From a virus, in the IMG/VR virus record IMGVR_UViG_3300037452_000114, positions 1-36,310 of that record: a stretch of 36,310 nt of DNA; one strand, given 5' to 3'. How positions within the stretch are numbered: the stretch's first letter is position 1; every line of letters begins with the position of its first letter. This document shows, piece after piece, positions 1 through 36,310 of the stretch. Below the pieces are notes generated by a model that made no database searches, was not told the DNA's origin, and saw only the letters and a list, made by a program, of their open reading frames with translations. The translations under genes were made by a program, and so were the position numbers.

Positions 1-127
1 CCTTTTCGTGTGCTTTACTAGGCATTGCCTGGCAGGAGAAATGAGGATGTCGAGTGGCCACTATGACGCAACCGGCTCCCGGTACGCGATTTCGCAAAAC
101 AATCGAATCTGAGGTTTTACCTCCCAG
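1..127. repeat. Terminal direct repeat, left copy
   Basis: Identical to 36184-36310. The length of 127 equals a common maximum assembler k-mer, so this is best read as the overlap of a closed circular contig rather than a biological terminal repeat. It holds the divergent intergenic region and the start of the first rightward gene. Confidence 0.95.
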
Positions 128-1361
128 AATAGACGTTGCCAATGATGCCCAGGCTGGCCGTTTCTATAATCGCCCGTGGGAAGATGTCGTAAACGATCTC
201 ACTGCGGAGCAATGGAGCGAGCACCTGGTGCGCGTCTATCGCGCCGGTGAAAAGTGGGAACGCGGCGCCGCCCCAGTGGACAATGTTTTCAACGGTCCAT
301 TCACCGAGGAGGATATCCGTTCGCGCTTCGGCGGGGGAAAATTCATATTGTGGATGCTCGGGCCGCCGAAAAAGCACAATTTGGTAGCGAAGTGGCAAGT
401 CGATTTGGAAGGTGTGCCACTCGTGAATAGCGTGCCACGCACCGCACAGGCTGATGGAACAAATTCCGTGGCGCTGGAAGCTATGCGCATGTACGCCAAT
501 CCGGAATTTATGCGCATGCAGATGCAAATGATGATGACCGCAGCCACGCAAGCGATGGAACTGATCAAAACCCAGATTCCACCTACGCAAGACCCGCTGG
601 CCACGCTGCGCAACGCCAAGGAAATTCTAGGCAGCGGAAATCAGGAACACGGACTCCTCGACACGATCCGCGCGCTGAAAGAATTGGGATTGATCGGCTC
701 GCCGGAAAAGAAAGGCGTGGAAGAAATCCTGGCGCTGATCACCACGCTAAAAACTTCCGGGCTGATCACCAGCGGCGCGCCTAAAGCGGACCTGGCCGCC
801 ACGTTCGCCAACAACCTGCCCATGCTCGTCGATCGCCTGGTGAACGGCCTGCACGAATTCCGGCTGAACTCCGAAGCCCAGGAGCGCACCGTGCGATTGC
901 AGCGCGGCGAAATCCGGCCCGGCGATCCGAATGTGATTGATGTAACCCCGTCGTCCCCTACGCCAGCGGCGGCGGCTGGCAATACGGCCGCCACTCCCGC
1001 CTCTACCGTTGGCACAGCAGTCTCAGCAGAAACAGCGCAAGCCATCATCGCGCAAGCGCACATGCATCGCTTGGTCGCCGGCATCAAAGACCCTGAATCC
1101 GATGGCCAGGATATGTACGATTATCTGAGAAACGCCTGGCCGGAAATCTTGGATGAACTCACCAAGTTTTCGAAGGAACAACTCCTCGCCTTTTTCAAGA
1201 GCCGCGAACACCAGATGCAATACTTCGGTTCTGGAGACATCTTGACGCAAGTGGCTGACGATCCCCGCCTGCCGAAAATCATCGAGGATTTTCTGCGCAT
1301 CGCCAAAGAAGCCGCCGCCGCGGAAACAAAATCCGCCGCGGCCAGCGCGGGAGTGGTGTGA
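54..1361 (+). CDS. Conserved phage-type protein of unknown function, with GGGKF motif
   Basis: 435 aa, GTG start with GAGG seven bases upstream; an in-frame ATG at 63 is an alternative. Residues 40-120 form a compact domain rich in W, D and E that ends in FGGGKFILW, resembling the GGG-[KR]-[YF] signature of small phage proteins whose role I do not know. A Met/Gln-rich helix (MRMQMQMMM) follows, then long amphipathic helices. A Pro/Ala/Thr-rich linker near residues 300-330 separates a C-terminal helical domain. No enzyme motif is visible. It is the first gene of the rightward block. A structural, scaffolding or DNA-binding role is possible but unproven. Confidence 0.8.
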   Translation: MATMTQPAPGTRFRKTIESEVLPPRIDVANDAQAGRFYNRPWEDVVNDLTAEQWSEHLVRVYRAGEKWERGAAPVDNVFNGPFTEEDIRSRFGGGKFILWMLGPPKKHNLVAKWQVDLEGVPLVNSVPRTAQADGTNSVALEAMRMYANPEFMRMQMQMMMTAATQAMELIKTQIPPTQDPLATLRNAKEILGSGNQEHGLLDTIRALKELGLIGSPEKKGVEEILALITTLKTSGLITSGAPKADLAATFANNLPMLVDRLVNGLHEFRLNSEAQERTVRLQRGEIRPGDPNVIDVTPSSPTPAAAAGNTAATPASTVGTAVSAETAQAIIAQAHMHRLVAGIKDPESDGQDMYDYLRNAWPEILDELTKFSKEQLLAFFKSREHQMQYFGSGDILTQVADDPRLPKIIEDFLRIAKEAAAAETKSAAASAGVV

Positions 1362-1372
1362 ACGAGTGGCGA

Positions 1373-1397
1373 GCTTGCCCTGAGCGCAGCGAAGGGT
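1373..1397 (+). repeat. Dispersed repeat GCTTGCCCTGAGC...GAAGGG, copy 1
   Basis: Matches 1631-1660 at both ends (GCTTGCCCTGAGC and CGAAGGGT). From memory it resembles the CCTGAGC-GAAGG sequence scattered between genes in many soil bacterial genomes. Confidence 0.6.
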
Positions 1398-1413
1398 GTA
1401 TTCTTCCCCCGGA

Positions 1414-1563
1414 TGAGATGGGTTTCCTCACGTTCCCTATCTCGATGAACCAAGCTGCGAGGATTGACCATCCTCGTTTGGCCCGCGCCGTAGGTGGTTC
1501 GACCATCGCGCGGGCCATTTGATTTTCTAACCGCTTTTCCACAGTTTCCACACCTTTTCCACA
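1414..1563 (+). other. Candidate replication origin: three hairpins and three TTTTCCACA-like boxes
   Basis: Three inverted repeats occur in order: an imperfect GAGATGGG/CCCTATCTC pair (about 1414-1445), a perfect GAGGAT-tgacc-ATCCTC (1459-1475), and GGCCCGCGC/GCGCGGGCC (1480-1488/1508-1516) whose loop holds TGGTTCGACCA. Just downstream are TTTTCCACA (1535-1543), GTTTCCACA (1544-1552) and TTTTCCACA (1555-1563), one mismatch or more from the DnaA box TTATNCACA. No convincing gene lies between 1362 and 1827. The site just before the helicase gene fits an origin, but the hairpins could also end the upstream transcript. Confidence 0.4.
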
Positions 1564-1630
1564 GACTCTTTAGACACATGCGAAGATTTCCCCTTGAATG
1601 TCGTAGCAGGAATCTCGTACTTTCGTCCGC

Positions 1631-1660
1631 GCTTGCCCTGAGCAGCTTCGCGCGAAGGGT
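1631..1660 (+). repeat. Dispersed repeat GCTTGCCCTGAGC...GAAGGG, copy 2
   Basis: Second copy, with extra bases in the middle. The two copies bracket the hairpin and TTTTCCACA region between the first gene and the helicase gene. Confidence 0.6.
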
Positions 1661-1681
1661 TCTAGCATCTTAGAGGGGAAT

Positions 1682-1717
1682 CGGGGCGCTCTACCTTGCC
1701 AGGCTCGGAGCGCCCCG
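1682..1717 (+). other. Long hairpin in the helicase 5' leader
   Basis: A perfect 10-bp stem CGGGGCGCTC/GAGCGCCCCG with a 16-nt loop, about 110 bases before the helicase start. No T-run follows, so it is not a standard terminator; it may be a leader structure. Confidence 0.5.
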
Positions 1718-1752
1718 GTTTCGTCCTGGCAAAACATGAAAAAACAATCTCA

Positions 1753-1820
1753 GAAATTAGAAATTGGAAGTTTGACGTTGGATCGGATCGAACCTTCAAC
1801 ATCGAATCTCCAACCTCCGG
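1753..1820. repeat. Inverted pair of GARRTTG-type heptamer arrays
   Basis: The left half reads GAAATTA GAAATTG GAAGTTT GACGTTG; the right half is the reverse complement of GAGGTTG GAGATTC GATGTTG. The facing arrays could fold on each other directly upstream of the helicase start codon. Confidence 0.65.
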
Positions 1821-1827
1821 TATCCGC

Positions 1828-3306
1828 ATGACCCGCACCGCCGCCACGCAACTTGCCCCGGAACTGCCCAACAACATCGAAGCGGAGCGCGCCATTCTGG
1901 GCGGAATCATGCTGCTTTCGGCGGATCATTTGACGGAAGCGATTGCCGCGCTGGAATCCGTGGCCGACAAGCTGATTCCCGATTATTTCTACCACGTAAA
2001 CAACAAAAAGATTTACGACGCGATCCTCTCCCTGCACGAAGATGAATTGCCGATGGACGAAATCCACGTGATCGAATGGCTTTCCCAGGCCAAGACGCTG
2101 GAGCTCGCCGGCGGGCCTGCCTACATTTCCGCGCTCACGGATGGCCGCCCGGCCATCGCCAACCTAGGCCACTATGCGGACATCGTTCAGGAAAAAGCGC
2201 GGCAGCGCCGGTTGATCAAAGAAATGGATTTTTTGCAGAAGCGCGTGTGGGAAGGTTCGGCCAGCGCCGACGATTTGACCGAGCAGCTTAAGAACGCCAT
2301 CGAGTCCAACGCCATCGTAGCGAGGAATGGAAACGGCAACGGGCACGTGGGCACTTCGCTCTTAGATTTCCTGAAAATGGAATTTCCGCCGCAGGAACAT
2401 TTGATCGAAGGCTTAGTGCCCCGCGGCGCGTCGGTGATGATTGTGGCGTTGCCTCACCGCATGAAAAGTTTTTTCACCACCGGACTCGCCCTTGCCGCTA
2501 CAGTTGCGGGCGACAAAATCATGGGCAAACTCGTGGTGTCCAGGCCAGTAAAGACGATGCTGGTGCAAGTGGAAGATCCCGAAGAAGTGGTGCAAAAGCG
2601 CATCCGGGATTTCATGAGCACCAATCAATTCCTGAATTGCAATCCCGATTACGTGTGGGTTGTGAAACGCAAAGATTTCACCGGATTTACACCGCAGTGG
2701 TGCAAAAAGCTGGTGAAACAAGCGATGGAGTTCAAAGCGGATATCATCGTTCTGGATGTTCTCCGGAGAATTTTCGAAGGTCACGGCGACCTCAACAGTC
2801 CCACAGACACCAGTAAGTTTCTGGAAATGATCGACGCCATCCGGGATGTCACCGGCGCCGCCGTGGTGCTCGTTCATCACGAAAACAAAAAAGACGCGGA
2901 CTTAATGAATGCCGCCGCAGGCTCCTATAATTTTCCCGGCTGGGCCAACGTGATGATCCAGTTCAAGCGCAAGACGATGACGGGTACCGTGTCCCACGTG
3001 GAAATTGAAGTGGACAACAAGCTGGGACCGTCCGCCGAGCCGATGCGCATGATTCTTGATCTGGCATCCCCTTACCCGGTCACACTGCAATCGCTAGAGG
3101 ATGGCGAAGGTTTGGCGGACGCCATCGAACAGATGGACTCCGAATGGAACATCCGTACCTTGATCGAAGTGATGGGCATCAGCCGAACGAGTGCCCAAAG
3201 ACGCGTAAAAGAGTGGCTGAATCGCGGCCTGATCCGAAAGGTTTCTGGCGGCAAAAAAGGGCGCGGCGGATTAGCCATCTACACCGCAGCCGCACTGGGA
3301 GAGTAA
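1828..3306 (+). CDS. Replicative helicase, DnaB-N plus RepA/AAA_25-like, decayed P-loop
   Basis: 492 aa from ATG 1828. This start was chosen because NNIEAERAILGGIML, the hallmark opening of the DnaB N-terminal domain, follows within 15 residues; no good Shine-Dalgarno is visible. Residues 10-115 are DnaB-N-like. Residues 190-440 form a RecA-like ATPase closest to RepA/AAA_25 helicases: Walker B IIVLDVLRR (D310) and the histidine motif VLVHHENKK (H350, H351). The Walker A position reads ALPHRMKSF (about 207-215), keeping Lys-Ser but lacking the family's glycines. A C-terminal winged-helix-like segment (SRTSAQRRVKEWLNRGL) may bind DNA. Probably the hexameric replicative helicase. No primase gene is recognisable nearby. 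Confidence 0.85.
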   Translation: MTRTAATQLAPELPNNIEAERAILGGIMLLSADHLTEAIAALESVADKLIPDYFYHVNNKKIYDAILSLHEDELPMDEIHVIEWLSQAKTLELAGGPAYISALTDGRPAIANLGHYADIVQEKARQRRLIKEMDFLQKRVWEGSASADDLTEQLKNAIESNAIVARNGNGNGHVGTSLLDFLKMEFPPQEHLIEGLVPRGASVMIVALPHRMKSFFTTGLALAATVAGDKIMGKLVVSRPVKTMLVQVEDPEEVVQKRIRDFMSTNQFLNCNPDYVWVVKRKDFTGFTPQWCKKLVKQAMEFKADIIVLDVLRRIFEGHGDLNSPTDTSKFLEMIDAIRDVTGAAVVLVHHENKKDADLMNAAAGSYNFPGWANVMIQFKRKTMTGTVSHVEIEVDNKLGPSAEPMRMILDLASPYPVTLQSLEDGEGLADAIEQMDSEWNIRTLIEVMGISRTSAQRRVKEWLNRGLIRKVSGGKKGRGGLAIYTAAALGE

Positions 3307-3512
3307 TGGCAAAAATCCGTCGCGTCATCGTCGAAATTAAAAAACGTCCTTATGGATATGGAAATGGGACCGTTTCAATTCTTCGCCTTAGTTGTGAGCA
3401 TCAAATTATGAGAATAAACGGTCATCGAAAAGTTGGAGATCATCAAACCTGCGCCATCTGTACTGATCCTAACTCTCCCGATGCGCTTGACCAGAGAATT
3501 TTCACCGCATAA
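3306..3512 (+). CDS. Small zinc-binding protein
   Basis: 68 aa. Its ATG overlaps the helicase stop (TAATG), so it is translationally coupled. A basic N-terminal strand (IRRVIVEIKKRPYGYG) precedes a likely zinc site built from CEH and CAIC pairs. Nucleic-acid binding is plausible; the exact family is not recognised. Confidence 0.7.
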   Translation: MAKIRRVIVEIKKRPYGYGNGTVSILRLSCEHQIMRINGHRKVGDHQTCAICTDPNSPDALDQRIFTA

Positions 3513-3537
3513 TACCCTACAGAGAAAGTTTAGCGAA

Positions 3538-3580
3538 AACTGACTTTTTCTCCCCCGCGCGCGCGTAGGAAGAAAAAGTG
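3538..3580 (+). terminator. Hairpin with alternating CG loop after the helicase operon
   Basis: ACTTTTTCTCC pairs with GGAAGAAAAAGT (one bulge) around a loop containing CGCGCGCGCG. It lies about 25 bases after the stop of the coupled zinc protein. It could end or stabilise the transcript; the CG tract could also adopt Z-form. No T-run follows on the plus strand. Confidence 0.4.
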
Positions 3581-3793
3581 GGCATTTAGACCTTAACCCA
3601 AACATACTCATGTATATAAAATGCCCAAATCACGTGTGGGCATTTACGGGCATTTAAACCGCTGATTTTACAACTACTTGATTTTATGTCTGTTACCCCT
3701 TCCGGAAGTGGGCATTTAGTGGGCATTTAAATGGGCATTTGGCAAGTGCTTATCTGTGTGCATCTTAAGCCTTTTTTCGGGCCTTAATGCCCA
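3578..3793. repeat. Iteron cluster, consensus GTGGGCATTTA
   Basis: Direct copies at 3578-3588, 3636-3646, 3647-3656, 3708-3718, 3719-3729 and 3730-3740; inverted copies at 3619-3627 and 3786-3793. Neighbouring direct copies repeat every 11 bp, about one helical turn, so a bound protein would line up on one DNA face. An AT-rich tract (about 3885-3960) follows. The layout fits a plasmid-style iteron origin or a multi-site operator for the next gene. No real gene is visible in 3513-3999. Confidence 0.85.
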
Positions 3794-3938
3794 CCCTTTC
3801 TCCCTCTCTGGGGGGGGGTGCGAGAACAGTGTAAAAAGTATACGATAAAACGAGGGGGGTTGTGGAGAGCGCAGTTCACTATTTTCTCTTTCTTTCTTTC
3901 TGGCTTCCTACTCTCTAATATAATTCTAAATAAATATC

Positions 3939-3967
3939 TTGACAAATTATAATTCTTACGGTATCCT
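3939..3967 (+). promoter_or_regulatory. Sigma-70-type promoter
   Basis: A perfect -35 TTGACA (3939-3944), a 17-bp spacer, and -10 TATCCT (3962-3967) lie 33 bases before the next start codon, inside the AT-rich tract beside the iterons. It is the best promoter in the window and probably drives the chain of small genes from 4000 onward. Confidence 0.7.
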
Positions 3968-3999
3968 GTCTTTGCCTGGCAACGACAAGGAAAACGGTA

Positions 4000-4239
4000 A
4001 TGGCGAACAAAACACAAAAAGCGATAAAGCGGTCCACGGGCCAATGGCTGTACTGCTCGTTCCAGGCGCATCCGGAAGAAATTTCTAAATGGCGCGAGCT
4101 CGCCGGCGCGGACGATCGCTCTCTTTCCTGGTGGATTCGCAACGCACTGAATAAAGCCGCAAGTTTGGCCGACGGAGGGAAATCCCATGAAGGCACTGAA
4201 ACGGTGGATGTGGAAACAGTTTCTCCGCATCGGGCATGA
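4000..4239 (+). CDS. Small DNA-binding protein, ribbon-helix-helix-like
   Basis: 79 aa, ATG preceded by AAGGA. A basic N-terminus leads to a beta-like stretch (WLYCSFQAHPEEISKW) and then SLSWWIRNALNKAA, a helix of the kind that ends ribbon-helix-helix domains. The acidic C-terminal tail lies in the overlap with the next gene. It sits immediately after the iterons and promoter, so it could bind them as an autoregulator or copy-control protein. That role is inferred from position and fold resemblance only. Confidence 0.7.
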   Translation: MANKTQKAIKRSTGQWLYCSFQAHPEEISKWRELAGADDRSLSWWIRNALNKAASLADGGKSHEGTETVDVETVSPHRA

Positions 4240-4702
4240 TCTGGTTTGGAAGGCTGACGATTGGTTCCAGCGTCAGGAAGTTGCATTACGCGGTGAGCGG
4301 GTTTCTGTTCATTCTAGTCACTCGCCACTAGCCACTAAGGGGGCATATGAAAGCAACGATGGAGAGCACCACGAAAACGCTGGTTTTGAACGGGCTGAAC
4401 CTGCGCGTCTGGGAAGGCGTGACGGAGAAGGGGATACGGTTTGTAGCCCTAGTGAATCGCTTGCAAAGCGCGGACGCCGAACAAGAGCGTTTGCTGATTG
4501 GCGAAACGACCGCGAAACCGCCGAAGGAGCCGGAACGGGCGACGGCGGGCGCGCTGGAGCGTCTGGGAATCGTGACCGGCGTCCCCGAAGGCTACGCGCC
4601 AAAACCGGAGCCTCCGACTTCGACCAGCGCATAGTGGCCCGCCGCGGCGCGTTCGCCGGGATGGTGCTGGCCAAGGCGCAGCCGATGACGGGTGACCTGT
4701 GA
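4187..4702 (+). CDS. Possible small basic protein whose frame runs under the next gene
   Basis: 171 aa, with an excellent GGAGGG six bases before ATG, inside the 3' end of the previous gene. The first 45 residues (MKALKRWMWKQFLRIGHDLV...) look like a real amphipathic basic protein. From about 4330 the frame crosses a heptamer array and becomes Arg/Gly/Ala-rich, like an out-of-frame reading of the gene at 4347. It ends in a GTGA overlap with the gene at 4699, which argues for real translation. Either a long true overlap or a protein that lost its stop. Confidence 0.4.
   Translation: MKALKRWMWKQFLRIGHDLVWKADDWFQRQEVALRGERVSVHSSHSPLATKGAYESNDGEHHENAGFERAEPARLGRRDGEGDTVCSPSESLAKRGRRTRAFADWRNDRETAEGAGTGDGGRAGASGNRDRRPRRLRAKTGASDFDQRIVARRGAFAGMVLAKAQPMTGDL
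4313..4338 (-). repeat. GTGRYTN heptamer array
   Basis: Minus-strand units GTGGCTA GTGGCGA GTGACTA, ending just before the Shine-Dalgarno of the gene at 4347. Confidence 0.7.
4347..4634 (+). CDS. Hypothetical protein
   Basis: 95 aa, with AAGGGGG just before ATG. The sequence has a balanced composition (LVLNGLNLRVWEGVTEKG) and a Pro-rich C-terminus, and looks more natural than the overlapping +2 frame. No family recognised. It lies wholly inside the 171-aa reading frame at 4187-4702; which frame is used over this stretch is unresolved. Confidence 0.6.
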   Translation: MKATMESTTKTLVLNGLNLRVWEGVTEKGIRFVALVNRLQSADAEQERLLIGETTAKPPKEPERATAGALERLGIVTGVPEGYAPKPEPPTSTSA

Positions 4703-4974
4703 AAATCTGGAAATACCAATTCGGCGCGCCGTCAATGGTTTGCCAAATTCCCAAGGGCGCAGAGATTCTCTGCGTGCAAGTGCAAGCGGGAAAGGCGTGC
4801 CTGTGGGCGATCGTCGATGCTTTCGCTCCACTGGAGAAGCGCGTCTTTCAGATTTACGAAACGGGAAGCGAAATCCCCTCTGGAAAGTACAATTACATCG
4901 GCACGTTCCAGACGTGCGAGGAACCGAGTCGATTGGTTGCTTGGCATGTGTTCGAGGTTTTGAACGGCCACTAG
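4699..4974 (+). CDS. DUF7352-like small protein
   Basis: 91 aa with a GTG start that overlaps the preceding stop as GTGA. The order KIWKYQF, IPKGAEILCVQVQAGKACLW, an aromatic middle, IGTFQ and WHVFEV matches a compact beta-rich family found in phages and bacteria that I remember as DUF7352. Function unknown. It sits among small accessory genes of the rightward block. Family membership is by motif order only. Confidence 0.8.
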   Translation: MKIWKYQFGAPSMVCQIPKGAEILCVQVQAGKACLWAIVDAFAPLEKRVFQIYETGSEIPSGKYNYIGTFQTCEEPSRLVAWHVFEVLNGH

Positions 4975-4994
4975 TCACTAACCACTAGCCACTG
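4967..4994 (-). repeat. GTGRYTN heptamer array
   Basis: Minus-strand units GTGGCTA GTGGTTA GTGACTA GTGG. It overlaps the stop codon of the gene ending at 4974 and abuts the GGAGG of the next gene. Confidence 0.8.
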
Positions 4995-5007
4995 GAGGTT
5001 TTAATTT

Positions 5008-5382
5008 ATGGAAAATCCAACCAAGAAAACGATTCAGGCGGTGCTTTTCGTGCTCTTAGGCATCGCCATCGGCCTGGCGCCCGGCGCGATTAAAATTGAC
5101 GAGATGCGCCAGGCGGCGGAAAACGCCGAAGCCTTTCACGCGCGCAGTATGGCCGATTTGAAAAAGCAGATGAAAGACGAGGAGTGGTACTACATCAAGC
5201 AAATGTCCGTGTATCAGCGGGCGCTGGGCATTCGTCGCGTGGCCCCCACGGAAACGGACAAAGCCGATGGGACTACCTGTGCCGAGGAATTCACTTCTGT
5301 GTCGAGCTTGACAAATCTAATCGGCGTGCGTTCCTGGAAACCGCGCGACGATGGGCGATGCTACGCCGAGGATGCGCAGTAA
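5008..5382 (+). CDS. Single-span membrane protein with coiled-coil
   Basis: 124 aa with GGAGG well placed before ATG. One membrane helix (AVLFVLLGIAIGLAPGAI, about residues 11-28) precedes a charged, helix-prone region rich in A/E/K (about 33-70). The C-terminal part holds two cysteines. Probably anchored with the coiled-coil on one face of the membrane. Family and role not recognised. Confidence 0.7.
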   Translation: MENPTKKTIQAVLFVLLGIAIGLAPGAIKIDEMRQAAENAEAFHARSMADLKKQMKDEEWYYIKQMSVYQRALGIRRVAPTETDKADGTTCAEEFTSVSSLTNLIGVRSWKPRDDGRCYAEDAQ

Positions 5383-5389
5383 GAATGCC

Positions 5390-5417
5390 GTGACTGGTGA
5401 TTCGTGACTAGTGATTC
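5390..5417 (+). repeat. GTGRYTN heptamer array
   Basis: Four clean plus-strand units, GTGACTG GTGATTC GTGACTA GTGATTC, fill the gap before the AGGAGG of the next gene. Confidence 0.8.
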
Positions 5418-5437
5418 CTGAACAATAGGAGGATATC

Positions 5438-5677
5438 GTGAAAAATGGAATGGTGGATTGCAAGTTCTGCGGAGGTGGGTTTCATCCGAAAGGGATTCAA
5501 GCCCATCTGCGTAGATGTAAAAAAAAGCACGTTAACGGCCTAAATGGCGCGAAAGGTAAGCCAAAATTTCCGATTTATGACATTGAAGATGACGCGATTG
5601 ATATCGTCCTAGAGTCAACGTGGCAACGATTGACCTGGCCTCAGAAATTTAGCGCGTTAGCATTTGTAGTCAAATGA
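5438..5677 (+). CDS. C2HC zinc-finger protein
   Basis: 79 aa, GTG start with a perfect AGGAGG. Residues 8-28 read CKFCGGGFHPKGIQAHLRRC, a C-x2-C-x11-H-x4-C zinc finger followed by a Lys-rich stretch, typical of small nucleic-acid-binding proteins. The C-terminal half (YDIEDDAIDIVLEST...) is acidic then aromatic. It is one of several small zinc proteins in this block and may help control early expression or DNA metabolism; the specific role is unknown. Confidence 0.8.
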   Translation: MKNGMVDCKFCGGGFHPKGIQAHLRRCKKKHVNGLNGAKGKPKFPIYDIEDDAIDIVLESTWQRLTWPQKFSALAFVVK

Positions 5678-5688
5678 AATGAGGTGCA

Positions 5689-6117
5689 ATGAATCCAAAC
5701 GAGAAAGACTTCACGAAACACGAAACACGAATCACGGATCACGACTCCGAACCAGCTTGGCTTCGCGACAATCAAATCGTCAAGGTGGAGTTTGACGAAT
5801 CGCTGAACGCGCGCGGGGTCGATTGGATCGCCGAAATCTGCGCCGGCGAAATACAGTGCTGCGAGCATTGCGGCCGCGCGTTTCCATTGTGGCCGCCGCA
5901 GGGATGGGCGGATCACGTGCTTGAGAACCATGCCACTGAACTAACGCGCCAGGCGCGACAAGGCATGAGCCAGATGTCCGAGACCGCGCCGAACGATATG
6001 CACACTACGTTTTTCGCCATGACCTTTGCGCAGCGCGTCAGTATGCGCCGCCGCGCCTGGCAGCTAGGCTACGCCAAGCCGGAAGAGGGAAAGGGCAGCA
6101 TATTTCTAGAAAACTAG
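5689..6117 (+). CDS. C2H2-like zinc-finger protein with a repeat-derived N-terminus
   Basis: 142 aa, with GAGGTG before ATG. The centre holds CCEHCGRAFPLWPPQGW followed by ADHVLENH, giving a C-x2-C ... H-x4-H zinc finger. The C-terminal third is basic and helical (AQRVSMRRRAWQLGYA). Residues 9-20 (TKHETRITDHDS) are encoded by a heptamer array that elsewhere is intergenic, so the repeat has become coding here or the true start is later. Probably binds nucleic acid; no closer family recognised. Confidence 0.75.
   Translation: MNPNEKDFTKHETRITDHDSEPAWLRDNQIVKVEFDESLNARGVDWIAEICAGEIQCCEHCGRAFPLWPPQGWADHVLENHATELTRQARQGMSQMSETAPNDMHTTFFAMTFAQRVSMRRRAWQLGYAKPEEGKGSIFLEN
5709..5746 (-). repeat. GTGRYTN heptamer array inside a coding region
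   Basis: About five units (reverse complement of CACGAAA CACGAAT CACGGAT CACGACT) lie in frame within the zinc-finger gene's N-terminus. Confidence 0.7.
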
Positions 6118-6131
6118 TGGCGAGTGGCTAG
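6114..6131 (+). repeat. Short GTGRYTN heptamer array
   Basis: GTGGCGA GTGGCTA spans the stop codon at 6117 and ends just before the next start at 6134. Confidence 0.6.
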
Positions 6132-6133
6132 AG

Positions 6134-6328
6134 ATGAAAGTCAGCGACTTTTTGCGGCAGTATCAGCTTTCCGGCGAATTGCCGGACGATGGTGGCGACG
6201 AGATGTTGAATTTTTATGCGGTATGGCTGATCACAGCTTCGTACAAAGTAACCATCACCACAATAGATCAAGCAAGGAAGGATGCCATCACAATTGCCGA
6301 ATTCATTGAGAAGCGGGCGCGAGACTAG
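6134..6328 (+). CDS. Small hypothetical protein
   Basis: 64 aa. It starts directly after a heptamer array and lacks a clear Shine-Dalgarno. Acidic first half (LSGELPDDGGDEMLNFY), then a hydrophobic beta stretch and a charged C-terminal helix (DAITIAEFIEKRARD). Soluble by appearance. Not recognised; accepted because it fills the gap in an otherwise continuous series of small genes and has ordinary composition. Confidence 0.6.
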   Translation: MKVSDFLRQYQLSGELPDDGGDEMLNFYAVWLITASYKVTITTIDQARKDAITIAEFIEKRARD

Positions 6329-6348
6329 CTGCTAACCACTAGCCACTG
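6325..6348 (-). repeat. GTGRYTN heptamer array
   Basis: Minus-strand units GTGGCTA GTGGTTA GCAGCTA, supplying the stop codon of the gene ending at 6328. Confidence 0.65.
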
Positions 6349-6353
6349 ACTTT

Positions 6354-6530
6354 ATGACCGATCAGGAAGAATTCGCCAAGCTGGTGAAAAAACTGTACGT
6401 CCTGGCGGACAAAATGGGCTATCGGTTGACGATCACCGTGCGTTCTATTTCTGTTCCAAAAACGCAGGCAACAGCGGGCAAGCCCGCCGCCGCAGCTCCA
6501 TCGCCAAGGCGGGAGCCGGGGGAAGATTGA
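6354..6530 (+). CDS. Small hypothetical protein
   Basis: 58 aa from ATG 6354 to the TGA at 6528-6530. The N-terminal half is an amphipathic helix plus beta strand (EEFAKLVKKLYVLADKMGYR, then LTITVRSISV); the rest is a Pro/Ala tail. The next gene's ATG overlaps its stop (TGATG), which supports real translation. Function unknown. Confidence 0.6.
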   Translation: MTDQEEFAKLVKKLYVLADKMGYRLTITVRSISVPKTQATAGKPAAAAPSPRREPGED

Positions 6531-6820
6531 TGAATTGGTACGACCAAGGTCTGGCAGCAATCGAAACTGCAAAGCAGATTTTGCCTACCGCGCGAATGAC
6601 TGCGATTGTCCGATTGTACTCCGTGGCGATGGTTTTCTATCGGCATCCGATCGGAGATCGCGCATTGGATGAATTACGCAACATAATCGGCGTGGACGAG
6701 CTGAACGCTTTGTGTTTTCTGTGTGGATTTTCAACGGGCACGATGGACCCTGCTCGATGGGCAGAATTGGCTTGTATGACTAATCACGAATCGCGAGTCA
6801 CGAGTCACGAATCACTATGA
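6530..6820 (+). CDS. Hypothetical helical protein with a repeat-derived tail
   Basis: 96 aa from ATG 6530, with GGGGGAAG upstream. Helical body (AAIETAKQILP, ALDELRNIIGVDELNALCF). The last dozen residues (TNHESRVTSHESL) are translated from a heptamer array and nearly match the repeat-derived stretch TKHETRITDHDS in the gene at 5689. Its stop overlaps the ATPase start (ATGA), so the two are co-translated. Function unknown. Confidence 0.65.
   Translation: MNWYDQGLAAIETAKQILPTARMTAIVRLYSVAMVFYRHPIGDRALDELRNIIGVDELNALCFLCGFSTGTMDPARWAELACMTNHESRVTSHESL
6778..6816 (-). repeat. GTGRYTN heptamer array, partly coding
   Basis: Five units (reverse complement of CACGAAT CGCGAGT CACGAGT CACGAAT CAC) encode the tail of the upstream protein and occupy the ribosome-binding region of the ATPase gene. 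Confidence 0.8.
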
Positions 6821-8694
6821 TTTTACTCGGCTGGGAAATCGGTACCGGAAAGCGCGTGGAAATCCCGGAGACGGGGCATCTGGCGTGGTTCGGCCAGACG
6901 CAACTTTCCGGGAAAACCACGGCGCTCGAAGCCATCGCTTTTCGCGGAGAACTGCGCGCGGTAGCCTTCATAACAAAGCAGGGCGAGGGCGGATTTTTAA
7001 CTGGGAGGATGATTCCCCCTTACTTCTCCGAGCCCACCAACGACGAAGAGCAACCCCTGTGGCGCTGGGTGAAATCCATCCTGGAAGCGTCCCAACAGCG
7101 GAAACTGAATTTTGAGGAAGCCTGGATCATTCGCTGCTGCGTGGAGCCGCGTATCGCTAAAGCGCTGAAAGACGTACACGAAAACATCAAAGCCCTACTC
7201 GACGGCGAGGGCGACTACGTCGAAAAGGGACGCGGAAAGAAGAAAAAAAGGGAATGGAAATACACCCGAAAACCTGTCAGCGGGATCAACGCGGGCGTGT
7301 ACACGTCCCTGAAAGCGTATTTCGACATCGTGATGCCGCAACTCGCGCGGCTGCCCTACACCAAAAAGCTCACGCTGCATCCCGGTCTGAATGTGATGGA
7401 CCTGCGCGAATACGCGATGGAAACGCAAGCCCTGGTGATCCGTTCGGTGATGGAGTGGGTGTACCAGCACGAAAAGGGCGTGCGGGTGATCGTTCCCGAA
7501 GCCCAGGACTTCGTGCCCCAGGGAAAAAACTCCCCGGTAAAAATGGCTTGCGAGACCCTGGTGCGCAAAGCCGGGGCCAACAAAAACTTCATGTGGCTCG
7601 ATTCGCAGGATATGGCCGCGGTGGACAAGATCATGCTGCGGGCCTGCTCCATCGTGGGCATCGGCGTGCAAACTGAAATGCACGAGATCGATCGCAGTTT
7701 GGCGGGCCTCTTTACGCCCGCGCTTCGCCCAGTGGACATTGCCCGCTTGAAAATCGGGGAATTCTTCGTGCGCACGCCCGAAGCCCGCGTTTCCAAGGTG
7801 TACGTGCAGCCCGCTTGGATGTCATCGGAATTGCACGCCCAAGCCATCGCCAAGGGCGAGGAAAGCGTAGTGAGCGCCCGGCAAATGCTGCGCGCGTTCA
7901 AAATCAGTCGAGAGTCTAAACCGGCGCCGTCGTCCCCGGCGCCGCATCAATTGCTTCAAATCCAAATCCAGGAGAAAACCGATGAGGACGATCAAGCAAG
8001 CCAAAGTACGCCCGGTAGTGTCGAGGACGTTTTGCGATCAGGTGATGGCCCAGAAGAATTGGACGATCGCCATGAAACGCGCGGCGATCATGGAAAGAGT
8101 ATTCGGGATTCACAACCCGTACTGGAAACGGAGGAAGCGATGTGGCAAGAAAAATACGAAGCGCTAGAAGCGGAACACAAGACACTGATCGAAGCCCACG
8201 ACGCGCTGGCAGATCGGGTAAACGAGTTAACGGCAGAGATTTTCAACCGCGATGCAGGACACAAACCGAAAGACCACATCGAATCCGGCGCGCCTCTCAT
8301 TCCAACAAAACAAGGTGGAAATGGTTTCAGCCTGACCGTGCCCCAACTTGCTTACATCTACCAATACGTGAAGGCGAATGCGCAGAAAGACCCCGGCATC
8401 CTGGAACTGCTCACCCGTCGGCCGGAATTGCGCGTCAAGGTGGAACGGCAAACCGTGGAGATGGACGATTCCACGATCATTGGCCGCATCGCGCGCCTGG
8501 TCCACGAAGGCTACTTCAAGCAGCCGCGCAACGGTCCCACGGTGCAAAAGGAACTAAAGCGCCGCGGCTGCGATCAGCCCACCACCAACCTGTACAAACC
8601 TTTGAACAAGCTAACCGAAATGGGTTTTCTAACCCTGGAGCCGGACGGCTTTCAGGAAGTCCCGGAAATGAAGGTTCAGGTACAGAAAGCGTGA
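6817..8694 (+). CDS. HerA/FtsK-superfamily ATPase, candidate genome-packaging motor
   Basis: 625 aa; ATG overlaps the previous stop as ATGA. Walker A GQTQLSGKT (residues 26-34, K33) near the N-terminus and Walker B VRVIVPEAQDF (222-232, E228) with the E-A-[QH] pattern of HerA-type pumps; the stretch MWLDSQDMAAVDKIML behaves like the HerA arginine-finger/Q-motif region. Residues about 360-480 are a low-complexity linker and coiled-coil, and the C-terminal 130 form winged-helix-like DNA-binding segments (TIIGRIARLVHEGYF). HerA/FtsK ATPases package DNA in tailless membrane phages and pump DNA in conjugation and segregation. With no terminase here, packaging is my favoured role. It is longer than classic viral packaging ATPases because of the C-terminal part. 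Confidence 0.85.
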   Translation: MILLGWEIGTGKRVEIPETGHLAWFGQTQLSGKTTALEAIAFRGELRAVAFITKQGEGGFLTGRMIPPYFSEPTNDEEQPLWRWVKSILEASQQRKLNFEEAWIIRCCVEPRIAKALKDVHENIKALLDGEGDYVEKGRGKKKKREWKYTRKPVSGINAGVYTSLKAYFDIVMPQLARLPYTKKLTLHPGLNVMDLREYAMETQALVIRSVMEWVYQHEKGVRVIVPEAQDFVPQGKNSPVKMACETLVRKAGANKNFMWLDSQDMAAVDKIMLRACSIVGIGVQTEMHEIDRSLAGLFTPALRPVDIARLKIGEFFVRTPEARVSKVYVQPAWMSSELHAQAIAKGEESVVSARQMLRAFKISRESKPAPSSPAPHQLLQIQIQEKTDEDDQASQSTPGSVEDVLRSGDGPEELDDRHETRGDHGKSIRDSQPVLETEEAMWQEKYEALEAEHKTLIEAHDALADRVNELTAEIFNRDAGHKPKDHIESGAPLIPTKQGGNGFSLTVPQLAYIYQYVKANAQKDPGILELLTRRPELRVKVERQTVEMDDSTIIGRIARLVHEGYFKQPRNGPTVQKELKRRGCDQPTTNLYKPLNKLTEMGFLTLEPDGFQEVPEMKVQVQKA

Positions 8695-8717
8695 CTGGTG
8701 ATTCGTGATTGATGATT
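8691..8717 (+). repeat. GTGRYTN heptamer array
   Basis: GTGACTG GTGATTC GTGATTG ATGATTT begins within the last codons of the ATPase gene and supplies its TGA stop. Confidence 0.75.
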
Positions 8718-8745
8718 TCAATTCGCAAGCCGAAAAGGAGAAACC

Positions 8746-8970
8746 ATGAGACATCGCATGAGTATATTCAGCGCAGCGGGAGATTCGACGATTGCGGAAT
8801 GGGAGGAGGCCGACGATGCAGCCGTGGAAATTGCTCGTGGAATATTTGAGCAAGCAAAGAAAGAAGGCTTTGCGGCGGTCACGCCTGCGGATGGAGGGGC
8901 GCGAGTTGTGGAAAGATTTTCGCCGGAACTTAGCGAAATACACTTCCTACATCCCATCGCCGGAGGCTGA
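8746..8970 (+). CDS. Conserved small mobile-element protein (PADGG/HPIAGG type)
   Basis: 74 aa with AAGGAG before ATG. The layout 'aspartate-rich W, helix EIARGIFEQAKKEGF, AAVTPADGG, FSPELSEIHFLHPIAGG' matches a small alpha/beta family I know from phages and plasmids, whose members end in a PP-[LI]-x-GG-like motif. Its function is unknown. The 3' half overlaps the +1 frame of the next gene by 155 bases. Confidence 0.8.
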   Translation: MRHRMSIFSAAGDSTIAEWEEADDAAVEIARGIFEQAKKEGFAAVTPADGGARVVERFSPELSEIHFLHPIAGG

Positions 8971-9238
8971 CGAAAGGGCTGTTCGTGCAGTTCAACGATT
9001 TGCGCCAGAAGCTCGCATTCTAAGTTACGTGTGGGGCAATGTGCTAATTAGCGGAAACGGGATTATGGCAACAGATGTAGAAGTGAATGGCAAATGCTGC
9101 CGATATACGTTTGGGTATCCCTATGAGGATGGATGCCCCATGCTGGAACGCGCCTTGACTCTCTATCTCTGGAAAAAACTGTTCCCGTGGCGATATCGTG
9201 TTCGCGACCTGTATCCTAAATGGAAAAGGCTGCCATGA
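8816..9238 (+). CDS. Hypothetical protein overlapping the previous gene in another frame
   Basis: 140 aa from ATG 8816, with GGAGGAGG six bases upstream. The first 50 residues are very basic and lie in the overlap. The remainder (ILSYVWGNVLISGNG, then a Cys/Tyr-rich stretch and LYLWKKLFPWRYRVRDLYP) looks like an authentic protein. A later start at 9065 would avoid the overlap but has a poor ribosome site. Its stop overlaps the next start (ATGA). Function unknown. Confidence 0.55.
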   Translation: MQPWKLLVEYLSKQRKKALRRSRLRMEGRELWKDFRRNLAKYTSYIPSPEADERAVRAVQRFAPEARILSYVWGNVLISGNGIMATDVEVNGKCCRYTFGYPYEDGCPMLERALTLYLWKKLFPWRYRVRDLYPKWKRLP

Positions 9239-9438
9239 CGGAGCACTTCCCCAAATCGACGCTGACGGCGACGGCCTGGTGCTTGAAATGCCATCGGAAC
9301 ACGGAGCATCGCATCGATGACGGGCGCAAAGGCCCTTGCCTGGACGAAAATCATCCTGCGCCGTCGTTGCCGAAGCCGCAGATTCCGACACTCGATTTGC
9401 CGAAACAGCCGGAACAGAAGGAGTTATTCGAGAAATGA
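9235..9438 (+). CDS. Zinc-ribbon protein with a clamp-binding-like C-terminus
   Basis: 67 aa; ATG overlaps the previous stop (ATGA). Residues 14-37 (AWCLKCHRNTEH, then GRKGPCLDENH) form the C-x2-C ... C/H pattern of a small zinc-ribbon family common in phages and soil bacteria. After a Pro-rich linker the protein ends in QKELFEK. Q-x-x-L-F matches three key positions of the beta-clamp pentapeptide QL(S/D)LF, so a link to the host sliding clamp is possible but unproven. Confidence 0.75.
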   Translation: MTEHFPKSTLTATAWCLKCHRNTEHRIDDGRKGPCLDENHPAPSLPKPQIPTLDLPKQPEQKELFEK

Positions 9439-9441
9439 TTT

Positions 9442-9476
9442 TCACGAATCACGATTTACGAATCACGAGTCACGAA
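9442..9476 (-). repeat. GTGRYTN heptamer array
   Basis: Five minus-strand units (GTGACTC GTGATTC GTAAATC GTGATTC GTGAA) lie directly before the ATG at 9479. Confidence 0.8.
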
Positions 9477-9478
9477 AA

Positions 9479-9550
9479 ATGAAATACATCGCCATTGCCA
9501 TATTGATCTGGTCGCTGCTCGTGGCAGTGCACTTTCTGTGGGAAGCGTGA
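9479..9550 (+). CDS. Possible 23-aa membrane peptide
   Basis: MKYIAIAILIWSLLVAVHFL plus WEA: a single hydrophobic helix. No clear Shine-Dalgarno, only the heptamer array upstream. Small phage membrane peptides of this kind exist, but chance cannot be excluded. Confidence 0.4.
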   Translation: MKYIAIAILIWSLLVAVHFLWEA

Positions 9551-9635
9551 CTGATTGCTAGGAGCGATTGCAAGGACATTCCCGAATGCCGCCGCTGGTG
9601 GTGCCCGCACGGGATGCGGAATAGGTGGAGGTCTA

Positions 9636-9668
9636 GAGGTTAGAAGTTAGAGATTGGAAGTTGGAATT
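9636..9668 (+). repeat. GARRTTG heptamer array
   Basis: GAGGTTA GAAGTTA GAGATTG GAAGTTG GAATTC, ending at the ATG of the next gene. The rest of 9551-9635 holds only a short Cys/Trp-rich reading frame without a start (CKDIPECRRWWCPHG), perhaps a gene remnant. Confidence 0.75.
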
Positions 9669-9669
9669 C

Positions 9670-9879
9670 ATGACCCTTCATTCCTTACTTGATTGGTGGG
9701 CTGAGTGGGTTCTTTTTCTGCCGGCCAGTATCGCGCTGAAAAGTCGTTATCCGCTGATCCGGGTTATGGCGATCCCATTGGTCATTGTGTGGATGCCGGT
9801 GTTTTTCTGCGCGGGAATAGTTTTCATTTTTTTGATCTTAGCTTATTCGTTTAACTTAGCCTGGAAAGGTGATTTGTGA
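9670..9879 (+). CDS. Small membrane protein with two helices
   Basis: 69 aa from ATG 9670. Two hydrophobic helices (about residues 28-45 and 46-62, VFFCAGIVFIFLILAYSF) follow an N-terminal amphipathic stretch with tryptophans. Its TGA overlaps the next gene's start as GTGA. Holin-like size and topology, but it lies far from the lysis genes, so the role stays open. Confidence 0.6.
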   Translation: MTLHSLLDWWAEWVLFLPASIALKSRYPLIRVMAIPLVIVWMPVFFCAGIVFIFLILAYSFNLAWKGDL

Positions 9880-10301
9880 AACGCAGCGGAGCGAAGGGCG
9901 GACGGAAAAGCGCTCGGAAGGCGCAAAGGTTAGCACGATCAAAACCAAGCCATATCCCGTCCGTCCCTCCCTCCGTTGATATTATTCAGACGCTCACACT
10001 GGAACGGCAAAAGCTGCTCTTTGCGTTGCGTGGCGCGTTGTATTTCTACGATCGTGCCACGGGCGCGATTCACTCTGATCATGGTTGGACGTGGAAAGAT
10101 ATGGCTTATCTGGATGAAATCCGGTCTCTGGCATGGGGTTGCGGGTTTGCTGACAATTTAGTCGGTCGAACGTCCAACATCCAACTTCTAATCTCCAGAA
10201 CCCCCATTCCCGGCGTTTCTCGGCCCGTAGGCAGCCGAACGGCCCAGACATGCTATGAGAGGGTGTCCAAACCCCGGGAAACGCGCCCTGTGGCGCCCTA
10301 A
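9876..10301 (+). CDS. Hypothetical protein with a basic N-terminus
   Basis: 141 aa from GTG 9876, coupled to the preceding stop. The first 25 residues are strongly basic (SGAKGGRKSARKAQRLARSK). The middle has a helical and aromatic section (LERQKLLFALRGALYFYDR, WTWKDMAYLDEIRSLAWG). From about residue 98 the sequence is translated from a GARRTTG heptamer array and looks unstructured. Perhaps nucleic-acid binding through the basic tail; not recognised. Confidence 0.6.
   Translation: MKRSGAKGGRKSARKAQRLARSKPSHIPSVPPSVDIIQTLTLERQKLLFALRGALYFYDRATGAIHSDHGWTWKDMAYLDEIRSLAWGCGFADNLVGRTSNIQLLISRTPIPGVSRPVGSRTAQTCYERVSKPRETRPVAP
10167..10198 (-). repeat. GARRTTG heptamer array inside a coding region
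   Basis: Minus-strand GAGATTA GAAGTTG GATGTTG GACGTTC; it lies in the 3' part of the gene ending at 10301. Confidence 0.7.
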
Positions 10302-10314
10302 AGCCAAAAATCCC

Positions 10315-12537
10315 ATGCCCCCAGACGCCTACACTCAATTCTTGGAATCCAAACGCCTTTCCATCGAAGATGCCGGCATCATCGTTGACCCGGCGAATCT
10401 GAATCGAAATCTGTTCCCGTTCCAGCGGGACATCGTGCGCTGGGCGCTGCGCAAAGGGCGTGCCGCCATCTTTTGCGATTGCGGACTAGGCAAGACCATT
10501 ATGCAACTGGAATTCGCCCACCGTGTGGACGGGCCAGTGCTGATTCTAGCCCCGCTCGCCGTGGCCCAGCAAACCGTCCGCGAGGGAAAGAAATTCGGCA
10601 TCGATGTCCGCTACGAGCGGAAAATGTGCGATCTCTTCGGGCCTCCCACGGCCACGAATTACGAGATGCTTCACGAATTCGATCCCGCGCAGTACCGCGG
10701 AATCATCTTGGACGAATCCAGCATCCTGAAATCCCTGGACGGAGTGTTCCGCACGCAGATTATCGAATCCTTCCGGGCCACGCCGTTTCGCCTGGCCTGC
10801 ACCGCCACGCCCGCGCCCAACGATTACATGGAGCTCGGCAACCATTCCGAATTCCTGGGCGTGCTCACTCGCGCGGAAATGCTTTCCACGTTTTTTGTCC
10901 ACGATGGCGGCGAAACTTCCAAATGGCGCGTCAAACGGCATGCGCGAAAGGAATTCTGGCGCTGGGTGTGTACCTGGGCGGTGATGATGCGCAAGCCGTC
11001 CGATCTGGGATATTCGGATGACGGCTTCATTCTTCCGCCGCTGCAAATTCACGATTTGACCGTGGAGCAAACGAAACCTGATGACGGAAAACTATTCGCC
11101 ATGCCCGCCGCCACATTGCAGGAGCGCCGATCCGCCCGCAGCTCGAGCGTGGATAGTCGCGCCGAGGAAGTTTCCCGCATCGTGGCCACGAAACCCGGCG
11201 AGTCGTGGCTGGTCTGGTGCAATCTGAATTCCGAAAGCACCGAAGCGACGGAGCGAATTGTGGGCGGCGTGGAGATTCGCGGTGCGCACACGCGGGAAGA
11301 AAAAGAATCCCGCATGCTGGCCTTCTCGAGCGGTGAAATAAAAATTCTGGTGACGAAGCCGTCTATCTGCGGCTGGGGAATGAACTGGCAGCATTGCCCG
11401 AACGTGGTTTTCCTCGGCCTCTCCGATTCCTACGAGGAGTTTTACCAAGCGCTGCGCCGGGTGTGGCGTTTCGGACAGAAACGCGAAGTCAATTGCTACA
11501 TCGTCACGAGCTCCAACGAAGGCGCCGTGACCGCCAACATCAAACGCAAAGAGGCCGATGCGATGGCGATGGCCAAGGAGATGGTGCAAAATATGCACGA
11601 AATCAATGAAACGGAAATCAAGGGCAAGCCCGCCGCGAAACTCGAGGTTTCGCCGCGCTCTGTGACCGTGGATGGCGAATGGGAAATGGCGCTGGGCGAT
11701 GCGGTGGACTACGTGCGTAAAATGAAAACCGATAGCATTCACTACTCGATTTTCTCCCCGCCCTTCGCCAGCCTGTACACTTACTCCGATTCCATGCGGG
11801 ACATGGGCAACTGCCGCACGCACTCTGAATTCTTCGATCACTTCGCGTTTCTGGCCAAGGATTTGTACCGCGTCACCATGCCGGGCCGCTGCCTCAGTTT
11901 CCATTGCATGAATCTGCCGGTATCGAAGCAAAGTTTCGGCTACATCGGGATCACGGACTTTCGCGGAGACTTGATCCGCATCTTTCAGAACGCCGGTTTT
12001 ATTTTCCATTCCGAGGTGTGCATCTGGAAGGATCCCGTCACGGCCATGCAGCGTACCAAAGCCATCGGACTCTTGCACAAGCAACTGAAAAAAGATTCCT
12101 GCCTTTCGCGGCAAGGCGTGCCGGACTATCTCGTTACCATGCGCAAGCACGGAGACAATCCCGAACGCGTCAGCCACACACCCCAGGAGTTCCCCGTTTC
12201 GCAATGGCAGTCGTGGGCCTCGCCAGTATGGATGGACATCGACGCCAACGACACACTACAGCGCAAATCGGCCCGCGAACATGAGGACGAGCGCCACATT
12301 TGCCCGTTGCAATTGGAAGTGATTCGCCGCGCTCTACTCCTTTGGTCAAATCCCGGCGACGTGGTTCTTTCGCCCTTTGCCGGGATCGGCAGCGAGGGCT
12401 ACGTGGCTTTGCAGCAAGGACGGCGCTTCGTGGGCGTGGAACTCAAGGAATCGTATTTCAATCAAGCCGTGGCCAATCTGCGCGTAGCGAAGGCTTCCAT
12501 CGGCACTCTCTTCGCATCCGCCGAAGAATCCGCCTAA
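10315..12537 (+). CDS. SNF2-type helicase fused to DNA methyltransferase
   Basis: 740 aa from ATG 10315; this start was chosen because YTQFLESKRLSIEDAGIIV is the usual opening of the family. Helicase half: Walker A CGLGKT (K60), motif II LDESS (D133, E134), motif III TATPAP (163-168), and a C-terminal RecA lobe ending in QALRRVWRFGQ. Methyltransferase half: catalytic SPPF (481-484) and, later, the AdoMet site FAGIG (688-692). This order (catalytic motif before AdoMet motif) is the beta class of amino-methyltransferases; SPPF favours N4-cytosine, though N6-adenine is possible. Such fusions occur in many phages and may modify or remodel phage DNA, for example against restriction. No restriction nuclease is nearby. 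Confidence 0.9.
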   Translation: MPPDAYTQFLESKRLSIEDAGIIVDPANLNRNLFPFQRDIVRWALRKGRAAIFCDCGLGKTIMQLEFAHRVDGPVLILAPLAVAQQTVREGKKFGIDVRYERKMCDLFGPPTATNYEMLHEFDPAQYRGIILDESSILKSLDGVFRTQIIESFRATPFRLACTATPAPNDYMELGNHSEFLGVLTRAEMLSTFFVHDGGETSKWRVKRHARKEFWRWVCTWAVMMRKPSDLGYSDDGFILPPLQIHDLTVEQTKPDDGKLFAMPAATLQERRSARSSSVDSRAEEVSRIVATKPGESWLVWCNLNSESTEATERIVGGVEIRGAHTREEKESRMLAFSSGEIKILVTKPSICGWGMNWQHCPNVVFLGLSDSYEEFYQALRRVWRFGQKREVNCYIVTSSNEGAVTANIKRKEADAMAMAKEMVQNMHEINETEIKGKPAAKLEVSPRSVTVDGEWEMALGDAVDYVRKMKTDSIHYSIFSPPFASLYTYSDSMRDMGNCRTHSEFFDHFAFLAKDLYRVTMPGRCLSFHCMNLPVSKQSFGYIGITDFRGDLIRIFQNAGFIFHSEVCIWKDPVTAMQRTKAIGLLHKQLKKDSCLSRQGVPDYLVTMRKHGDNPERVSHTPQEFPVSQWQSWASPVWMDIDANDTLQRKSAREHEDERHICPLQLEVIRRALLLWSNPGDVVLSPFAGIGSEGYVALQQGRRFVGVELKESYFNQAVANLRVAKASIGTLFASAEESA

Positions 12538-12621
12538 ACTTTAGTACCGATCGATTGATTCGCCAGTACCATTACCACTGCCGATCCTGTACGGCATTCT
12601 TGTCTCAGGAGATATAAGACA

Positions 12622-13206
12622 ATGACTTTCATGTGCGCATGGTGCAACGAAAAGATCAGGGAATTCGGCGGGAAGCCTGGAATGGCTCACGGCATCTGCC
12701 CGGATTGCCGGGCCAAGTTTTTCCCGGAGACGCTGCGAACGGTTCAGGAAAATGCCCAGTCTATCGTGTGGGATTGCCTGCGCGCCATCGGCGGCGCGTC
12801 GGCGGTACTCCTGCTTTTGCTCGTTCTTGGCGTTCCGTGCTTTGCCGCGGATACGGCCATTCTGCCGGATAAGCCGCAGCCTCAGACGGCTGTCCGCGTT
12901 GCGGATAAAGGATTTTGGATCGAAGCGGGAACCATGGCCGGGGCCTGGACGGCGGACACCGTTTCCACGCACGATTATTTTGCCCGGTATCCTGCGGGGC
13001 GCGAAATGGGGTACTTATTTCCCGGATCACGGTCCACGGCAAAAGTGATGGGTGCCTGGGCCGCCGTGGACGTTGGCGCGGCCGTGGCCGCTTACGAGTG
13101 GAAAAAACACGTGCGCAATCGTTATCTGCATCCCCTATGGCACGTGTTCATGGTCCAGCGGATCGAAGCGCACAGCGAAGGCGCACTGGGAAATTTTACG
13201 CACTAG
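12622..13206 (+). CDS. Zinc-ribbon plus membrane/exported domain fusion
   Basis: 194 aa with AGGAG before ATG. Residues 5-35 (CAWCNEKIREFGG, then MAHGICPDCRAKF) form a C-x2-C/C-x2-C zinc ribbon. A strong hydrophobic segment follows (VLLLLLVLGVPCFAADT, about 60-77) that reads like an internal signal peptide. The rest (FWIEAGTMAGAWTADTVST ... HPLWHVFMVQRIEAHSEG) resembles small membrane or periplasmic proteins of Acidobacteriota. Having a zinc ribbon ahead of an export-like segment is unusual. Last gene of the rightward block. Confidence 0.7.
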   Translation: MTFMCAWCNEKIREFGGKPGMAHGICPDCRAKFFPETLRTVQENAQSIVWDCLRAIGGASAVLLLLLVLGVPCFAADTAILPDKPQPQTAVRVADKGFWIEAGTMAGAWTADTVSTHDYFARYPAGREMGYLFPGSRSTAKVMGAWAAVDVGAAVAAYEWKKHVRNRYLHPLWHVFMVQRIEAHSEGALGNFTH

Positions 13207-13214
13207 AACCTAGT
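13202..13214. other. Convergent stop codons in a palindrome
   Basis: ACTAG-aac-CTAGT contains the TAG of the rightward gene (13204-13206) and the TAG of the leftward gene (13210-13212). Only 3 bp separate the two transcription blocks, leaving no room for a dedicated terminator. Confidence 0.8.
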
Positions 13215-13476
13215 ACAGGCCGAAGAAATGCAGGAAAGCGACGAAGAGAAGCAAAATGAGCAGCCAGCGGATGATTTCCCGCCAGCCGGGATCGGTGATC
13301 AGCTTCGGAAGCAGGATCTCCAGAATCTTCCAGAGTATTCCGACAAAGATAATGAAAACGATCAGGCCGAGGATGACGCCGAAGAGTCCTTCGATGCCGA
13401 AGAATCCGTAGCTGTGCAACCGGACTTGCAGCGCGAATGCCGCCAACTTTGGGCCGAGGGAAGTAAGCGTCCGCAT
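13210..13476 (-). CDS. Two-helix membrane protein, holin-like
   Basis: 88 aa from ATG 13476, chosen for the ideal GGAGG five bases upstream. Two strong membrane helices (GLFGVILGLIVFIIFVGILW and IIRWLLILLLFVAFLHFF) are joined by a short polar turn (KLITDPGW). It resembles small two-span phage proteins with a 'helix, P-x-D-P, helix' hairpin. Last gene of the leftward block, downstream of the lysozyme, so a holin or other lysis role is reasonable. Confidence 0.75.
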   Translation of the reverse strand: MRTLTSLGPKLAAFALQVRLHSYGFFGIEGLFGVILGLIVFIIFVGILWKILEILLPKLITDPGWREIIRWLLILLLFVAFLHFFGLY

Positions 13477-13526
13477 GGGTGCCTCCAGTTCGGGAACGAT
13501 ACCACGAAGCCGAGCCTGCAGAAAGT

Positions 13527-13694
13527 TCAAAAGTGAACACGCCGCCGCTCTTCGCGCAGCGCTTCCTGAATCAGTTTCTTCACTTCCGGGATCAGCAATC
13601 CGATCACGTAGCGCGCCATGCGTTCCCGTTCCTGGCTCATGGTCACGCGGTCGATCGCCGCGTTCAGCCGGTCCTTGATTTCCTTATCTAGCAT
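13527..13694 (-). CDS. Small helical protein
   Basis: 55 aa. Its ATG overlaps the previous stop (TGATG). Almost entirely an amphipathic, highly charged helix (LDKEIKDRLNAAIDRV, EVKKLIQEALREERRR). Placed among lysis-region genes; function unknown. Confidence 0.65.
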   Translation of the reverse strand: MLDKEIKDRLNAAIDRVTMSQERERMARYVIGLLIPEVKKLIQEALREERRRVHF

Positions 13695-14083
13695 CACGGT
13701 TTTTTGGCAGGTTCAACTATCAGGCCGGTGGGGGTTGACAAATTCTGCTTTTTCGGCGCTGGCGGTACTTGAAACTGTTTGCAAACACTAGGATAGGTTA
13801 AAGCTAAGGCTTCCCAGAAGGTTTTCGCGGATTCGTCGGCCTTGTAGTTTGCTCCGTAGGTCACTTTTCCGTCAGGGCTGATCAAAACCATTGTTTTTCC
13901 ATCTTTATCGCGTATTTCAATTAAAGCAAGGGGCTTCGAGTCGTTAGAGATCAAAATCGTCGGTCCATGATTCCATGTGGGATAAGGATTGAATGTGATA
14001 TTGCTATCGGTTTTCTTTGGCGCATTTTGCGCGGCGAAAAGTGCAGTCGATACCAGCAAAATCAGAATCACGATGCGATTCAT
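13694..14083 (-). CDS. Exported small protein
   Basis: 129 aa; ATG overlaps the previous stop (ATGA) and has AAGG upstream. A clear signal peptide (MNRIVILILLVSTALFAAQ) has no lipobox cysteine. The mature part has a small beta-rich domain (ILISNDSKPLALIEIRDKDG, MVLISPDGKVTYG) and a Pro/Lys-rich tail. It follows a membrane/coiled-coil gene in the lysis region, so a spanin-like partnership is conceivable, but the lack of a lipid-anchor cysteine argues against a classical outer-membrane spanin. Confidence 0.7.
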   Translation of the reverse strand: MNRIVILILLVSTALFAAQNAPKKTDSNITFNPYPTWNHGPTILISNDSKPLALIEIRDKDGKTMVLISPDGKVTYGANYKADESAKTFWEALALTYPSVCKQFQVPPAPKKQNLSTPTGLIVEPAKKP

Positions 14084-14493
14084 TTGGCACCTTCGTCCTT
14101 TTTGGGTTGCGGCTTTTTAACGGGATCAGTTTGTTGCATGAGTGGCGGACGTGCGGGATTTTCCGAATCGGATTTTTTAGGTGACGGTGCCGGTTCACGG
14201 AACGTCAGCGTGTTGGGATCGAACTGCACGGTTTCCGGCCAGTCGTGCTCTTTTTCCACGGCCTTTACTTCGGCGTTGAACGCGCCCACGGCCTGCTGGT
14301 AGTGCTCAAACGCGCTGACGTATTCCAGTTGCTTCACCTTGAGCCGCAGCGTTTGCGTTTCCGTGAGATCGTAGCTTTTCTTTTCTTGGGCGTAAAGAAT
14401 GAATTGCACCATTACGCTCATAACGATGACTGCAATTCCAGCGGATATAATGAGCGGGACTCCCCACACTGAAAGAAATTTGCGCATCGTCAT
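14080..14493 (-). CDS. Single-span membrane protein with coiled-coil, spanin-like layout
   Basis: 137 aa from ATG 14493 (a GTG at 14502 is possible); coupled to the previous stop by ATGA. An N-terminal membrane helix (VPLIISAGIAVIVMSVMVQF) is followed by a helical region (LTETQTLRLKVKQLEYV ... NAEVKAVEKEHDW) and a Pro/Lys-rich tail. Topology matches inner-membrane spanins, and it is next to a signal-peptide gene close to the lysozyme. Assignment by layout only. Confidence 0.65.
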   Translation of the reverse strand: MTMRKFLSVWGVPLIISAGIAVIVMSVMVQFILYAQEKKSYDLTETQTLRLKVKQLEYVSAFEHYQQAVGAFNAEVKAVEKEHDWPETVQFDPNTLTFREPAPSPKKSDSENPARPPLMQQTDPVKKPQPKKDEGAK

Positions 14494-14579
14494 CGTTTCC
14501 ACCAGTCATTCGTGCAAATCGAGCAAACCAGCATCCCGGCAAGATAGCACAACAAAGCCATGAAAAGCGGCCCGAGCAT
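14490..14579 (-). CDS. 29-aa membrane peptide
   Basis: One hydrophobic helix (LGPLFMALLCYLAGMLVC) with a short polar C-terminus. Start overlaps the previous stop (TGATG) and stop overlaps the next start (ATGA), so both ends fit the coupling pattern of this operon. Possibly a lysis accessory. Confidence 0.55.
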   Translation of the reverse strand: MLGPLFMALLCYLAGMLVCSICTNDWWKR

Positions 14580-14938
14580 CAGTCTCCGCAAGCGTTCAGA
14601 ATTTTCACCATTGCGGAAATCAAGTCCTGCACGCCGGAATTGAATTGCGTTTGGTCCTTGATGATGCTGACAAGTTTCGTTCCGGCCATCACTTCCACGT
14701 CGCCCACCATCGCGGCAACGTATGGCGTCACCGCGGCAAGTTTCTGGCTGCCGGCCTTTTCGGCTCCCGCCGCGGCCCACATGCCTTCGCCCATCTTGAC
14801 CATGTTAATGAGCGACCTTACGTCGGCGCTGTCTTGCGCGATGGTTTGAATGATCAGTTTAGGCGATCCGATGATTCCTTCGGCTGCTTTGACCACTTCC
14901 AATCCGAACTGTTTCAGAAAACTGGTGAATCCGCTCAT
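14579..14938 (-). CDS. Conserved lysis-region protein of unknown function
   Basis: 119 aa with GGGGGAAAG before ATG. Helical and Ala/Val-rich; contains GSQKLAAVTPYV, a motif I associate with small phage proteins near endolysin genes. The segment LEVVKAAEGIIGSPKLIIQT may contact membranes. No function can be assigned. Confidence 0.7.
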   Translation of the reverse strand: MSGFTSFLKQFGLEVVKAAEGIIGSPKLIIQTIAQDSADVRSLINMVKMGEGMWAAAGAEKAGSQKLAAVTPYVAAMVGDVEVMAGTKLVSIIKDQTQFNSGVQDLISAMVKILNACGD

Positions 14939-15000
14939 CTTTCCCCCTTATCCGAATAGGTTCATGAACCACCATTCCAGCGCGCCCACGATCAGAACCA

Positions 15001-15138
15001 TTAAAAACGCGCCCGCCGTCGCCAAGGATAACCCAAAAAGCGCGCCAGCAAGCAAAACAACGGCGCGATGTATCCCATACCGATGACGAATGCCAAGGCG
15101 CAGAAGAATTCGAGTACATATTTTTGATCGTGTGACAT
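15001..15138 (-). CDS. Small membrane protein next to lysozyme
   Basis: 45 aa from ATG 15138, four bases after the lysozyme stop. A hydrophobic stretch (FFCALAFVIGMGYIAPLFCL) is followed by a basic end (RFLGYPWRRRARF). A 17-codon frame (14948-15001, VLIVGALEWWFMNLF) begins at the TAATG overlap and could be a second peptide or the continuation after a frameshift. Size and position suit a holin or antiholin. Confidence 0.5.
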   Translation of the reverse strand: MSHDQKYVLEFFCALAFVIGMGYIAPLFCLLARFLGYPWRRRARF

Positions 15139-15141
15139 GCC

Positions 15142-15561
15142 TTACACCCATGCGCCGGTGCGCATTTGCTCTTCCAGGCGCACGGCCCGGTCTCCCACTT
15201 GGCGCGCCCATTCCGAATCCCTCATTTCGTCCGCCGCCGTTTCCCATTCGCCTTGCGCCACAGCCTGCAAAAACCTCGGGAACTTTTCGAGGCCGGCGAA
15301 TCCCATGTTGAAAATCATGTTTAGAATCACGCCTTGGCGGACTCCGTCGAGCGCTGGGAACCACGGAAGTTTTCCATTCGCTTCTATGGTGATCTCCCGA
15401 ATGTCGTTTTCTAAGAGGTGCTCGATTTCTTCGTCGCTGAGTCCCTTGCCGTTTAGGTTGCGCCCCACGCCGATGGTCAGCTTCCCTACGGTGTCCCGAT
15501 AGGGGAACTTGCGTACGCTTTCATCGCGGCGAAGCTGCTCGTAGATGTCGGCTATCGGCAT
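15142..15561 (-). CDS. Endolysin, T4-type lysozyme (GH24)
   Basis: 139 aa from ATG 15561. The catalytic triad is clear: E14 (RRDES), D23 (YRDTVG) and T29 (LTIGVG), with the exact E-9-D-6-T spacing of T4 lysozyme E11/D20/T26. Further family landmarks are NLNGKGLSDEE and NMIFNMGF. It cleaves the peptidoglycan glycan backbone during host lysis. No signal peptide, so release would need a holin; several candidates lie just downstream. Confidence 0.93.
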   Translation of the reverse strand: MPIADIYEQLRRDESVRKFPYRDTVGKLTIGVGRNLNGKGLSDEEIEHLLENDIREITIEANGKLPWFPALDGVRQGVILNMIFNMGFAGLEKFPRFLQAVAQGEWETAADEMRDSEWARQVGDRAVRLEEQMRTGAWV

Positions 15562-15995
15562 AGCGTCTTTTCCAAAATCGTTTTTCCCGCCTTCGTCAAT
15601 CCGCACTTTATCCATCCAGACATCTGAAAGCAATATCCCGGATTGGAGCTTTTGATTTTACTCCCATCGACAAACGTATAAGCGCGGCCCGGACCCCATC
15701 GCTCCACGGCGTGACTTTCGGCGTCCAGGATGATTTCACTGGACAGTCGCTCGCTTTCATTCCGAAAAATCGCGCAGTTGTATCCCGTTTGGCTGTCCAT
15801 TCGTAGAGTGGGATCGGGATACATCCAAACGAAAAGGACTGTTCCTGTTGTGTTTCGTAAGACGATTTTTCGGCCTGAATAGCAAAATTGTCGAGCTCCG
15901 ATGGTCCGCCGAGAGTAGTGGCGATCAGCCAATATGGACATTTCAGGATCGAAATGATTTGTGCGGATCAGTCGATTTGTGAATGGAAGGATCAC
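15552..15995 (-). CDS. GNAT-like phage protein
   Basis: 147 aa from a GTG at 15995 (ATG 15940 possible). The order 'ADRHYSRRTIGARQF', 'GRKIVLRNTTG', 'CAIFRNES', 'AYTFVDGSKI', 'NPGYCFQMSGW' and 'GLTKAGKTIL' matches a GNAT-fold family frequent in phages and prophages. The substrate is not known to me. The gene overlaps the lysozyme start by 10 bases. As in other phages I remember, it follows a small protein with the motif RAYLAYIAHRYRRQ. Confidence 0.75.
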   Translation of the reverse strand: MILPFTNRLIRTNHFDPEMSILADRHYSRRTIGARQFCYSGRKIVLRNTTGTVLFVWMYPDPTLRMDSQTGYNCAIFRNESERLSSEIILDAESHAVERWGPGRAYTFVDGSKIKSSNPGYCFQMSGWIKCGLTKAGKTILEKTLCR

Positions 15996-16008
15996 GGTCT
16001 CGGTGTGG

Positions 16009-16407
16009 CTATCGGCATTGGGAATCCGGCCTCGGTCTGGGAAGTGTACCGTAACTGGCCCAGCGCACGATCCAACAAAATTCCTCGTGCGTTGCTTTCC
16101 ATTGCCGTCTGTAGCGGTGGGCGATGTAGGCCAAGTAAGCCCGCCCGCGGTCGCTGAGTTGCGATCGATCGGGAATTAAATCGTGGATGAATCGTTTGTG
16201 GGAACTGGCGGGAACGAAGGTCACGTACCCTTGCAGTTTTCTCACGATGCCTTGTTCGATGGCATCCATCGGCGTGCGCGGCAGTTTTTCCCTAGGAGAG
16301 GTTTTTATGGGAGCGGCGCTAGTGGACGATGCGCCACTAGGCGCGACGTTTTGGCTCGCCGCTCCCCCCCTTGTGAGGGTATCGGGAATTCCTTCGAAAA
16401 GGCTCAT
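16009..16407 (-). CDS. Small conserved phage protein preceding the GNAT-like gene
   Basis: 132 aa. The N-terminal 45 residues are disordered (Ser/Ala/Pro-rich). The C-terminal half is helical with LSDRGRAYLAYIAHRYRRQW, the signature of a small protein that commonly accompanies the GNAT-like gene. No good Shine-Dalgarno is visible. Function unknown; the pairing suggests a joint role. Confidence 0.65.
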   Translation of the reverse strand: MSLFEGIPDTLTRGGAASQNVAPSGASSTSAAPIKTSPREKLPRTPMDAIEQGIVRKLQGYVTFVPASSHKRFIHDLIPDRSQLSDRGRAYLAYIAHRYRRQWKATHEEFCWIVRWASYGTLPRPRPDSQCR

Positions 16408-16416
16408 CGGAAAAAC

Positions 16417-16962
16417 TCATTCCAAAAGACTGAATAAAAACCATCCGGCCAGGATCGCCCCGCCGATCCAGAAGGCCGTACCTACCGACCATGCGGACAG
16501 CGCGCCGGACGTTGCGGGCACGCCGGGAAGCGGCAGCGGATTGCCTACGCTCACGGTGTATTGGCTGCCCATGTTTCCCAGGATCGTCTGGATGTAATCC
16601 TGAGTCTCGAGGGGCGCGTAGACGATCCAGGCGGCGCCGTGCGCGGCGATGGCCGCGTCCATGTTCCCCGGACCCCAATTGTAAGCGCCTAGGGCTTCCT
16701 TCACGTTCCCAGAGTATCTAGAGAGCATTTGGGAGAGATAGTGCACGCCGCCCTGAATGTTTTGCGTGGGATCGGTGGGATCGACGCCCAGATCGGCGGC
16801 TGTCGCGGGCTCCAACTGAAAAATCCCGATGGCCCCGGCCGGGCTGACGGCGGATTCGTTCAAGCCCGATTCCTGCATGGCCACTTCCAGCGCCAACCGC
16901 GGATCGACGCCGTAAGCCGTGGCCGTGGAAAGGATCAGAGCCGAGATGTCCTGTGAAGTCAT
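16417..16962 (-). CDS. Lytic transglycosylase (SLT) with C-terminal membrane anchor
   Basis: 181 aa. SLT fold landmarks: catalytic E31 in AMQESGLN, AIGIFQLEP (about 44-52) and AYNWGPGN (about 93-100). After a Pro/Gly linker the protein ends in one membrane helix (AFWIGGAILAGWFLFSLLE). In PRD1 a membrane-associated transglycosylase (P7) rides in the virion and opens peptidoglycan at entry; this tail-anchored version could do the same. The start overlaps the previous stop (ATGA). Confidence 0.88.
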   Translation of the reverse strand: MTSQDISALILSTATAYGVDPRLALEVAMQESGLNESAVSPAGAIGIFQLEPATAADLGVDPTDPTQNIQGGVHYLSQMLSRYSGNVKEALGAYNWGPGNMDAAIAAHGAAWIVYAPLETQDYIQTILGNMGSQYTVSVGNPLPLPGVPATSGALSAWSVGTAFWIGGAILAGWFLFSLLE

Positions 16963-17183
16963 GGCTTTGTGACTGGTGACTGGTGATTAGTGACTGGTGG
17001 AGCGTCAACTCGAAAGCATTTCGGTTTTTTCTTCCCTTTGAGCGGTTTTATCAGGCCCTTCTGCAAGGCGAACGACAACAGATGGAACGCGCCTTGGATC
17101 AAATGATTCATCGCAGGATCGGGAAAAATCGGCGGAAGTTTAGTCGAAGGATTGGGATGTCTATGATGTTTTTGTTTTTTCAC
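16959..17183 (-). CDS. Small basic protein with repeat-derived tail
   Basis: 74 aa from GTG 17183; ATG 17111 (MNHLIQGAFHLL) may be the true start. Basic throughout (KGLIKPLKGKKKPKCF). The last residues (PVTNHQSPVTKP) are translated from a heptamer array. Its stop overlaps the transglycosylase start (ATGA), which is the main support for it being real. Confidence 0.45.
   Translation of the reverse strand: MKKQKHHRHPNPSTKLPPIFPDPAMNHLIQGAFHLLSFALQKGLIKPLKGKKKPKCFRVDAPPVTNHQSPVTKP
16969..17000 (+). repeat. GTGRYTN heptamer array, partly coding
   Basis: GTGACTG GTGACTG GTGATTA GTGACTG GTGG: the most regular array, four near-perfect units. Confidence 0.85.
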
Positions 17184-17205
17184 TAGTCACCAACTACTAA
17201 TCACC
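17181..17205 (-). repeat. GTGRYTN heptamer array
   Basis: Minus-strand GTGATTA GTAGTTG GTGACTA GTG, spanning the stop of the gene ending at 17201 and providing the GTG start of the next. Confidence 0.7.
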
Positions 17206-17467
17206 GATCTTCGTCATCGTCGGACCATTCCGGGATTTCGTCGATTTCTTCCTCTTCCTCGATCACCATGTCGCGCTCGAGGGCCGGGCCGAACGCCTGG
17301 CAACCGCTGGCGTGCTGATCCCGCAACCGTTCGCATTCCTCGATTGTCTCCCCAAAGAAAGTATGGCGCACGCGAATCGTGCCGTCCGCTTCCAGCTTGT
17401 CAACAGTGAGGCTAACGGCCAATGGTCTGCTCCATCGCGCGGTAGGATTCGCTTCTGGCCACGGCAT
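17201..17467 (-). CDS. Small acidic-tailed protein (HTFFGET type)
   Basis: 88 aa from ATG 17467, which overlaps the glycosyltransferase 3' end by 56 bases; a TTG near 17428 with GGAG upstream would shorten the overlap. The core (VSLTVDKLEADGTIRVRHTFFGET, then a helix with ERLRDQHASGC) matches a small alpha/beta family seen in phages. The C-terminus is extremely acidic (VIEEEEEIDEIPEWSDDDED). Confidence 0.65.
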   Translation of the reverse strand: MPWPEANPTARWSRPLAVSLTVDKLEADGTIRVRHTFFGETIEECERLRDQHASGCQAFGPALERDMVIEEEEEIDEIPEWSDDDEDR

Positions 17468-18194
17468 GTAATTCGAGCCACTCGCTCAACTTGCGGCCCT
17501 TTATTTGCCTGTACTCGTCCACGTTCCCGATTTCCATCACTTTAATCCCATCGCGCGTTTCCCTTATTTTGTCGGCCATAGTGACGGTGTGCCGGTGAAA
17601 AGCGTACAAGCCACGATCTCCATCCTCGGTTTGAATTTGCAGCATCGTTTTCACCTTCAGCCCGAAACGCGCAATGTTGCGCGAAAGTACGTAATCGTCG
17701 ATCAGATGATCGCGCGTGATGCCGGATTTGCGTTCCTTCATAGTTGGTAGGATATTGTCGCGCGCTTGATCGAAAGATAAATCTTCGAGCGGATGCCACA
17801 AATCGATGCACCAGTCCGAGGCCGCTGCGAACCAATTGCAAGAACCGATATCCCGGCCATCCCGGCGAAAAAACTCATCGTATTTCCAACGATTTGACGC
17901 GTGATCCGTGGAATAGTGCGCTACGGTGTTTTTGGGCACGCGTTCTGTGATGTCCAGCATATCAGGCGAAATGACGGCATCGGAATCGATATAAATGTTC
18001 CAGTCGTTGGCTCTGCCCAGATAGAAAATTTGCAGCTTTTCGTAGGTGATGGGGGCCTCGGGAAATCGCCGCTCGTTGATGATCTGAAAATCCGCGCCGA
18101 TCTTGCGCGCGTATCCCAGCAGCAGCGGATAGGTCAGCTCGCACAGTTCCGGAGCGTAGTTTCCGACGTTCAGCGTCCAGAGGGTTTTCCTCAT
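17412..18194 (-). CDS. Glycosyltransferase, GT-A-like, with DxD motif
   Basis: 260 aa; ATG overlaps the previous stop (ATGA). N-terminal Rossmann-like region, then WNIYIDSDAVIS with D70-S-D72, the metal/nucleotide-sugar DxD motif of GT-A enzymes; later HYSTDH, NWFAAASDW and a C-terminal YAFHRH. It resembles the GT8/GT34-like enzymes of phages and bacteria. Donor and acceptor are unknown: it could modify host surface glycans, virion proteins or DNA bases. No hydroxymethylating enzyme is visible, so DNA glucosylation is less likely. Confidence 0.75.
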   Translation of the reverse strand: MRKTLWTLNVGNYAPELCELTYPLLLGYARKIGADFQIINERRFPEAPITYEKLQIFYLGRANDWNIYIDSDAVISPDMLDITERVPKNTVAHYSTDHASNRWKYDEFFRRDGRDIGSCNWFAAASDWCIDLWHPLEDLSFDQARDNILPTMKERKSGITRDHLIDDYVLSRNIARFGLKVKTMLQIQTEDGDRGLYAFHRHTVTMADKIRETRDGIKVMEIGNVDEYRQIKGRKLSEWLELHAVARSESYRAMEQTIGR

Positions 18195-18379
18195 GATGCC
18201 GCCTGGATTGGTTGCAGAAACTTATGGAGAAGAGCTGAACATTCCCCGCAAAGTTCGGCACCACAGACGAGTTCCCATCCGCTCGGCATTATATCTCTCC
18301 GCGCGTCTGGAAGATTGGCCGTGATATCGCGGACTTTCTCAGTAACAGCGCATCGATCGCATTTGAAAACTAAGGCCAC
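18191..18379 (-). CDS. Small zinc-ribbon protein
   Basis: 62 aa from a GTG at 18379 that lies within heptamer-like sequence. CDRC near the N-terminus and CGEC near the C-terminus make a two-knuckle zinc site around a middle segment (DIMPSGWELVCG). It is coupled to the glycosyltransferase start. Function unknown. Confidence 0.65.
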   Translation of the reverse strand: MALVFKCDRCAVTEKVRDITANLPDARRDIMPSGWELVCGAELCGECSALLHKFLQPIQAAS

Positions 18380-18382
18380 GAA

Positions 18383-18595
18383 TCACCAATCCGTTGGCTT
18401 TCTTCCCGCCGCCCAGCCGACCGCCACACGGTTCCGCGCTTCGCTCACCACGGTTTCGCGCAGCGCTTCGGGCAGGTTTCCGATCACCCAGGCGATGCGC
18501 ACGATCTTTTCCCCCGGCGTGGCCGTTTTGTCCACCGCGCGGAGAATCATGCCGATGTCGCGCAGCGCATCTTGGAAATAAGTAGGCTCAGGCAT
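18383..18595 (-). CDS. Small hypothetical protein
   Basis: 70 aa with GAGG nine bases before ATG. Helical, with hydrophobic periodicity (FQDALRDIGMILRAVDKT, EKIVRIAWVIGNLPEALRETVV). The TGA stop lies within heptamer-like sequence. Not recognised. Confidence 0.65.
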   Translation of the reverse strand: MPEPTYFQDALRDIGMILRAVDKTATPGEKIVRIAWVIGNLPEALRETVVSEARNRVAVGWAAGRKPTDW

Positions 18596-18606
18596 TTAGG
18601 AAACCT

Positions 18607-18637
18607 CAGTGGCTTGTGGCTAGTGATGAGTGGCCAG
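18607..18637 (+). repeat. GTGRYTN heptamer array
   Basis: GTGGCTT GTGGCTA GTGATGA GTGGCCA, just upstream of the gene that starts at 18595. With the array at 18705 it occupies most of the 138-bp gap 18596-18733. Confidence 0.7.
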
Positions 18638-18704
18638 CAAAACCGTTTCCCCGTACGTTACGTTTGGCGTCCCTTGCAAGCTTCCCGTGCTGTACTCGGT
18701 TTTT

Positions 18705-18729
18705 CTAGCCGTTCGCCACTAGCCACTGA
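18705..18729 (-). repeat. GTGRYTN heptamer array
   Basis: Minus-strand GTGGCTA GTGGCGA ACGGCTA, in the opposite orientation to the array at 18607, so the pair could form a stem. Confidence 0.6.
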
Positions 18730-18733
18730 TTTT

Positions 18734-19159
18734 CTACCCTTTCGGTTTGGAAGTGTCAACCGGCGGGGCTGTGGAAGCGCCGTTCTGGAAATCAATGGGC
18801 GGGGGAATGGTGTTCTTCAGCCAGGGCGCGAAGGCCAACGCGCTGTCAAAAGCGTATCCGGCCATGAAGGCCACGGCGCCGCCCACGTGCAAATCCAGGA
18901 TGCCGGAAATCATGTCCGGCACGGGAATCTTGGCCGCCGTCATCACGGCTACGAGCTGCCCTTGCAGCCACAAAGTAAAAAGCGCCACGGACCAGGCCGT
19001 GCGGATCAAGATCGTTTGCCAACGCGCCGTCAGGATTTCTATGCGGGAACTGACGGTGGTGTTCTTGGCCCGCGCGATGGCGTCAATCTGCGCCAGAGTA
19101 TGCAGCCCGCAACCGATCAGGAAAAACAGCAACGCAAAAATCATGTGTCCTTTGTGCAT
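18734..19159 (-). CDS. Multi-span membrane protein
   Basis: 141 aa from ATG 19159, with GGAGGG five bases upstream; an in-frame ATG at 19171 lies exactly where another late gene starts relative to the shared hairpin and is a real alternative. Hydrophobic segments: MIFALLFFLIGCGLHTLA, a middle span (AWSVALFTLWLQGQLVAVM) and GGAVAFMAGYAFDSALAF. The C-terminus is polar and Pro-rich. Family and role not recognised. Confidence 0.7.
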   Translation of the reverse strand: MHKGHMIFALLFFLIGCGLHTLAQIDAIARAKNTTVSSRIEILTARWQTILIRTAWSVALFTLWLQGQLVAVMTAAKIPVPDMISGILDLHVGGAVAFMAGYAFDSALAFAPWLKNTIPPPIDFQNGASTAPPVDTSKPKG

Positions 19160-19171
19160 TAGTCCCTCCAT

Positions 19172-19209
19172 CTTTACCGCGTGAGCGCCCCTTGCCGGGA
19201 GCCTCGCGC
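19172..19209 (-). promoter_or_regulatory. Leader hairpin, GGYAA-loop family, copy 1
   Basis: As RNA: a GC-rich stem closing a GGCAA loop, followed by GCGGTAAAG and ATG 19171. It shares its downstream flank and layout with the copy at 30615-30651. Confidence 0.6.
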
Positions 19210-19491
19210 TTAGTCTCTCCATGCATCTTCGCGCAAAAGTTTAGCGTGAATCTTGGCTTCGCCTAGCGTCGCCGAAGTTTCGATCTGCGTGGCGATCATG
19301 TGTTTCCAGCGGCGCTCGGCGCGAGATTCGTCCTGCCGCATTTTCATTCCCAGCCCGTTCAAATCCTTACGAATCTGTAAATCCTCGCGTTCCCGGTTTT
19401 CGCGCTCCTTGGCGGCGTCGTTGCGCATCGTGGCGTAGGCCACGCCCGCCCCGAACACCGCTCCGATCACCGCCCAGAGAAATCCGATCAT
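19210..19491 (-). CDS. Single-span membrane protein with charged coiled-coil
   Basis: 93 aa; ATG overlaps the previous stop (ATGA). An N-terminal membrane helix (MIGFLWAVIGAVFGAGVAYA) is followed by a long charged helix (AAKERENREREDLQIRKDL ...) likely to form a coiled-coil. Spanin-like topology, but located away from the lysozyme. Function unknown. Confidence 0.7.
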   Translation of the reverse strand: MIGFLWAVIGAVFGAGVAYATMRNDAAKERENREREDLQIRKDLNGLGMKMRQDESRAERRWKHMIATQIETSATLGEAKIHAKLLREDAWRD

Positions 19492-19730
19492 GGCTCGCGC
19501 TTTTTCTCGGATTCGCAGTCGGCGCCTGGGATCACGGAAGTGCGACCAGTGCGCCGATTGTATTCTTCTACGATCTCAATGTGCCGTCTTTCATCGATCC
19601 CGCCTTTCGTTTCAAACAGTGTCGCTACGAATTTATCGAAGTGGTTGCAACAAAATTCCACAGTGCCCCAATGATGCGTCGGCGGATTGCCGCAGGGAGT
19701 GTGATCCGTGTTTTTGATGGCGCAAGCCAT
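19488..19730 (-). CDS. Cys/His-rich small protein, probable zinc binder
   Basis: 80 aa with AAGGAAA before ATG. Cysteine/histidine pattern C3, C13, H19-H20, CCNHFDKF, resembling small phage proteins with a 'C...CG-x-P ... C-x2-H' zinc site. The C-terminal half is charged. Coupled to the next membrane gene by ATGA. Function unknown. Confidence 0.65.
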   Translation of the reverse strand: MACAIKNTDHTPCGNPPTHHWGTVEFCCNHFDKFVATLFETKGGIDERRHIEIVEEYNRRTGRTSVIPGADCESEKKREP

Positions 19731-19783
19731 GTTGGTTTCCTTGGACCGGGCTCAAACTTTCAGACAAACATTTCCCTTCACGA

Positions 19784-21634
19784 TCATTGAATCGTCACTC
19801 CGGGACTGATCGTCACGCCTGGCGAAACACCTGTGGCTGGACTTAATGACGGAATCGCAGCTCCGCAATATGTAGCTGCCGTGAAGCTGCCTGCCAACGC
19901 AGCACTTATTTCCGCGTTATAGCAATTCCAATCCCATACGCCGATATCTTTTCCGTCCGTGCCCGCATTGTGGTAGGCGCTACTGCTGGTCAGTTGAAGA
20001 TTGCCCGTTCCTGGCACACCTGAAATGTTTGGATCGGCGCCACTAATGTTAGTGAATCCGACGCCTGCAATGTTGGTGCTCCAGAAGGTGCCGCTTGGAT
20101 ATGAACCTGTTGCCGTCCTAGTGAACACGTTATCGCCGTAGACATAAGAAGGAGCGAAGGTGTTCAAGGCTGGAGTTCCCGAACCTGTGCCGGTTCCTAA
20201 AATGCCACTGATTCCGTAATCGGCGATGTTGTTCGTATATTGAAATGCAGAAACTATGCCGGTATCTCCAAGCGTCAACGCAGCCTGATCCACGAACATT
20301 GTATTGTGATCATAGGTTATATGGGACATTGTTGCAGCGCTACTCACCCCCGTTTCAAGCGCCCATCCGAAACTTCCCCAGTTTGCCTTGCTTATGTCCG
20401 TAGCGACGTTGTTCTGAATGAGGACATTGTTGGTTGGTACGGCGGTGTTTGTTGGCCCTTGCTCCCAAGCAACTACCGCAAATACAGGGGCGTGTGCGAT
20501 TAAATTGTGGGTAATCGTTACATTCTGAGCCACACACCAAGTGCAGCTCCCAGATTGATTTACAGATCTCACGATTATAGATTCGTTCTGCACAGCCAGC
20601 CAAGTATATTGAAGAACATTGCCGTCGAGTAAAACTCTCTGGGCATTCTTTAATTCAAAATGGTTTTTTACGTCGGTGATAGCTGGAGACGCGCTGCACG
20701 GATTATAGGGAGGAGACGGGGAGCACCAAGCTAAGTTTTTCTGAAACAGATTCCCGATGATAACGATGTCTGAGGGAATCAGATTTGTAATTGCGGGATC
20801 AGCGCCTCCGAACATGATGTTTTCGCCGGTTGCCTGAAGGAAATTATTCTGAATCAGGAATGGTCCAATTCCGTTATAGGCGGTGAGGCACTGTGTATCC
20901 ACAGGATTCCCGAGGCTGTACACAATCTGATCGCAATAGCTATCCACAAGGGCGAACCCCTGCGTGTTGGCGTTAATGGCGTGCTGGATGCCTGCAGTTG
21001 TCACTCCCGCTCCCGCCCCGCCATAAATATAAGAACGGTCAAAGATGATGTTGGCGGGAAGCTGCGATGTGACGCTGATGGCCGTCGAATTGTTCGACTG
21101 AAAGCCCATGCCAACAAGCCAGAACACGGTATCGCTTGAGTTGGAATCTGACGTAGTTACTTCCACGCCAATGAATCGCCAATTGCATGAGCTTGGTAGA
21201 AATGCGATCGCTGGACTAACATTCGGCGTAGAAATCGCAGGCATGTTTACGACATTGGAGGACGCTATTCGATTTCCCGTCGCTGGTAGGCTCGTCAAAT
21301 TGGCCGACTCAACGATCACCCAACCGCTCCCATTGCATGACGTGGAGGGAATTGTAAAATTTCCACTGTAGGTCGCCACGGGCAGTACGATTGTGTCCCC
21401 AGGGCCAGAAGCATTGATGGCGCTTTGAAAGTTGGCCGTACTGCCCGATGGTACATTACGAATGCAGTTTGTTCCTGTGGTAAGAGTAGGACAGGTTGCC
21501 AATCCCTGGACGGGCATGGCGAGATTAACTGTAGATTGCGGCAACACGGGTTGCGTGATACCGGCCCTCGAAATATTTTGTAATATAAACAATTCTAAAA
21601 AGAGAAGAAATATTTCTTTGGTATGTGGCCTCAA
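19784..21634 (-). CDS. Exported right-handed beta-helix protein
   Basis: 616 aa from a TTG start (21634) with GGGTGG upstream. The N-terminus (MRPHTKEIFLLFLELFILQN) is a probable signal or membrane segment. Then a pectate-lyase-like repeat region with many N-rich turns (IIFDRSYIYGG, FLIQNNFLQATGENIMFGG, ITHNLIAHAP, ITYDHNTMFVD) and a terminal IGVWDWNCYN motif that I know from Acidobacteriota beta-helix proteins. Could be a surface-glycan-degrading spike or a secreted enzyme; catalytic residues cannot be assigned by eye. Base composition is more AT-rich than neighbouring genes, hinting at acquisition. Confidence 0.8.
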   Translation of the reverse strand: MRPHTKEIFLLFLELFILQNISRAGITQPVLPQSTVNLAMPVQGLATCPTLTTGTNCIRNVPSGSTANFQSAINASGPGDTIVLPVATYSGNFTIPSTSCNGSGWVIVESANLTSLPATGNRIASSNVVNMPAISTPNVSPAIAFLPSSCNWRFIGVEVTTSDSNSSDTVFWLVGMGFQSNNSTAISVTSQLPANIIFDRSYIYGGAGAGVTTAGIQHAINANTQGFALVDSYCDQIVYSLGNPVDTQCLTAYNGIGPFLIQNNFLQATGENIMFGGADPAITNLIPSDIVIIGNLFQKNLAWCSPSPPYNPCSASPAITDVKNHFELKNAQRVLLDGNVLQYTWLAVQNESIIVRSVNQSGSCTWCVAQNVTITHNLIAHAPVFAVVAWEQGPTNTAVPTNNVLIQNNVATDISKANWGSFGWALETGVSSAATMSHITYDHNTMFVDQAALTLGDTGIVSAFQYTNNIADYGISGILGTGTGSGTPALNTFAPSYVYGDNVFTRTATGSYPSGTFWSTNIAGVGFTNISGADPNISGVPGTGNLQLTSSSAYHNAGTDGKDIGVWDWNCYNAEISAALAGSFTAATYCGAAIPSLSPATGVSPGVTISPGVTIQ

Positions 21635-21649
21635 TGCATTCCACCCTGT

Positions 21650-24064
21650 TTAATCTGCCATACAAATTACTTTCAAAACATCGTTTGCCACAAATGCTGC
21701 GGGCGCTGTGACATCGCTAAAATTTGTAATTGTCACAGATGTGGTGCTCTCTGCCCCTGTTTGTCTTTGCATGGAAACAGTTGTTGATTGCGTAGTGATG
21801 TCACTTGCCGCGCAATTCCATCCCGTTGTGGCTGCTGGCATGGTGACTGTGCAGGCCGAACCTGGCGTTGTGCCGACGCCAATCTTGAATGCTGCCGTTC
21901 CGTTGTTGGCAGTAATAGAAGCAGCAGCGCCGCCACATCCTCCAGCGGCAATTGTTGGTGCGGTAAGTGAAATAAGTTTATTTCCATTCGCATTCGCGAG
22001 GCTGTCAGTGAAAAACAATTGAAATCCGGCAGTAATGTTACCGCTAGTGGTAAGTGAGCCAGCACTGTTTACTTTGAGTAAGGAAGCTCCTCCATTTGCA
22101 TGGAAATCTATGAAGTTTCCACCAAATCCACTAACTGAATTGATACCCATATAAGTACCTGATGTGTTCCAAGTTGCAGGAGCCGCCCCTCCATTTTGAT
22201 AAAACAACGGCGTTGACGTTGTTCCCGTCCCAGAGAACGGCGTGCCGGTCATATTCAATGCCGGCAATGACGCCGCCCCAGCCACCGGCAACGTAAGGTA
22301 TCCGGCCGGCTGTATGTTCCCTACTTTATCCACAGTGAATTGGCTGGTACCCCCCACAAGTAAATTCATCAACAATGATCCAGCAGCCGAAGATGTGTTC
22401 GTGACATTCTCCACGATGCCCTGGCCAGTAAGCCCCGCATTGTTCCACGTGGTTTCGACCTGCAAGGCCGGAAAAGCTACTGTACCTGTCACAGAGCCTT
22501 GGACGATTTCCAATGGTGTAGATGTGGATGCCGTAGCCGTGGAAAGTGAAACCAACGCCTGATTTGCCAGGAAGCCAGTCAGTGTGCCACCTGTGGCTGC
22601 CGAGGTTTCTCCAAACGCCATCCCATCCTGCGCATCGGTAGTTTGTGCCCAGTTCCAAGTCTGAGGATTGTTGCCGTTGGCGATGGTGTTCGATCCCGTC
22701 GCCGCCGTGATCGCGGATAGCGCCGCTCCTGAACTGCACGCTTGAAAATTCACAGGAGCCACGGCTGCGGACACCGTTCCGATCACCATACACTGCCCGG
22801 TGGTGGGCGCAGTGCTAGAAAACTGCAGGGCGTAGGCCGTGAACGCCGCTGTAGACGGACCCATGATGTTGAACGTGTTCGCCGCTGGCGTTACAGCCGT
22901 GGTGTTGCCAACAAGTGAGATATTTCCAGGGTGGACGCCATCAGGCCCAGTTCTGATGCCGCCAGCGCCCGTATAGGACAAGAGCGTGCCATTGTCTACC
23001 AGAAGCGTGTCCCAAGTGGATTGGCAGCTTCCTCCAGATGGGGCTGCGGACTTCAGAAATGTGCCATCCGTTGCCGATGTCGTGGGCAGAAGGATCGTGC
23101 AGGGAGTTCCGGCGACGGCCGCTATTCCGATGGCCGCAGCACCTGAAGTAGCCCCATTCATCGTTAAAGTGTCCGAAGTAAAGACGAAATTTCCGAAACC
23201 TGCGCCAGACTGCAGAATCGTAACAGATTGATCCGCCGCGCAAGTGGTACAAGTGGCTGAAATAAACGGAGTCCCATGTATGTTAAGATCAAACGTGTCT
23301 GCGCCCGCCGCTGCCGGTCCGAAAAAATGCGTTACTGCAGAAGAAACGCGAATGTCTAAATTCCCAGCTATTCCGCCGCCTACATAAATATCTTGCGTGC
23401 CGGCTACATCGGTAAACTGAAAATCAGCGCTGCCACTGATGGTGTTCGGCGCTGATCCTACAGCGATTTGACCAGATGCGATGCTTCCGGCGATCGTAGC
23501 CGAGCTGGTGTTGCACGTGGGGCAGGAAAGGGTTCCCGTGGCGATGATTGGATTGGGCGTTGCCACGATGGGGGACGTGGCCGAGATGCTGGTGACAGTG
23601 CCCGATCCGCTGCCGGCGAAATTGGTCATCTTTGGCGCCAAAGCGTTCAACGAAGTACTGATATCGACGGGAGAACTACCGCTGATCGTGGTACCCGTAC
23701 TGGTAAAAGTGAAGGTCTGCCCGCCGGTGCCTAGGGGAGCCTCGATCCCGCCTTGAGGGGAATTGATAGTGATCCGCCATTGCGGGCTGCCGGGAGTGAT
23801 CATAGTCACATCGCCAAAATTGGCGATGAATTTCCCTGTCGAATCGAGCGTCACCGGGCCAACTTGCCCGGAATACGGCGCGCCATTCAGCGTGTATCCG
23901 CCCGATGCGCCAGGTACTAGGACCGCGCTCATGGTCCCGCCTGCGTAGGGGATGCCGTTAGAGTCATGAACTGTGGCCGTCACGGTTGTAAATTGGGCGT
24001 GCGCAGCGGGAACAAAAAGAAACGCCCCGGCGACCGCCAGGGCGACACCGAAAAATTTTCGCAT
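21650..24064 (-). CDS. Large exported fibre-like protein
   Basis: 804 aa from ATG 24064, with GGAGGG directly upstream (an earlier ATG at 24118 has no ribosome site and overlaps the previous gene). Signal peptide FFGVALAVAGAFLFVPAAHA, then AQFTTVTATVHDSNGIPYAGG, a start typical of Acidobacteriota exported proteins. The rest is Gly/Ser/Thr/Ala-rich and repetitive, with fibre-like pieces (GSGTVTSISATSPIVATPNP) and a C-terminal domain (SITANNGTAAFKIGVGTTPG) that recurs in similar proteins. Probably a receptor-binding fibre or surface protein. A Sec signal on a phage fibre is unusual. Confidence 0.75.
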   Translation of the reverse strand: MRKFFGVALAVAGAFLFVPAAHAQFTTVTATVHDSNGIPYAGGTMSAVLVPGASGGYTLNGAPYSGQVGPVTLDSTGKFIANFGDVTMITPGSPQWRITINSPQGGIEAPLGTGGQTFTFTSTGTTISGSSPVDISTSLNALAPKMTNFAGSGSGTVTSISATSPIVATPNPIIATGTLSCPTCNTSSATIAGSIASGQIAVGSAPNTISGSADFQFTDVAGTQDIYVGGGIAGNLDIRVSSAVTHFFGPAAAGADTFDLNIHGTPFISATCTTCAADQSVTILQSGAGFGNFVFTSDTLTMNGATSGAAAIGIAAVAGTPCTILLPTTSATDGTFLKSAAPSGGSCQSTWDTLLVDNGTLLSYTGAGGIRTGPDGVHPGNISLVGNTTAVTPAANTFNIMGPSTAAFTAYALQFSSTAPTTGQCMVIGTVSAAVAPVNFQACSSGAALSAITAATGSNTIANGNNPQTWNWAQTTDAQDGMAFGETSAATGGTLTGFLANQALVSLSTATASTSTPLEIVQGSVTGTVAFPALQVETTWNNAGLTGQGIVENVTNTSSAAGSLLMNLLVGGTSQFTVDKVGNIQPAGYLTLPVAGAASLPALNMTGTPFSGTGTTSTPLFYQNGGAAPATWNTSGTYMGINSVSGFGGNFIDFHANGGASLLKVNSAGSLTTSGNITAGFQLFFTDSLANANGNKLISLTAPTIAAGGCGGAAASITANNGTAAFKIGVGTTPGSACTVTMPAATTGWNCAASDITTQSTTVSMQRQTGAESTTSVTITNFSDVTAPAAFVANDVLKVICMAD

Positions 24065-24073
24065 TTTCCCTCC

Positions 24074-24092
24074 GACGCACTCCCTGTGCGTC
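24074..24092 (-). promoter_or_regulatory. Leader hairpin, GUGCG family, copy 1
   Basis: A perfect 7-bp stem GACGCAC/GTGCGTC with a 5-nt loop (RNA loop AGGGA), then GGAGGG and ATG 24064. It lies in the 40-bp gap between the two large exported-protein genes. Confidence 0.65.
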
Positions 24093-24104
24093 CTCTTCCC
24101 TTCC

Positions 24105-25259
24105 CTACTGGAATCCAACGGTCAAATCCATCGCCGCGCTGGCCTTCACGCAAATCCCGTTTGTAAAAAATACGTCATAAATTTCTGGCGCGGCTGGAAA
24201 CGTAGCCGTTGCCGTGATAACCGAAACCACGTTCGTCGATGGAGTAGCGGTGCAAGCTGCGATTCCTAAGTCGAAAAGCGTCACCGTCCCAACCGCTGGA
24301 GTGCCGATCACTACGGTATGGACTAGCCCAGGTGTCGCTTTGACGGCCGTCGCAGTAGTGCCGGTGATATGGAAGTAACTTCCGAGAACTGGATTCGTCA
24401 ATCCCGGCGGAAAGAAAAGATAATCCAGGGCAGCCGATCCAGCTCCCGTAGTTCCGGCGGTGTAGATGACTTGAATCAGTCCGCACGGAAAACCGCCCAC
24501 TGAAAAAGTCTGTATAGCCGTTGAATTCGCGATGTTATAGGTTTCCGCCGTGTAGGTGTTATTTACTCCGTTGGCCACGCAATTCACGGCGATCGTCGAT
24601 CCGGCAATCGCTGCTGTGGTGTACTGGAAAACCAGACTTCCGTTCGTAGTTCCAAACGGAGGAACGATAAACTGACTAGTGAACGAAGTTCCTTCGTTCT
24701 GGCCGGCAAAAATAGGTTTATCGACTTGCGCGCTCAGATACGTTCCCGCGTTCACATTGGAAATCGCTTGCCCGCCGCTGTAACTCAACGTGAAAGTTCC
24801 GCCGGAACAAAGCACCACGACTTGAACTGTCGGGAAATAGCCGGTGCCTGTGACGCTGGGAGACGCTCCGGAAACGCCCGATCCAAAGGCCACATCCGAA
24901 ATGGTGAAAAGGTTCCCGGAGTTATCGATTCCCTGAATTTTCATGTTCAGGAACGTATTCACGTTACTTAAGGCGATGGTTGCGTAGTGCTGCGTTTGAT
25001 TTCGATTGTTCACCGGAAAGATTTGCGCGACTCCGGTGCAAGCTGTGGCAGTTGCTAGCGTTTGTTGAATAGGGACGAGAGACACCGGAGCCTGAGCCTT
25101 GGCCGACGCTGCGGCGAGCGCGCAAAGGATGAAAACCGTCAGCTTGGCCAGGCGCTTTTTCAGCGAGGGAAGGAATTGCTTCGGCGTTTTCCTGTTGGCG
25201 ATGGCCTTACGTAAACCTTGAATCTGTTTAGCCTTCGGAATGTTCATCTTTCGAGCCAT
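24105..25259 (-). CDS. Exported beta-rich protein, possible spike
   Basis: 384 aa; ATG immediately follows the previous TAA. The basic N-terminus (KAKQIQGLRKAIANRK) is followed by a hydrophobic export segment (LTVFILCALAAASAKAQ, about 39-55), an unusually long n-region for a signal peptide. The mature part is Thr/Gly/Val-rich beta sequence with scattered cysteines. Placed between capsid-like and fibre-like genes; a virion-surface or spike protein is plausible. No family recognised. Confidence 0.7.
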   Translation of the reverse strand: MARKMNIPKAKQIQGLRKAIANRKTPKQFLPSLKKRLAKLTVFILCALAAASAKAQAPVSLVPIQQTLATATACTGVAQIFPVNNRNQTQHYATIALSNVNTFLNMKIQGIDNSGNLFTISDVAFGSGVSGASPSVTGTGYFPTVQVVVLCSGGTFTLSYSGGQAISNVNAGTYLSAQVDKPIFAGQNEGTSFTSQFIVPPFGTTNGSLVFQYTTAAIAGSTIAVNCVANGVNNTYTAETYNIANSTAIQTFSVGGFPCGLIQVIYTAGTTGAGSAALDYLFFPPGLTNPVLGSYFHITGTTATAVKATPGLVHTVVIGTPAVGTVTLFDLGIAACTATPSTNVVSVITATATFPAAPEIYDVFFTNGICVKASAAMDLTVGFQ

Positions 25260-25418
25260 TTACTTTTTCTCCGGTGGAGTGCCGTGCGTCACGTTGACCA
25301 CCACATACGGTTTCACGTCCAGCACTAGAATTTCCTTGCACTCAAGGCACTGATAGAGGTTCGTATGGTCAATGGGATCCTCCAGGCGCGAGAGATGATT
25401 GTGAATGCACTCTTCCAT
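25260..25418 (-). CDS. 52-aa Cys/His small protein
   Basis: Starts at ATG 25418 with AGGCGG upstream, eight bases after the previous stop; its TAA directly abuts the next ATG. Residues C4, H6, H8 and CLEC (24-27) suggest one zinc site. The remainder is a compact beta segment (EILVLDVKPYVVVNV). Good spacing on both sides supports it. Function unknown. Confidence 0.7.
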   Translation of the reverse strand: MEECIHNHLSRLEDPIDHTNLYQCLECKEILVLDVKPYVVVNVTHGTPPEKK

Positions 25419-25425
25419 CGGCCGC

Positions 25426-26139
25426 CTACCACGCTACCGGATTGTCCGACGCGTCGAATTGATCGTCCCAGGTGCGCGGATAGAAATAGCCGCTCAGAAG
25501 CGCGCCGGCATTCACGCCGGTAGGCAAAGCGTTGTTGCGCACTACCCACTGAATTACGTCGTTTTCAAAAATGCGAATGCCGGAAATACGCGAGGGATTA
25601 TTGATCAGCCCGAGCGAGGCCAGCACTTTTTCGTAATTTCTTTCCGCGTTGCCGCCGGTATACACGCCCGCCGGTGGATTGCGGACGATCTGCCACACGG
25701 CATCCCCAGAGAAATCCGCCCAAGCGCCGCCCACGATCACGTTGGCAATCCACTTGATCACGCCGTTTCTGCCCGGCGGACAGGTCACTTGGGCGACTAC
25801 CGTAAAAACCGTGGCGCTGATGGCCGGAAGCGCCACGCCTGCCGTGTTGCGAAACGATTCCGAATCCGGCGGCTCGATCAGCCAGGGCGCGGAAATCAGC
25901 CGCGTGGCGCGCTGGATTTGCTGCAAGACGCTTTGCGTATCTTGAATCGCGGCGATGGTGGGATCGGTCGAAACCGGCTCCGTGGGCGGCGGGCGCAGGA
26001 TCAACTTCGGCGCCATGCTGCGATCTGCGTGCAGCTTGTAGGGCCAGGTCGATCCCCGAATGGACGATGCGGCCGCGTCCGTGATGTTCGGTTGTCCCGA
26101 CGCTTCCGAAGGTCCGGTGTCTAGTTTGTCATACGCCAT
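25426..26139 (-). CDS. Beta-rich virion-type protein
   Basis: 237 aa from ATG 26139 (GTG 26157 also possible). The N-terminal 90 residues are Pro-rich and extended. From residue about 95 the pattern is a beta-sandwich: TVFTVVAQVTCPPGRNGVIKW, ANVIVGGAW, WQIVRN, IRIFENDVIQWVVRNNA, ending AGALLSGYFYPR. This strand rhythm is what I would expect of a jelly-roll or spike domain. Flanked by other beta-rich genes, so a capsid, vertex or spike component is likely; unproven. Confidence 0.7.
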   Translation of the reverse strand: MAYDKLDTGPSEASGQPNITDAAASSIRGSTWPYKLHADRSMAPKLILRPPPTEPVSTDPTIAAIQDTQSVLQQIQRATRLISAPWLIEPPDSESFRNTAGVALPAISATVFTVVAQVTCPPGRNGVIKWIANVIVGGAWADFSGDAVWQIVRNPPAGVYTGGNAERNYEKVLASLGLINNPSRISGIRIFENDVIQWVVRNNALPTGVNAGALLSGYFYPRTWDDQFDASDNPVAW

Positions 26140-26263
26140 CGGGGTTTCCCCAATCACTTTGGTTGAAGCATTTCGGGCACGAACTTTCTAAAACCAATCC
26201 AGGGAGCCATCGCCATTTGCGATGGACAATCAAGCACCAAAAGAATCTGAACCAGAGTTTCAT
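26129..26263 (-). CDS. Possible 44-aa zinc-knuckle protein
   Basis: ATG 26263 to TGA 26129, overlapping the start of the next gene by 11 bases. A Trp/Arg-rich N-terminus (MKLWFRFFWCLIVHRKWRW) is followed by CPKC. The start codon is at the edge of a heptamer array and lacks a good Shine-Dalgarno. Confidence 0.35.
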   Translation of the reverse strand: MKLWFRFFWCLIVHRKWRWLPGLVLESSCPKCFNQSDWGNPDGV

Positions 26264-26293
26264 TAGTCACCAATCACTAATCACCAGCCACTG
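26263..26293 (-). repeat. GTGRYTN heptamer array
   Basis: Minus-strand GTGGCTG GTGATTA GTGATTG GTGACTA, running directly into ATG 26263. Confidence 0.75.
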
Positions 26294-26298
26294 TCTTT

Positions 26299-26802
26299 TC
26301 ACTGCCTCCACCACGTCGAATATCCGAACATGCACAGGTCCACGATGTTAGTGGTGCTGCCGCTGAGATTTTGAATCTTGCAGACTACCGGCGAACCCGC
26401 GGCGATGAAGTGCGGGATGCGCACTAGGCCGGGCTCTTGGGCGATGGGCGCGAAATTGGATTGATTCTGCCCGTACTTGGAATATTTGTAGGCGCCTTCC
26501 TCTTCGGTGATCTGAAAGCGGAAGCTGCCTTGATTGCCGATGCTGGCCACAGACGCGCGGCCCATTACGGCCACGAGCCAAAAATCCTCCGTCACCGTGA
26601 TGCGCGTCAAATCAGTTTGCCCAGCAGTGAGCGACAATTCCGGGAATTGGTACCAGAATAAATGCGCGCTGTGCAGGGAGAGCCTCACCCACTGCGGCAG
26701 CGTCCACGCCGCCGACGCCAACTTCCGGCGATTCTGCCAGGCGCCCAGCGTGGGATTCATCGGCGCGCCCGGCACTCGTCCTTGTATCCACGGGTTGATC
26801 AT
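26299..26802 (-). CDS. Candidate single jelly-roll capsid or spike protein A
   Basis: 167 aa. A basic helical N-terminus (about 1-45) is followed by about eight short strands: LFWYQFPELSLT, RITVTEDFWLVAVMGRAS, SFRFQITEEE, LVRIPHFIAAGSPVVCKIQN, TNIVDLCMFGYSTWW. The motif order (early V-x-x-D-F-W-L, late 'x-N-x-V-x-L-x-x-F-G-Y') is shared with the next upstream gene (26867-27352), suggesting paralogy. A pair of single jelly-roll proteins is the capsid plan of P23-77-type phages; that parallel is inference. A hairpin sits six bases before the start codon. Confidence 0.7.
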   Translation of the reverse strand: MINPWIQGRVPGAPMNPTLGAWQNRRKLASAAWTLPQWVRLSLHSAHLFWYQFPELSLTAGQTDLTRITVTEDFWLVAVMGRASVASIGNQGSFRFQITEEEGAYKYSKYGQNQSNFAPIAQEPGLVRIPHFIAAGSPVVCKIQNLSGSTTNIVDLCMFGYSTWWRQ

Positions 26803-26808
26803 TTTCTG

Positions 26809-26829
26809 TCGCGCACTCTATGTGCGCGA
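26809..26829 (-). promoter_or_regulatory. Leader hairpin, GUGCG family, copy 2
   Basis: A perfect 8-bp stem TCGCGCAC/GTGCGCGA, RNA loop AUAGA, six bases before ATG 26802. A 20-bp core is identical to the copy at 27362. No Shine-Dalgarno fits between hairpin and ATG. Confidence 0.75.
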
Positions 26830-26842
26830 TTCCGCCTTTCAC

Positions 26843-26872
26843 AAATTACGAATCACTACTCACGAATCACGA
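26843..26872 (-). repeat. GTGRYTN heptamer array
   Basis: Minus-strand GTGATTC GTGAGTA GTGATTC GTAATTT, spanning the end of the upstream gene and the gap before the hairpin. Confidence 0.7.
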
Positions 26873-27352
26873 TGGAGAAGGCAACGCTCCGAGCTGCGCG
26901 GCCATCGCTGCCGGGTACAGTTTGTAGCCCCAGAAATCCACTTGCACGGTGTTCGCCGTGCCGCTCGTGTCAATCGTCGTGACCTTGTACGAGCGCTTTT
27001 TGGGCATGAGTTGAGGAATCAGTCCCGCCGGGAACGGCAGTTGCGCCGTGCCTACGAAATTGTCGAAATTCACCGGAGCGCTCTGCCAGGCCAGGCCGCC
27101 CGCGCCGCCTTCCGTCACTTGAATGCTGAGGGCGTTGCTGGTGCGGCTGCCGATCAGCATCAAAAGCTGGAAATCGGCATCGCTGTCAATCTGGAACGAT
27201 TGCGCCTGCGTGTCGTTCCCGGCGTGCGTCAGATTGACGATGTAGTGAAACAATTTGGCGATGTAAAGCTGGCCGCCCAGTTCCATGATTTGCGGATCGG
27301 CTTGCAGCGCATTCATTTGATCCTGCGTGAGTGCCGGCACTTGCGAACTCAT
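26867..27352 (-). CDS. Candidate single jelly-roll capsid or spike protein B
   Basis: 161 aa. A helical N-terminus (TQDQMNALQADPQIM) precedes a beta-rich domain: FQIDSDADFQLLMLIGSRTS, LSIQVTEGGAGG, an NFDNFVGTAQLPFPAGL turn, YKVTTIDTSG and NTVQVDFWGYKLYP. The pattern 'D-F-x-L-L ... G-T-A-x-x-P-F ... S-G-x-A-N-x-V-x-x-x-F-x-G-Y' recurs in small structural-looking phage proteins I have seen, and parallels protein A. A capsid, vertex or spike role is likely, but the fold needs confirmation. Confidence 0.7.
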   Translation of the reverse strand: MSSQVPALTQDQMNALQADPQIMELGGQLYIAKLFHYIVNLTHAGNDTQAQSFQIDSDADFQLLMLIGSRTSNALSIQVTEGGAGGLAWQSAPVNFDNFVGTAQLPFPAGLIPQLMPKKRSYKVTTIDTSGTANTVQVDFWGYKLYPAAMAAQLGALPSPS

Positions 27353-27361
27353 GTTTTTTAA

Positions 27362-27381
27362 TCGCGCACTCTATGTGCGCG
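27362..27381 (-). promoter_or_regulatory. Leader hairpin, GUGCG family, copy 3
   Basis: Stem CGCGCAC/GTGCGCG, RNA loop AUAGA, nine bases before ATG 27352; the intervening TTAAAAAAC contains no Shine-Dalgarno. The rest of the gap up to 27509 is GC-rich with further weak inverted repeats and no gene. Confidence 0.75.
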
Positions 27382-27509
27382 CCTCGCGGCCTCTTGGGCC
27401 GTTCCCCGCCATCCAGCGTACTGCGTGCGGGCCGCCACGCCTTCGCGTCTACGGCCCGCGATCGAGTTGTTCCGGCATCCGCGCATCGAATGTCGGAGGT
27501 CCGCACGCG

Positions 27510-28274
27510 CTACAGAACGGCTCGTGCCTTCTGCCCTTCCAGATACACCCACGCGTTGATGCCCGTGCCGATGGGCACGGTATTGTTGGCGTTGGTGGTG
27601 AAGCCCGTGGCTTGCGCCCAGGCCGCCAGCGTGGGATCGACTTCCACTTTGAACGCCTGTTGCTGGGCGATCAAAATGCCGTCGATTTCCGGGAACTGGT
27701 CGACGCCGGGAGTGCCTGGGCATCCGGGGTCCGTCAAGCGGAATCCCTGGTGCTCGTTGGGCAACCCGTTGCCTACCGGCCCGATGATGGTGTTGGCCGC
27801 CGTGGCGCCGAATTGCTGCGCCCAGATGCCGCCGCCCGCCGGAAGTTTTAGGAAGTGCGCGACCACGAAGAACGATTTCGTGGAGATGAAAAAGTTCACG
27901 ATGGTCTGGCTTCCGAACTTGATGGCGTCCGTCTGGTTGCACAGATTGTCCAACACGCAGGTGATCCCGCGAACGAGCATCCGTTCGGGGGCCTGCAACT
28001 GGTTCGGCTGCACCATGCTGGTCATCTGCAGGGTTTTCGCTACCGTGGCGCCGCCGGTGATGGTGAAATTGTTGTTCTGTACGATCGAGAACAGCGTTTG
28101 CTTCACTACCGCCGTGGAAACCGCCACGCCGTAATAATCCCATTCCGGCTGAACCACGAAATCTCCCAGCCCTGCCGCCAGCATGTTTTTCAAGCGGAAG
28201 CGGGGCCGGCCGATTTCATGCGCCGAAATTTCCGGCAAATGAGCGAATCTCTTTACCTTGCTAAGAAGTTGCAT
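27510..28274 (-). CDS. Candidate major capsid protein, beta-rich
   Basis: 254 aa with AGGAG before ATG. After a basic N-terminus come regularly spaced strands: TLFSIVQNNNFTIT, LQMTSMVQPNQL, ERMLVRGITCVLDN, QTIVNFFISTKSFFVVAHFL then KLPAGGG, a variable loop, AFKVEVDP and a final INAWVYLEGQKARAVL. The 'P-E-R-M-L-V-R-x-I ... F-x-I ... L-P-A-G-G' run recalls putative jelly-roll capsid proteins of unclassified phages. It is the largest non-exported beta protein in the structural cluster. Assignment is tentative; a minor capsid role is the main alternative. Confidence 0.65.
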   Translation of the reverse strand: MQLLSKVKRFAHLPEISAHEIGRPRFRLKNMLAAGLGDFVVQPEWDYYGVAVSTAVVKQTLFSIVQNNNFTITGGATVAKTLQMTSMVQPNQLQAPERMLVRGITCVLDNLCNQTDAIKFGSQTIVNFFISTKSFFVVAHFLKLPAGGGIWAQQFGATAANTIIGPVGNGLPNEHQGFRLTDPGCPGTPGVDQFPEIDGILIAQQQAFKVEVDPTLAAWAQATGFTTNANNTVPIGTGINAWVYLEGQKARAVL

Positions 28275-28328
28275 TTTGCGATTCTCCTTTCTCCGGCTCG
28301 CAGGCTTCGCAGCTCGGATGTTTGCCAG

Positions 28329-28356
28329 CCGCTAATCACTAGCCGCTAGCCACTGC
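28329..28356 (-). repeat. GTGRYTN heptamer array
   Basis: Minus-strand GTGGCTA GCGGCTA GTGATTA GCGGCTG, between the stop of the His-rich protein and the capsid-candidate leader. Confidence 0.7.
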
Positions 28357-28357
28357 C

Positions 28358-28858
28358 TTACGCCACATACTTCGAATACGCGCGGCGCGGTCCAAGCATG
28401 CCCATCGCTGCGGCCGCCGCGGGTGTTACCGCTGCGCCCTTGGATGGCCCGGTCTTGGAAGCGGACGCGGCGATCGCCGGCGCGCCCGGCGAATACGCCG
28501 GCGTCGGGATCGTGAAGTTGAGCGGGCCGTACTGGCCGAGCGAAGCGGTGAGCAGCGTTTTGCCCGTGACGATGGTGATCGCGCGGGAAACGGCTTGCAC
28601 CGATCCGCCGATGAGCACGCCTTCCGAAAGGTCGTTGGACATGCCTTTCAAAAGATACGCCCCGCCGAATCCGACCACGAGCGCCATGCCCACGCCGGCC
28701 CATCCCGTATTGAGGCTCGGGGAGACCATGTTGGGAATGGCGGACGCGGCGATCGCGCCGCCCAAAGCGCCGGCAACCTTCACCGCGAGTTGATTGATGC
28801 TGCCCGCGGCAAAGGGATTGCGGCGCCGATGGTGACGATGATGATGATGTCTTGCCAT
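28358..28858 (-). CDS. His/Arg-rich membrane protein of the virion cluster
   Basis: 166 aa from ATG 28858, with a perfect AAGGAGG. It opens MARHHHHRHHRRRNPF, a natural poly-His/Arg tract suited to binding nucleic acid or metal. Then a hydrophobic Gly/Ala-rich helix pair (LAVKVAGALGGAIAASAIP, NTGWAGVGMALVVGFGGAYL) and a third amphipathic segment; the last third is Pro/Ala-rich. An RRRNP N-terminus followed by an NTGW-[AM]-G motif and membrane helices recurs, as I remember it, in metagenomic phage proteins. It could link the genome to an internal membrane. Function unproven. Confidence 0.75.
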   Translation of the reverse strand: MARHHHHRHHRRRNPFAAGSINQLAVKVAGALGGAIAASAIPNMVSPSLNTGWAGVGMALVVGFGGAYLLKGMSNDLSEGVLIGGSVQAVSRAITIVTGKTLLTASLGQYGPLNFTIPTPAYSPGAPAIAASASKTGPSKGAAVTPAAAAAMGMLGPRRAYSKYVA

Positions 28859-28957
28859 AAAAAATCCTCCTTCCCCGCCGTTGTGGGTTCTTCCCGCGTG
28901 ACGCCGGCGCGCGTCATACGTCGGATTGACGAGCCGAACGATCATCTTTTATTTCGC

Positions 28958-29002
28958 AAAAAGCGCCCCGGTTTCACGACGCACTCGCCGTGCGAGCCGG
29001 GG
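28958..29002 (-). terminator. Hairpin with T-run, possible late-operon attenuator
   Basis: Outer stem CCCCGG/CCGGGG encloses an inner CGCAC-tcgcc-GTGCG stem of the same type as the GUGCG leader hairpins. On the minus strand it is followed by CGC and five T. It lies just after the stop at 29010, about 100 bases before the next gene, so it may partly terminate or set expression ahead of the capsid genes. Confidence 0.6.
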
Positions 29003-29009
29003 ACTTTTG

Positions 29010-29741
29010 CTATTGACCTCCGGCTCCCAAATTCACCAGCGGTTCGACGGAGGAATCGCGTCGCACCGCGTTCAAATCCATTTGATCCCCTAAATCATAC
29101 CGGCCGCCCTTGAAAAACATTTCGCCGGTGTAGGGATCGACGAGCAAAGCCATTTTCGTACCGTCAAAACTGGAGAGCGAAGAAATCGGCATCTTGTAGC
29201 TGCCCAAAGCGCCCCAGGTCGCGCCGCGTCCCGCCGTCACGCACACAATTTGCGAGACGGGATGGAAAACCAAGAAATTCAGAAAGCGCGCCGAAGCGAT
29301 TTCCGCGAGCAGTTGCTTGAACTTCGGAGCCTCGTGCTCTTTTTGTCCCGGCGCAAGATGCGATTGCCCTTCCTGATCGACATCGTAGGGATTCTGCGCG
29401 GGCCGTGACGGATCGGGAACGTCTGGCAAGCGAGCCAGGCCGCGGCGAATCGGCAGCCGCGAAACGATCAGCAAATCCCCCTCGGGGATGGATCGCGCAA
29501 TCGACGGGCCGAAGTCCGGCCAGTAGATGCGCCGCCCCACTTTTGCCGCCTTGTACAGCGGCATGCGGCAATCGGCGTCCGGCTCAAAATAAATCGTTTC
29601 GATCATGGCGAACACGTTGTACCCGCGCCCCGGCCCGGCGGCCGTGCGCTCGCGCTTGATTTTCAAGGAAAAATCCAAATCCTTCGCTGCGCCGAGGACG
29701 ATGTTGGCCTTGCTGATTCCGTGTTCAGTTCCCGCGAGCAT
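29010..29741 (-). CDS. Hypothetical virion-cluster protein
   Basis: 243 aa with AGGAG before ATG. Mixed alpha/beta; no membrane segment. Visible pieces: FDLS-like strand DLDFSLKIKRERTAAGPGRG, LLIVSRLPIRRGL, a helical middle (KFKQLLAEIASARFLNFLVF) and a C-terminal beta region (TKMALLVDPYTGEMFFKGG). No family recognised. Its place just before the hairpin and capsid candidates suggests a structural or assembly role. Confidence 0.7.
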   Translation of the reverse strand: MLAGTEHGISKANIVLGAAKDLDFSLKIKRERTAAGPGRGYNVFAMIETIYFEPDADCRMPLYKAAKVGRRIYWPDFGPSIARSIPEGDLLIVSRLPIRRGLARLPDVPDPSRPAQNPYDVDQEGQSHLAPGQKEHEAPKFKQLLAEIASARFLNFLVFHPVSQIVCVTAGRGATWGALGSYKMPISSLSSFDGTKMALLVDPYTGEMFFKGGRYDLGDQMDLNAVRRDSSVEPLVNLGAGGQ

Positions 29742-29873
29742 TCTTTTCTCCTAAGCGAAATCCCCGTTGCCAATAAATTCCCACTGCATCCGTGAAACAT
29801 CGAATCCACACTACGAAAAATGGTCTGTCGCCGTCACATTCCACCCAGACTTCACAGTTCGAATTGCACGGCA

Positions 29874-30614
29874 TCAGTTGACAATTCCTTCCGGTTCGAT
29901 GGTGTACTCGCCGCCCACCAGAAAAAGCCTGCCTTGCGGGCCGCGACGGTCGTACATCAGCCGCGGACGCACGCCGGTCACGTCTCCGAATTTATGTTCG
30001 TAGTCGCTGGCGATGCCGTTGACGTGTTCTTTCTTGGCGCGGTAGGCGATGGCCATGCACTCGCCCAGGTCGATCATTTCCTTGGAATTGTCCGCGCCTA
30101 TCATGGAAAGCTGCCCGCGCGTCACCTTCTGATCGCCGCTGACGAAGTAGATTTGCGATCTGCCCACGTTGCCCGCCACGATGATTCCCTTCCCCGTGAA
30201 ATCCAGCTCGGCCCACTTCCATCCCACTGGTTTGCGGTTCACTTGCAACTCCACGAGCGCGCCTAGATGCCCCAGATTCGCGGGACGAGGTTCCGGTTCG
30301 ACGAAGGTGTCCACGTGCTCGCACGGCGCGCCGCGGAATTCTTCGCACACTTCGCTTGCCCCGGCCAGGCCGCGCGATGGCGTTTCGGAACCTTCGTGCG
30401 GATTGGCCATCATCACCACCAGTTCCGCAGGATTCGGTAAGCGGCATGGATTCTCGTGACGCGGATGCAGCACTTCGATCACCCGCCCGGAACCTGTAGT
30501 GCGCCGCCCGCGCGGAAAGGCGATGCGCACCAGATGCCCATTACGCCGCACGGTGCGTACTTTTTCGCCGCCGCGCAGCGTGGAGTAATGCTGCACTGTG
30601 AATCGATCGGACAT
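29874..30614 (-). CDS. Hypothetical virion-cluster protein
   Basis: 246 aa. A basic N-terminus (RGGEKVRTVRRNGHLVRIAF) is followed by a Pro/Glu-rich middle and a beta-rich C-terminal half (FTGKGIIVAGNVGRSQIYFV, MYDRRGPQGRLFLVGGEYTI). Contains two to three cysteines (VCEEFRGAPCEHV). Not recognised. Its translation start is preceded by a stable hairpin with the Shine-Dalgarno on the far side. The 132-bp gap downstream (29742-29873) holds no gene. Confidence 0.7.
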   Translation of the reverse strand: MSDRFTVQHYSTLRGGEKVRTVRRNGHLVRIAFPRGRRTTGSGRVIEVLHPRHENPCRLPNPAELVVMMANPHEGSETPSRGLAGASEVCEEFRGAPCEHVDTFVEPEPRPANLGHLGALVELQVNRKPVGWKWAELDFTGKGIIVAGNVGRSQIYFVSGDQKVTRGQLSMIGADNSKEMIDLGECMAIAYRAKKEHVNGIASDYEHKFGDVTGVRPRLMYDRRGPQGRLFLVGGEYTIEPEGIVN

Positions 30615-30660
30615 CTTTACCGCGAAAGCGCCCCTTACCGGGGCCTTTCGCTCTCTCCTT
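30615..30660 (-). promoter_or_regulatory. Leader hairpin, GGYAA-loop family, copy 2, between Shine-Dalgarno and start
   Basis: On the minus strand AAGGAGAG (30660-30653) is followed by a 12-bp stem (GCGAAAG plus GCCCC, one bulge, 30622-30651) with loop GGTAA, then seven bases and ATG 30614. The hairpin separates the ribosome site from the start and would bring them together when folded. Confidence 0.75.
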
Positions 30661-31005
30661 TTAAGCCGATGCCGCCTTTTTGCCGCGCGTGGAAAGACGT
30701 TCCGGCGGGAGCGCCACGGTCAAGCCATGCTTCATGTGCCCGCGCTTGTAAAGCTGCACGTCCACCAGGCCCTTAGAAAGCTGGACCGAGCGGACCACGC
30801 CGTCCAAATCCTCGCCTTCGATGTTGGCAACCACTTCGTCGCCAGGATTGTATTCGTCATGCTTTTTCGTGCTGGTCATCGCTCGCTCCTTGTCGTTTTG
30901 ATCGCCTTCCGTTTCTTCCAAATCTAGATCGTCCTGCAAAGCCTGTTCGGCTTCATCTTCCCGAGCCTCGCGCGATGCTTCCTGCCGTTTCGTTTCGTGC
31001 GTCAT
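30661..31005 (-). CDS. Acidic protein with KOW/SH3-like C-terminus
   Basis: 114 aa from ATG 31005, with GGAGGAAAG upstream and an ATGA overlap with the previous stop. The first 45 residues are a very acidic helix (ASREAREDEAEQALQDDLDL). From residue 50 a small beta barrel is likely (YNPGDEVVANIEGEDLDGVV, GLVDVQLYKRG), of the KOW/SH3 type that binds RNA or protein. The C-terminus is basic. An internal start at MTSTKKHDE could yield a shorter form. Confidence 0.7.
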   Translation of the reverse strand: MTHETKRQEASREAREDEAEQALQDDLDLEETEGDQNDKERAMTSTKKHDEYNPGDEVVANIEGEDLDGVVRSVQLSKGLVDVQLYKRGHMKHGLTVALPPERLSTRGKKAASA

Positions 31006-31841
31006 CGGCGCTTTCCTCCGGTGAAATTGTTTAGCAAAACCACAGCCGCAACAAATCCGCCGATGTATAAAGCGTTGTTCTCTAGCCACGTCAAAGCATC
31101 ATTCGGATTGGGATTCGGATTCGGCGCGGCCCCTCCTGATGGTGTGGACACTAACGAAAGATTGGAGCCTGAAATGTTGTTTCCCACGATTCCAATTAGC
31201 ACGCCATCGCATACAGACTTGGCATCGCTCGTGAATGCATTCCCTACCGAATCCAGGATCGTGAACTGAAAATGAATCGGCGCGCCCGTCCCAAACACCT
31301 TATTCAAAATCGTCTCGTCGTTACTCGATTGCACTACTGACATGCCATGAGCCGTGAGAGCCGAAGCGAATTGAGACATTGCCGAAGCCGGAGTGACCGT
31401 CAAATTCCCCGGGCCGCCCACAACCGTCGCAGTATAGAGAACTGTGCTTCCGCTGGGGACTTGCGCAGGCAAAGCAGACTGCGGAGTTTGCACAGAGACC
31501 GATGTTGGCGTTACCGTGGTTCCTTCCGTAGTTTTGAGTCCCCCGTATTTCGCCATCAGAGTAGGCACGTCAGTCGTGCCAGCCATCAACGCCTGAATGT
31601 CGGCGTCCGTAGCGCCCGCAGCGCTCAAGGCATCGATTGTGTTGCCGTCGAGACCGGCATCCCAAGCTGCTTGCATCTGTGCGTCAGAAACAGTGCCAAG
31701 GTTGCCGTGCGATCCCGCGTGGTATCCCAGCATCGCATGCGCGCCGGGCTGATAGCCGAGCATCGCGTGCGCGCCGGGTTGATAACCCATGCCCATTCCG
31801 GACCGAAGTTCCTCAAACGCGGGATGGTTCGGAAAAATCAT
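31002..31841 (-). CDS. Tail-anchored virion-type protein with GYQPGAHAML repeats
   Basis: 279 aa; ATG overlaps the previous stop (TGATG). Residues 18-48 hold three tandem copies of a 10-residue repeat (GYQPGAHAML, GYQPGAHAML, GYHAGSHGNL). A UBA-like helical stretch (IDALSAAGATDADIQALMAG) follows, then a beta-rich middle and one C-terminal membrane helix with a basic end (ALYIGGFVAAVVLLNNFTGG, then KRR). One of a group of tail-anchored proteins in this operon; likely a virion membrane protein. Confidence 0.75.
   Translation of the reverse strand: MIFPNHPAFEELRSGMGMGYQPGAHAMLGYQPGAHAMLGYHAGSHGNLGTVSDAQMQAAWDAGLDGNTIDALSAAGATDADIQALMAGTTDVPTLMAKYGGLKTTEGTTVTPTSVSVQTPQSALPAQVPSGSTVLYTATVVGGPGNLTVTPASAMSQFASALTAHGMSVVQSSNDETILNKVFGTGAPIHFQFTILDSVGNAFTSDAKSVCDGVLIGIVGNNISGSNLSLVSTPSGGAAPNPNPNPNDALTWLENNALYIGGFVAAVVLLNNFTGGKRR
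31713..31796 (-). repeat. 30-bp coding repeat, three copies
   Basis: Tandem DNA repeat encoding the GYQPGAHAML units of the protein at 31002-31841. Two copies are nearly identical, indicating recent duplication. Confidence 0.8.
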
Positions 31842-32029
31842 CAGCGTCCTATTTTCTCCGAGTGTATAAATTCTAATTCGGACACTTCGACTTTAGAAAT
31901 TTCACCGTCATCAAAACGTACTTCAATCGCAAACGGATCGTCGGTGAATGCATGGACAATTCCAAACCGTTTCGTTTGGGACATAAAAACCTTATCTCCA
32001 ATTTTCAAAGTAGTTCCATCAAAAATCAT
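31841..32029 (-). CDS. Small KOW/SH3-like protein
   Basis: 62 aa from ATG 32029, which overlaps the previous stop (ATGA). Beta-barrel rhythm: LKIGDKVFMSQTKRFGIVHA, FAIEVRFDDGEISKVEVSEL. Resembles the C-terminal half of the protein at 30661-31005. Perhaps a small RNA- or protein-binding factor; unproven. Confidence 0.7.
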   Translation of the reverse strand: MIFDGTTLKIGDKVFMSQTKRFGIVHAFTDDPFAIEVRFDDGEISKVEVSELEFIHSEKIGR

Positions 32030-32631
32030 CGCCGCCGCCCTTTCTTTCCGCCCAGAAGCCACGATGCCGCGATTACTGCCGCCGCAGCCACGAGGCCGTT
32101 AGGATATCCGGCGAACAAAGTTTCCTCGGAAAGCCAATTCGTGATCGACGAAAACGAAAATCCCGACGATGGCGCGGCGGCGCTGGCCGAACCTTGCGCG
32201 ATCTGCGCGGCGCTAGGAGCGGGCGTGCCGGAAATCAAATCTCCCTGCGCGGCGAGGGCGGAACCTTGCGGCGTCAATTTATTTCCGCCGGTCAAGAGCG
32301 AGCCGGACTGATACAGCGTTTGCGCGTCCCCGGTGAGATAGCCAGAATAGGTGACGCCCGTCACGGGATCGACGATGCCCGTCAACTCCACCGGCAAGCC
32401 GCCAGGCGATCCCGAAGTGGAGACCGTTTGACCTGTGGCCACGACGGGGCCTTGCACTTCCACCGGAAGTTGTTCCGGCTGGACTCCTGGTTGTACTTGT
32501 TGCGGGGGAAGAATGTGCGGTGCTGGCGTTTCGGGAATCGGCAACACAGTCCGGGAAAGAGGCATATTGACGCGCATCGCTGAAAAGGAAGCCAGCGCAG
32601 CGCCCAGATGAGGATCGGTGATGGCGATCAT
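32026..32631 (-). CDS. Tail-anchored virion-type protein
   Basis: 201 aa from ATG 32631 (ATGA overlap). Pro/Gln/Gly-rich extended body; a short beta-like motif (GIVDPVTGVTYSGYLTG); then SITNWLSEETLFAGYPNG, a membrane helix (LVAAAAVIAASWLL) and the tail GGKKGRRR. The LFAGYPN-membrane-basic end matches two neighbours, so these are paralogues or share an anchoring module. C-terminal single-helix anchors suit small virion membrane proteins. Confidence 0.75.
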   Translation of the reverse strand: MIAITDPHLGAALASFSAMRVNMPLSRTVLPIPETPAPHILPPQQVQPGVQPEQLPVEVQGPVVATGQTVSTSGSPGGLPVELTGIVDPVTGVTYSGYLTGDAQTLYQSGSLLTGGNKLTPQGSALAAQGDLISGTPAPSAAQIAQGSASAAAPSSGFSFSSITNWLSEETLFAGYPNGLVAAAAVIAASWLLGGKKGRRR

Positions 32632-33401
32632 CGCCGCCTCTTTCTTGGCCGGGACTGTATGTAGGAAAACGCAATCGTTCCCAACAGCAGCCCCACGCCA
32701 ACGACGCCGTAATTGGGAAAACCGGGAATCATCGTGGAGCCGGTAAACCACGACGTAAGTGAACTCATCGCACCGGAAATGTTTCCGAAAGGCGAGGTTG
32801 TCGACGGCGTTTTGTACAAATTTCCGCCATTCAAAAGCGTCTGCCCTTGCGTGGTGAGTTTTCCCGCAGCCGTCACGAGCTGGCCCGCGGCCTGCAAACC
32901 CTGCGCGGCCACGCTTAAGTTATTGGTGTTCACCGTATTCGTCACGCCGCTGTTCGGATCGGTGATGTTTATATCTTGTCCTTGTCCCGTCGCAGTGGTC
33001 TGCAGGTTCGCCGTCGCCGTCCCAGAGGTAGCCGCGGTGATCTGTTCCGCGATGGTGTACGGCACGGTCTGCCCGGTCTGAATGTTGGTGTAGGTGCCGT
33101 CGCCGTTGCTGGTGAATTCGTTGCCCACAGTGGCCGGATACATCGTCTCCAGCGACGGAGAAAGTTGATTCGGCAGCGGCAAAACAGGCATATCGATCGT
33201 GGCAGGCGGACCTAAATCGATGATCGGCGGCGCGGGATTGTCTGGAGCAATAAGTCCGCCGGCAACGTCCGTGGAAGTGGTATCGAATGCGATGGGATCT
33301 TGGCCCAGCATTCCCAGGAACGCGCCGCGCATGCCGCAGCACCGTTCGCCCGTGGGCGATACGGTGAGTCCAGGAAGCGGAGAATCAAGTTGCGCGTACA
33401 T
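32628..33401 (-). CDS. Tail-anchored virion-type protein
   Basis: 257 aa. Body rich in P, T, Q and N (TNIQTGQTVPYTIAEQIT, GLQAAGQLVTAAGKL) with a repeat-like section shared in style with the protein at 32026. It ends SLTSWFTGSTMIPGFPNYG, a membrane helix (VVGVGLLLGTIAFSYI) and a strongly basic tail QSRPRKRRR. The start is preceded by a GGYAA-loop hairpin rather than a clear Shine-Dalgarno. Likely membrane-associated virion component. Confidence 0.75.
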   Translation of the reverse strand: MYAQLDSPLPGLTVSPTGERCCGMRGAFLGMLGQDPIAFDTTSTDVAGGLIAPDNPAPPIIDLGPPATIDMPVLPLPNQLSPSLETMYPATVGNEFTSNGDGTYTNIQTGQTVPYTIAEQITAATSGTATANLQTTATGQGQDINITDPNSGVTNTVNTNNLSVAAQGLQAAGQLVTAAGKLTTQGQTLLNGGNLYKTPSTTSPFGNISGAMSSLTSWFTGSTMIPGFPNYGVVGVGLLLGTIAFSYIQSRPRKRRR

Positions 33402-33433
33402 GGCTTTTTCCGAGGCCCCTTACCGGGGCCTTA
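33402..33433 (-). promoter_or_regulatory. Leader hairpin, GGYAA-loop family, copy 3
   Basis: A perfect 7-bp stem AGGCCCC/GGGGCCT (33413-33431), RNA loop GGUAA, 11 bases before ATG 33401. The upstream GGGAGG lies on the far side of the hairpin, as at 30615. Confidence 0.7.
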
Positions 33434-33775
33434 GCGATGCCTCCCGCCAAAAACTTTAGCCAAAACGAAAACGCCCGCGCCGATGGCAAAGATCGAATTC
33501 GGCATTCCGGGAATGAACGTAGATTCCCCCATCCAAGTGAGCATCTGATCCCAGATACTCGTCGAAGTGGGCGTGGTCGCCGTGCTGATGGCGAATTGCC
33601 CGCCGGGGCCGAACGAAATATTAGTAAGCGGCGAATCTCCCAAGTCGCCCAGGCCGCGAAAGTTGGGATGGATGGCGTTTTTGTTGCGCGTGGAAAGCAG
33701 GCCGTACGCGCCGAGTCCGCGGAAATTCGGATTCAGCCCGTTGCCGTTCTTCGTGGATAGTCGCGCGTAGGCCAT
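33431..33775 (-). CDS. Tail-anchored protein with two PNFRGLG repeats
   Basis: 114 aa. The N-terminus carries two tandem copies of a roughly 22-residue motif (LSTKNGNGLNPNFRGLG, LSTRNKNAIHPNFRGLG), also present once in the protein at 33824. A Ser/Thr/Gly-rich linker precedes LTWMGESTFIPGMPNS, a membrane helix (IFAIGAGVFVLAKVF) and GGRHR. Only a weak ribosome site is visible; the leader is a heptamer array. Likely virion membrane protein. Confidence 0.75.
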   Translation of the reverse strand: MAYARLSTKNGNGLNPNFRGLGAYGLLSTRNKNAIHPNFRGLGDLGDSPLTNISFGPGGQFAISTATTPTSTSIWDQMLTWMGESTFIPGMPNSIFAIGAGVFVLAKVFGGRHR

Positions 33776-33787
33776 TTTTTTATAAAC

Positions 33788-33820
33788 CGTGACTCGTGAT
33801 TCGTGATTCGTGAATCGTGA
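33788..33820 (+). repeat. GTGRYTN heptamer array
   Basis: GTGACTC GTGATTC GTGATTC GTGAATC GTGAAAA, in the 48-bp gap upstream of the gene starting at 33775. Confidence 0.8.
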
Positions 33821-33823
33821 AAA

Positions 33824-34786
33824 TCATCCCGCTACCGCCCAGGCGCCGACGGCGGCCAGCGCGATCCAGCCCCAGGCCGGGATTTGCGAAAGGGAAAATC
33901 CCGCTGGCGATGGAGGGATGCCGCCCACCACTTCGGGAACTTGCGAACCGCCTTGCGAAGTTTGCACAGCCGGGGGCGCGCCCGGTGCTGCAGATGCCGC
34001 CGCAACTTGAGCGGCTGATGCCGCAGCTTGCGCGGCCTGCGTCTGAAATTGTTCTTGCCAATAGAGGACCATCGCGTACAGGCAGATGCTTAACAAACAA
34101 TTGCTGTTGCAGTAGGGGCTATCGTTGATCGCCGCGCCGCCGCCGGGAATGCTGGATGGACCGGAAGCGCTTCCCGACGCGCCGCCCGCCTTCATGTACT
34201 GCGAATAAATTTCCGGCAGCGCGCTGGCCGCATCCCCCGGATTCATTTGTCCGCTTTGCACTGCTTTGAAAATCACGGAAAAAGCGTTGTTGACGGCGGG
34301 AATCACGCTGCATCCGAAATTCAAGTCGCGCCGTACGGCCGCGGCATGATGCTGAAAAATCGTACCGATCAAACTGATGATCGCGCCGACGCCTGCAACG
34401 ACCCATCCGATCACCGGAACGGCTGCGGCGGCGATGATGTGCGTACCCGCCAGAATCCCGATCCCGGCGGAAGTAGTTCCCAAGGCCAGTCCGTTGGCAG
34501 TTTGAAACAAGTTGACCGATTGCGCTTGAATCCCGGTGCAATCCGGGCCGATCGGCGGGGTTGCGGGCATCTGCCCGGAAGCAACAAAAGGCTCGAGCGT
34601 GGCCAGCCATCCTGAATTCCCGGACGGCGCGGGATTTACGTTGAACCTGGAATACGCTTGCAGAGCTTTATTCAGCGCGTCCATCGGAGAAAGTGAAGTG
34701 GAGGAATCGCCCAGGAAACCGAGTCCGCGAAAATTCGGATGCAGCCCGTTCTTGTTTCGCGTCGATAGAAGCGCGTAGGCCATCAT
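33824..34786 (-). CDS. Membrane protein with PNFRGLG motif
   Basis: 320 aa; ATG overlaps the previous stop (ATGA). N-terminal LSTRNKNGLHPNFRGLG motif; a helical section (MDALNKALQAYSRFNVNP); a hydrophobic hairpin (HIIAAAAVPVIGWVVAGVGA, IISLIGTIFQHHAAA); a Cys-rich stretch (YCNSNCLLSICLYAMVLYW); an Ala/Gln coiled segment; and a final membrane helix (IPAWGWIALAAVGAWAVAG). Probably an integral virion membrane protein. Confidence 0.75.
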   Translation of the reverse strand: MMAYALLSTRNKNGLHPNFRGLGFLGDSSTSLSPMDALNKALQAYSRFNVNPAPSGNSGWLATLEPFVASGQMPATPPIGPDCTGIQAQSVNLFQTANGLALGTTSAGIGILAGTHIIAAAAVPVIGWVVAGVGAIISLIGTIFQHHAAAVRRDLNFGCSVIPAVNNAFSVIFKAVQSGQMNPGDAASALPEIYSQYMKAGGASGSASGPSSIPGGGAAINDSPYCNSNCLLSICLYAMVLYWQEQFQTQAAQAAASAAQVAAASAAPGAPPAVQTSQGGSQVPEVVGGIPPSPAGFSLSQIPAWGWIALAAVGAWAVAG

Positions 34787-35247
34787 CCGCCCATTGCCTC
34801 TTTGTATTTTTCGCGGACATCCGGACTTAATTCTGAAGCCTTCTTTTTCATCGCTTCCGCCGAAACACTGGACACTAACTTGCCAAGCATCGAAGGAGAA
34901 AACAGGTCAATCCGTTTTGCTAAATCGATGAAAAGCTGCATCACGTGTTGTTTACAAGCATCGCAAGAGACCACGTGATCTTTCCAACGATCATGAATCA
35001 TGATGTGCTGTTCCGTGCCCGTAGTGTGGTCGTGGATTTTTTCCAAGGATTCAGGACAAACGATTCTGAGCCGCAGAAGTTCGTCCGGTTCAATACGATT
35101 CCGGTCAGCGGAAATCAGTTGAGAGGTTATGTTGAATTCGTCGCTCACGCCCAAAAATCCCCTGTCCGAGTATTCCCAGATGCGCCGCAAAAATCGCGTC
35201 CACCAGAATCCGAGGCGCGCTGTCCGGCGGATCGTCACCATAGTCAT
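34783..35247 (-). CDS. Helical protein with HxxxCxxC zinc motif
   Basis: 154 aa from ATG 35247, which overlaps the transglutaminase stop (ATGA). Basic aromatic N-terminus (RLGFWWTRFLRRIWEYS). Residues about 95-108 read DHVVSCDACKQHV, an H-x4-C-x2-C-x2-H zinc-finger pattern like that of anti-sigma and similar proteins. The C-terminal helix is charged (SPDVREKYKEAM). A regulatory role is possible but speculative. Confidence 0.65.
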   Translation of the reverse strand: MTMVTIRRTARLGFWWTRFLRRIWEYSDRGFLGVSDEFNITSQLISADRNRIEPDELLRLRIVCPESLEKIHDHTTGTEQHIMIHDRWKDHVVSCDACKQHVMQLFIDLAKRIDLFSPSMLGKLVSSVSAEAMKKKASELSPDVREKYKEAMGG

Positions 35248-36179
35248 TCGCTCGCGAGCCACCAGATTCCGCCGATCACCGCGGCCAAGAAAAGCAATTC
35301 GCCGGTGGAGGTGGAAAAGAAGGAAGTCTGCGCCGGCACGGACATCGCCGATCCTCCCGGCCCGATCGCCGGACCCACCACGGGCCGCACCGTCTGCCCG
35401 CCCACGGATTTCAGCGCGCCGGATGCGTCCGTAAGGATGGCGGCCACGTCGGAGGTGACGCCGGCGAGTCCGCGCAGCGTTTGCGGGCGATACCCGGACA
35501 TGGTGCCGTCCGCCCCGCCGGGATAATCCTCGTGCGAATCGTCCGTCAAACTCCACCACTGGCGGCGGAAGAAAGATTCCGGCGCCACGCCGATCACCGC
35601 GCCGGGGCGCGCAGCGTCCAGGGGATACCATTCGCCGTCAATAAAAACTTCGCAGTAGACGTGCGAAAAATAATCCGGCATGCGCGGGTCGCTGGCCACG
35701 GTCACTAGGCGAGTTTCGAATCCGATGGAGCCGAGCAGCGCGGGCAAAACATTGGCGTTGATATCGTCGCAATCCCCGGCCTTCAATTGCAGCAGCTCGC
35801 GCGTGGGACGCAAGGCTTCCTTGGTGATGGGATCGTTCACGAAATAAAACGAGCGCGCGTAATCGTAGATGGCGGCGATCTGCGCCTGCGAATCGTGCGG
35901 TTGCGCCCCAGCGTTGCGGATGATTTCGATGGCCGTGCGGTTGACGAAAGGGTCTTTCCAGGCATCGTCCACCAAGCCGCGCAGCACCGCGATGGTCTGC
36001 GCGGTGCCATCGTCGCCCCAAGCCAGCGGCGCGGAGAAAAGCAATCCGGAACGATCGGCAATCGGAAAAATTCCCATGCAGGGCGAAGGATGCCCGAAGT
36101 TCTTTCCGCGCGAAAGAACATCGTGGACGTGCGCACCCGTTATTTCATCGGGTACAACACCGCGATGCGTGCGTGACAT
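35244..36179 (-). CDS. Transglutaminase-like cysteine protein with C-terminal membrane anchor
   Basis: 311 aa from ATG 36179, with AAGGG four bases upstream; ATG 36076 is an alternative. The papain-like transglutaminase triad is visible: C137 in LKAGDCDD, H173 in FSHVYCE, D188 in YPLDAARPG. The final helix (LLFLAAVIGGIWWLASE) is a membrane anchor. Related proteins occur in phage structural operons, where they may crosslink or cleave virion or cell-wall peptides; the true substrate is unknown. First gene of the leftward block. Confidence 0.85.
   Translation of the reverse strand: MSRTHRGVVPDEITGAHVHDVLSRGKNFGHPSPCMGIFPIADRSGLLFSAPLAWGDDGTAQTIAVLRGLVDDAWKDPFVNRTAIEIIRNAGAQPHDSQAQIAAIYDYARSFYFVNDPITKEALRPTRELLQLKAGDCDDINANVLPALLGSIGFETRLVTVASDPRMPDYFSHVYCEVFIDGEWYPLDAARPGAVIGVAPESFFRRQWWSLTDDSHEDYPGGADGTMSGYRPQTLRGLAGVTSDVAAILTDASGALKSVGGQTVRPVVGPAIGPGGSAMSVPAQTSFFSTSTGELLFLAAVIGGIWWLASE
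36099..36119. promoter_or_regulatory. Palindrome GTTCTTTC-CGCGC-GAAAGAAC, candidate operator
   Basis: A perfect 8-bp inverted repeat with a 5-bp centre, about 140 bp from the rightward start in circular coordinates. It lies inside the N-terminal codons of the transglutaminase-like gene if translation starts at 36179, or in its leader if it starts at 36076. The form suits a dimeric repressor at the divergent promoter region. Confidence 0.5.
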
Positions 36180-36183
36180 CTGC

Positions 36184-36310
36184 CCTTTTCGTGTGCTTTA
36201 CTAGGCATTGCCTGGCAGGAGAAATGAGGATGTCGAGTGGCCACTATGACGCAACCGGCTCCCGGTACGCGATTTCGCAAAACAATCGAATCTGAGGTTT
36301 TACCTCCCAG
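36184..36310. repeat. Terminal direct repeat, right copy
   Basis: Exact second copy of bases 1-127. It contains a duplicate start of the first rightward gene (GTG at 36237), which should not be counted as a separate gene. Confidence 0.95.

Follow-up and report, generated by a model that had tools for sequence, protein, structure and literature searches.

The nearest known relative of the genome analysed here is most likely SSIP-1, an orphan salt-lake phage. SSIP-1, which has been isolated, is a tailless membrane phage that has two major capsid proteins (MCPs) (PMC6356626, PMC4958249) and a genome described as resembling hardly anything in GenBank (PMC6356626), and an AAA_25 ATPase, gp40, has been proposed as its packaging motor (PMC4124505). 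The Helvetiavirae, or vertical single-beta-barrel group (P23-77, SH1 and SSIP-1), are characterized by two single jelly-roll MCPs (PMC8328091, PMC4958249); an FtsK/HerA-family packaging ATPase and a tailless icosahedral virion enclosing a membrane are further marks of the group. For Acidobacteriota, searches of an open-access subset of the literature yielded no account of tailless membrane phages.

We read the window (IMG/VR record IMGVR_UViG_3300037452_000114, the whole stretch of 36,310 nucleotides) as a complete, circular phage genome, that of a tailless icosahedral dsDNA virus infecting Acidobacteriota of class Terriglobia, at a probability of about 0.8. It most likely represents a family not yet described, made up of tailless and probably membrane-containing phages that infect the soil bacteria Acidobacteria. 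Genes are named below by their first coordinate, and their positions (Table 1) agree with those of an earlier, sequence-only reading that had proposed a new tailless membrane-phage lineage.

Genome, relatives and host

The contig is circular by assembly, as had been claimed: its ends are identical over 127 bp, a k-mer-length overlap closing a 36-kb genome. End overlaps in related records are exactly 127 bp in several, 77–119 bp in others and 169 bp in a contig from a metagenome-assembled genome (MAG), which points to assembly k-mer overlap rather than a biological terminal repeat. Across the circle junction, gene 54 is divergently transcribed from, and adjoins, the transglutaminase gene.

The comparison with virome contigs that the sequence-only reading had proposed, run in IMG/VR, returned about 30 contigs sharing a syntenic structural block, the complete ones mostly 33–39 kb and many of them circular. 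The block runs from the transglutaminase through C-terminally anchored proteins, a basic transmembrane (TM) protein, 27510, 26867, 26299 and 25426 to spike-like proteins. The same syntenic block is carried by a 34,655-bp contig in a Terriglobia MAG (G030), whose candidate capsid gene came to light in a later search of whole genomes, and divergent versions occur in genomes of class Terriglobia. One of the integrated relatives, G293, is a 27-kb provirus lying between 18-bp repeats with chromosomal genes on its flanks; others are G551 (on a 4.86-Mb contig), G686, G738 and G441. An earlier profile scan (A1) had detected no relative among GTDB contigs.

That the window is instead a plasmid, whether conjugative or mobilisable, or a provirus-like element that has lost virion production, is very unlikely. 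Its circular genome and HerA/VirD4-like ATPase would suit such an element, as would the several integrated relatives in which no lysis genes or packaging-type ATPase are recognisable; against this, a lysozyme is present, and close relatives retain the whole structural block, with 27510 at 83–96% identity. Neither 27510 nor the ATPase has a match in 72,556 plasmids, which also speaks against the close plasmid matches that the sequence-only reading had named as a possible refutation, and Pfam matches to relaxase and type IV secretion genes were absent among 20 window proteins.

Table 1 Features of the window, by position.
Feature	Coordinates	Strand	Evidence or occurrence
Conserved core gene	54..1361	+	23 records incl. 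G293, G030; also G551, G686, G738
DnaB-N/AAA_25 replicative helicase	1696..3306	+	PF13481 E=2e-28, PF00772 E=7e-22
HerA/FtsK-type ATPase, C-terminal winged-helix-like region	6817..8694	+	GQTQxSGKT Walker A, PEA Walker B
T4-type lysozyme (endolysin)	15142..15633	-	PF00959 E=8e-9
SLT lytic transglycosylase, C-terminal anchor	16417..16962	-	PF01464 E=3e-25
Hypervariable large protein, putative receptor-binding part	19784..21634	-	Homologue in no relative
Large signal-peptide protein, variable C-terminus; putative receptor-binding/spike	21650..24118	-	39 matches in 29 records
Signal-peptide-like segment, beta-rich by inspection; putative vertex/spike part	24105..25259	-	30 records incl. G293, G030
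Capsid-like protein	25426..26157	-	31 records; best but weak match P23-77 small MCP VP16
Paralogue of 26867	26299..26802	-	Iterated HMM joins both families; hhalign E=2e-4
Jelly-roll-like capsid/vertex protein	26867..27352	-	SSIP-1 gp47 homologue
Candidate major capsid protein, most conserved structural protein	27510..28274	-	254 aa
Small protein, His/Arg-rich basic N-terminus, hydrophobic middle	28358..28945	-	30 records + G293, G551, G686, G738
Conserved structural-block protein	29010..29741	-	29 records incl. G293, G030
Conserved structural-block protein, NPAELV..NP motif	29874..30614	-	29 records + five integrated elements
C-anchored protein	31002..31841	-	Homologues in 22 records
C-anchored protein, paralogue of 33431 and 32628	32026..32751	-	C-terminal hydrophobic segment
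C-anchored protein, paralogue of 33431 and 32026	32628..33401	-	C-terminal hydrophobic segment
C-anchored protein, paralogue of 32628 and 32026	33431..33775	-	Anchor shuffle p=0.013
Putative virion membrane protein, internal TM and C-terminal hydrophobic segment	33824..34786	-	Conserved; homologues in 28 records, incl. G030 and G293 provirus
Transglutaminase-like protein, C-terminal hydrophobic anchor	35244..36179	-	PF01841 E=1.1e-8; SSIP-1 gp34 homologue

Structural proteins and affinity to SSIP-1

Two window families match structural proteins of SSIP-1. The family HMM of the transglutaminase-like protein matched gp34 (E=7.6e-23), which has the same Pfam domain and likewise a C-terminal hydrophobic segment, and the 26867/26299 family profile matched gp47 (E=2.9e-6), which also ranked first among 502 ORFs when the 26867 profile was compared by hhalign; the gp47 match fell to E=3e-4 once the most divergent sequences had joined the profile. 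No comparable match arose among unrelated phage-contig ORFs or reversed sequences. Transglutaminase-like domains are common, and the gp34 match alone would be weak. Further likenesses are a circular dsDNA genome of similar size (43,788 bp) with no TerL annotated, a basic/TM protein upstream of the capsid genes, and gp40, which carries the same AAA_25 domain as helicase 1696. Unlike the window, SSIP-1 carries integrase and invertase genes and infects Salisaeta rather than Acidobacteriota; its MCP-like gp45 and gp46 have no profile match to 27510, and SSIP-1 is missed when 27510 or the window transglutaminase serves as a single-sequence tblastn query against phage genomes. A search of IMG/VR with gp45 matched SSIP-1 itself only, too little for an SSIP-1 alignment. 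Gene 29874 has no significant profile match to SSIP-1 gp44; read by eye, gp44 contains a similar NPAELV..NP-like motif.

Among the capsid candidates, 27510 is 83–100% identical within its clade and about 40% identical in clade B, with homologues in G030 and divergent ones in five integrated elements. Its AlphaFold2 model, built from 22 sequences, was poor (pLDDT 48.5) and gave no significant Foldseek match; in 50,697 phages, tblastn found no match to 27510 or two paralogues of it, nor to the transglutaminase or the ATPase, and a PDB sequence search with profiles returned nothing useful. The small protein 28358 lies directly upstream of 27510, its start likely at an internal ATG. Of the beta-rich capsid-like proteins whose structures the sequence-only reading had wanted predicted, 26867 yielded a confident jelly-roll-like beta-sandwich in AlphaFold2 (pLDDT 83, pTM 0.74). 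Foldseek matched 26867 to beta-sandwiches of many kinds, capsids and others, at low TM-scores, the highest query TM-score among the matches listed being 0.54 for I1ZBI0 (BFVD, 256 aa). I1ZBI0 has the length of SSIP-1 gp47. For 25426, the best of 502 ORFs from seven tailless phages was P23-77 VP16 (hhalign E=0.0012, next best 0.028), a match that by itself is not significant. Matches at E=0.01–0.05, STIV C92 among them, were treated as noise.

Where at least seven C-terminal anchors had been claimed, seven C-terminal hydrophobic segments were found (16417, 31002, 32026, 32628, 33431, 33824 and 35244), with five clearly above their shuffled versions, 35244 borderline (p=0.06) and 33824 not above them (p=0.16). 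C-anchored proteins make up roughly a fifth of the proteins here vs ~3–6% in tailed controls. Family HMMs of the three paralogues 33431, 32628 and 32026 gave about twice as many matches as there are genomes; because 32026 overlaps the previous gene, its true start is probably inside the ORF.

P23-77 (Helvetiavirae, Matsushitaviridae) is a tailless membrane phage that the window resembles in the weak match of 25426 to VP16 and in a similar transglycosylase; it differs in its 17-kb genome, in a 224-aa packaging ATPase close to the capsid genes, and in VP17, which has no sequence counterpart in the window. The phage described here is known from its sequence. Haloarcula virus SH1 (Sphaerolipoviridae) is also tailless and membrane-containing, with a genome of similar length (30.9 kb); unlike the window it is linear and archaeal, and no protein match to it was found. 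With SSIP-1 at 43,788 bp, circular, and SH1 at 30,889 bp, the idea that 36 kb exceeds the known size of such viruses did not hold.

Could the window be a PRD1/PM2-type (Tectiliviricetes) phage, 27510 being a small double-jelly-roll capsid protein like PM2 P2 and the HerA-like protein a packaging ATPase? The size of 27510 (254 aa, P2 269 aa) would allow it, and the transglycosylase resembles PRD1 P7 (family HMM E=5e-23; P23-77 transglycosylase E=1.4e-4), but 27510 has no profile match to PM2 P2, its paralogues, at only about 182–207 aa, are too short for two barrels, and where structural proteins do match, they match those of SSIP-1 and VP16. PRD1 and PM2 have a single, double-jelly-roll MCP, and neither their capsid nor their ATPase matched above noise, a short ATPase segment excepted (below). 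We consider such a phage unlikely. The window sides with SSIP-1 and P23-77, members of the two-MCP, single-beta-barrel group, and not with the PRD1 or PM2 of the PRD1/PM2/P23-77-type fit first proposed.

Packaging and the absence of tail genes

Thirty window proteins, all those longer than 300 aa included, were scanned with Pfam and/or PHROGs and gave no significant match to TerL, portal, HK97 or tail-module families, so the absence of terminase, portal, HK97 capsid and tail genes held up in the profile searches that the sequence-only reading had suggested; one TerL and one portal PHROG likewise found nothing in 13 family genomes. The lysozyme and SLT-domain matches are generic, to families that also take in tail lysins; both enzymes had been correctly recognised (Table 1).

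The HerA/FtsK-type motifs of the ATPase are evident by inspection, as claimed, and profile support is weak: a 63-column alignment to PM2 P9 (hhalign E=0.007) spans Walker B and the next motif. The protein is not diagnostic of PRD1-type packaging, since tailed phages that have TerL, portal or HK97 genes encode homologues and none was found in the integrated relatives. We rejected the idea that all contigs sharing the ATPase (G015–G029) are relatives: G018, G020, G022, G024 and G027 have TerL and/or portal genes, and G019, G021, G025 and the fragment G029 are family members. A search of the G293 element for any Walker-A packaging ATPase found none, and a Varidnaviria-type packaging ATPase, about 225 aa long, did not turn up either.

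The occurrence of this ATPase in tailed phages, a TerL hint on it (phrog_2666, E=0.026, the only one in the window) and large signal-peptide proteins that could be fibres would fit a divergent tailed phage with terminase, portal and capsid too diverged for recognition. In tailed phages, however, the ATPase co-occurs with genuine TerLs and so does not replace TerL there; the lack of portal, HK97 or tail-module matches and the homology to a tailless isolate's structural proteins also argue against this explanation, which we regard as quite unlikely. A tailless, probably membrane-containing lineage is supported by homology and gene order shared with SSIP-1 structural proteins, not by tail-gene absence alone; the lineage first proposed survives on that ground, while its size and HerA-ATPase arguments fail.

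In the tailless phage that we favour, 27510, with 26867, 26299 and 25426, would build the shell, the C-anchored and transglutaminase-like proteins may sit in an internal membrane, and the large proteins with signal peptides could form vertex spikes. The anchored transglycosylase would breach the cell wall as the phage enters, and the lysozyme would lyse the host; candidate packaging motors are the HerA-like ATPase and the AAA_25 ATPase.

Implications

About 30 virus contigs, together with several elements integrated in genomes of a single acidobacterial class, now join SSIP-1 as its relatives. More tentatively, and as a possibility that we would not favour at present, SSIP-1 and the Acidobacteriota viruses and proviruses may form a new lineage of tailless single-jelly-roll phages, at order or class level, whose DNA packaging dispenses with the FtsK/HerA ATPase that is standard in Varidnaviria. 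A shortcut also falls away: where a contig lacks TerL, a HerA-like ATPase does not show that packaging is of the PRD1 type. Through the integrated relatives, the proposal can be tested in acidobacteria that grow in culture.

Hallmark genes and the HerA-like ATPase

Profile searches of 30 window proteins against Pfam and/or PHROGs gave no significant match to TerL, portal, HK97 or a tail module, in agreement with the sequence-only reading, which had held that terminase, portal, HK97 capsid and tail genes are missing; the domains recognised were DnaB/AAA_25, a helicase-methyltransferase fusion, a lysozyme, an SLT transglycosylase and a transglutaminase-like domain. Neither TerL nor portal was found in 13 family genomes searched with one TerL PHROG and one portal PHROG, single families to which the broad window scans are superior in weight. 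The window ATPase, which has no Pfam family, carries HerA/FtsK-type motifs and a C-terminal winged-helix-like end. As part of a combination of features, it had also been taken to point to a PRD1/PM2/P23-77-type virion, an argument that we do not retain: several contigs that encode a homologue of it (G018, G020, G022, G024 and G027) also encode TerL, portal and/or HK97 proteins, so that its presence is no marker of packaging. HerA-like ATPases with a winged-helix-like end are common to these tailless phages and to tailed phages of other lineages. The complete circular genomes of the family have the gene, but it was not found in the examined stretches of five integrated relatives (G293, G551, G686, G738 and G441). 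This distribution is compatible with packaging and also with a function in extrachromosomal replication or maintenance. In SSIP-1, the nearest known relative, the proposed packaging ATPase is gp40 (PMC4124505). Its Pfam family, AAA_25, is also that of window 1696-3306.

Putative virion proteins

Family HMMs were run on the full ORF sets of SSIP-1, P23-77, PM2, PRD1, SH1, FLiP and STIV; ORFs of unrelated phages and reversed sequences served as controls. SSIP-1 gp47 was matched in two segments by the HMM of the paralogues 26867 and 26299 (E=2.9e-6), and gp34 by that of the transglutaminase (E=7.6e-23), with nothing comparable in the controls; adding divergent integrated sequences to the profiles weakened the gp47 match to E=3e-4 and strengthened the gp34 match to 7e-32. 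The transglycosylase HMM matched PRD1 P7 (5e-23) and P23-77 (1.4e-4). By hhalign against 502 ORFs, gp47 ranked top for 26867 (0.0003; runner-up 0.0078) and P23-77 VP16 for the capsid-like protein 25426 (0.0012; runner-up 0.028), and the candidate major capsid protein 27510 had no convincing match. SSIP-1 is a tailless, membrane-containing isolate with two MCPs (PMC6356626, PMC4958249). Its gene order resembles that of the window, with the basic/TM protein gp44 ahead of gp45, gp46, gp47 and gp48.

Structure prediction agreed with a capsid-like character for one of the beta-rich proteins. For 26867, 50 diverse sequences of the family yielded a good model (pLDDT 83, pTM 0.74), in which about eight strands are arranged like a jelly roll; the 27510 model was poor. 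Foldseek matched 26867, with low TM-scores, to jelly-rolls and comparable beta-sandwiches. Viral proteins among them were birnavirus VP2, a nanovirus capsid and one chain of HHIV-2, a membrane-containing virus; carbohydrate-binding modules and other proteins were also hit. In BFVD, the highest query TM among the matches listed, 0.54, was to entry I1ZBI0 (256 aa), which we infer from its equal length to be SSIP-1 gp47.

Three late proteins begin with signal-peptide-like segments, unusual for virion parts, and the first ~41 residues of one, 24105-25259 (MARKMNIPKAKQIQGLRKAIANRKTPKQFLPSLKKRLAK), form a separate small ORF in a second clade (G013, G014) and are fused in the window's clade.

Genome form, relatives and probable host

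The first and last 127 bases of the 36,310-bp IMG/VR virus record are identical. Because the same exact overlap recurs in several related records (77-119 bp in others), we read it as an assembly k-mer overlap of a circular or circularly permuted molecule. The SNF2-like helicase-methyltransferase, possibly an anti-restriction module, is swapped or absent in many close relatives.

Features of the window and its relatives
Feature	Sequence	Coordinates	Strand	Remark
Gene block	window	1-13.5 kb	+	replication, ATPase, helicase-methylase
Gene block	window	13.7-36.2 kb	-	lysis, spike-like and structural genes
HerA-like ATPase	window	6817-8694	+	
SNF2-like helicase fused to DNA methyltransferase	window	10255-12537		N6/N4
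Conserved late-block protein	window	17412-18194		very weak glycosyltransferase Pfam hint only (E=0.13)
Signal-peptide-like late proteins	window	13694-14083; 21650-24118; 24105-25259		
Divergent 27510 paralogues	G004	3581-4267		
	G005	14702-15322; 15879-16427		
	G006	6905-7528		
	G010	28190-28756		
Capsid candidate frame	G025	8323-9069		one in-frame TGA
18-bp direct repeat TATACGTTATCAGACGTT	G293:C10	73007-73024; 100101-100118		bounds 27-kb provirus

Queries with 27510 and the ATPase retrieved ten close relatives, 34-37 kb in length, as well as the second clade (~40% identity in 27510), and alignment-based scans found the structural proteins together in ~30 contigs. Some close relatives carry 27510 paralogues apart from the main copy, possibly minor capsid or vertex proteins. 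A Terriglobia MAG contains a contig of 34,655 bp whose ends overlap by 169 bp (G030, JAIQFB010000036.1) and which bears the structural block, ATPase and transglycosylase.

A contig in a MAG does not prove a host; elements integrated in large chromosomal contigs are strong host evidence. In G293, a genome that shares its phylum and class with G030, a 27.1-kb element lies within a 150-kb contig. It is surrounded by miaB-like and truB-like chromosomal genes and has homologues of 54-1361, 21650, 24105, 25426, 26299, 26867, 27510, 28358, 29010, 29874, 33824 and the transglutaminase. No clear integrase was found among its genes, and it may therefore use a host recombinase. Four further loci are more divergent: G551 (4.86-Mb contig), G686 (497-kb contig), G738 and G441.

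The shell would most likely consist of 27510, 26867, 26299 and 25426 and enclose a membrane, in or on which the C-anchored proteins would lie together with the basic TM protein and the transglutaminase-like protein; the variable proteins with signal peptides that are encoded from 19784 to 25259 would form a receptor-binding vertex. The anchored transglycosylase would act during entry and the lysozyme during release, and in the window's clades the genome would be maintained in circular form, with some relatives integrating.

Follow-up and report, generated by a model that had tools for sequence, protein, structure and literature searches.

Predicted Sec export signals on a modular late-operon protein array in a probably tailless virus family of Acidobacteriota

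We report that a virus family which appears to be undescribed, and whose proviruses point to its host, encodes in its late operon an array of large modular proteins, two of which carry clear and conserved predicted Sec signals. The analysis covered the whole 36,310 nucleotides of IMG/VR record IMGVR_UViG_3300037452_000114 (the window) and 25 relatives, made up of 22 viral contigs, 1 Terriglobia MAG contig and 2 proviruses in Terriglobia chromosomes; counts over 26 genomes include the window. The usual assumption is that phages build their attachment proteins in the cytoplasm. Our best explanation, held tentatively and at somewhat less than an even chance, is that the array proteins are Sec-exported attachment (spike or receptor-binding) proteins, which would fold outside the cytoplasm and join the particles from outside. 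The signals, their conservation, the late-operon position and the modularity are either directly seen or strongly supported; the step from these features to attachment is more open to dispute, and a role as secreted host-surface proteins is a close rival.

Virus family and hosts

A 127-bp end repeat shows the window to be a complete circular genome, the unit being 36,183 bp, and most of the close relatives (34-37 kb) are likewise end-repeated (77-127 bp). The family had no match among 50,697 cultured phage records; the capsid-like protein, the p804 N-domain, p804 and p616 were each without a match in cultured phages, and no description of the family was found in the open-access literature. Profile searches reached a second clade, in which the capsid-like protein is 38-44% identical, as well as further members in Terriglobia genomes. 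Proviruses of the family are integrated in two long Terriglobia (Acidobacteriota) contigs, G173 (boundaries G173:C10:73007 and 100101) and G334 (G334:C42:138278 and 174065; L113-L118 for both), between genes that look miaB-like and truB-like by eye. Repeats of 18 and 15 bp border them and lie in a dif-like site, laid out as a XerC-like arm (ACATAA), a 6-bp centre and a TTATCAGAC/TTATCGGAC arm, which suggests Xer-type integration without an integrase of their own; no exact attP-like motif was found in the window clade. These two proviruses place the hosts of the family in the Acidobacteriota, as the earlier note had supposed, and show that some members, if not all, are temperate. The window's own tie to Acidobacteriota is by kinship.

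The late operon lies on the minus strand and is cleanly delimited by gene conservation against the relatives. Family matches were obtained for the transglutaminase-like, lysozyme, SLT, DnaB and SNF2-methylase proteins, the other late proteins tested matching nothing. Lysozyme (15142-15633, minus strand; Pfam PF00959) and an SLT transglycosylase (16417-16962, minus strand; PF01464) make up a lysis block (15142..16962), and since both are encoded, the particles are probably released by lysis. Between the lysis genes and the array is a 260-aa protein (17412-18194, minus strand) found in 10 relatives at 68% identity; it appears glycosyltransferase-like by eye (YIDSD), the Pfam match reaching only E 0.13. 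The gene for a fusion of SNF2-type helicase and DNA methylase (10255-12537, plus strand) appears to be exchanged, its counterparts (33% identity) being confined to 4 related contigs.

Capsid model and virion type

The earlier note had implied the setting of an ordinary tailed phage, and this was not supported. When 20 main proteins were searched against Pfam and PHROGs, there was no significant match to terminase, portal, HK97 capsid or tail genes, an absence from profiles that is not proof; the top terminase profile match (E 0.026) falls on a 625-aa protein (6817..8694, plus strand). This protein has a Walker A-like motif (GQTQLSGKT), is 81% identical in relatives and is a candidate packaging ATPase, with no family match and no significant similarity to SSIP-1 gp40 (E 0.03). 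The putative major capsid protein (MCP; 254 aa; 27510..28274, minus strand) lacks a signal and is about 93% identical in close relatives. Its AF2 model from 24 sequences is of moderate confidence (pLDDT 63, pTM 0.63), the model from 8 near-identical sequences reaching a pLDDT of only 27, and neither the MCP profile nor the ATPase yielded a useful match in PDB sequence searches. The best structural neighbour of the model is SPV1 (Z 8.1), and among further neighbours are the capsid proteins of HHIV-2, P23-77, SH1 and HCIV-1 (Z 5.7-6.2). With moderate confidence, then, the MCP would be a single jelly roll, nearest to the SPV1, sphaerolipovirus and SSIP-1 capsid proteins. A Z near 8 may reflect a common arrangement, and the model is support, not proof, of a tailless single-jelly-roll virus. 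The window virus is probably tailless, given that genes for terminase, portal or tail went unrecognised and that the MCP models as a single jelly roll. One capsid-protein homologue (L134:5941-6840) has an in-frame stop near its N-terminus.

Among tailless phages, SSIP-1 is close to the window virus, with a circular dsDNA genome of similar size and, as is probable for the window virus, no tail. The MCP model matches two capsid-like viral models, 211 and 256 aa long (probability 0.99 and 0.97), which appear to be the adjacent SSIP-1 structural proteins gp46/gp47, judged by their lengths and neighbouring accessions. SSIP-1 differs in having no sequence match to the window and a Bacteroidota-type halophile as host, versus Acidobacteriota for the window family. 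The Sphaerolipoviridae and Matsushitaviridae (HCIV-1, HHIV-2, SH1, P23-77, IN93) have single jelly-roll capsids that neighbour the MCP model (Z 5.7-6.2), but their genomes are 16-31 kb and match the window nowhere in sequence. Viruses of the sphaerolipovirus and SSIP-1 kind are characterised by vertical single jelly rolls in their major capsid proteins, by capsid proteins of two types, by related packaging ATPases and by a membrane inside the particle.

Export signals of the array proteins

The p384, p804 and p616 ORFs are consecutive, with gaps of less than 45 nt, which confirms the three consecutive large late proteins of 384, 804 and 616 aa described before. Signals were predicted by a rule of our own, not SignalP, that combines a basic n-region, a 10-residue uncharged hydrophobic stretch and an AXA-like site. 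The rule called signals in 7 of the 52 window genes versus about 1.1 expected from shuffled N-termini, and p384 and p804 scored highest of the 52. In p384 (24105..25259, minus strand), a predicted conserved exported protein, a basic leader (aa 1-40; 25140-25259) precedes the h/c-region of the signal (aa 41-55; 25095-25139; LTVFILCALAAASAKA before Q), and the mature protein would start at Q56. The predicted modular exported protein p804 (21650..24064, minus strand; 822 aa if begun at an upstream TTG) has a conserved N-domain and a variable remainder, with its signal at aa 1-23 (23996-24064; MRKFFGVALAVAGAFLFVPAAHA before Q). The signals of these two proteins are clear, and their prediction as Sec/signal-peptidase-I substrates is strongly supported. 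The last protein of the array, p616 (19784..21634, minus strand; TTG start), has a weak signal at aa 1-24 (21563-21634; MRPHTKEIFLLFLELFILQNISRA before G). A Glu interrupts its hydrophobic stretch, and p616 fails the strict rule on that account; a membrane-like segment is present at aa 8-26. Of the Sec signals that the earlier note saw on all three proteins, those of p384 and p804 thus stand, and that of p616 is weaker.

It had also been considered that the true starts might lie downstream of the signals. Shine-Dalgarno sequences are found at the first starts of p804 (GGAGGGAAAATG), p384 (CGGAGAAAAAGTAAATG) and, weakly, p616 (GGGTGGAATGCATTG), upstream of the signal in each case, and downstream of the signals SD-like matches occur in the three genes only at isolated GTG codons. 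A chance origin of the signals or a wrong start was rejected on the shuffled-N-terminus scores, the conservation over 26 genomes and the Shine-Dalgarno positions. None of the three proteins has a C-terminal TM segment, only marginal internal ones being present in p384 and p804. The 40-aa leader of p384 in the window clade looks like a fused gene, since it is a separate 40-aa ORF in G024 (G024:C8:31071-31187) and its counterpart in G027 (G027:C1:20449-20562) is part of another ORF.

Also in the late operon, 4-5 conserved small proteins (31002..34786, minus strand) have a hydrophobic C-terminal stretch, often with a basic tail (KRR, RRR, RHR). They are possible virion membrane proteins, of which only two passed a strict TM scan. 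Two late proteins in this interval (33431-33775 and 33824-34786, minus strand) have a common N-terminal STRNKNGLHPNFRGLG-like motif that is repeated in relatives. These candidate membrane-associated proteins, together with the relation of the capsid model to internal-membrane viruses and a long basic p384 leader that could remain cytoplasmic, would fit an alternative that we consider improbable: the array proteins would cross the inner membrane, stay with the future internal virion membrane by an uncleaved anchor or in the lumen of the vesicle (periplasmic in topology), and end inside the particle. The conserved AXA-Q cleavage sites argue instead for release, and a swapping of ends as in receptor-binding proteins would be unexpected for internal proteins; the internal membrane is itself hypothetical, the hydrophobic C-termini of late proteins being all that is seen of it.

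Conservation and modularity of the array

By our rule, signals are predicted in 20/20 p384 homologues and in 40/45 N-domain (p804-type) proteins across the 26 genomes. At least 3 of the 5 remaining N-domain proteins carry by eye a signal that the rule rejects. The conserved capsid-cluster proteins p161 (26867..27352), p167 (26299..26802) and p243 (25426..26157), all on the minus strand, adjoin the MCP and are universal in the 26 genomes, each with a signal in 0/26. None was called in the MCP (0/25), the ATPase (0/23), or the transglutaminase-like protein and one further late protein (0/25). A limit of the rule shows in p195, a membrane-like late protein that it calls positive in 9/26. The division between array and capsid cluster argues for the attachment reading, as does the fact that the array directly follows the capsid cluster, the gene order MCP-p161-p167-p243-p384-array being kept in both clades with insertions in some members. 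Signal sequences vary, with the hydrophobicity and the AQ cleavage residues kept in nearly all and AQ invariant in p384; the preserved AQ site and the Shine-Dalgarno-backed starts ahead of the signals are further points for attachment. In mature p384, the cysteines at 74, 151, 227 and 259 are invariant and those at 336 and 370 nearly so, and exported parts have a higher Cys content than other families, which also favours this reading.

p384 homologues are found in nearly all family members, and the array in relatives typically comprises 2-5 large proteins. p616 has no homologue in ten close relatives; unrelated signal-bearing proteins take its position, and the array ends are unrelated between close relatives. 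The exported genes have a GC of 0.50-0.55 versus 0.59 for the capsid genes, which fits exchanged modules. Unrelated ends and lower GC are as in receptor-binding modules and are thus consistent with attachment. The middle module of p804 recurs in the L018 and G015 proteins, which match a minor-tail profile.

Pfam and PHROGs hold no family for the array proteins. The strong matches answer the question whether homologues lie in acidobacterial chromosomes or in phages: they are family members, proviruses included. We rejected ordinary chromosomal genes as the homologues of the array, since strong N-domain matches (E <1e-18) and full p384 matches were found only in family members; one partial p384 match lies in a tailed provirus. 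Weaker N-domain matches (E ~1e-4) include short ones to host transthyretin-like domains, the profile match spanning 27-28 residues at 38-41% probability. This weak match to exported host proteins with such a domain would allow the signals to be functionless leftovers of exported host proteins from which modules were captured. We regard that as very improbable: the signals persist nearly everywhere, in members down to 32-44% MCP identity, the h-region has changed but the cleavage site has not, and members of the array that are unrelated have their own signals.

Comparison with other viruses

No signal was predicted in the proteins of at least 250 aa examined, spikes included, from seven tailless phages (SSIP-1, P23-77, HCIV-1, PM2, PRD1, FLiP and IN93), so the contrast with known phages drawn earlier is upheld. 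The large proteins of SSIP-1, the 734-aa structural gp57 included, and the large structural proteins of HCIV-1, P23-77 and IN93 are without signals, unlike the window array. Sphaerolipovirus spike genes are the least conserved of the structural genes (PMC5332951), and the putative spike genes of the window family are similar in this. Pleolipovirus spikes do bear signal peptides (PMC6381117), but the HRPV-1 VP4 spike belongs to an enveloped archaeal virus and is anchored in the membrane as a type I protein; p384, p804 and p616 have no C-terminal anchor. In the open-access literature we found no account of signals on spikes of tailless phages. The tail fibres of tailed phages resemble the window array in being modular, hypervariable and encoded in a late operon; the tail-type L018 and G015 proteins, however, contain the p804 module and have no signal.

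Signals as a general trait of Acidobacteriota phages were rejected: of nine Acidobacteriota regions with a portal that were examined, four have a tail region that could be read (the long-tailed prophages G183, G169, G320 and G285), and their fibre-like proteins are without signals. Two tailed viruses do have signal-bearing proteins in their late regions. Contig G012 (L041-L043), with HK97 head-protein and weak terminase matches, encodes five successive signal-bearing proteins after tail genes; it is Acidobacteriota-associated. The provirus G352 (G352:C19:184001-207000; L205, L206), which has a terminase, encodes a p384-like protein and one of 1006 aa, both of which by eye start with a signal. 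From their gene content both look short-tailed, and an export module common to tailless and tailed viruses argues against a purely particle-specific reason for it.

This shared feature of tailless and tailed viruses of apparently the same hosts favours the close rival, in which the array proteins stay out of virions and, secreted or displayed on the outer surface, change the infected or lysogenic cell or what surrounds it, for instance by adhesion, matrix modification, receptor masking or superinfection exclusion. Such a role is quite possible, though we rather doubt it. It would account for export signals on proteins with no known docking route, for family members that can be proviruses, and for the short, weak resemblance of the N-domain to host exported transthyretin-like domains. 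Less easily explained by secretion are the position of the array in a late operon beside capsid and lysis genes and the near-universal presence of p384, unlike typical accessory genes; modularity and the minor-tail-like module also fit attachment proteins.

Discussion

We favour an attachment role because of the late position of the array, its near-universal presence and the module in common with a minor-tail-like protein. In such a scheme the late operon, after the capsid genes, encodes the large modular array (p384, p804, p616), whose products would be exported by host Sec and cleaved by signal peptidase I before the conserved Q. They would then fold in the oxidising periplasm, probably with disulphides, as the conserved cysteines suggest. 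The host-attachment apparatus would consist of p384 as a conserved base and of exchangeable receptor-binding parts, namely p804 and the last protein, and may dock onto particles from outside, at envelope passage or at cell lysis. Several points weigh against attachment. There is no known route by which exported spikes could dock onto intracellular particles released by lysis, SSIP-1 and other tailless phages manage without spike signals, and export by two tailed viruses means that the feature is not tied to one particle type. The signals are moreover predicted, that of p616 is weak, and the capsid model is of moderate confidence.

A broader proposal would be that this family of tailless dsDNA phages finishes its particles outside the cytoplasm, with an entire attachment apparatus that is Sec-exported, matured in the periplasm and added from outside, and that short-tailed phages of the same hosts use the same pool of exported modules. 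We put this forward as a possibility that is on balance doubtful; if true, it would add a way of assembling particles that is so far undescribed in tailless phages. Acidobacteriota are a major phylum in soil, with hardly any description of their viruses, and attachment and secretion are both testable there: the family either completes its particles differently or spends a near-constant share of its late operon on the host surface.

Follow-up and report, generated by a model that had tools for sequence, protein, structure and literature searches.

Introduction

The coat operators of RNA phages are translational operator hairpins, and the gp43 operator hairpin of phage T4 is likewise a phage translational operator (PMC3014915). 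A different arrangement is described for genes 38 and 25 of T4, where a hairpin lies between the Shine-Dalgarno sequence (SD) and the AUG; according to the summary in PMC3014915, which cites Nivinskas 1999 and Malys & Nivinskas 2009, the spacing is thereby reduced from 22 to 5 nt and from 27 to 11 nt, respectively. As summarized there, this was shown by mutation and structure probing, and translation was lower when the structure was broken. The nearest published lineage-specific pattern is that of the SAS/ESAS, start-codon repeats found in cluster K mycobacteriophages and in a Microbacterium (EF) phage cluster (PMC3203893, PMC7302621, PMC12699233). The asymmetric SAS motif spans 13 bp and has the SD inside it. 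ESAS remains associated with its gene family, and its formation of an mRNA hairpin received little support in the authors' analysis. The palindromes of cluster O phages show no close association with start codons (PMC4351075). No repeated hairpin family located between SD and AUG was encountered in the open-access literature.

Here we characterize such hairpins in the phage record IMGVR_UViG_3300037452_000114:1-36310, whose whole 36,310 bases are referred to as the window, and in its relatives. A preliminary description of the window had reported GUGCG-stemmed hairpins in front of several genes and suggested that they coordinate post-transcriptional control of virion genes.

Results

The phage lineage and the genes around the hairpins

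Ten relatives of 34-37 kb, with proteins down to about 60% identical, were recovered using the protein encoded at 27510-28274 and a P-loop ATPase. The ends of most of the 11 genomes overlap directly by 77-127 bases, suggesting that the eleven records are mostly complete circular assemblies. The two window proteins tried had no match in GenBank phages. When more distant relatives were sought with alignments of the ATPase and of the 27510-28274 protein, one fragment was the sole addition to the ten records. For the gene block surrounding the hairpins, there was no PHROG match and no Pfam match above threshold; the predicted fold of the 27510-28274 protein was unusable (pLDDT 28), and that of the 26802 protein (protein D) was beta-rich with low confidence (pLDDT 59) and unspecific matches. 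Given these absent matches and low-confidence folds, it is plausible, and only that, that the hairpin-carrying genes are virion genes.

A hairpin family with a conserved loop

CGCAC-N5-GTGCG stems are present at 24076-24090, 26812-26826, 27365-27379 and 28980-28994, and the minus strand, on which the flanking genes also lie, reads CGCAC-NNNGA-GTGCG at each of them. The pattern GCAC-NNNGA-GTGC (GCACNNNGAGTGC) has exactly these 4 sites in the window, all on the minus strand, and none with one mismatch. It occurs at 23 sites in the 11 genomes, compared with 0.8 expected from first-order Markov resampling; 19 of them are in the ten relatives, every one of which has the pattern, and the pattern read backwards has 4 matches in the same ten genomes. 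The loop is AUAGA, AUGGA, AUCGA or AGGGA at 19 of the 23 sites, and GGCGA at the remaining 4, which are part of a distinct composite hairpin (see below).

A relaxed search added one more member with a changed stem (G003:4555), giving a total of 20. A covariance model scored these 20 members, found at 8 genes in the 11 genomes, at 28 bits or higher, with the next score at 18.6, so that the family separates from its background. The element, hereafter the AUNGA hairpin, consists of a 6-8 bp stem and a conserved 5-nt AUNGA-type loop and is present in up to four copies per genome. As shown in Table 1, three copies are in the window; those at genes 26802 and 27352 share a 20-nt sequence, CGCGCACATAGAGTGCGCGA, which agrees with the identical 20-bp core noted before. 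The four GA-ending loops of the preliminary description are likewise where it had placed them (genes 24064, 26802 and 27352, and near 28980), except that the copy at 28980 is not a member of this family.

Outside the lineage, only single matches without flanking context were obtained when 2.9 million viral contigs and 84,980 prokaryote genomes were scanned. Within the collections scanned, AUNGA hairpins thus appear confined to one phage lineage, with none found elsewhere, and an origin of the hairpin from a host or another phage was rejected, as no copy with flanking context was obtained. Rfam gave 0 matches in the window at the curated threshold.

Table 1. Hairpins and SD-like sequences of the window.
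Feature	Position	Strand	Adjacent gene	Remarks
AUNGA hairpin GACGCAC-AGGGA-GTGCGTC, 7 bp	24074..24092	-	24064-21650 (protein A)	ATG 9 nt on; 28.3 bits
SD GGAGGG	24068..24073	-	24064 gene	In the 9-nt tail from hairpin to ATG; -9.8 kcal/mol
AUNGA hairpin TCGCGCAC-ATAGA-GTGCGCGA, 8 bp	26809..26829	-	26802-26299 (protein D)	ATG 6 nt on; 35 bits; helix probability 1.00 in context
SD-like AAAGGCGGA	26831..26839	-	26802 gene	Just 5' of hairpin; -7.0 kcal/mol against anti-SD; stem-ATG tail without SD
AUNGA hairpin CGCGCAC-ATAGA-GTGCGCG, 7 bp	27363..27381	-	27352-26867 (protein E)	ATG 10 nt on; 33 bits; helix probability 0.99
SD-like CGAGG	27382..27386	-	27352 gene	Abuts hairpin on its 5' side; -5.8 kcal/mol; tail ATTAAAAAAC without SD
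Composite hairpin, GGYAA-type outer stem GCAAAAGTCCCC / GGGGCGCTTTTTGC	28956..29010	-	29741-29010	Immediately after the stop of this gene; loop replaced by GGCTCGCACGGCGAGTGCG (28980-28998)
GGYAA hairpin GCGAAAGGCCCC-GGTAA-GGGGCGCTTTCGC	30622..30651	-	30614-29874	5' AAAGGAGAGA, 3' GGTAAAG-ATG; 5' flank -8.9, tail -2.8

Covariation and folding of the stem

With pairs numbered from the loop, pairs 2-5 are invariant, and each of pairs 1 and 6-8 has both of its bases changed in one or more sequences; since 4 of the 8 pairs are invariant and one varies only once, those pairs carry little information on covariation. The covariation score was 0.173 versus 0.074 in shuffles, none of 500 shuffles scored as high, and the signal was lost on sliding the partner columns. 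Note that the shuffles ignore relatedness, so that this score is support rather than proof, and that kinship limits the sample, the 20 sites being related by descent and located at only 8 genes. Pair 6 was complementary (GC or AU) in 17 of 18 sequences as compared with 13.9 in shuffles (p=0.0006), and pairs 7-8 were frequently unpaired. The clearest single case is the orthologous MSVLKK gene, in which the loop-closing pair is C-G in G004 and G008 (GCGCAC...GUGCGC) and U-A in G003 (GCGCAU-AUGGA-AUGCGC), the loop type being unchanged. In natural context, the predicted probability of the core helix averaged 0.83 and was at least 0.7 at 16 of 19 sites; a rival fold was favoured at G004:8997 (0.05) and G003:24873 (0.12), and partly at G001:6961 (0.42). 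Judging from these comparisons, we regard the hairpins as real and their stem as covarying.

Orientation and distance to the start codon

Start codons were assigned by conservation among the relatives. All 20 copies are in the sense orientation. In 17 of them, 6-15 nt separate the end of the stem from the conserved start codon, and in the other three the distance is 24 nt (G006), about 35 nt (G008:12539) and 50 nt (G003:24873). A closer ATG exists at G008:12539, and it is not the conserved start. In the window, the distance from stem to ATG is 6 nt (gene 26802), 9 nt (gene 24064) and 10 nt (gene 27352), which corrects the 6-9 bases given in the preliminary description.

A perfect inverted repeat near gene starts resembles an operator, so a DNA-level element has to be considered, whether a promoter component or an operator bound by a dimeric regulator; we judge it very unlikely, because the fixed loop is asymmetric with GA always on the sense side, 20 of 20 copies are sense, and the variable outer pairs covary, which an operator does not need. 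In addition, near the window sites, a scan limited to the sigma-70-like type found no such promoter on the gene strand. Three other candidates were rejected. An intrinsic terminator does not fit the A-rich tails, which have no T run, and the terminator scan lists none of the three AUNGA hairpins. Hairpins that bind CsrA/RsmA are defined by GGA in the loop, and GGA is not conserved here, being missing from the loops AUAGA and AUCGA. As for a short upstream ORF whose start would lie within the hairpin, in its loop or its stem, the loop triplets are AUA, AUG, AUC and AGG, and the distance to the start codon varies in frame (examined by eye).

Together, these results support the view that the hairpins, if they act at all, would act on translation initiation. 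This part of the earlier suggestion of post-transcriptional control therefore stands, in view of the placement at start codons, the uniform orientation, the covariation and the lack of a sigma-70-like promoter or T-run terminator; its other part, coordinated control of virion genes, is not supported, as described below.

Shine-Dalgarno sequences on both sides of the hairpin

SD energies were calculated with the canonical anti-SD, assumed to be that of the host, and a threshold of -4 kcal/mol. On this canonical anti-SD, 9 of 19 sites have an SD only 5' of the hairpin, 4 only 3' of it and 6 on both sides, and none has neither. The 9 sites without an SD in the tail all have a 5' SD of -5.8 to -9.0 kcal/mol; they are confined to 4 genes (D, E, MKAT and MANY), and their SD-core to AUG distance changes from 27-34 nt in the linear sequence to 8-16 nt with the hairpin folded. 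The earlier statement that no Shine-Dalgarno fits is wrong: gene 24064 has GGAGGG in its tail, in addition to a second purine-rich SD-like stretch 5' of the stem (-7.1 kcal/mol), and at genes 26802 and 27352 an SD directly precedes the hairpin.

Over the 14 nt that precede the stem, the mean energy was -5.8 kcal/mol; random 14-mers averaged -1.9, and position-matched sequences in front of control genes averaged -2.1 (p about 1e-4 with one count per gene, 8 genes in all). When the hairpin was removed in silico, the anti-SD energy improved by at least 1 kcal/mol at 13 of 19 sites and worsened at 0, with the mean going from -5.5 to -8.3, and the same cut at 112 control genes improved 13% and worsened 44%. 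Because part of the gain in silico comes from SDs spanning the new junction, the flank-only test is the cleaner one.

Turnover between genomes

The 26802 gene is preceded by an AUNGA hairpin in G000, G002, G009 and G010, by a GGYAA hairpin in G004 and G005, and by neither in the other five genomes. Likewise, the 24064 gene has AUNGA in G000, G001, G002 and G006, GGYAA in G003, G004 and G007, and a variant in G010. In the nearest relative, G001, the protein of gene 26802 is 100% identical to its window counterpart and that of gene 27352 is 99% identical, yet there is no hairpin at these genes and the intergenic sequence is different; G001 retains a single AUNGA copy. The set of carrier genes differs between genomes, and the family is kept somewhere in every genome. 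From these distributions, the AUNGA element appears to be portable, that is, gained, lost and replaced by the GGYAA or CTGGGCT/ACTTG families at the same genes.

Loss of the hairpins in close relatives that keep the genes, which the preliminary description had named as evidence against its proposal, was therefore observed for two of the three window genes, and this argues against a fixed regulon, without removing the family itself. Nor does the carrier set support coordinated control of virion genes, since it varies and extends to genes beyond the presumed virion block: the MKAT gene and the gene at window position 54 are in a plus-strand block with a DnaB-like helicase.

Several copies in a genome, positions that differ between relatives, exchange at the same gene and restriction to one lineage would also be expected of palindromes that move as REP- or MITE-like DNA from one intergenic gap to another and play no part in expression. 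We consider this quite unlikely, given that such elements would occur in both orientations and at varied distances, whereas the copies here are sense in 20 of 20 cases and 17 of them have a start codon 6-15 nt beyond their end. Moreover, an insertion between SD and AUG should be harmful unless folding makes it tolerable, the variable outer pairs tend to remain complementary, and no transposase was seen in the genes examined.

Other hairpin families and the composite element

The GGYAA family (GCGAAAGGCCCC-GGUAA-GGGGCGCUUUCGC) has 29 copies in the 11 genomes by the pattern used, and was not found outside this lineage in the viral collection. Copies with a short tail to the ATG (1-9 nt, mostly GGTAAAN) have a strong SD 5' of the hairpin (AGGAGAGA and similar; -6.4 to -10.2), and copies with a longer tail often have the SD in the tail (GGTAAGGAAGTC) and often follow the preceding stop codon immediately. 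The GGYAA hairpin at 30622..30651 appears, from its flanks (Table 1), to have the same split arrangement in a different family. G009 has no GGYAA copy by that pattern; it carries the hairpin CTGGGCU..ACUUG..AGCCCAG four times in the sense direction, and the inner pairs differ among these copies.

The composite hairpin has the GGAGG of GAGCCGGAGGTCAATA on its 5' side and the conserved ATG of MIVRLVNP (28945) 10 nt on its 3' side; at the orthologous site of G001, with the same flank, the 5' SD energy is -10.2. Its fixed 19-nt GGCTCGCACGGCGAGTGCG, with the loop GGCGA, is also found once in G003 and twice in G008. At the tip of the 28980 copy, the alternative pairing CTCGC-ACG-GCGAG is of similar stability (-6.0 vs -6.8 kcal/mol). 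With its GGCGA loop nested in a GGYAA-type hairpin, the 28980 copy is a different form and is not to be pooled with the AUNGA family.

Discussion

We propose that the GUGCG hairpins are probably RNA elements of translation initiation regions and that, at about half of the sites, they form a split ribosome-binding site. The family, its stem covariation, position, orientation, SD positions and turnover are all read directly from the genome sequences. At about half of the sites, including 26802 and 27352, the hairpin stands between SD and AUG, and its folding would take 17-21 nt out of the path, restore a normal SD-AUG spacing and so join the split site; the ribosome may then use the 5' SD through the folded hairpin. 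AAAGGCGGA is proposed as the upstream half of such a site. At the remaining sites, the SD is in the tail, in some cases accompanied by another SD upstream of the stem, and the hairpin would simply border the ribosome-binding site; at the 4 sites with an SD solely 3' of the hairpin, a split site is not needed. The fixed loop may be read by some factor or retained for stability.

A passive spacer leaves the constancy of the loop and inner stem unexplained, as well as the hairpins beside ordinary SDs. A loop-reading protein would explain both, and a stable fold copied between genes might do so too. In a translational operator of this kind, a phage or host RNA-binding protein would recognise the AUNGA loop on its GCAC/GUGC stem and, at several genes, block or open the ribosome-binding site next to it. 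The inner stem is indeed fixed across 8 genes, as are loop positions A, (U), G, A, with an outer stem that varies and partly keeps its pairing, which a mere spacer would not require, and the placement at the ribosome-binding site is typical of operators. However, no candidate protein was identified, the set of carrier genes is not conserved and is down to a single copy in G001, and families with other loops take over at the same genes. We therefore hold the operator to be doubtful, though it may coexist with the split site. Going further, cassettes with AUNGA, GGYAA and ACTTG loops might constitute a swappable translation-control code, with a separate factor reading each loop type and folding or unfolding split sites, and the phages rewiring control groups by exchange; this is speculative and, in our opinion, rather unlikely.

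As far as we found, a hairpin between SD and AUG was previously known from isolated genes such as T4 25 and 38, and here it looks repeated and portable, with sequence families of its own in one lineage. If so, the lineage would offer many natural variants, in stem, loop, spacing and presence or absence at near-identical genes, for studying how ribosomes bridge folded spacers. SD scoring on the linear sequence misses split sites, which affects the annotation of phage start codons.

Similar to SAS/ESAS, the hairpins are lineage-specific short repeats at many phage start codons, mostly in one orientation and absent or nearly absent from hosts, with a role in translation suspected. Unlike SAS/ESAS, they are covarying hairpins (GCAC-NNNGA-GUGC) with the SD outside the motif and a position that turns over. 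Membership in SAS/ESAS was rejected, as the motif is without an SD and its presence at a given gene differs between relatives. With phage translational operators such as those of T4 gp43 and the RNA-phage coat, the elements have in common that a small hairpin, specific in its loop, lies at the ribosome-binding site or close to it. Those operators usually have one target per protein, whereas several genes carry the hairpin here.

The closest likeness is to T4 genes 25 and 38 as they are summarized in PMC3014915: a linear SD that is too distant, an intervening hairpin, a usable spacing on collapse (here 27-34 to 8-16 nt) and retention by close relatives only. The combination of distant SD, hairpin and collapsed spacing was found at 9 of 19 sites, the other 10 having an SD in the tail, and formation of the structure and its maintenance by selection are indicated by the covariation (0 of 500 shuffles), the MSVLKK pair and the mean predicted helix probability of 0.83. 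On the same account, the T4 hairpins were mutated and probed, whereas the present ones are described from sequence; and the T4 structures belong to single genes, whereas here one family with a fixed loop occurs at 8 genes in 11 genomes, turning over and interchangeable with other families.

Gene content and further elements of the phage

The window phage belongs to an orphan phage lineage. Neither a terminase nor a known capsid protein was recognised among the window proteins scanned, and the proteins that could be named are listed in the table below. The gene at 21650-24064 (-) encodes a large protein whose N-terminus is a signal-peptide-like segment, MRKFFGVALAVAGAFLFVPAAHAQF, an unusual start for a phage structural gene. 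Two alternative starts are possible for the gene at 28358-28945 (-): the start at 28945 (MIVRLVNPTYDARRR) is conserved, and a second start at 28858 is preceded by a strong GGAAGGAGG.

A conserved palindromic element, GCGGGCCGTAGACGCGAAGGCGTGGCGGCCCGCACGCAGTACGC, sits between genes 27510-28274 and 26867-27352 and is retained by most relatives. Several intergenic linkers were composed of words such as CACTAGTCACTAATCAC, GTGATTCGTGA and TTGGAGGTTGGA, and in relatives linkers of this word type fill the same gaps as the hairpins.

Positions of additional features
Feature	Record	Position	Strand
DnaB-like helicase	window	1696	
P-loop ATPase, without family match	window	6817	
Fused helicase-DNA methylase	window	10255	
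SLT transglycosylase	window	16417	
Transglutaminase-like protein	window	35244	
Palindromic element	window	about 27405-27470	-
Intergenic linkers	window	1740-1825, 4315-4345, 4965-5000, 6780-6815, 26840-26870	
GGYAA family hairpin	window	30622-30651	-
GGYAA family hairpin	window	33413-33431	-
Third-family hairpin	G009	34792	+
Third-family hairpins	G009	27873, 20915, 10389	-

Other hairpin families

The related phage G009 carries hairpins of a third family, with the sequence CGGG(T)-CTGGGCT..ACTTG..AGCCCAG. All four copies lie in sense orientation upstream of start codons, and the stem changes among them are compensating. The GGYAA family, of which relatives carry additional copies, was limited to this phage lineage within the viral collection. 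It occurs in two arrangements, namely Shine-Dalgarno sequence, hairpin, GGTAAAN and ATG, or stop codon, hairpin, GGTAAGGAAGTC and ATG. Its GNYAA pentaloop is similar to the P22 boxB pentaloop.
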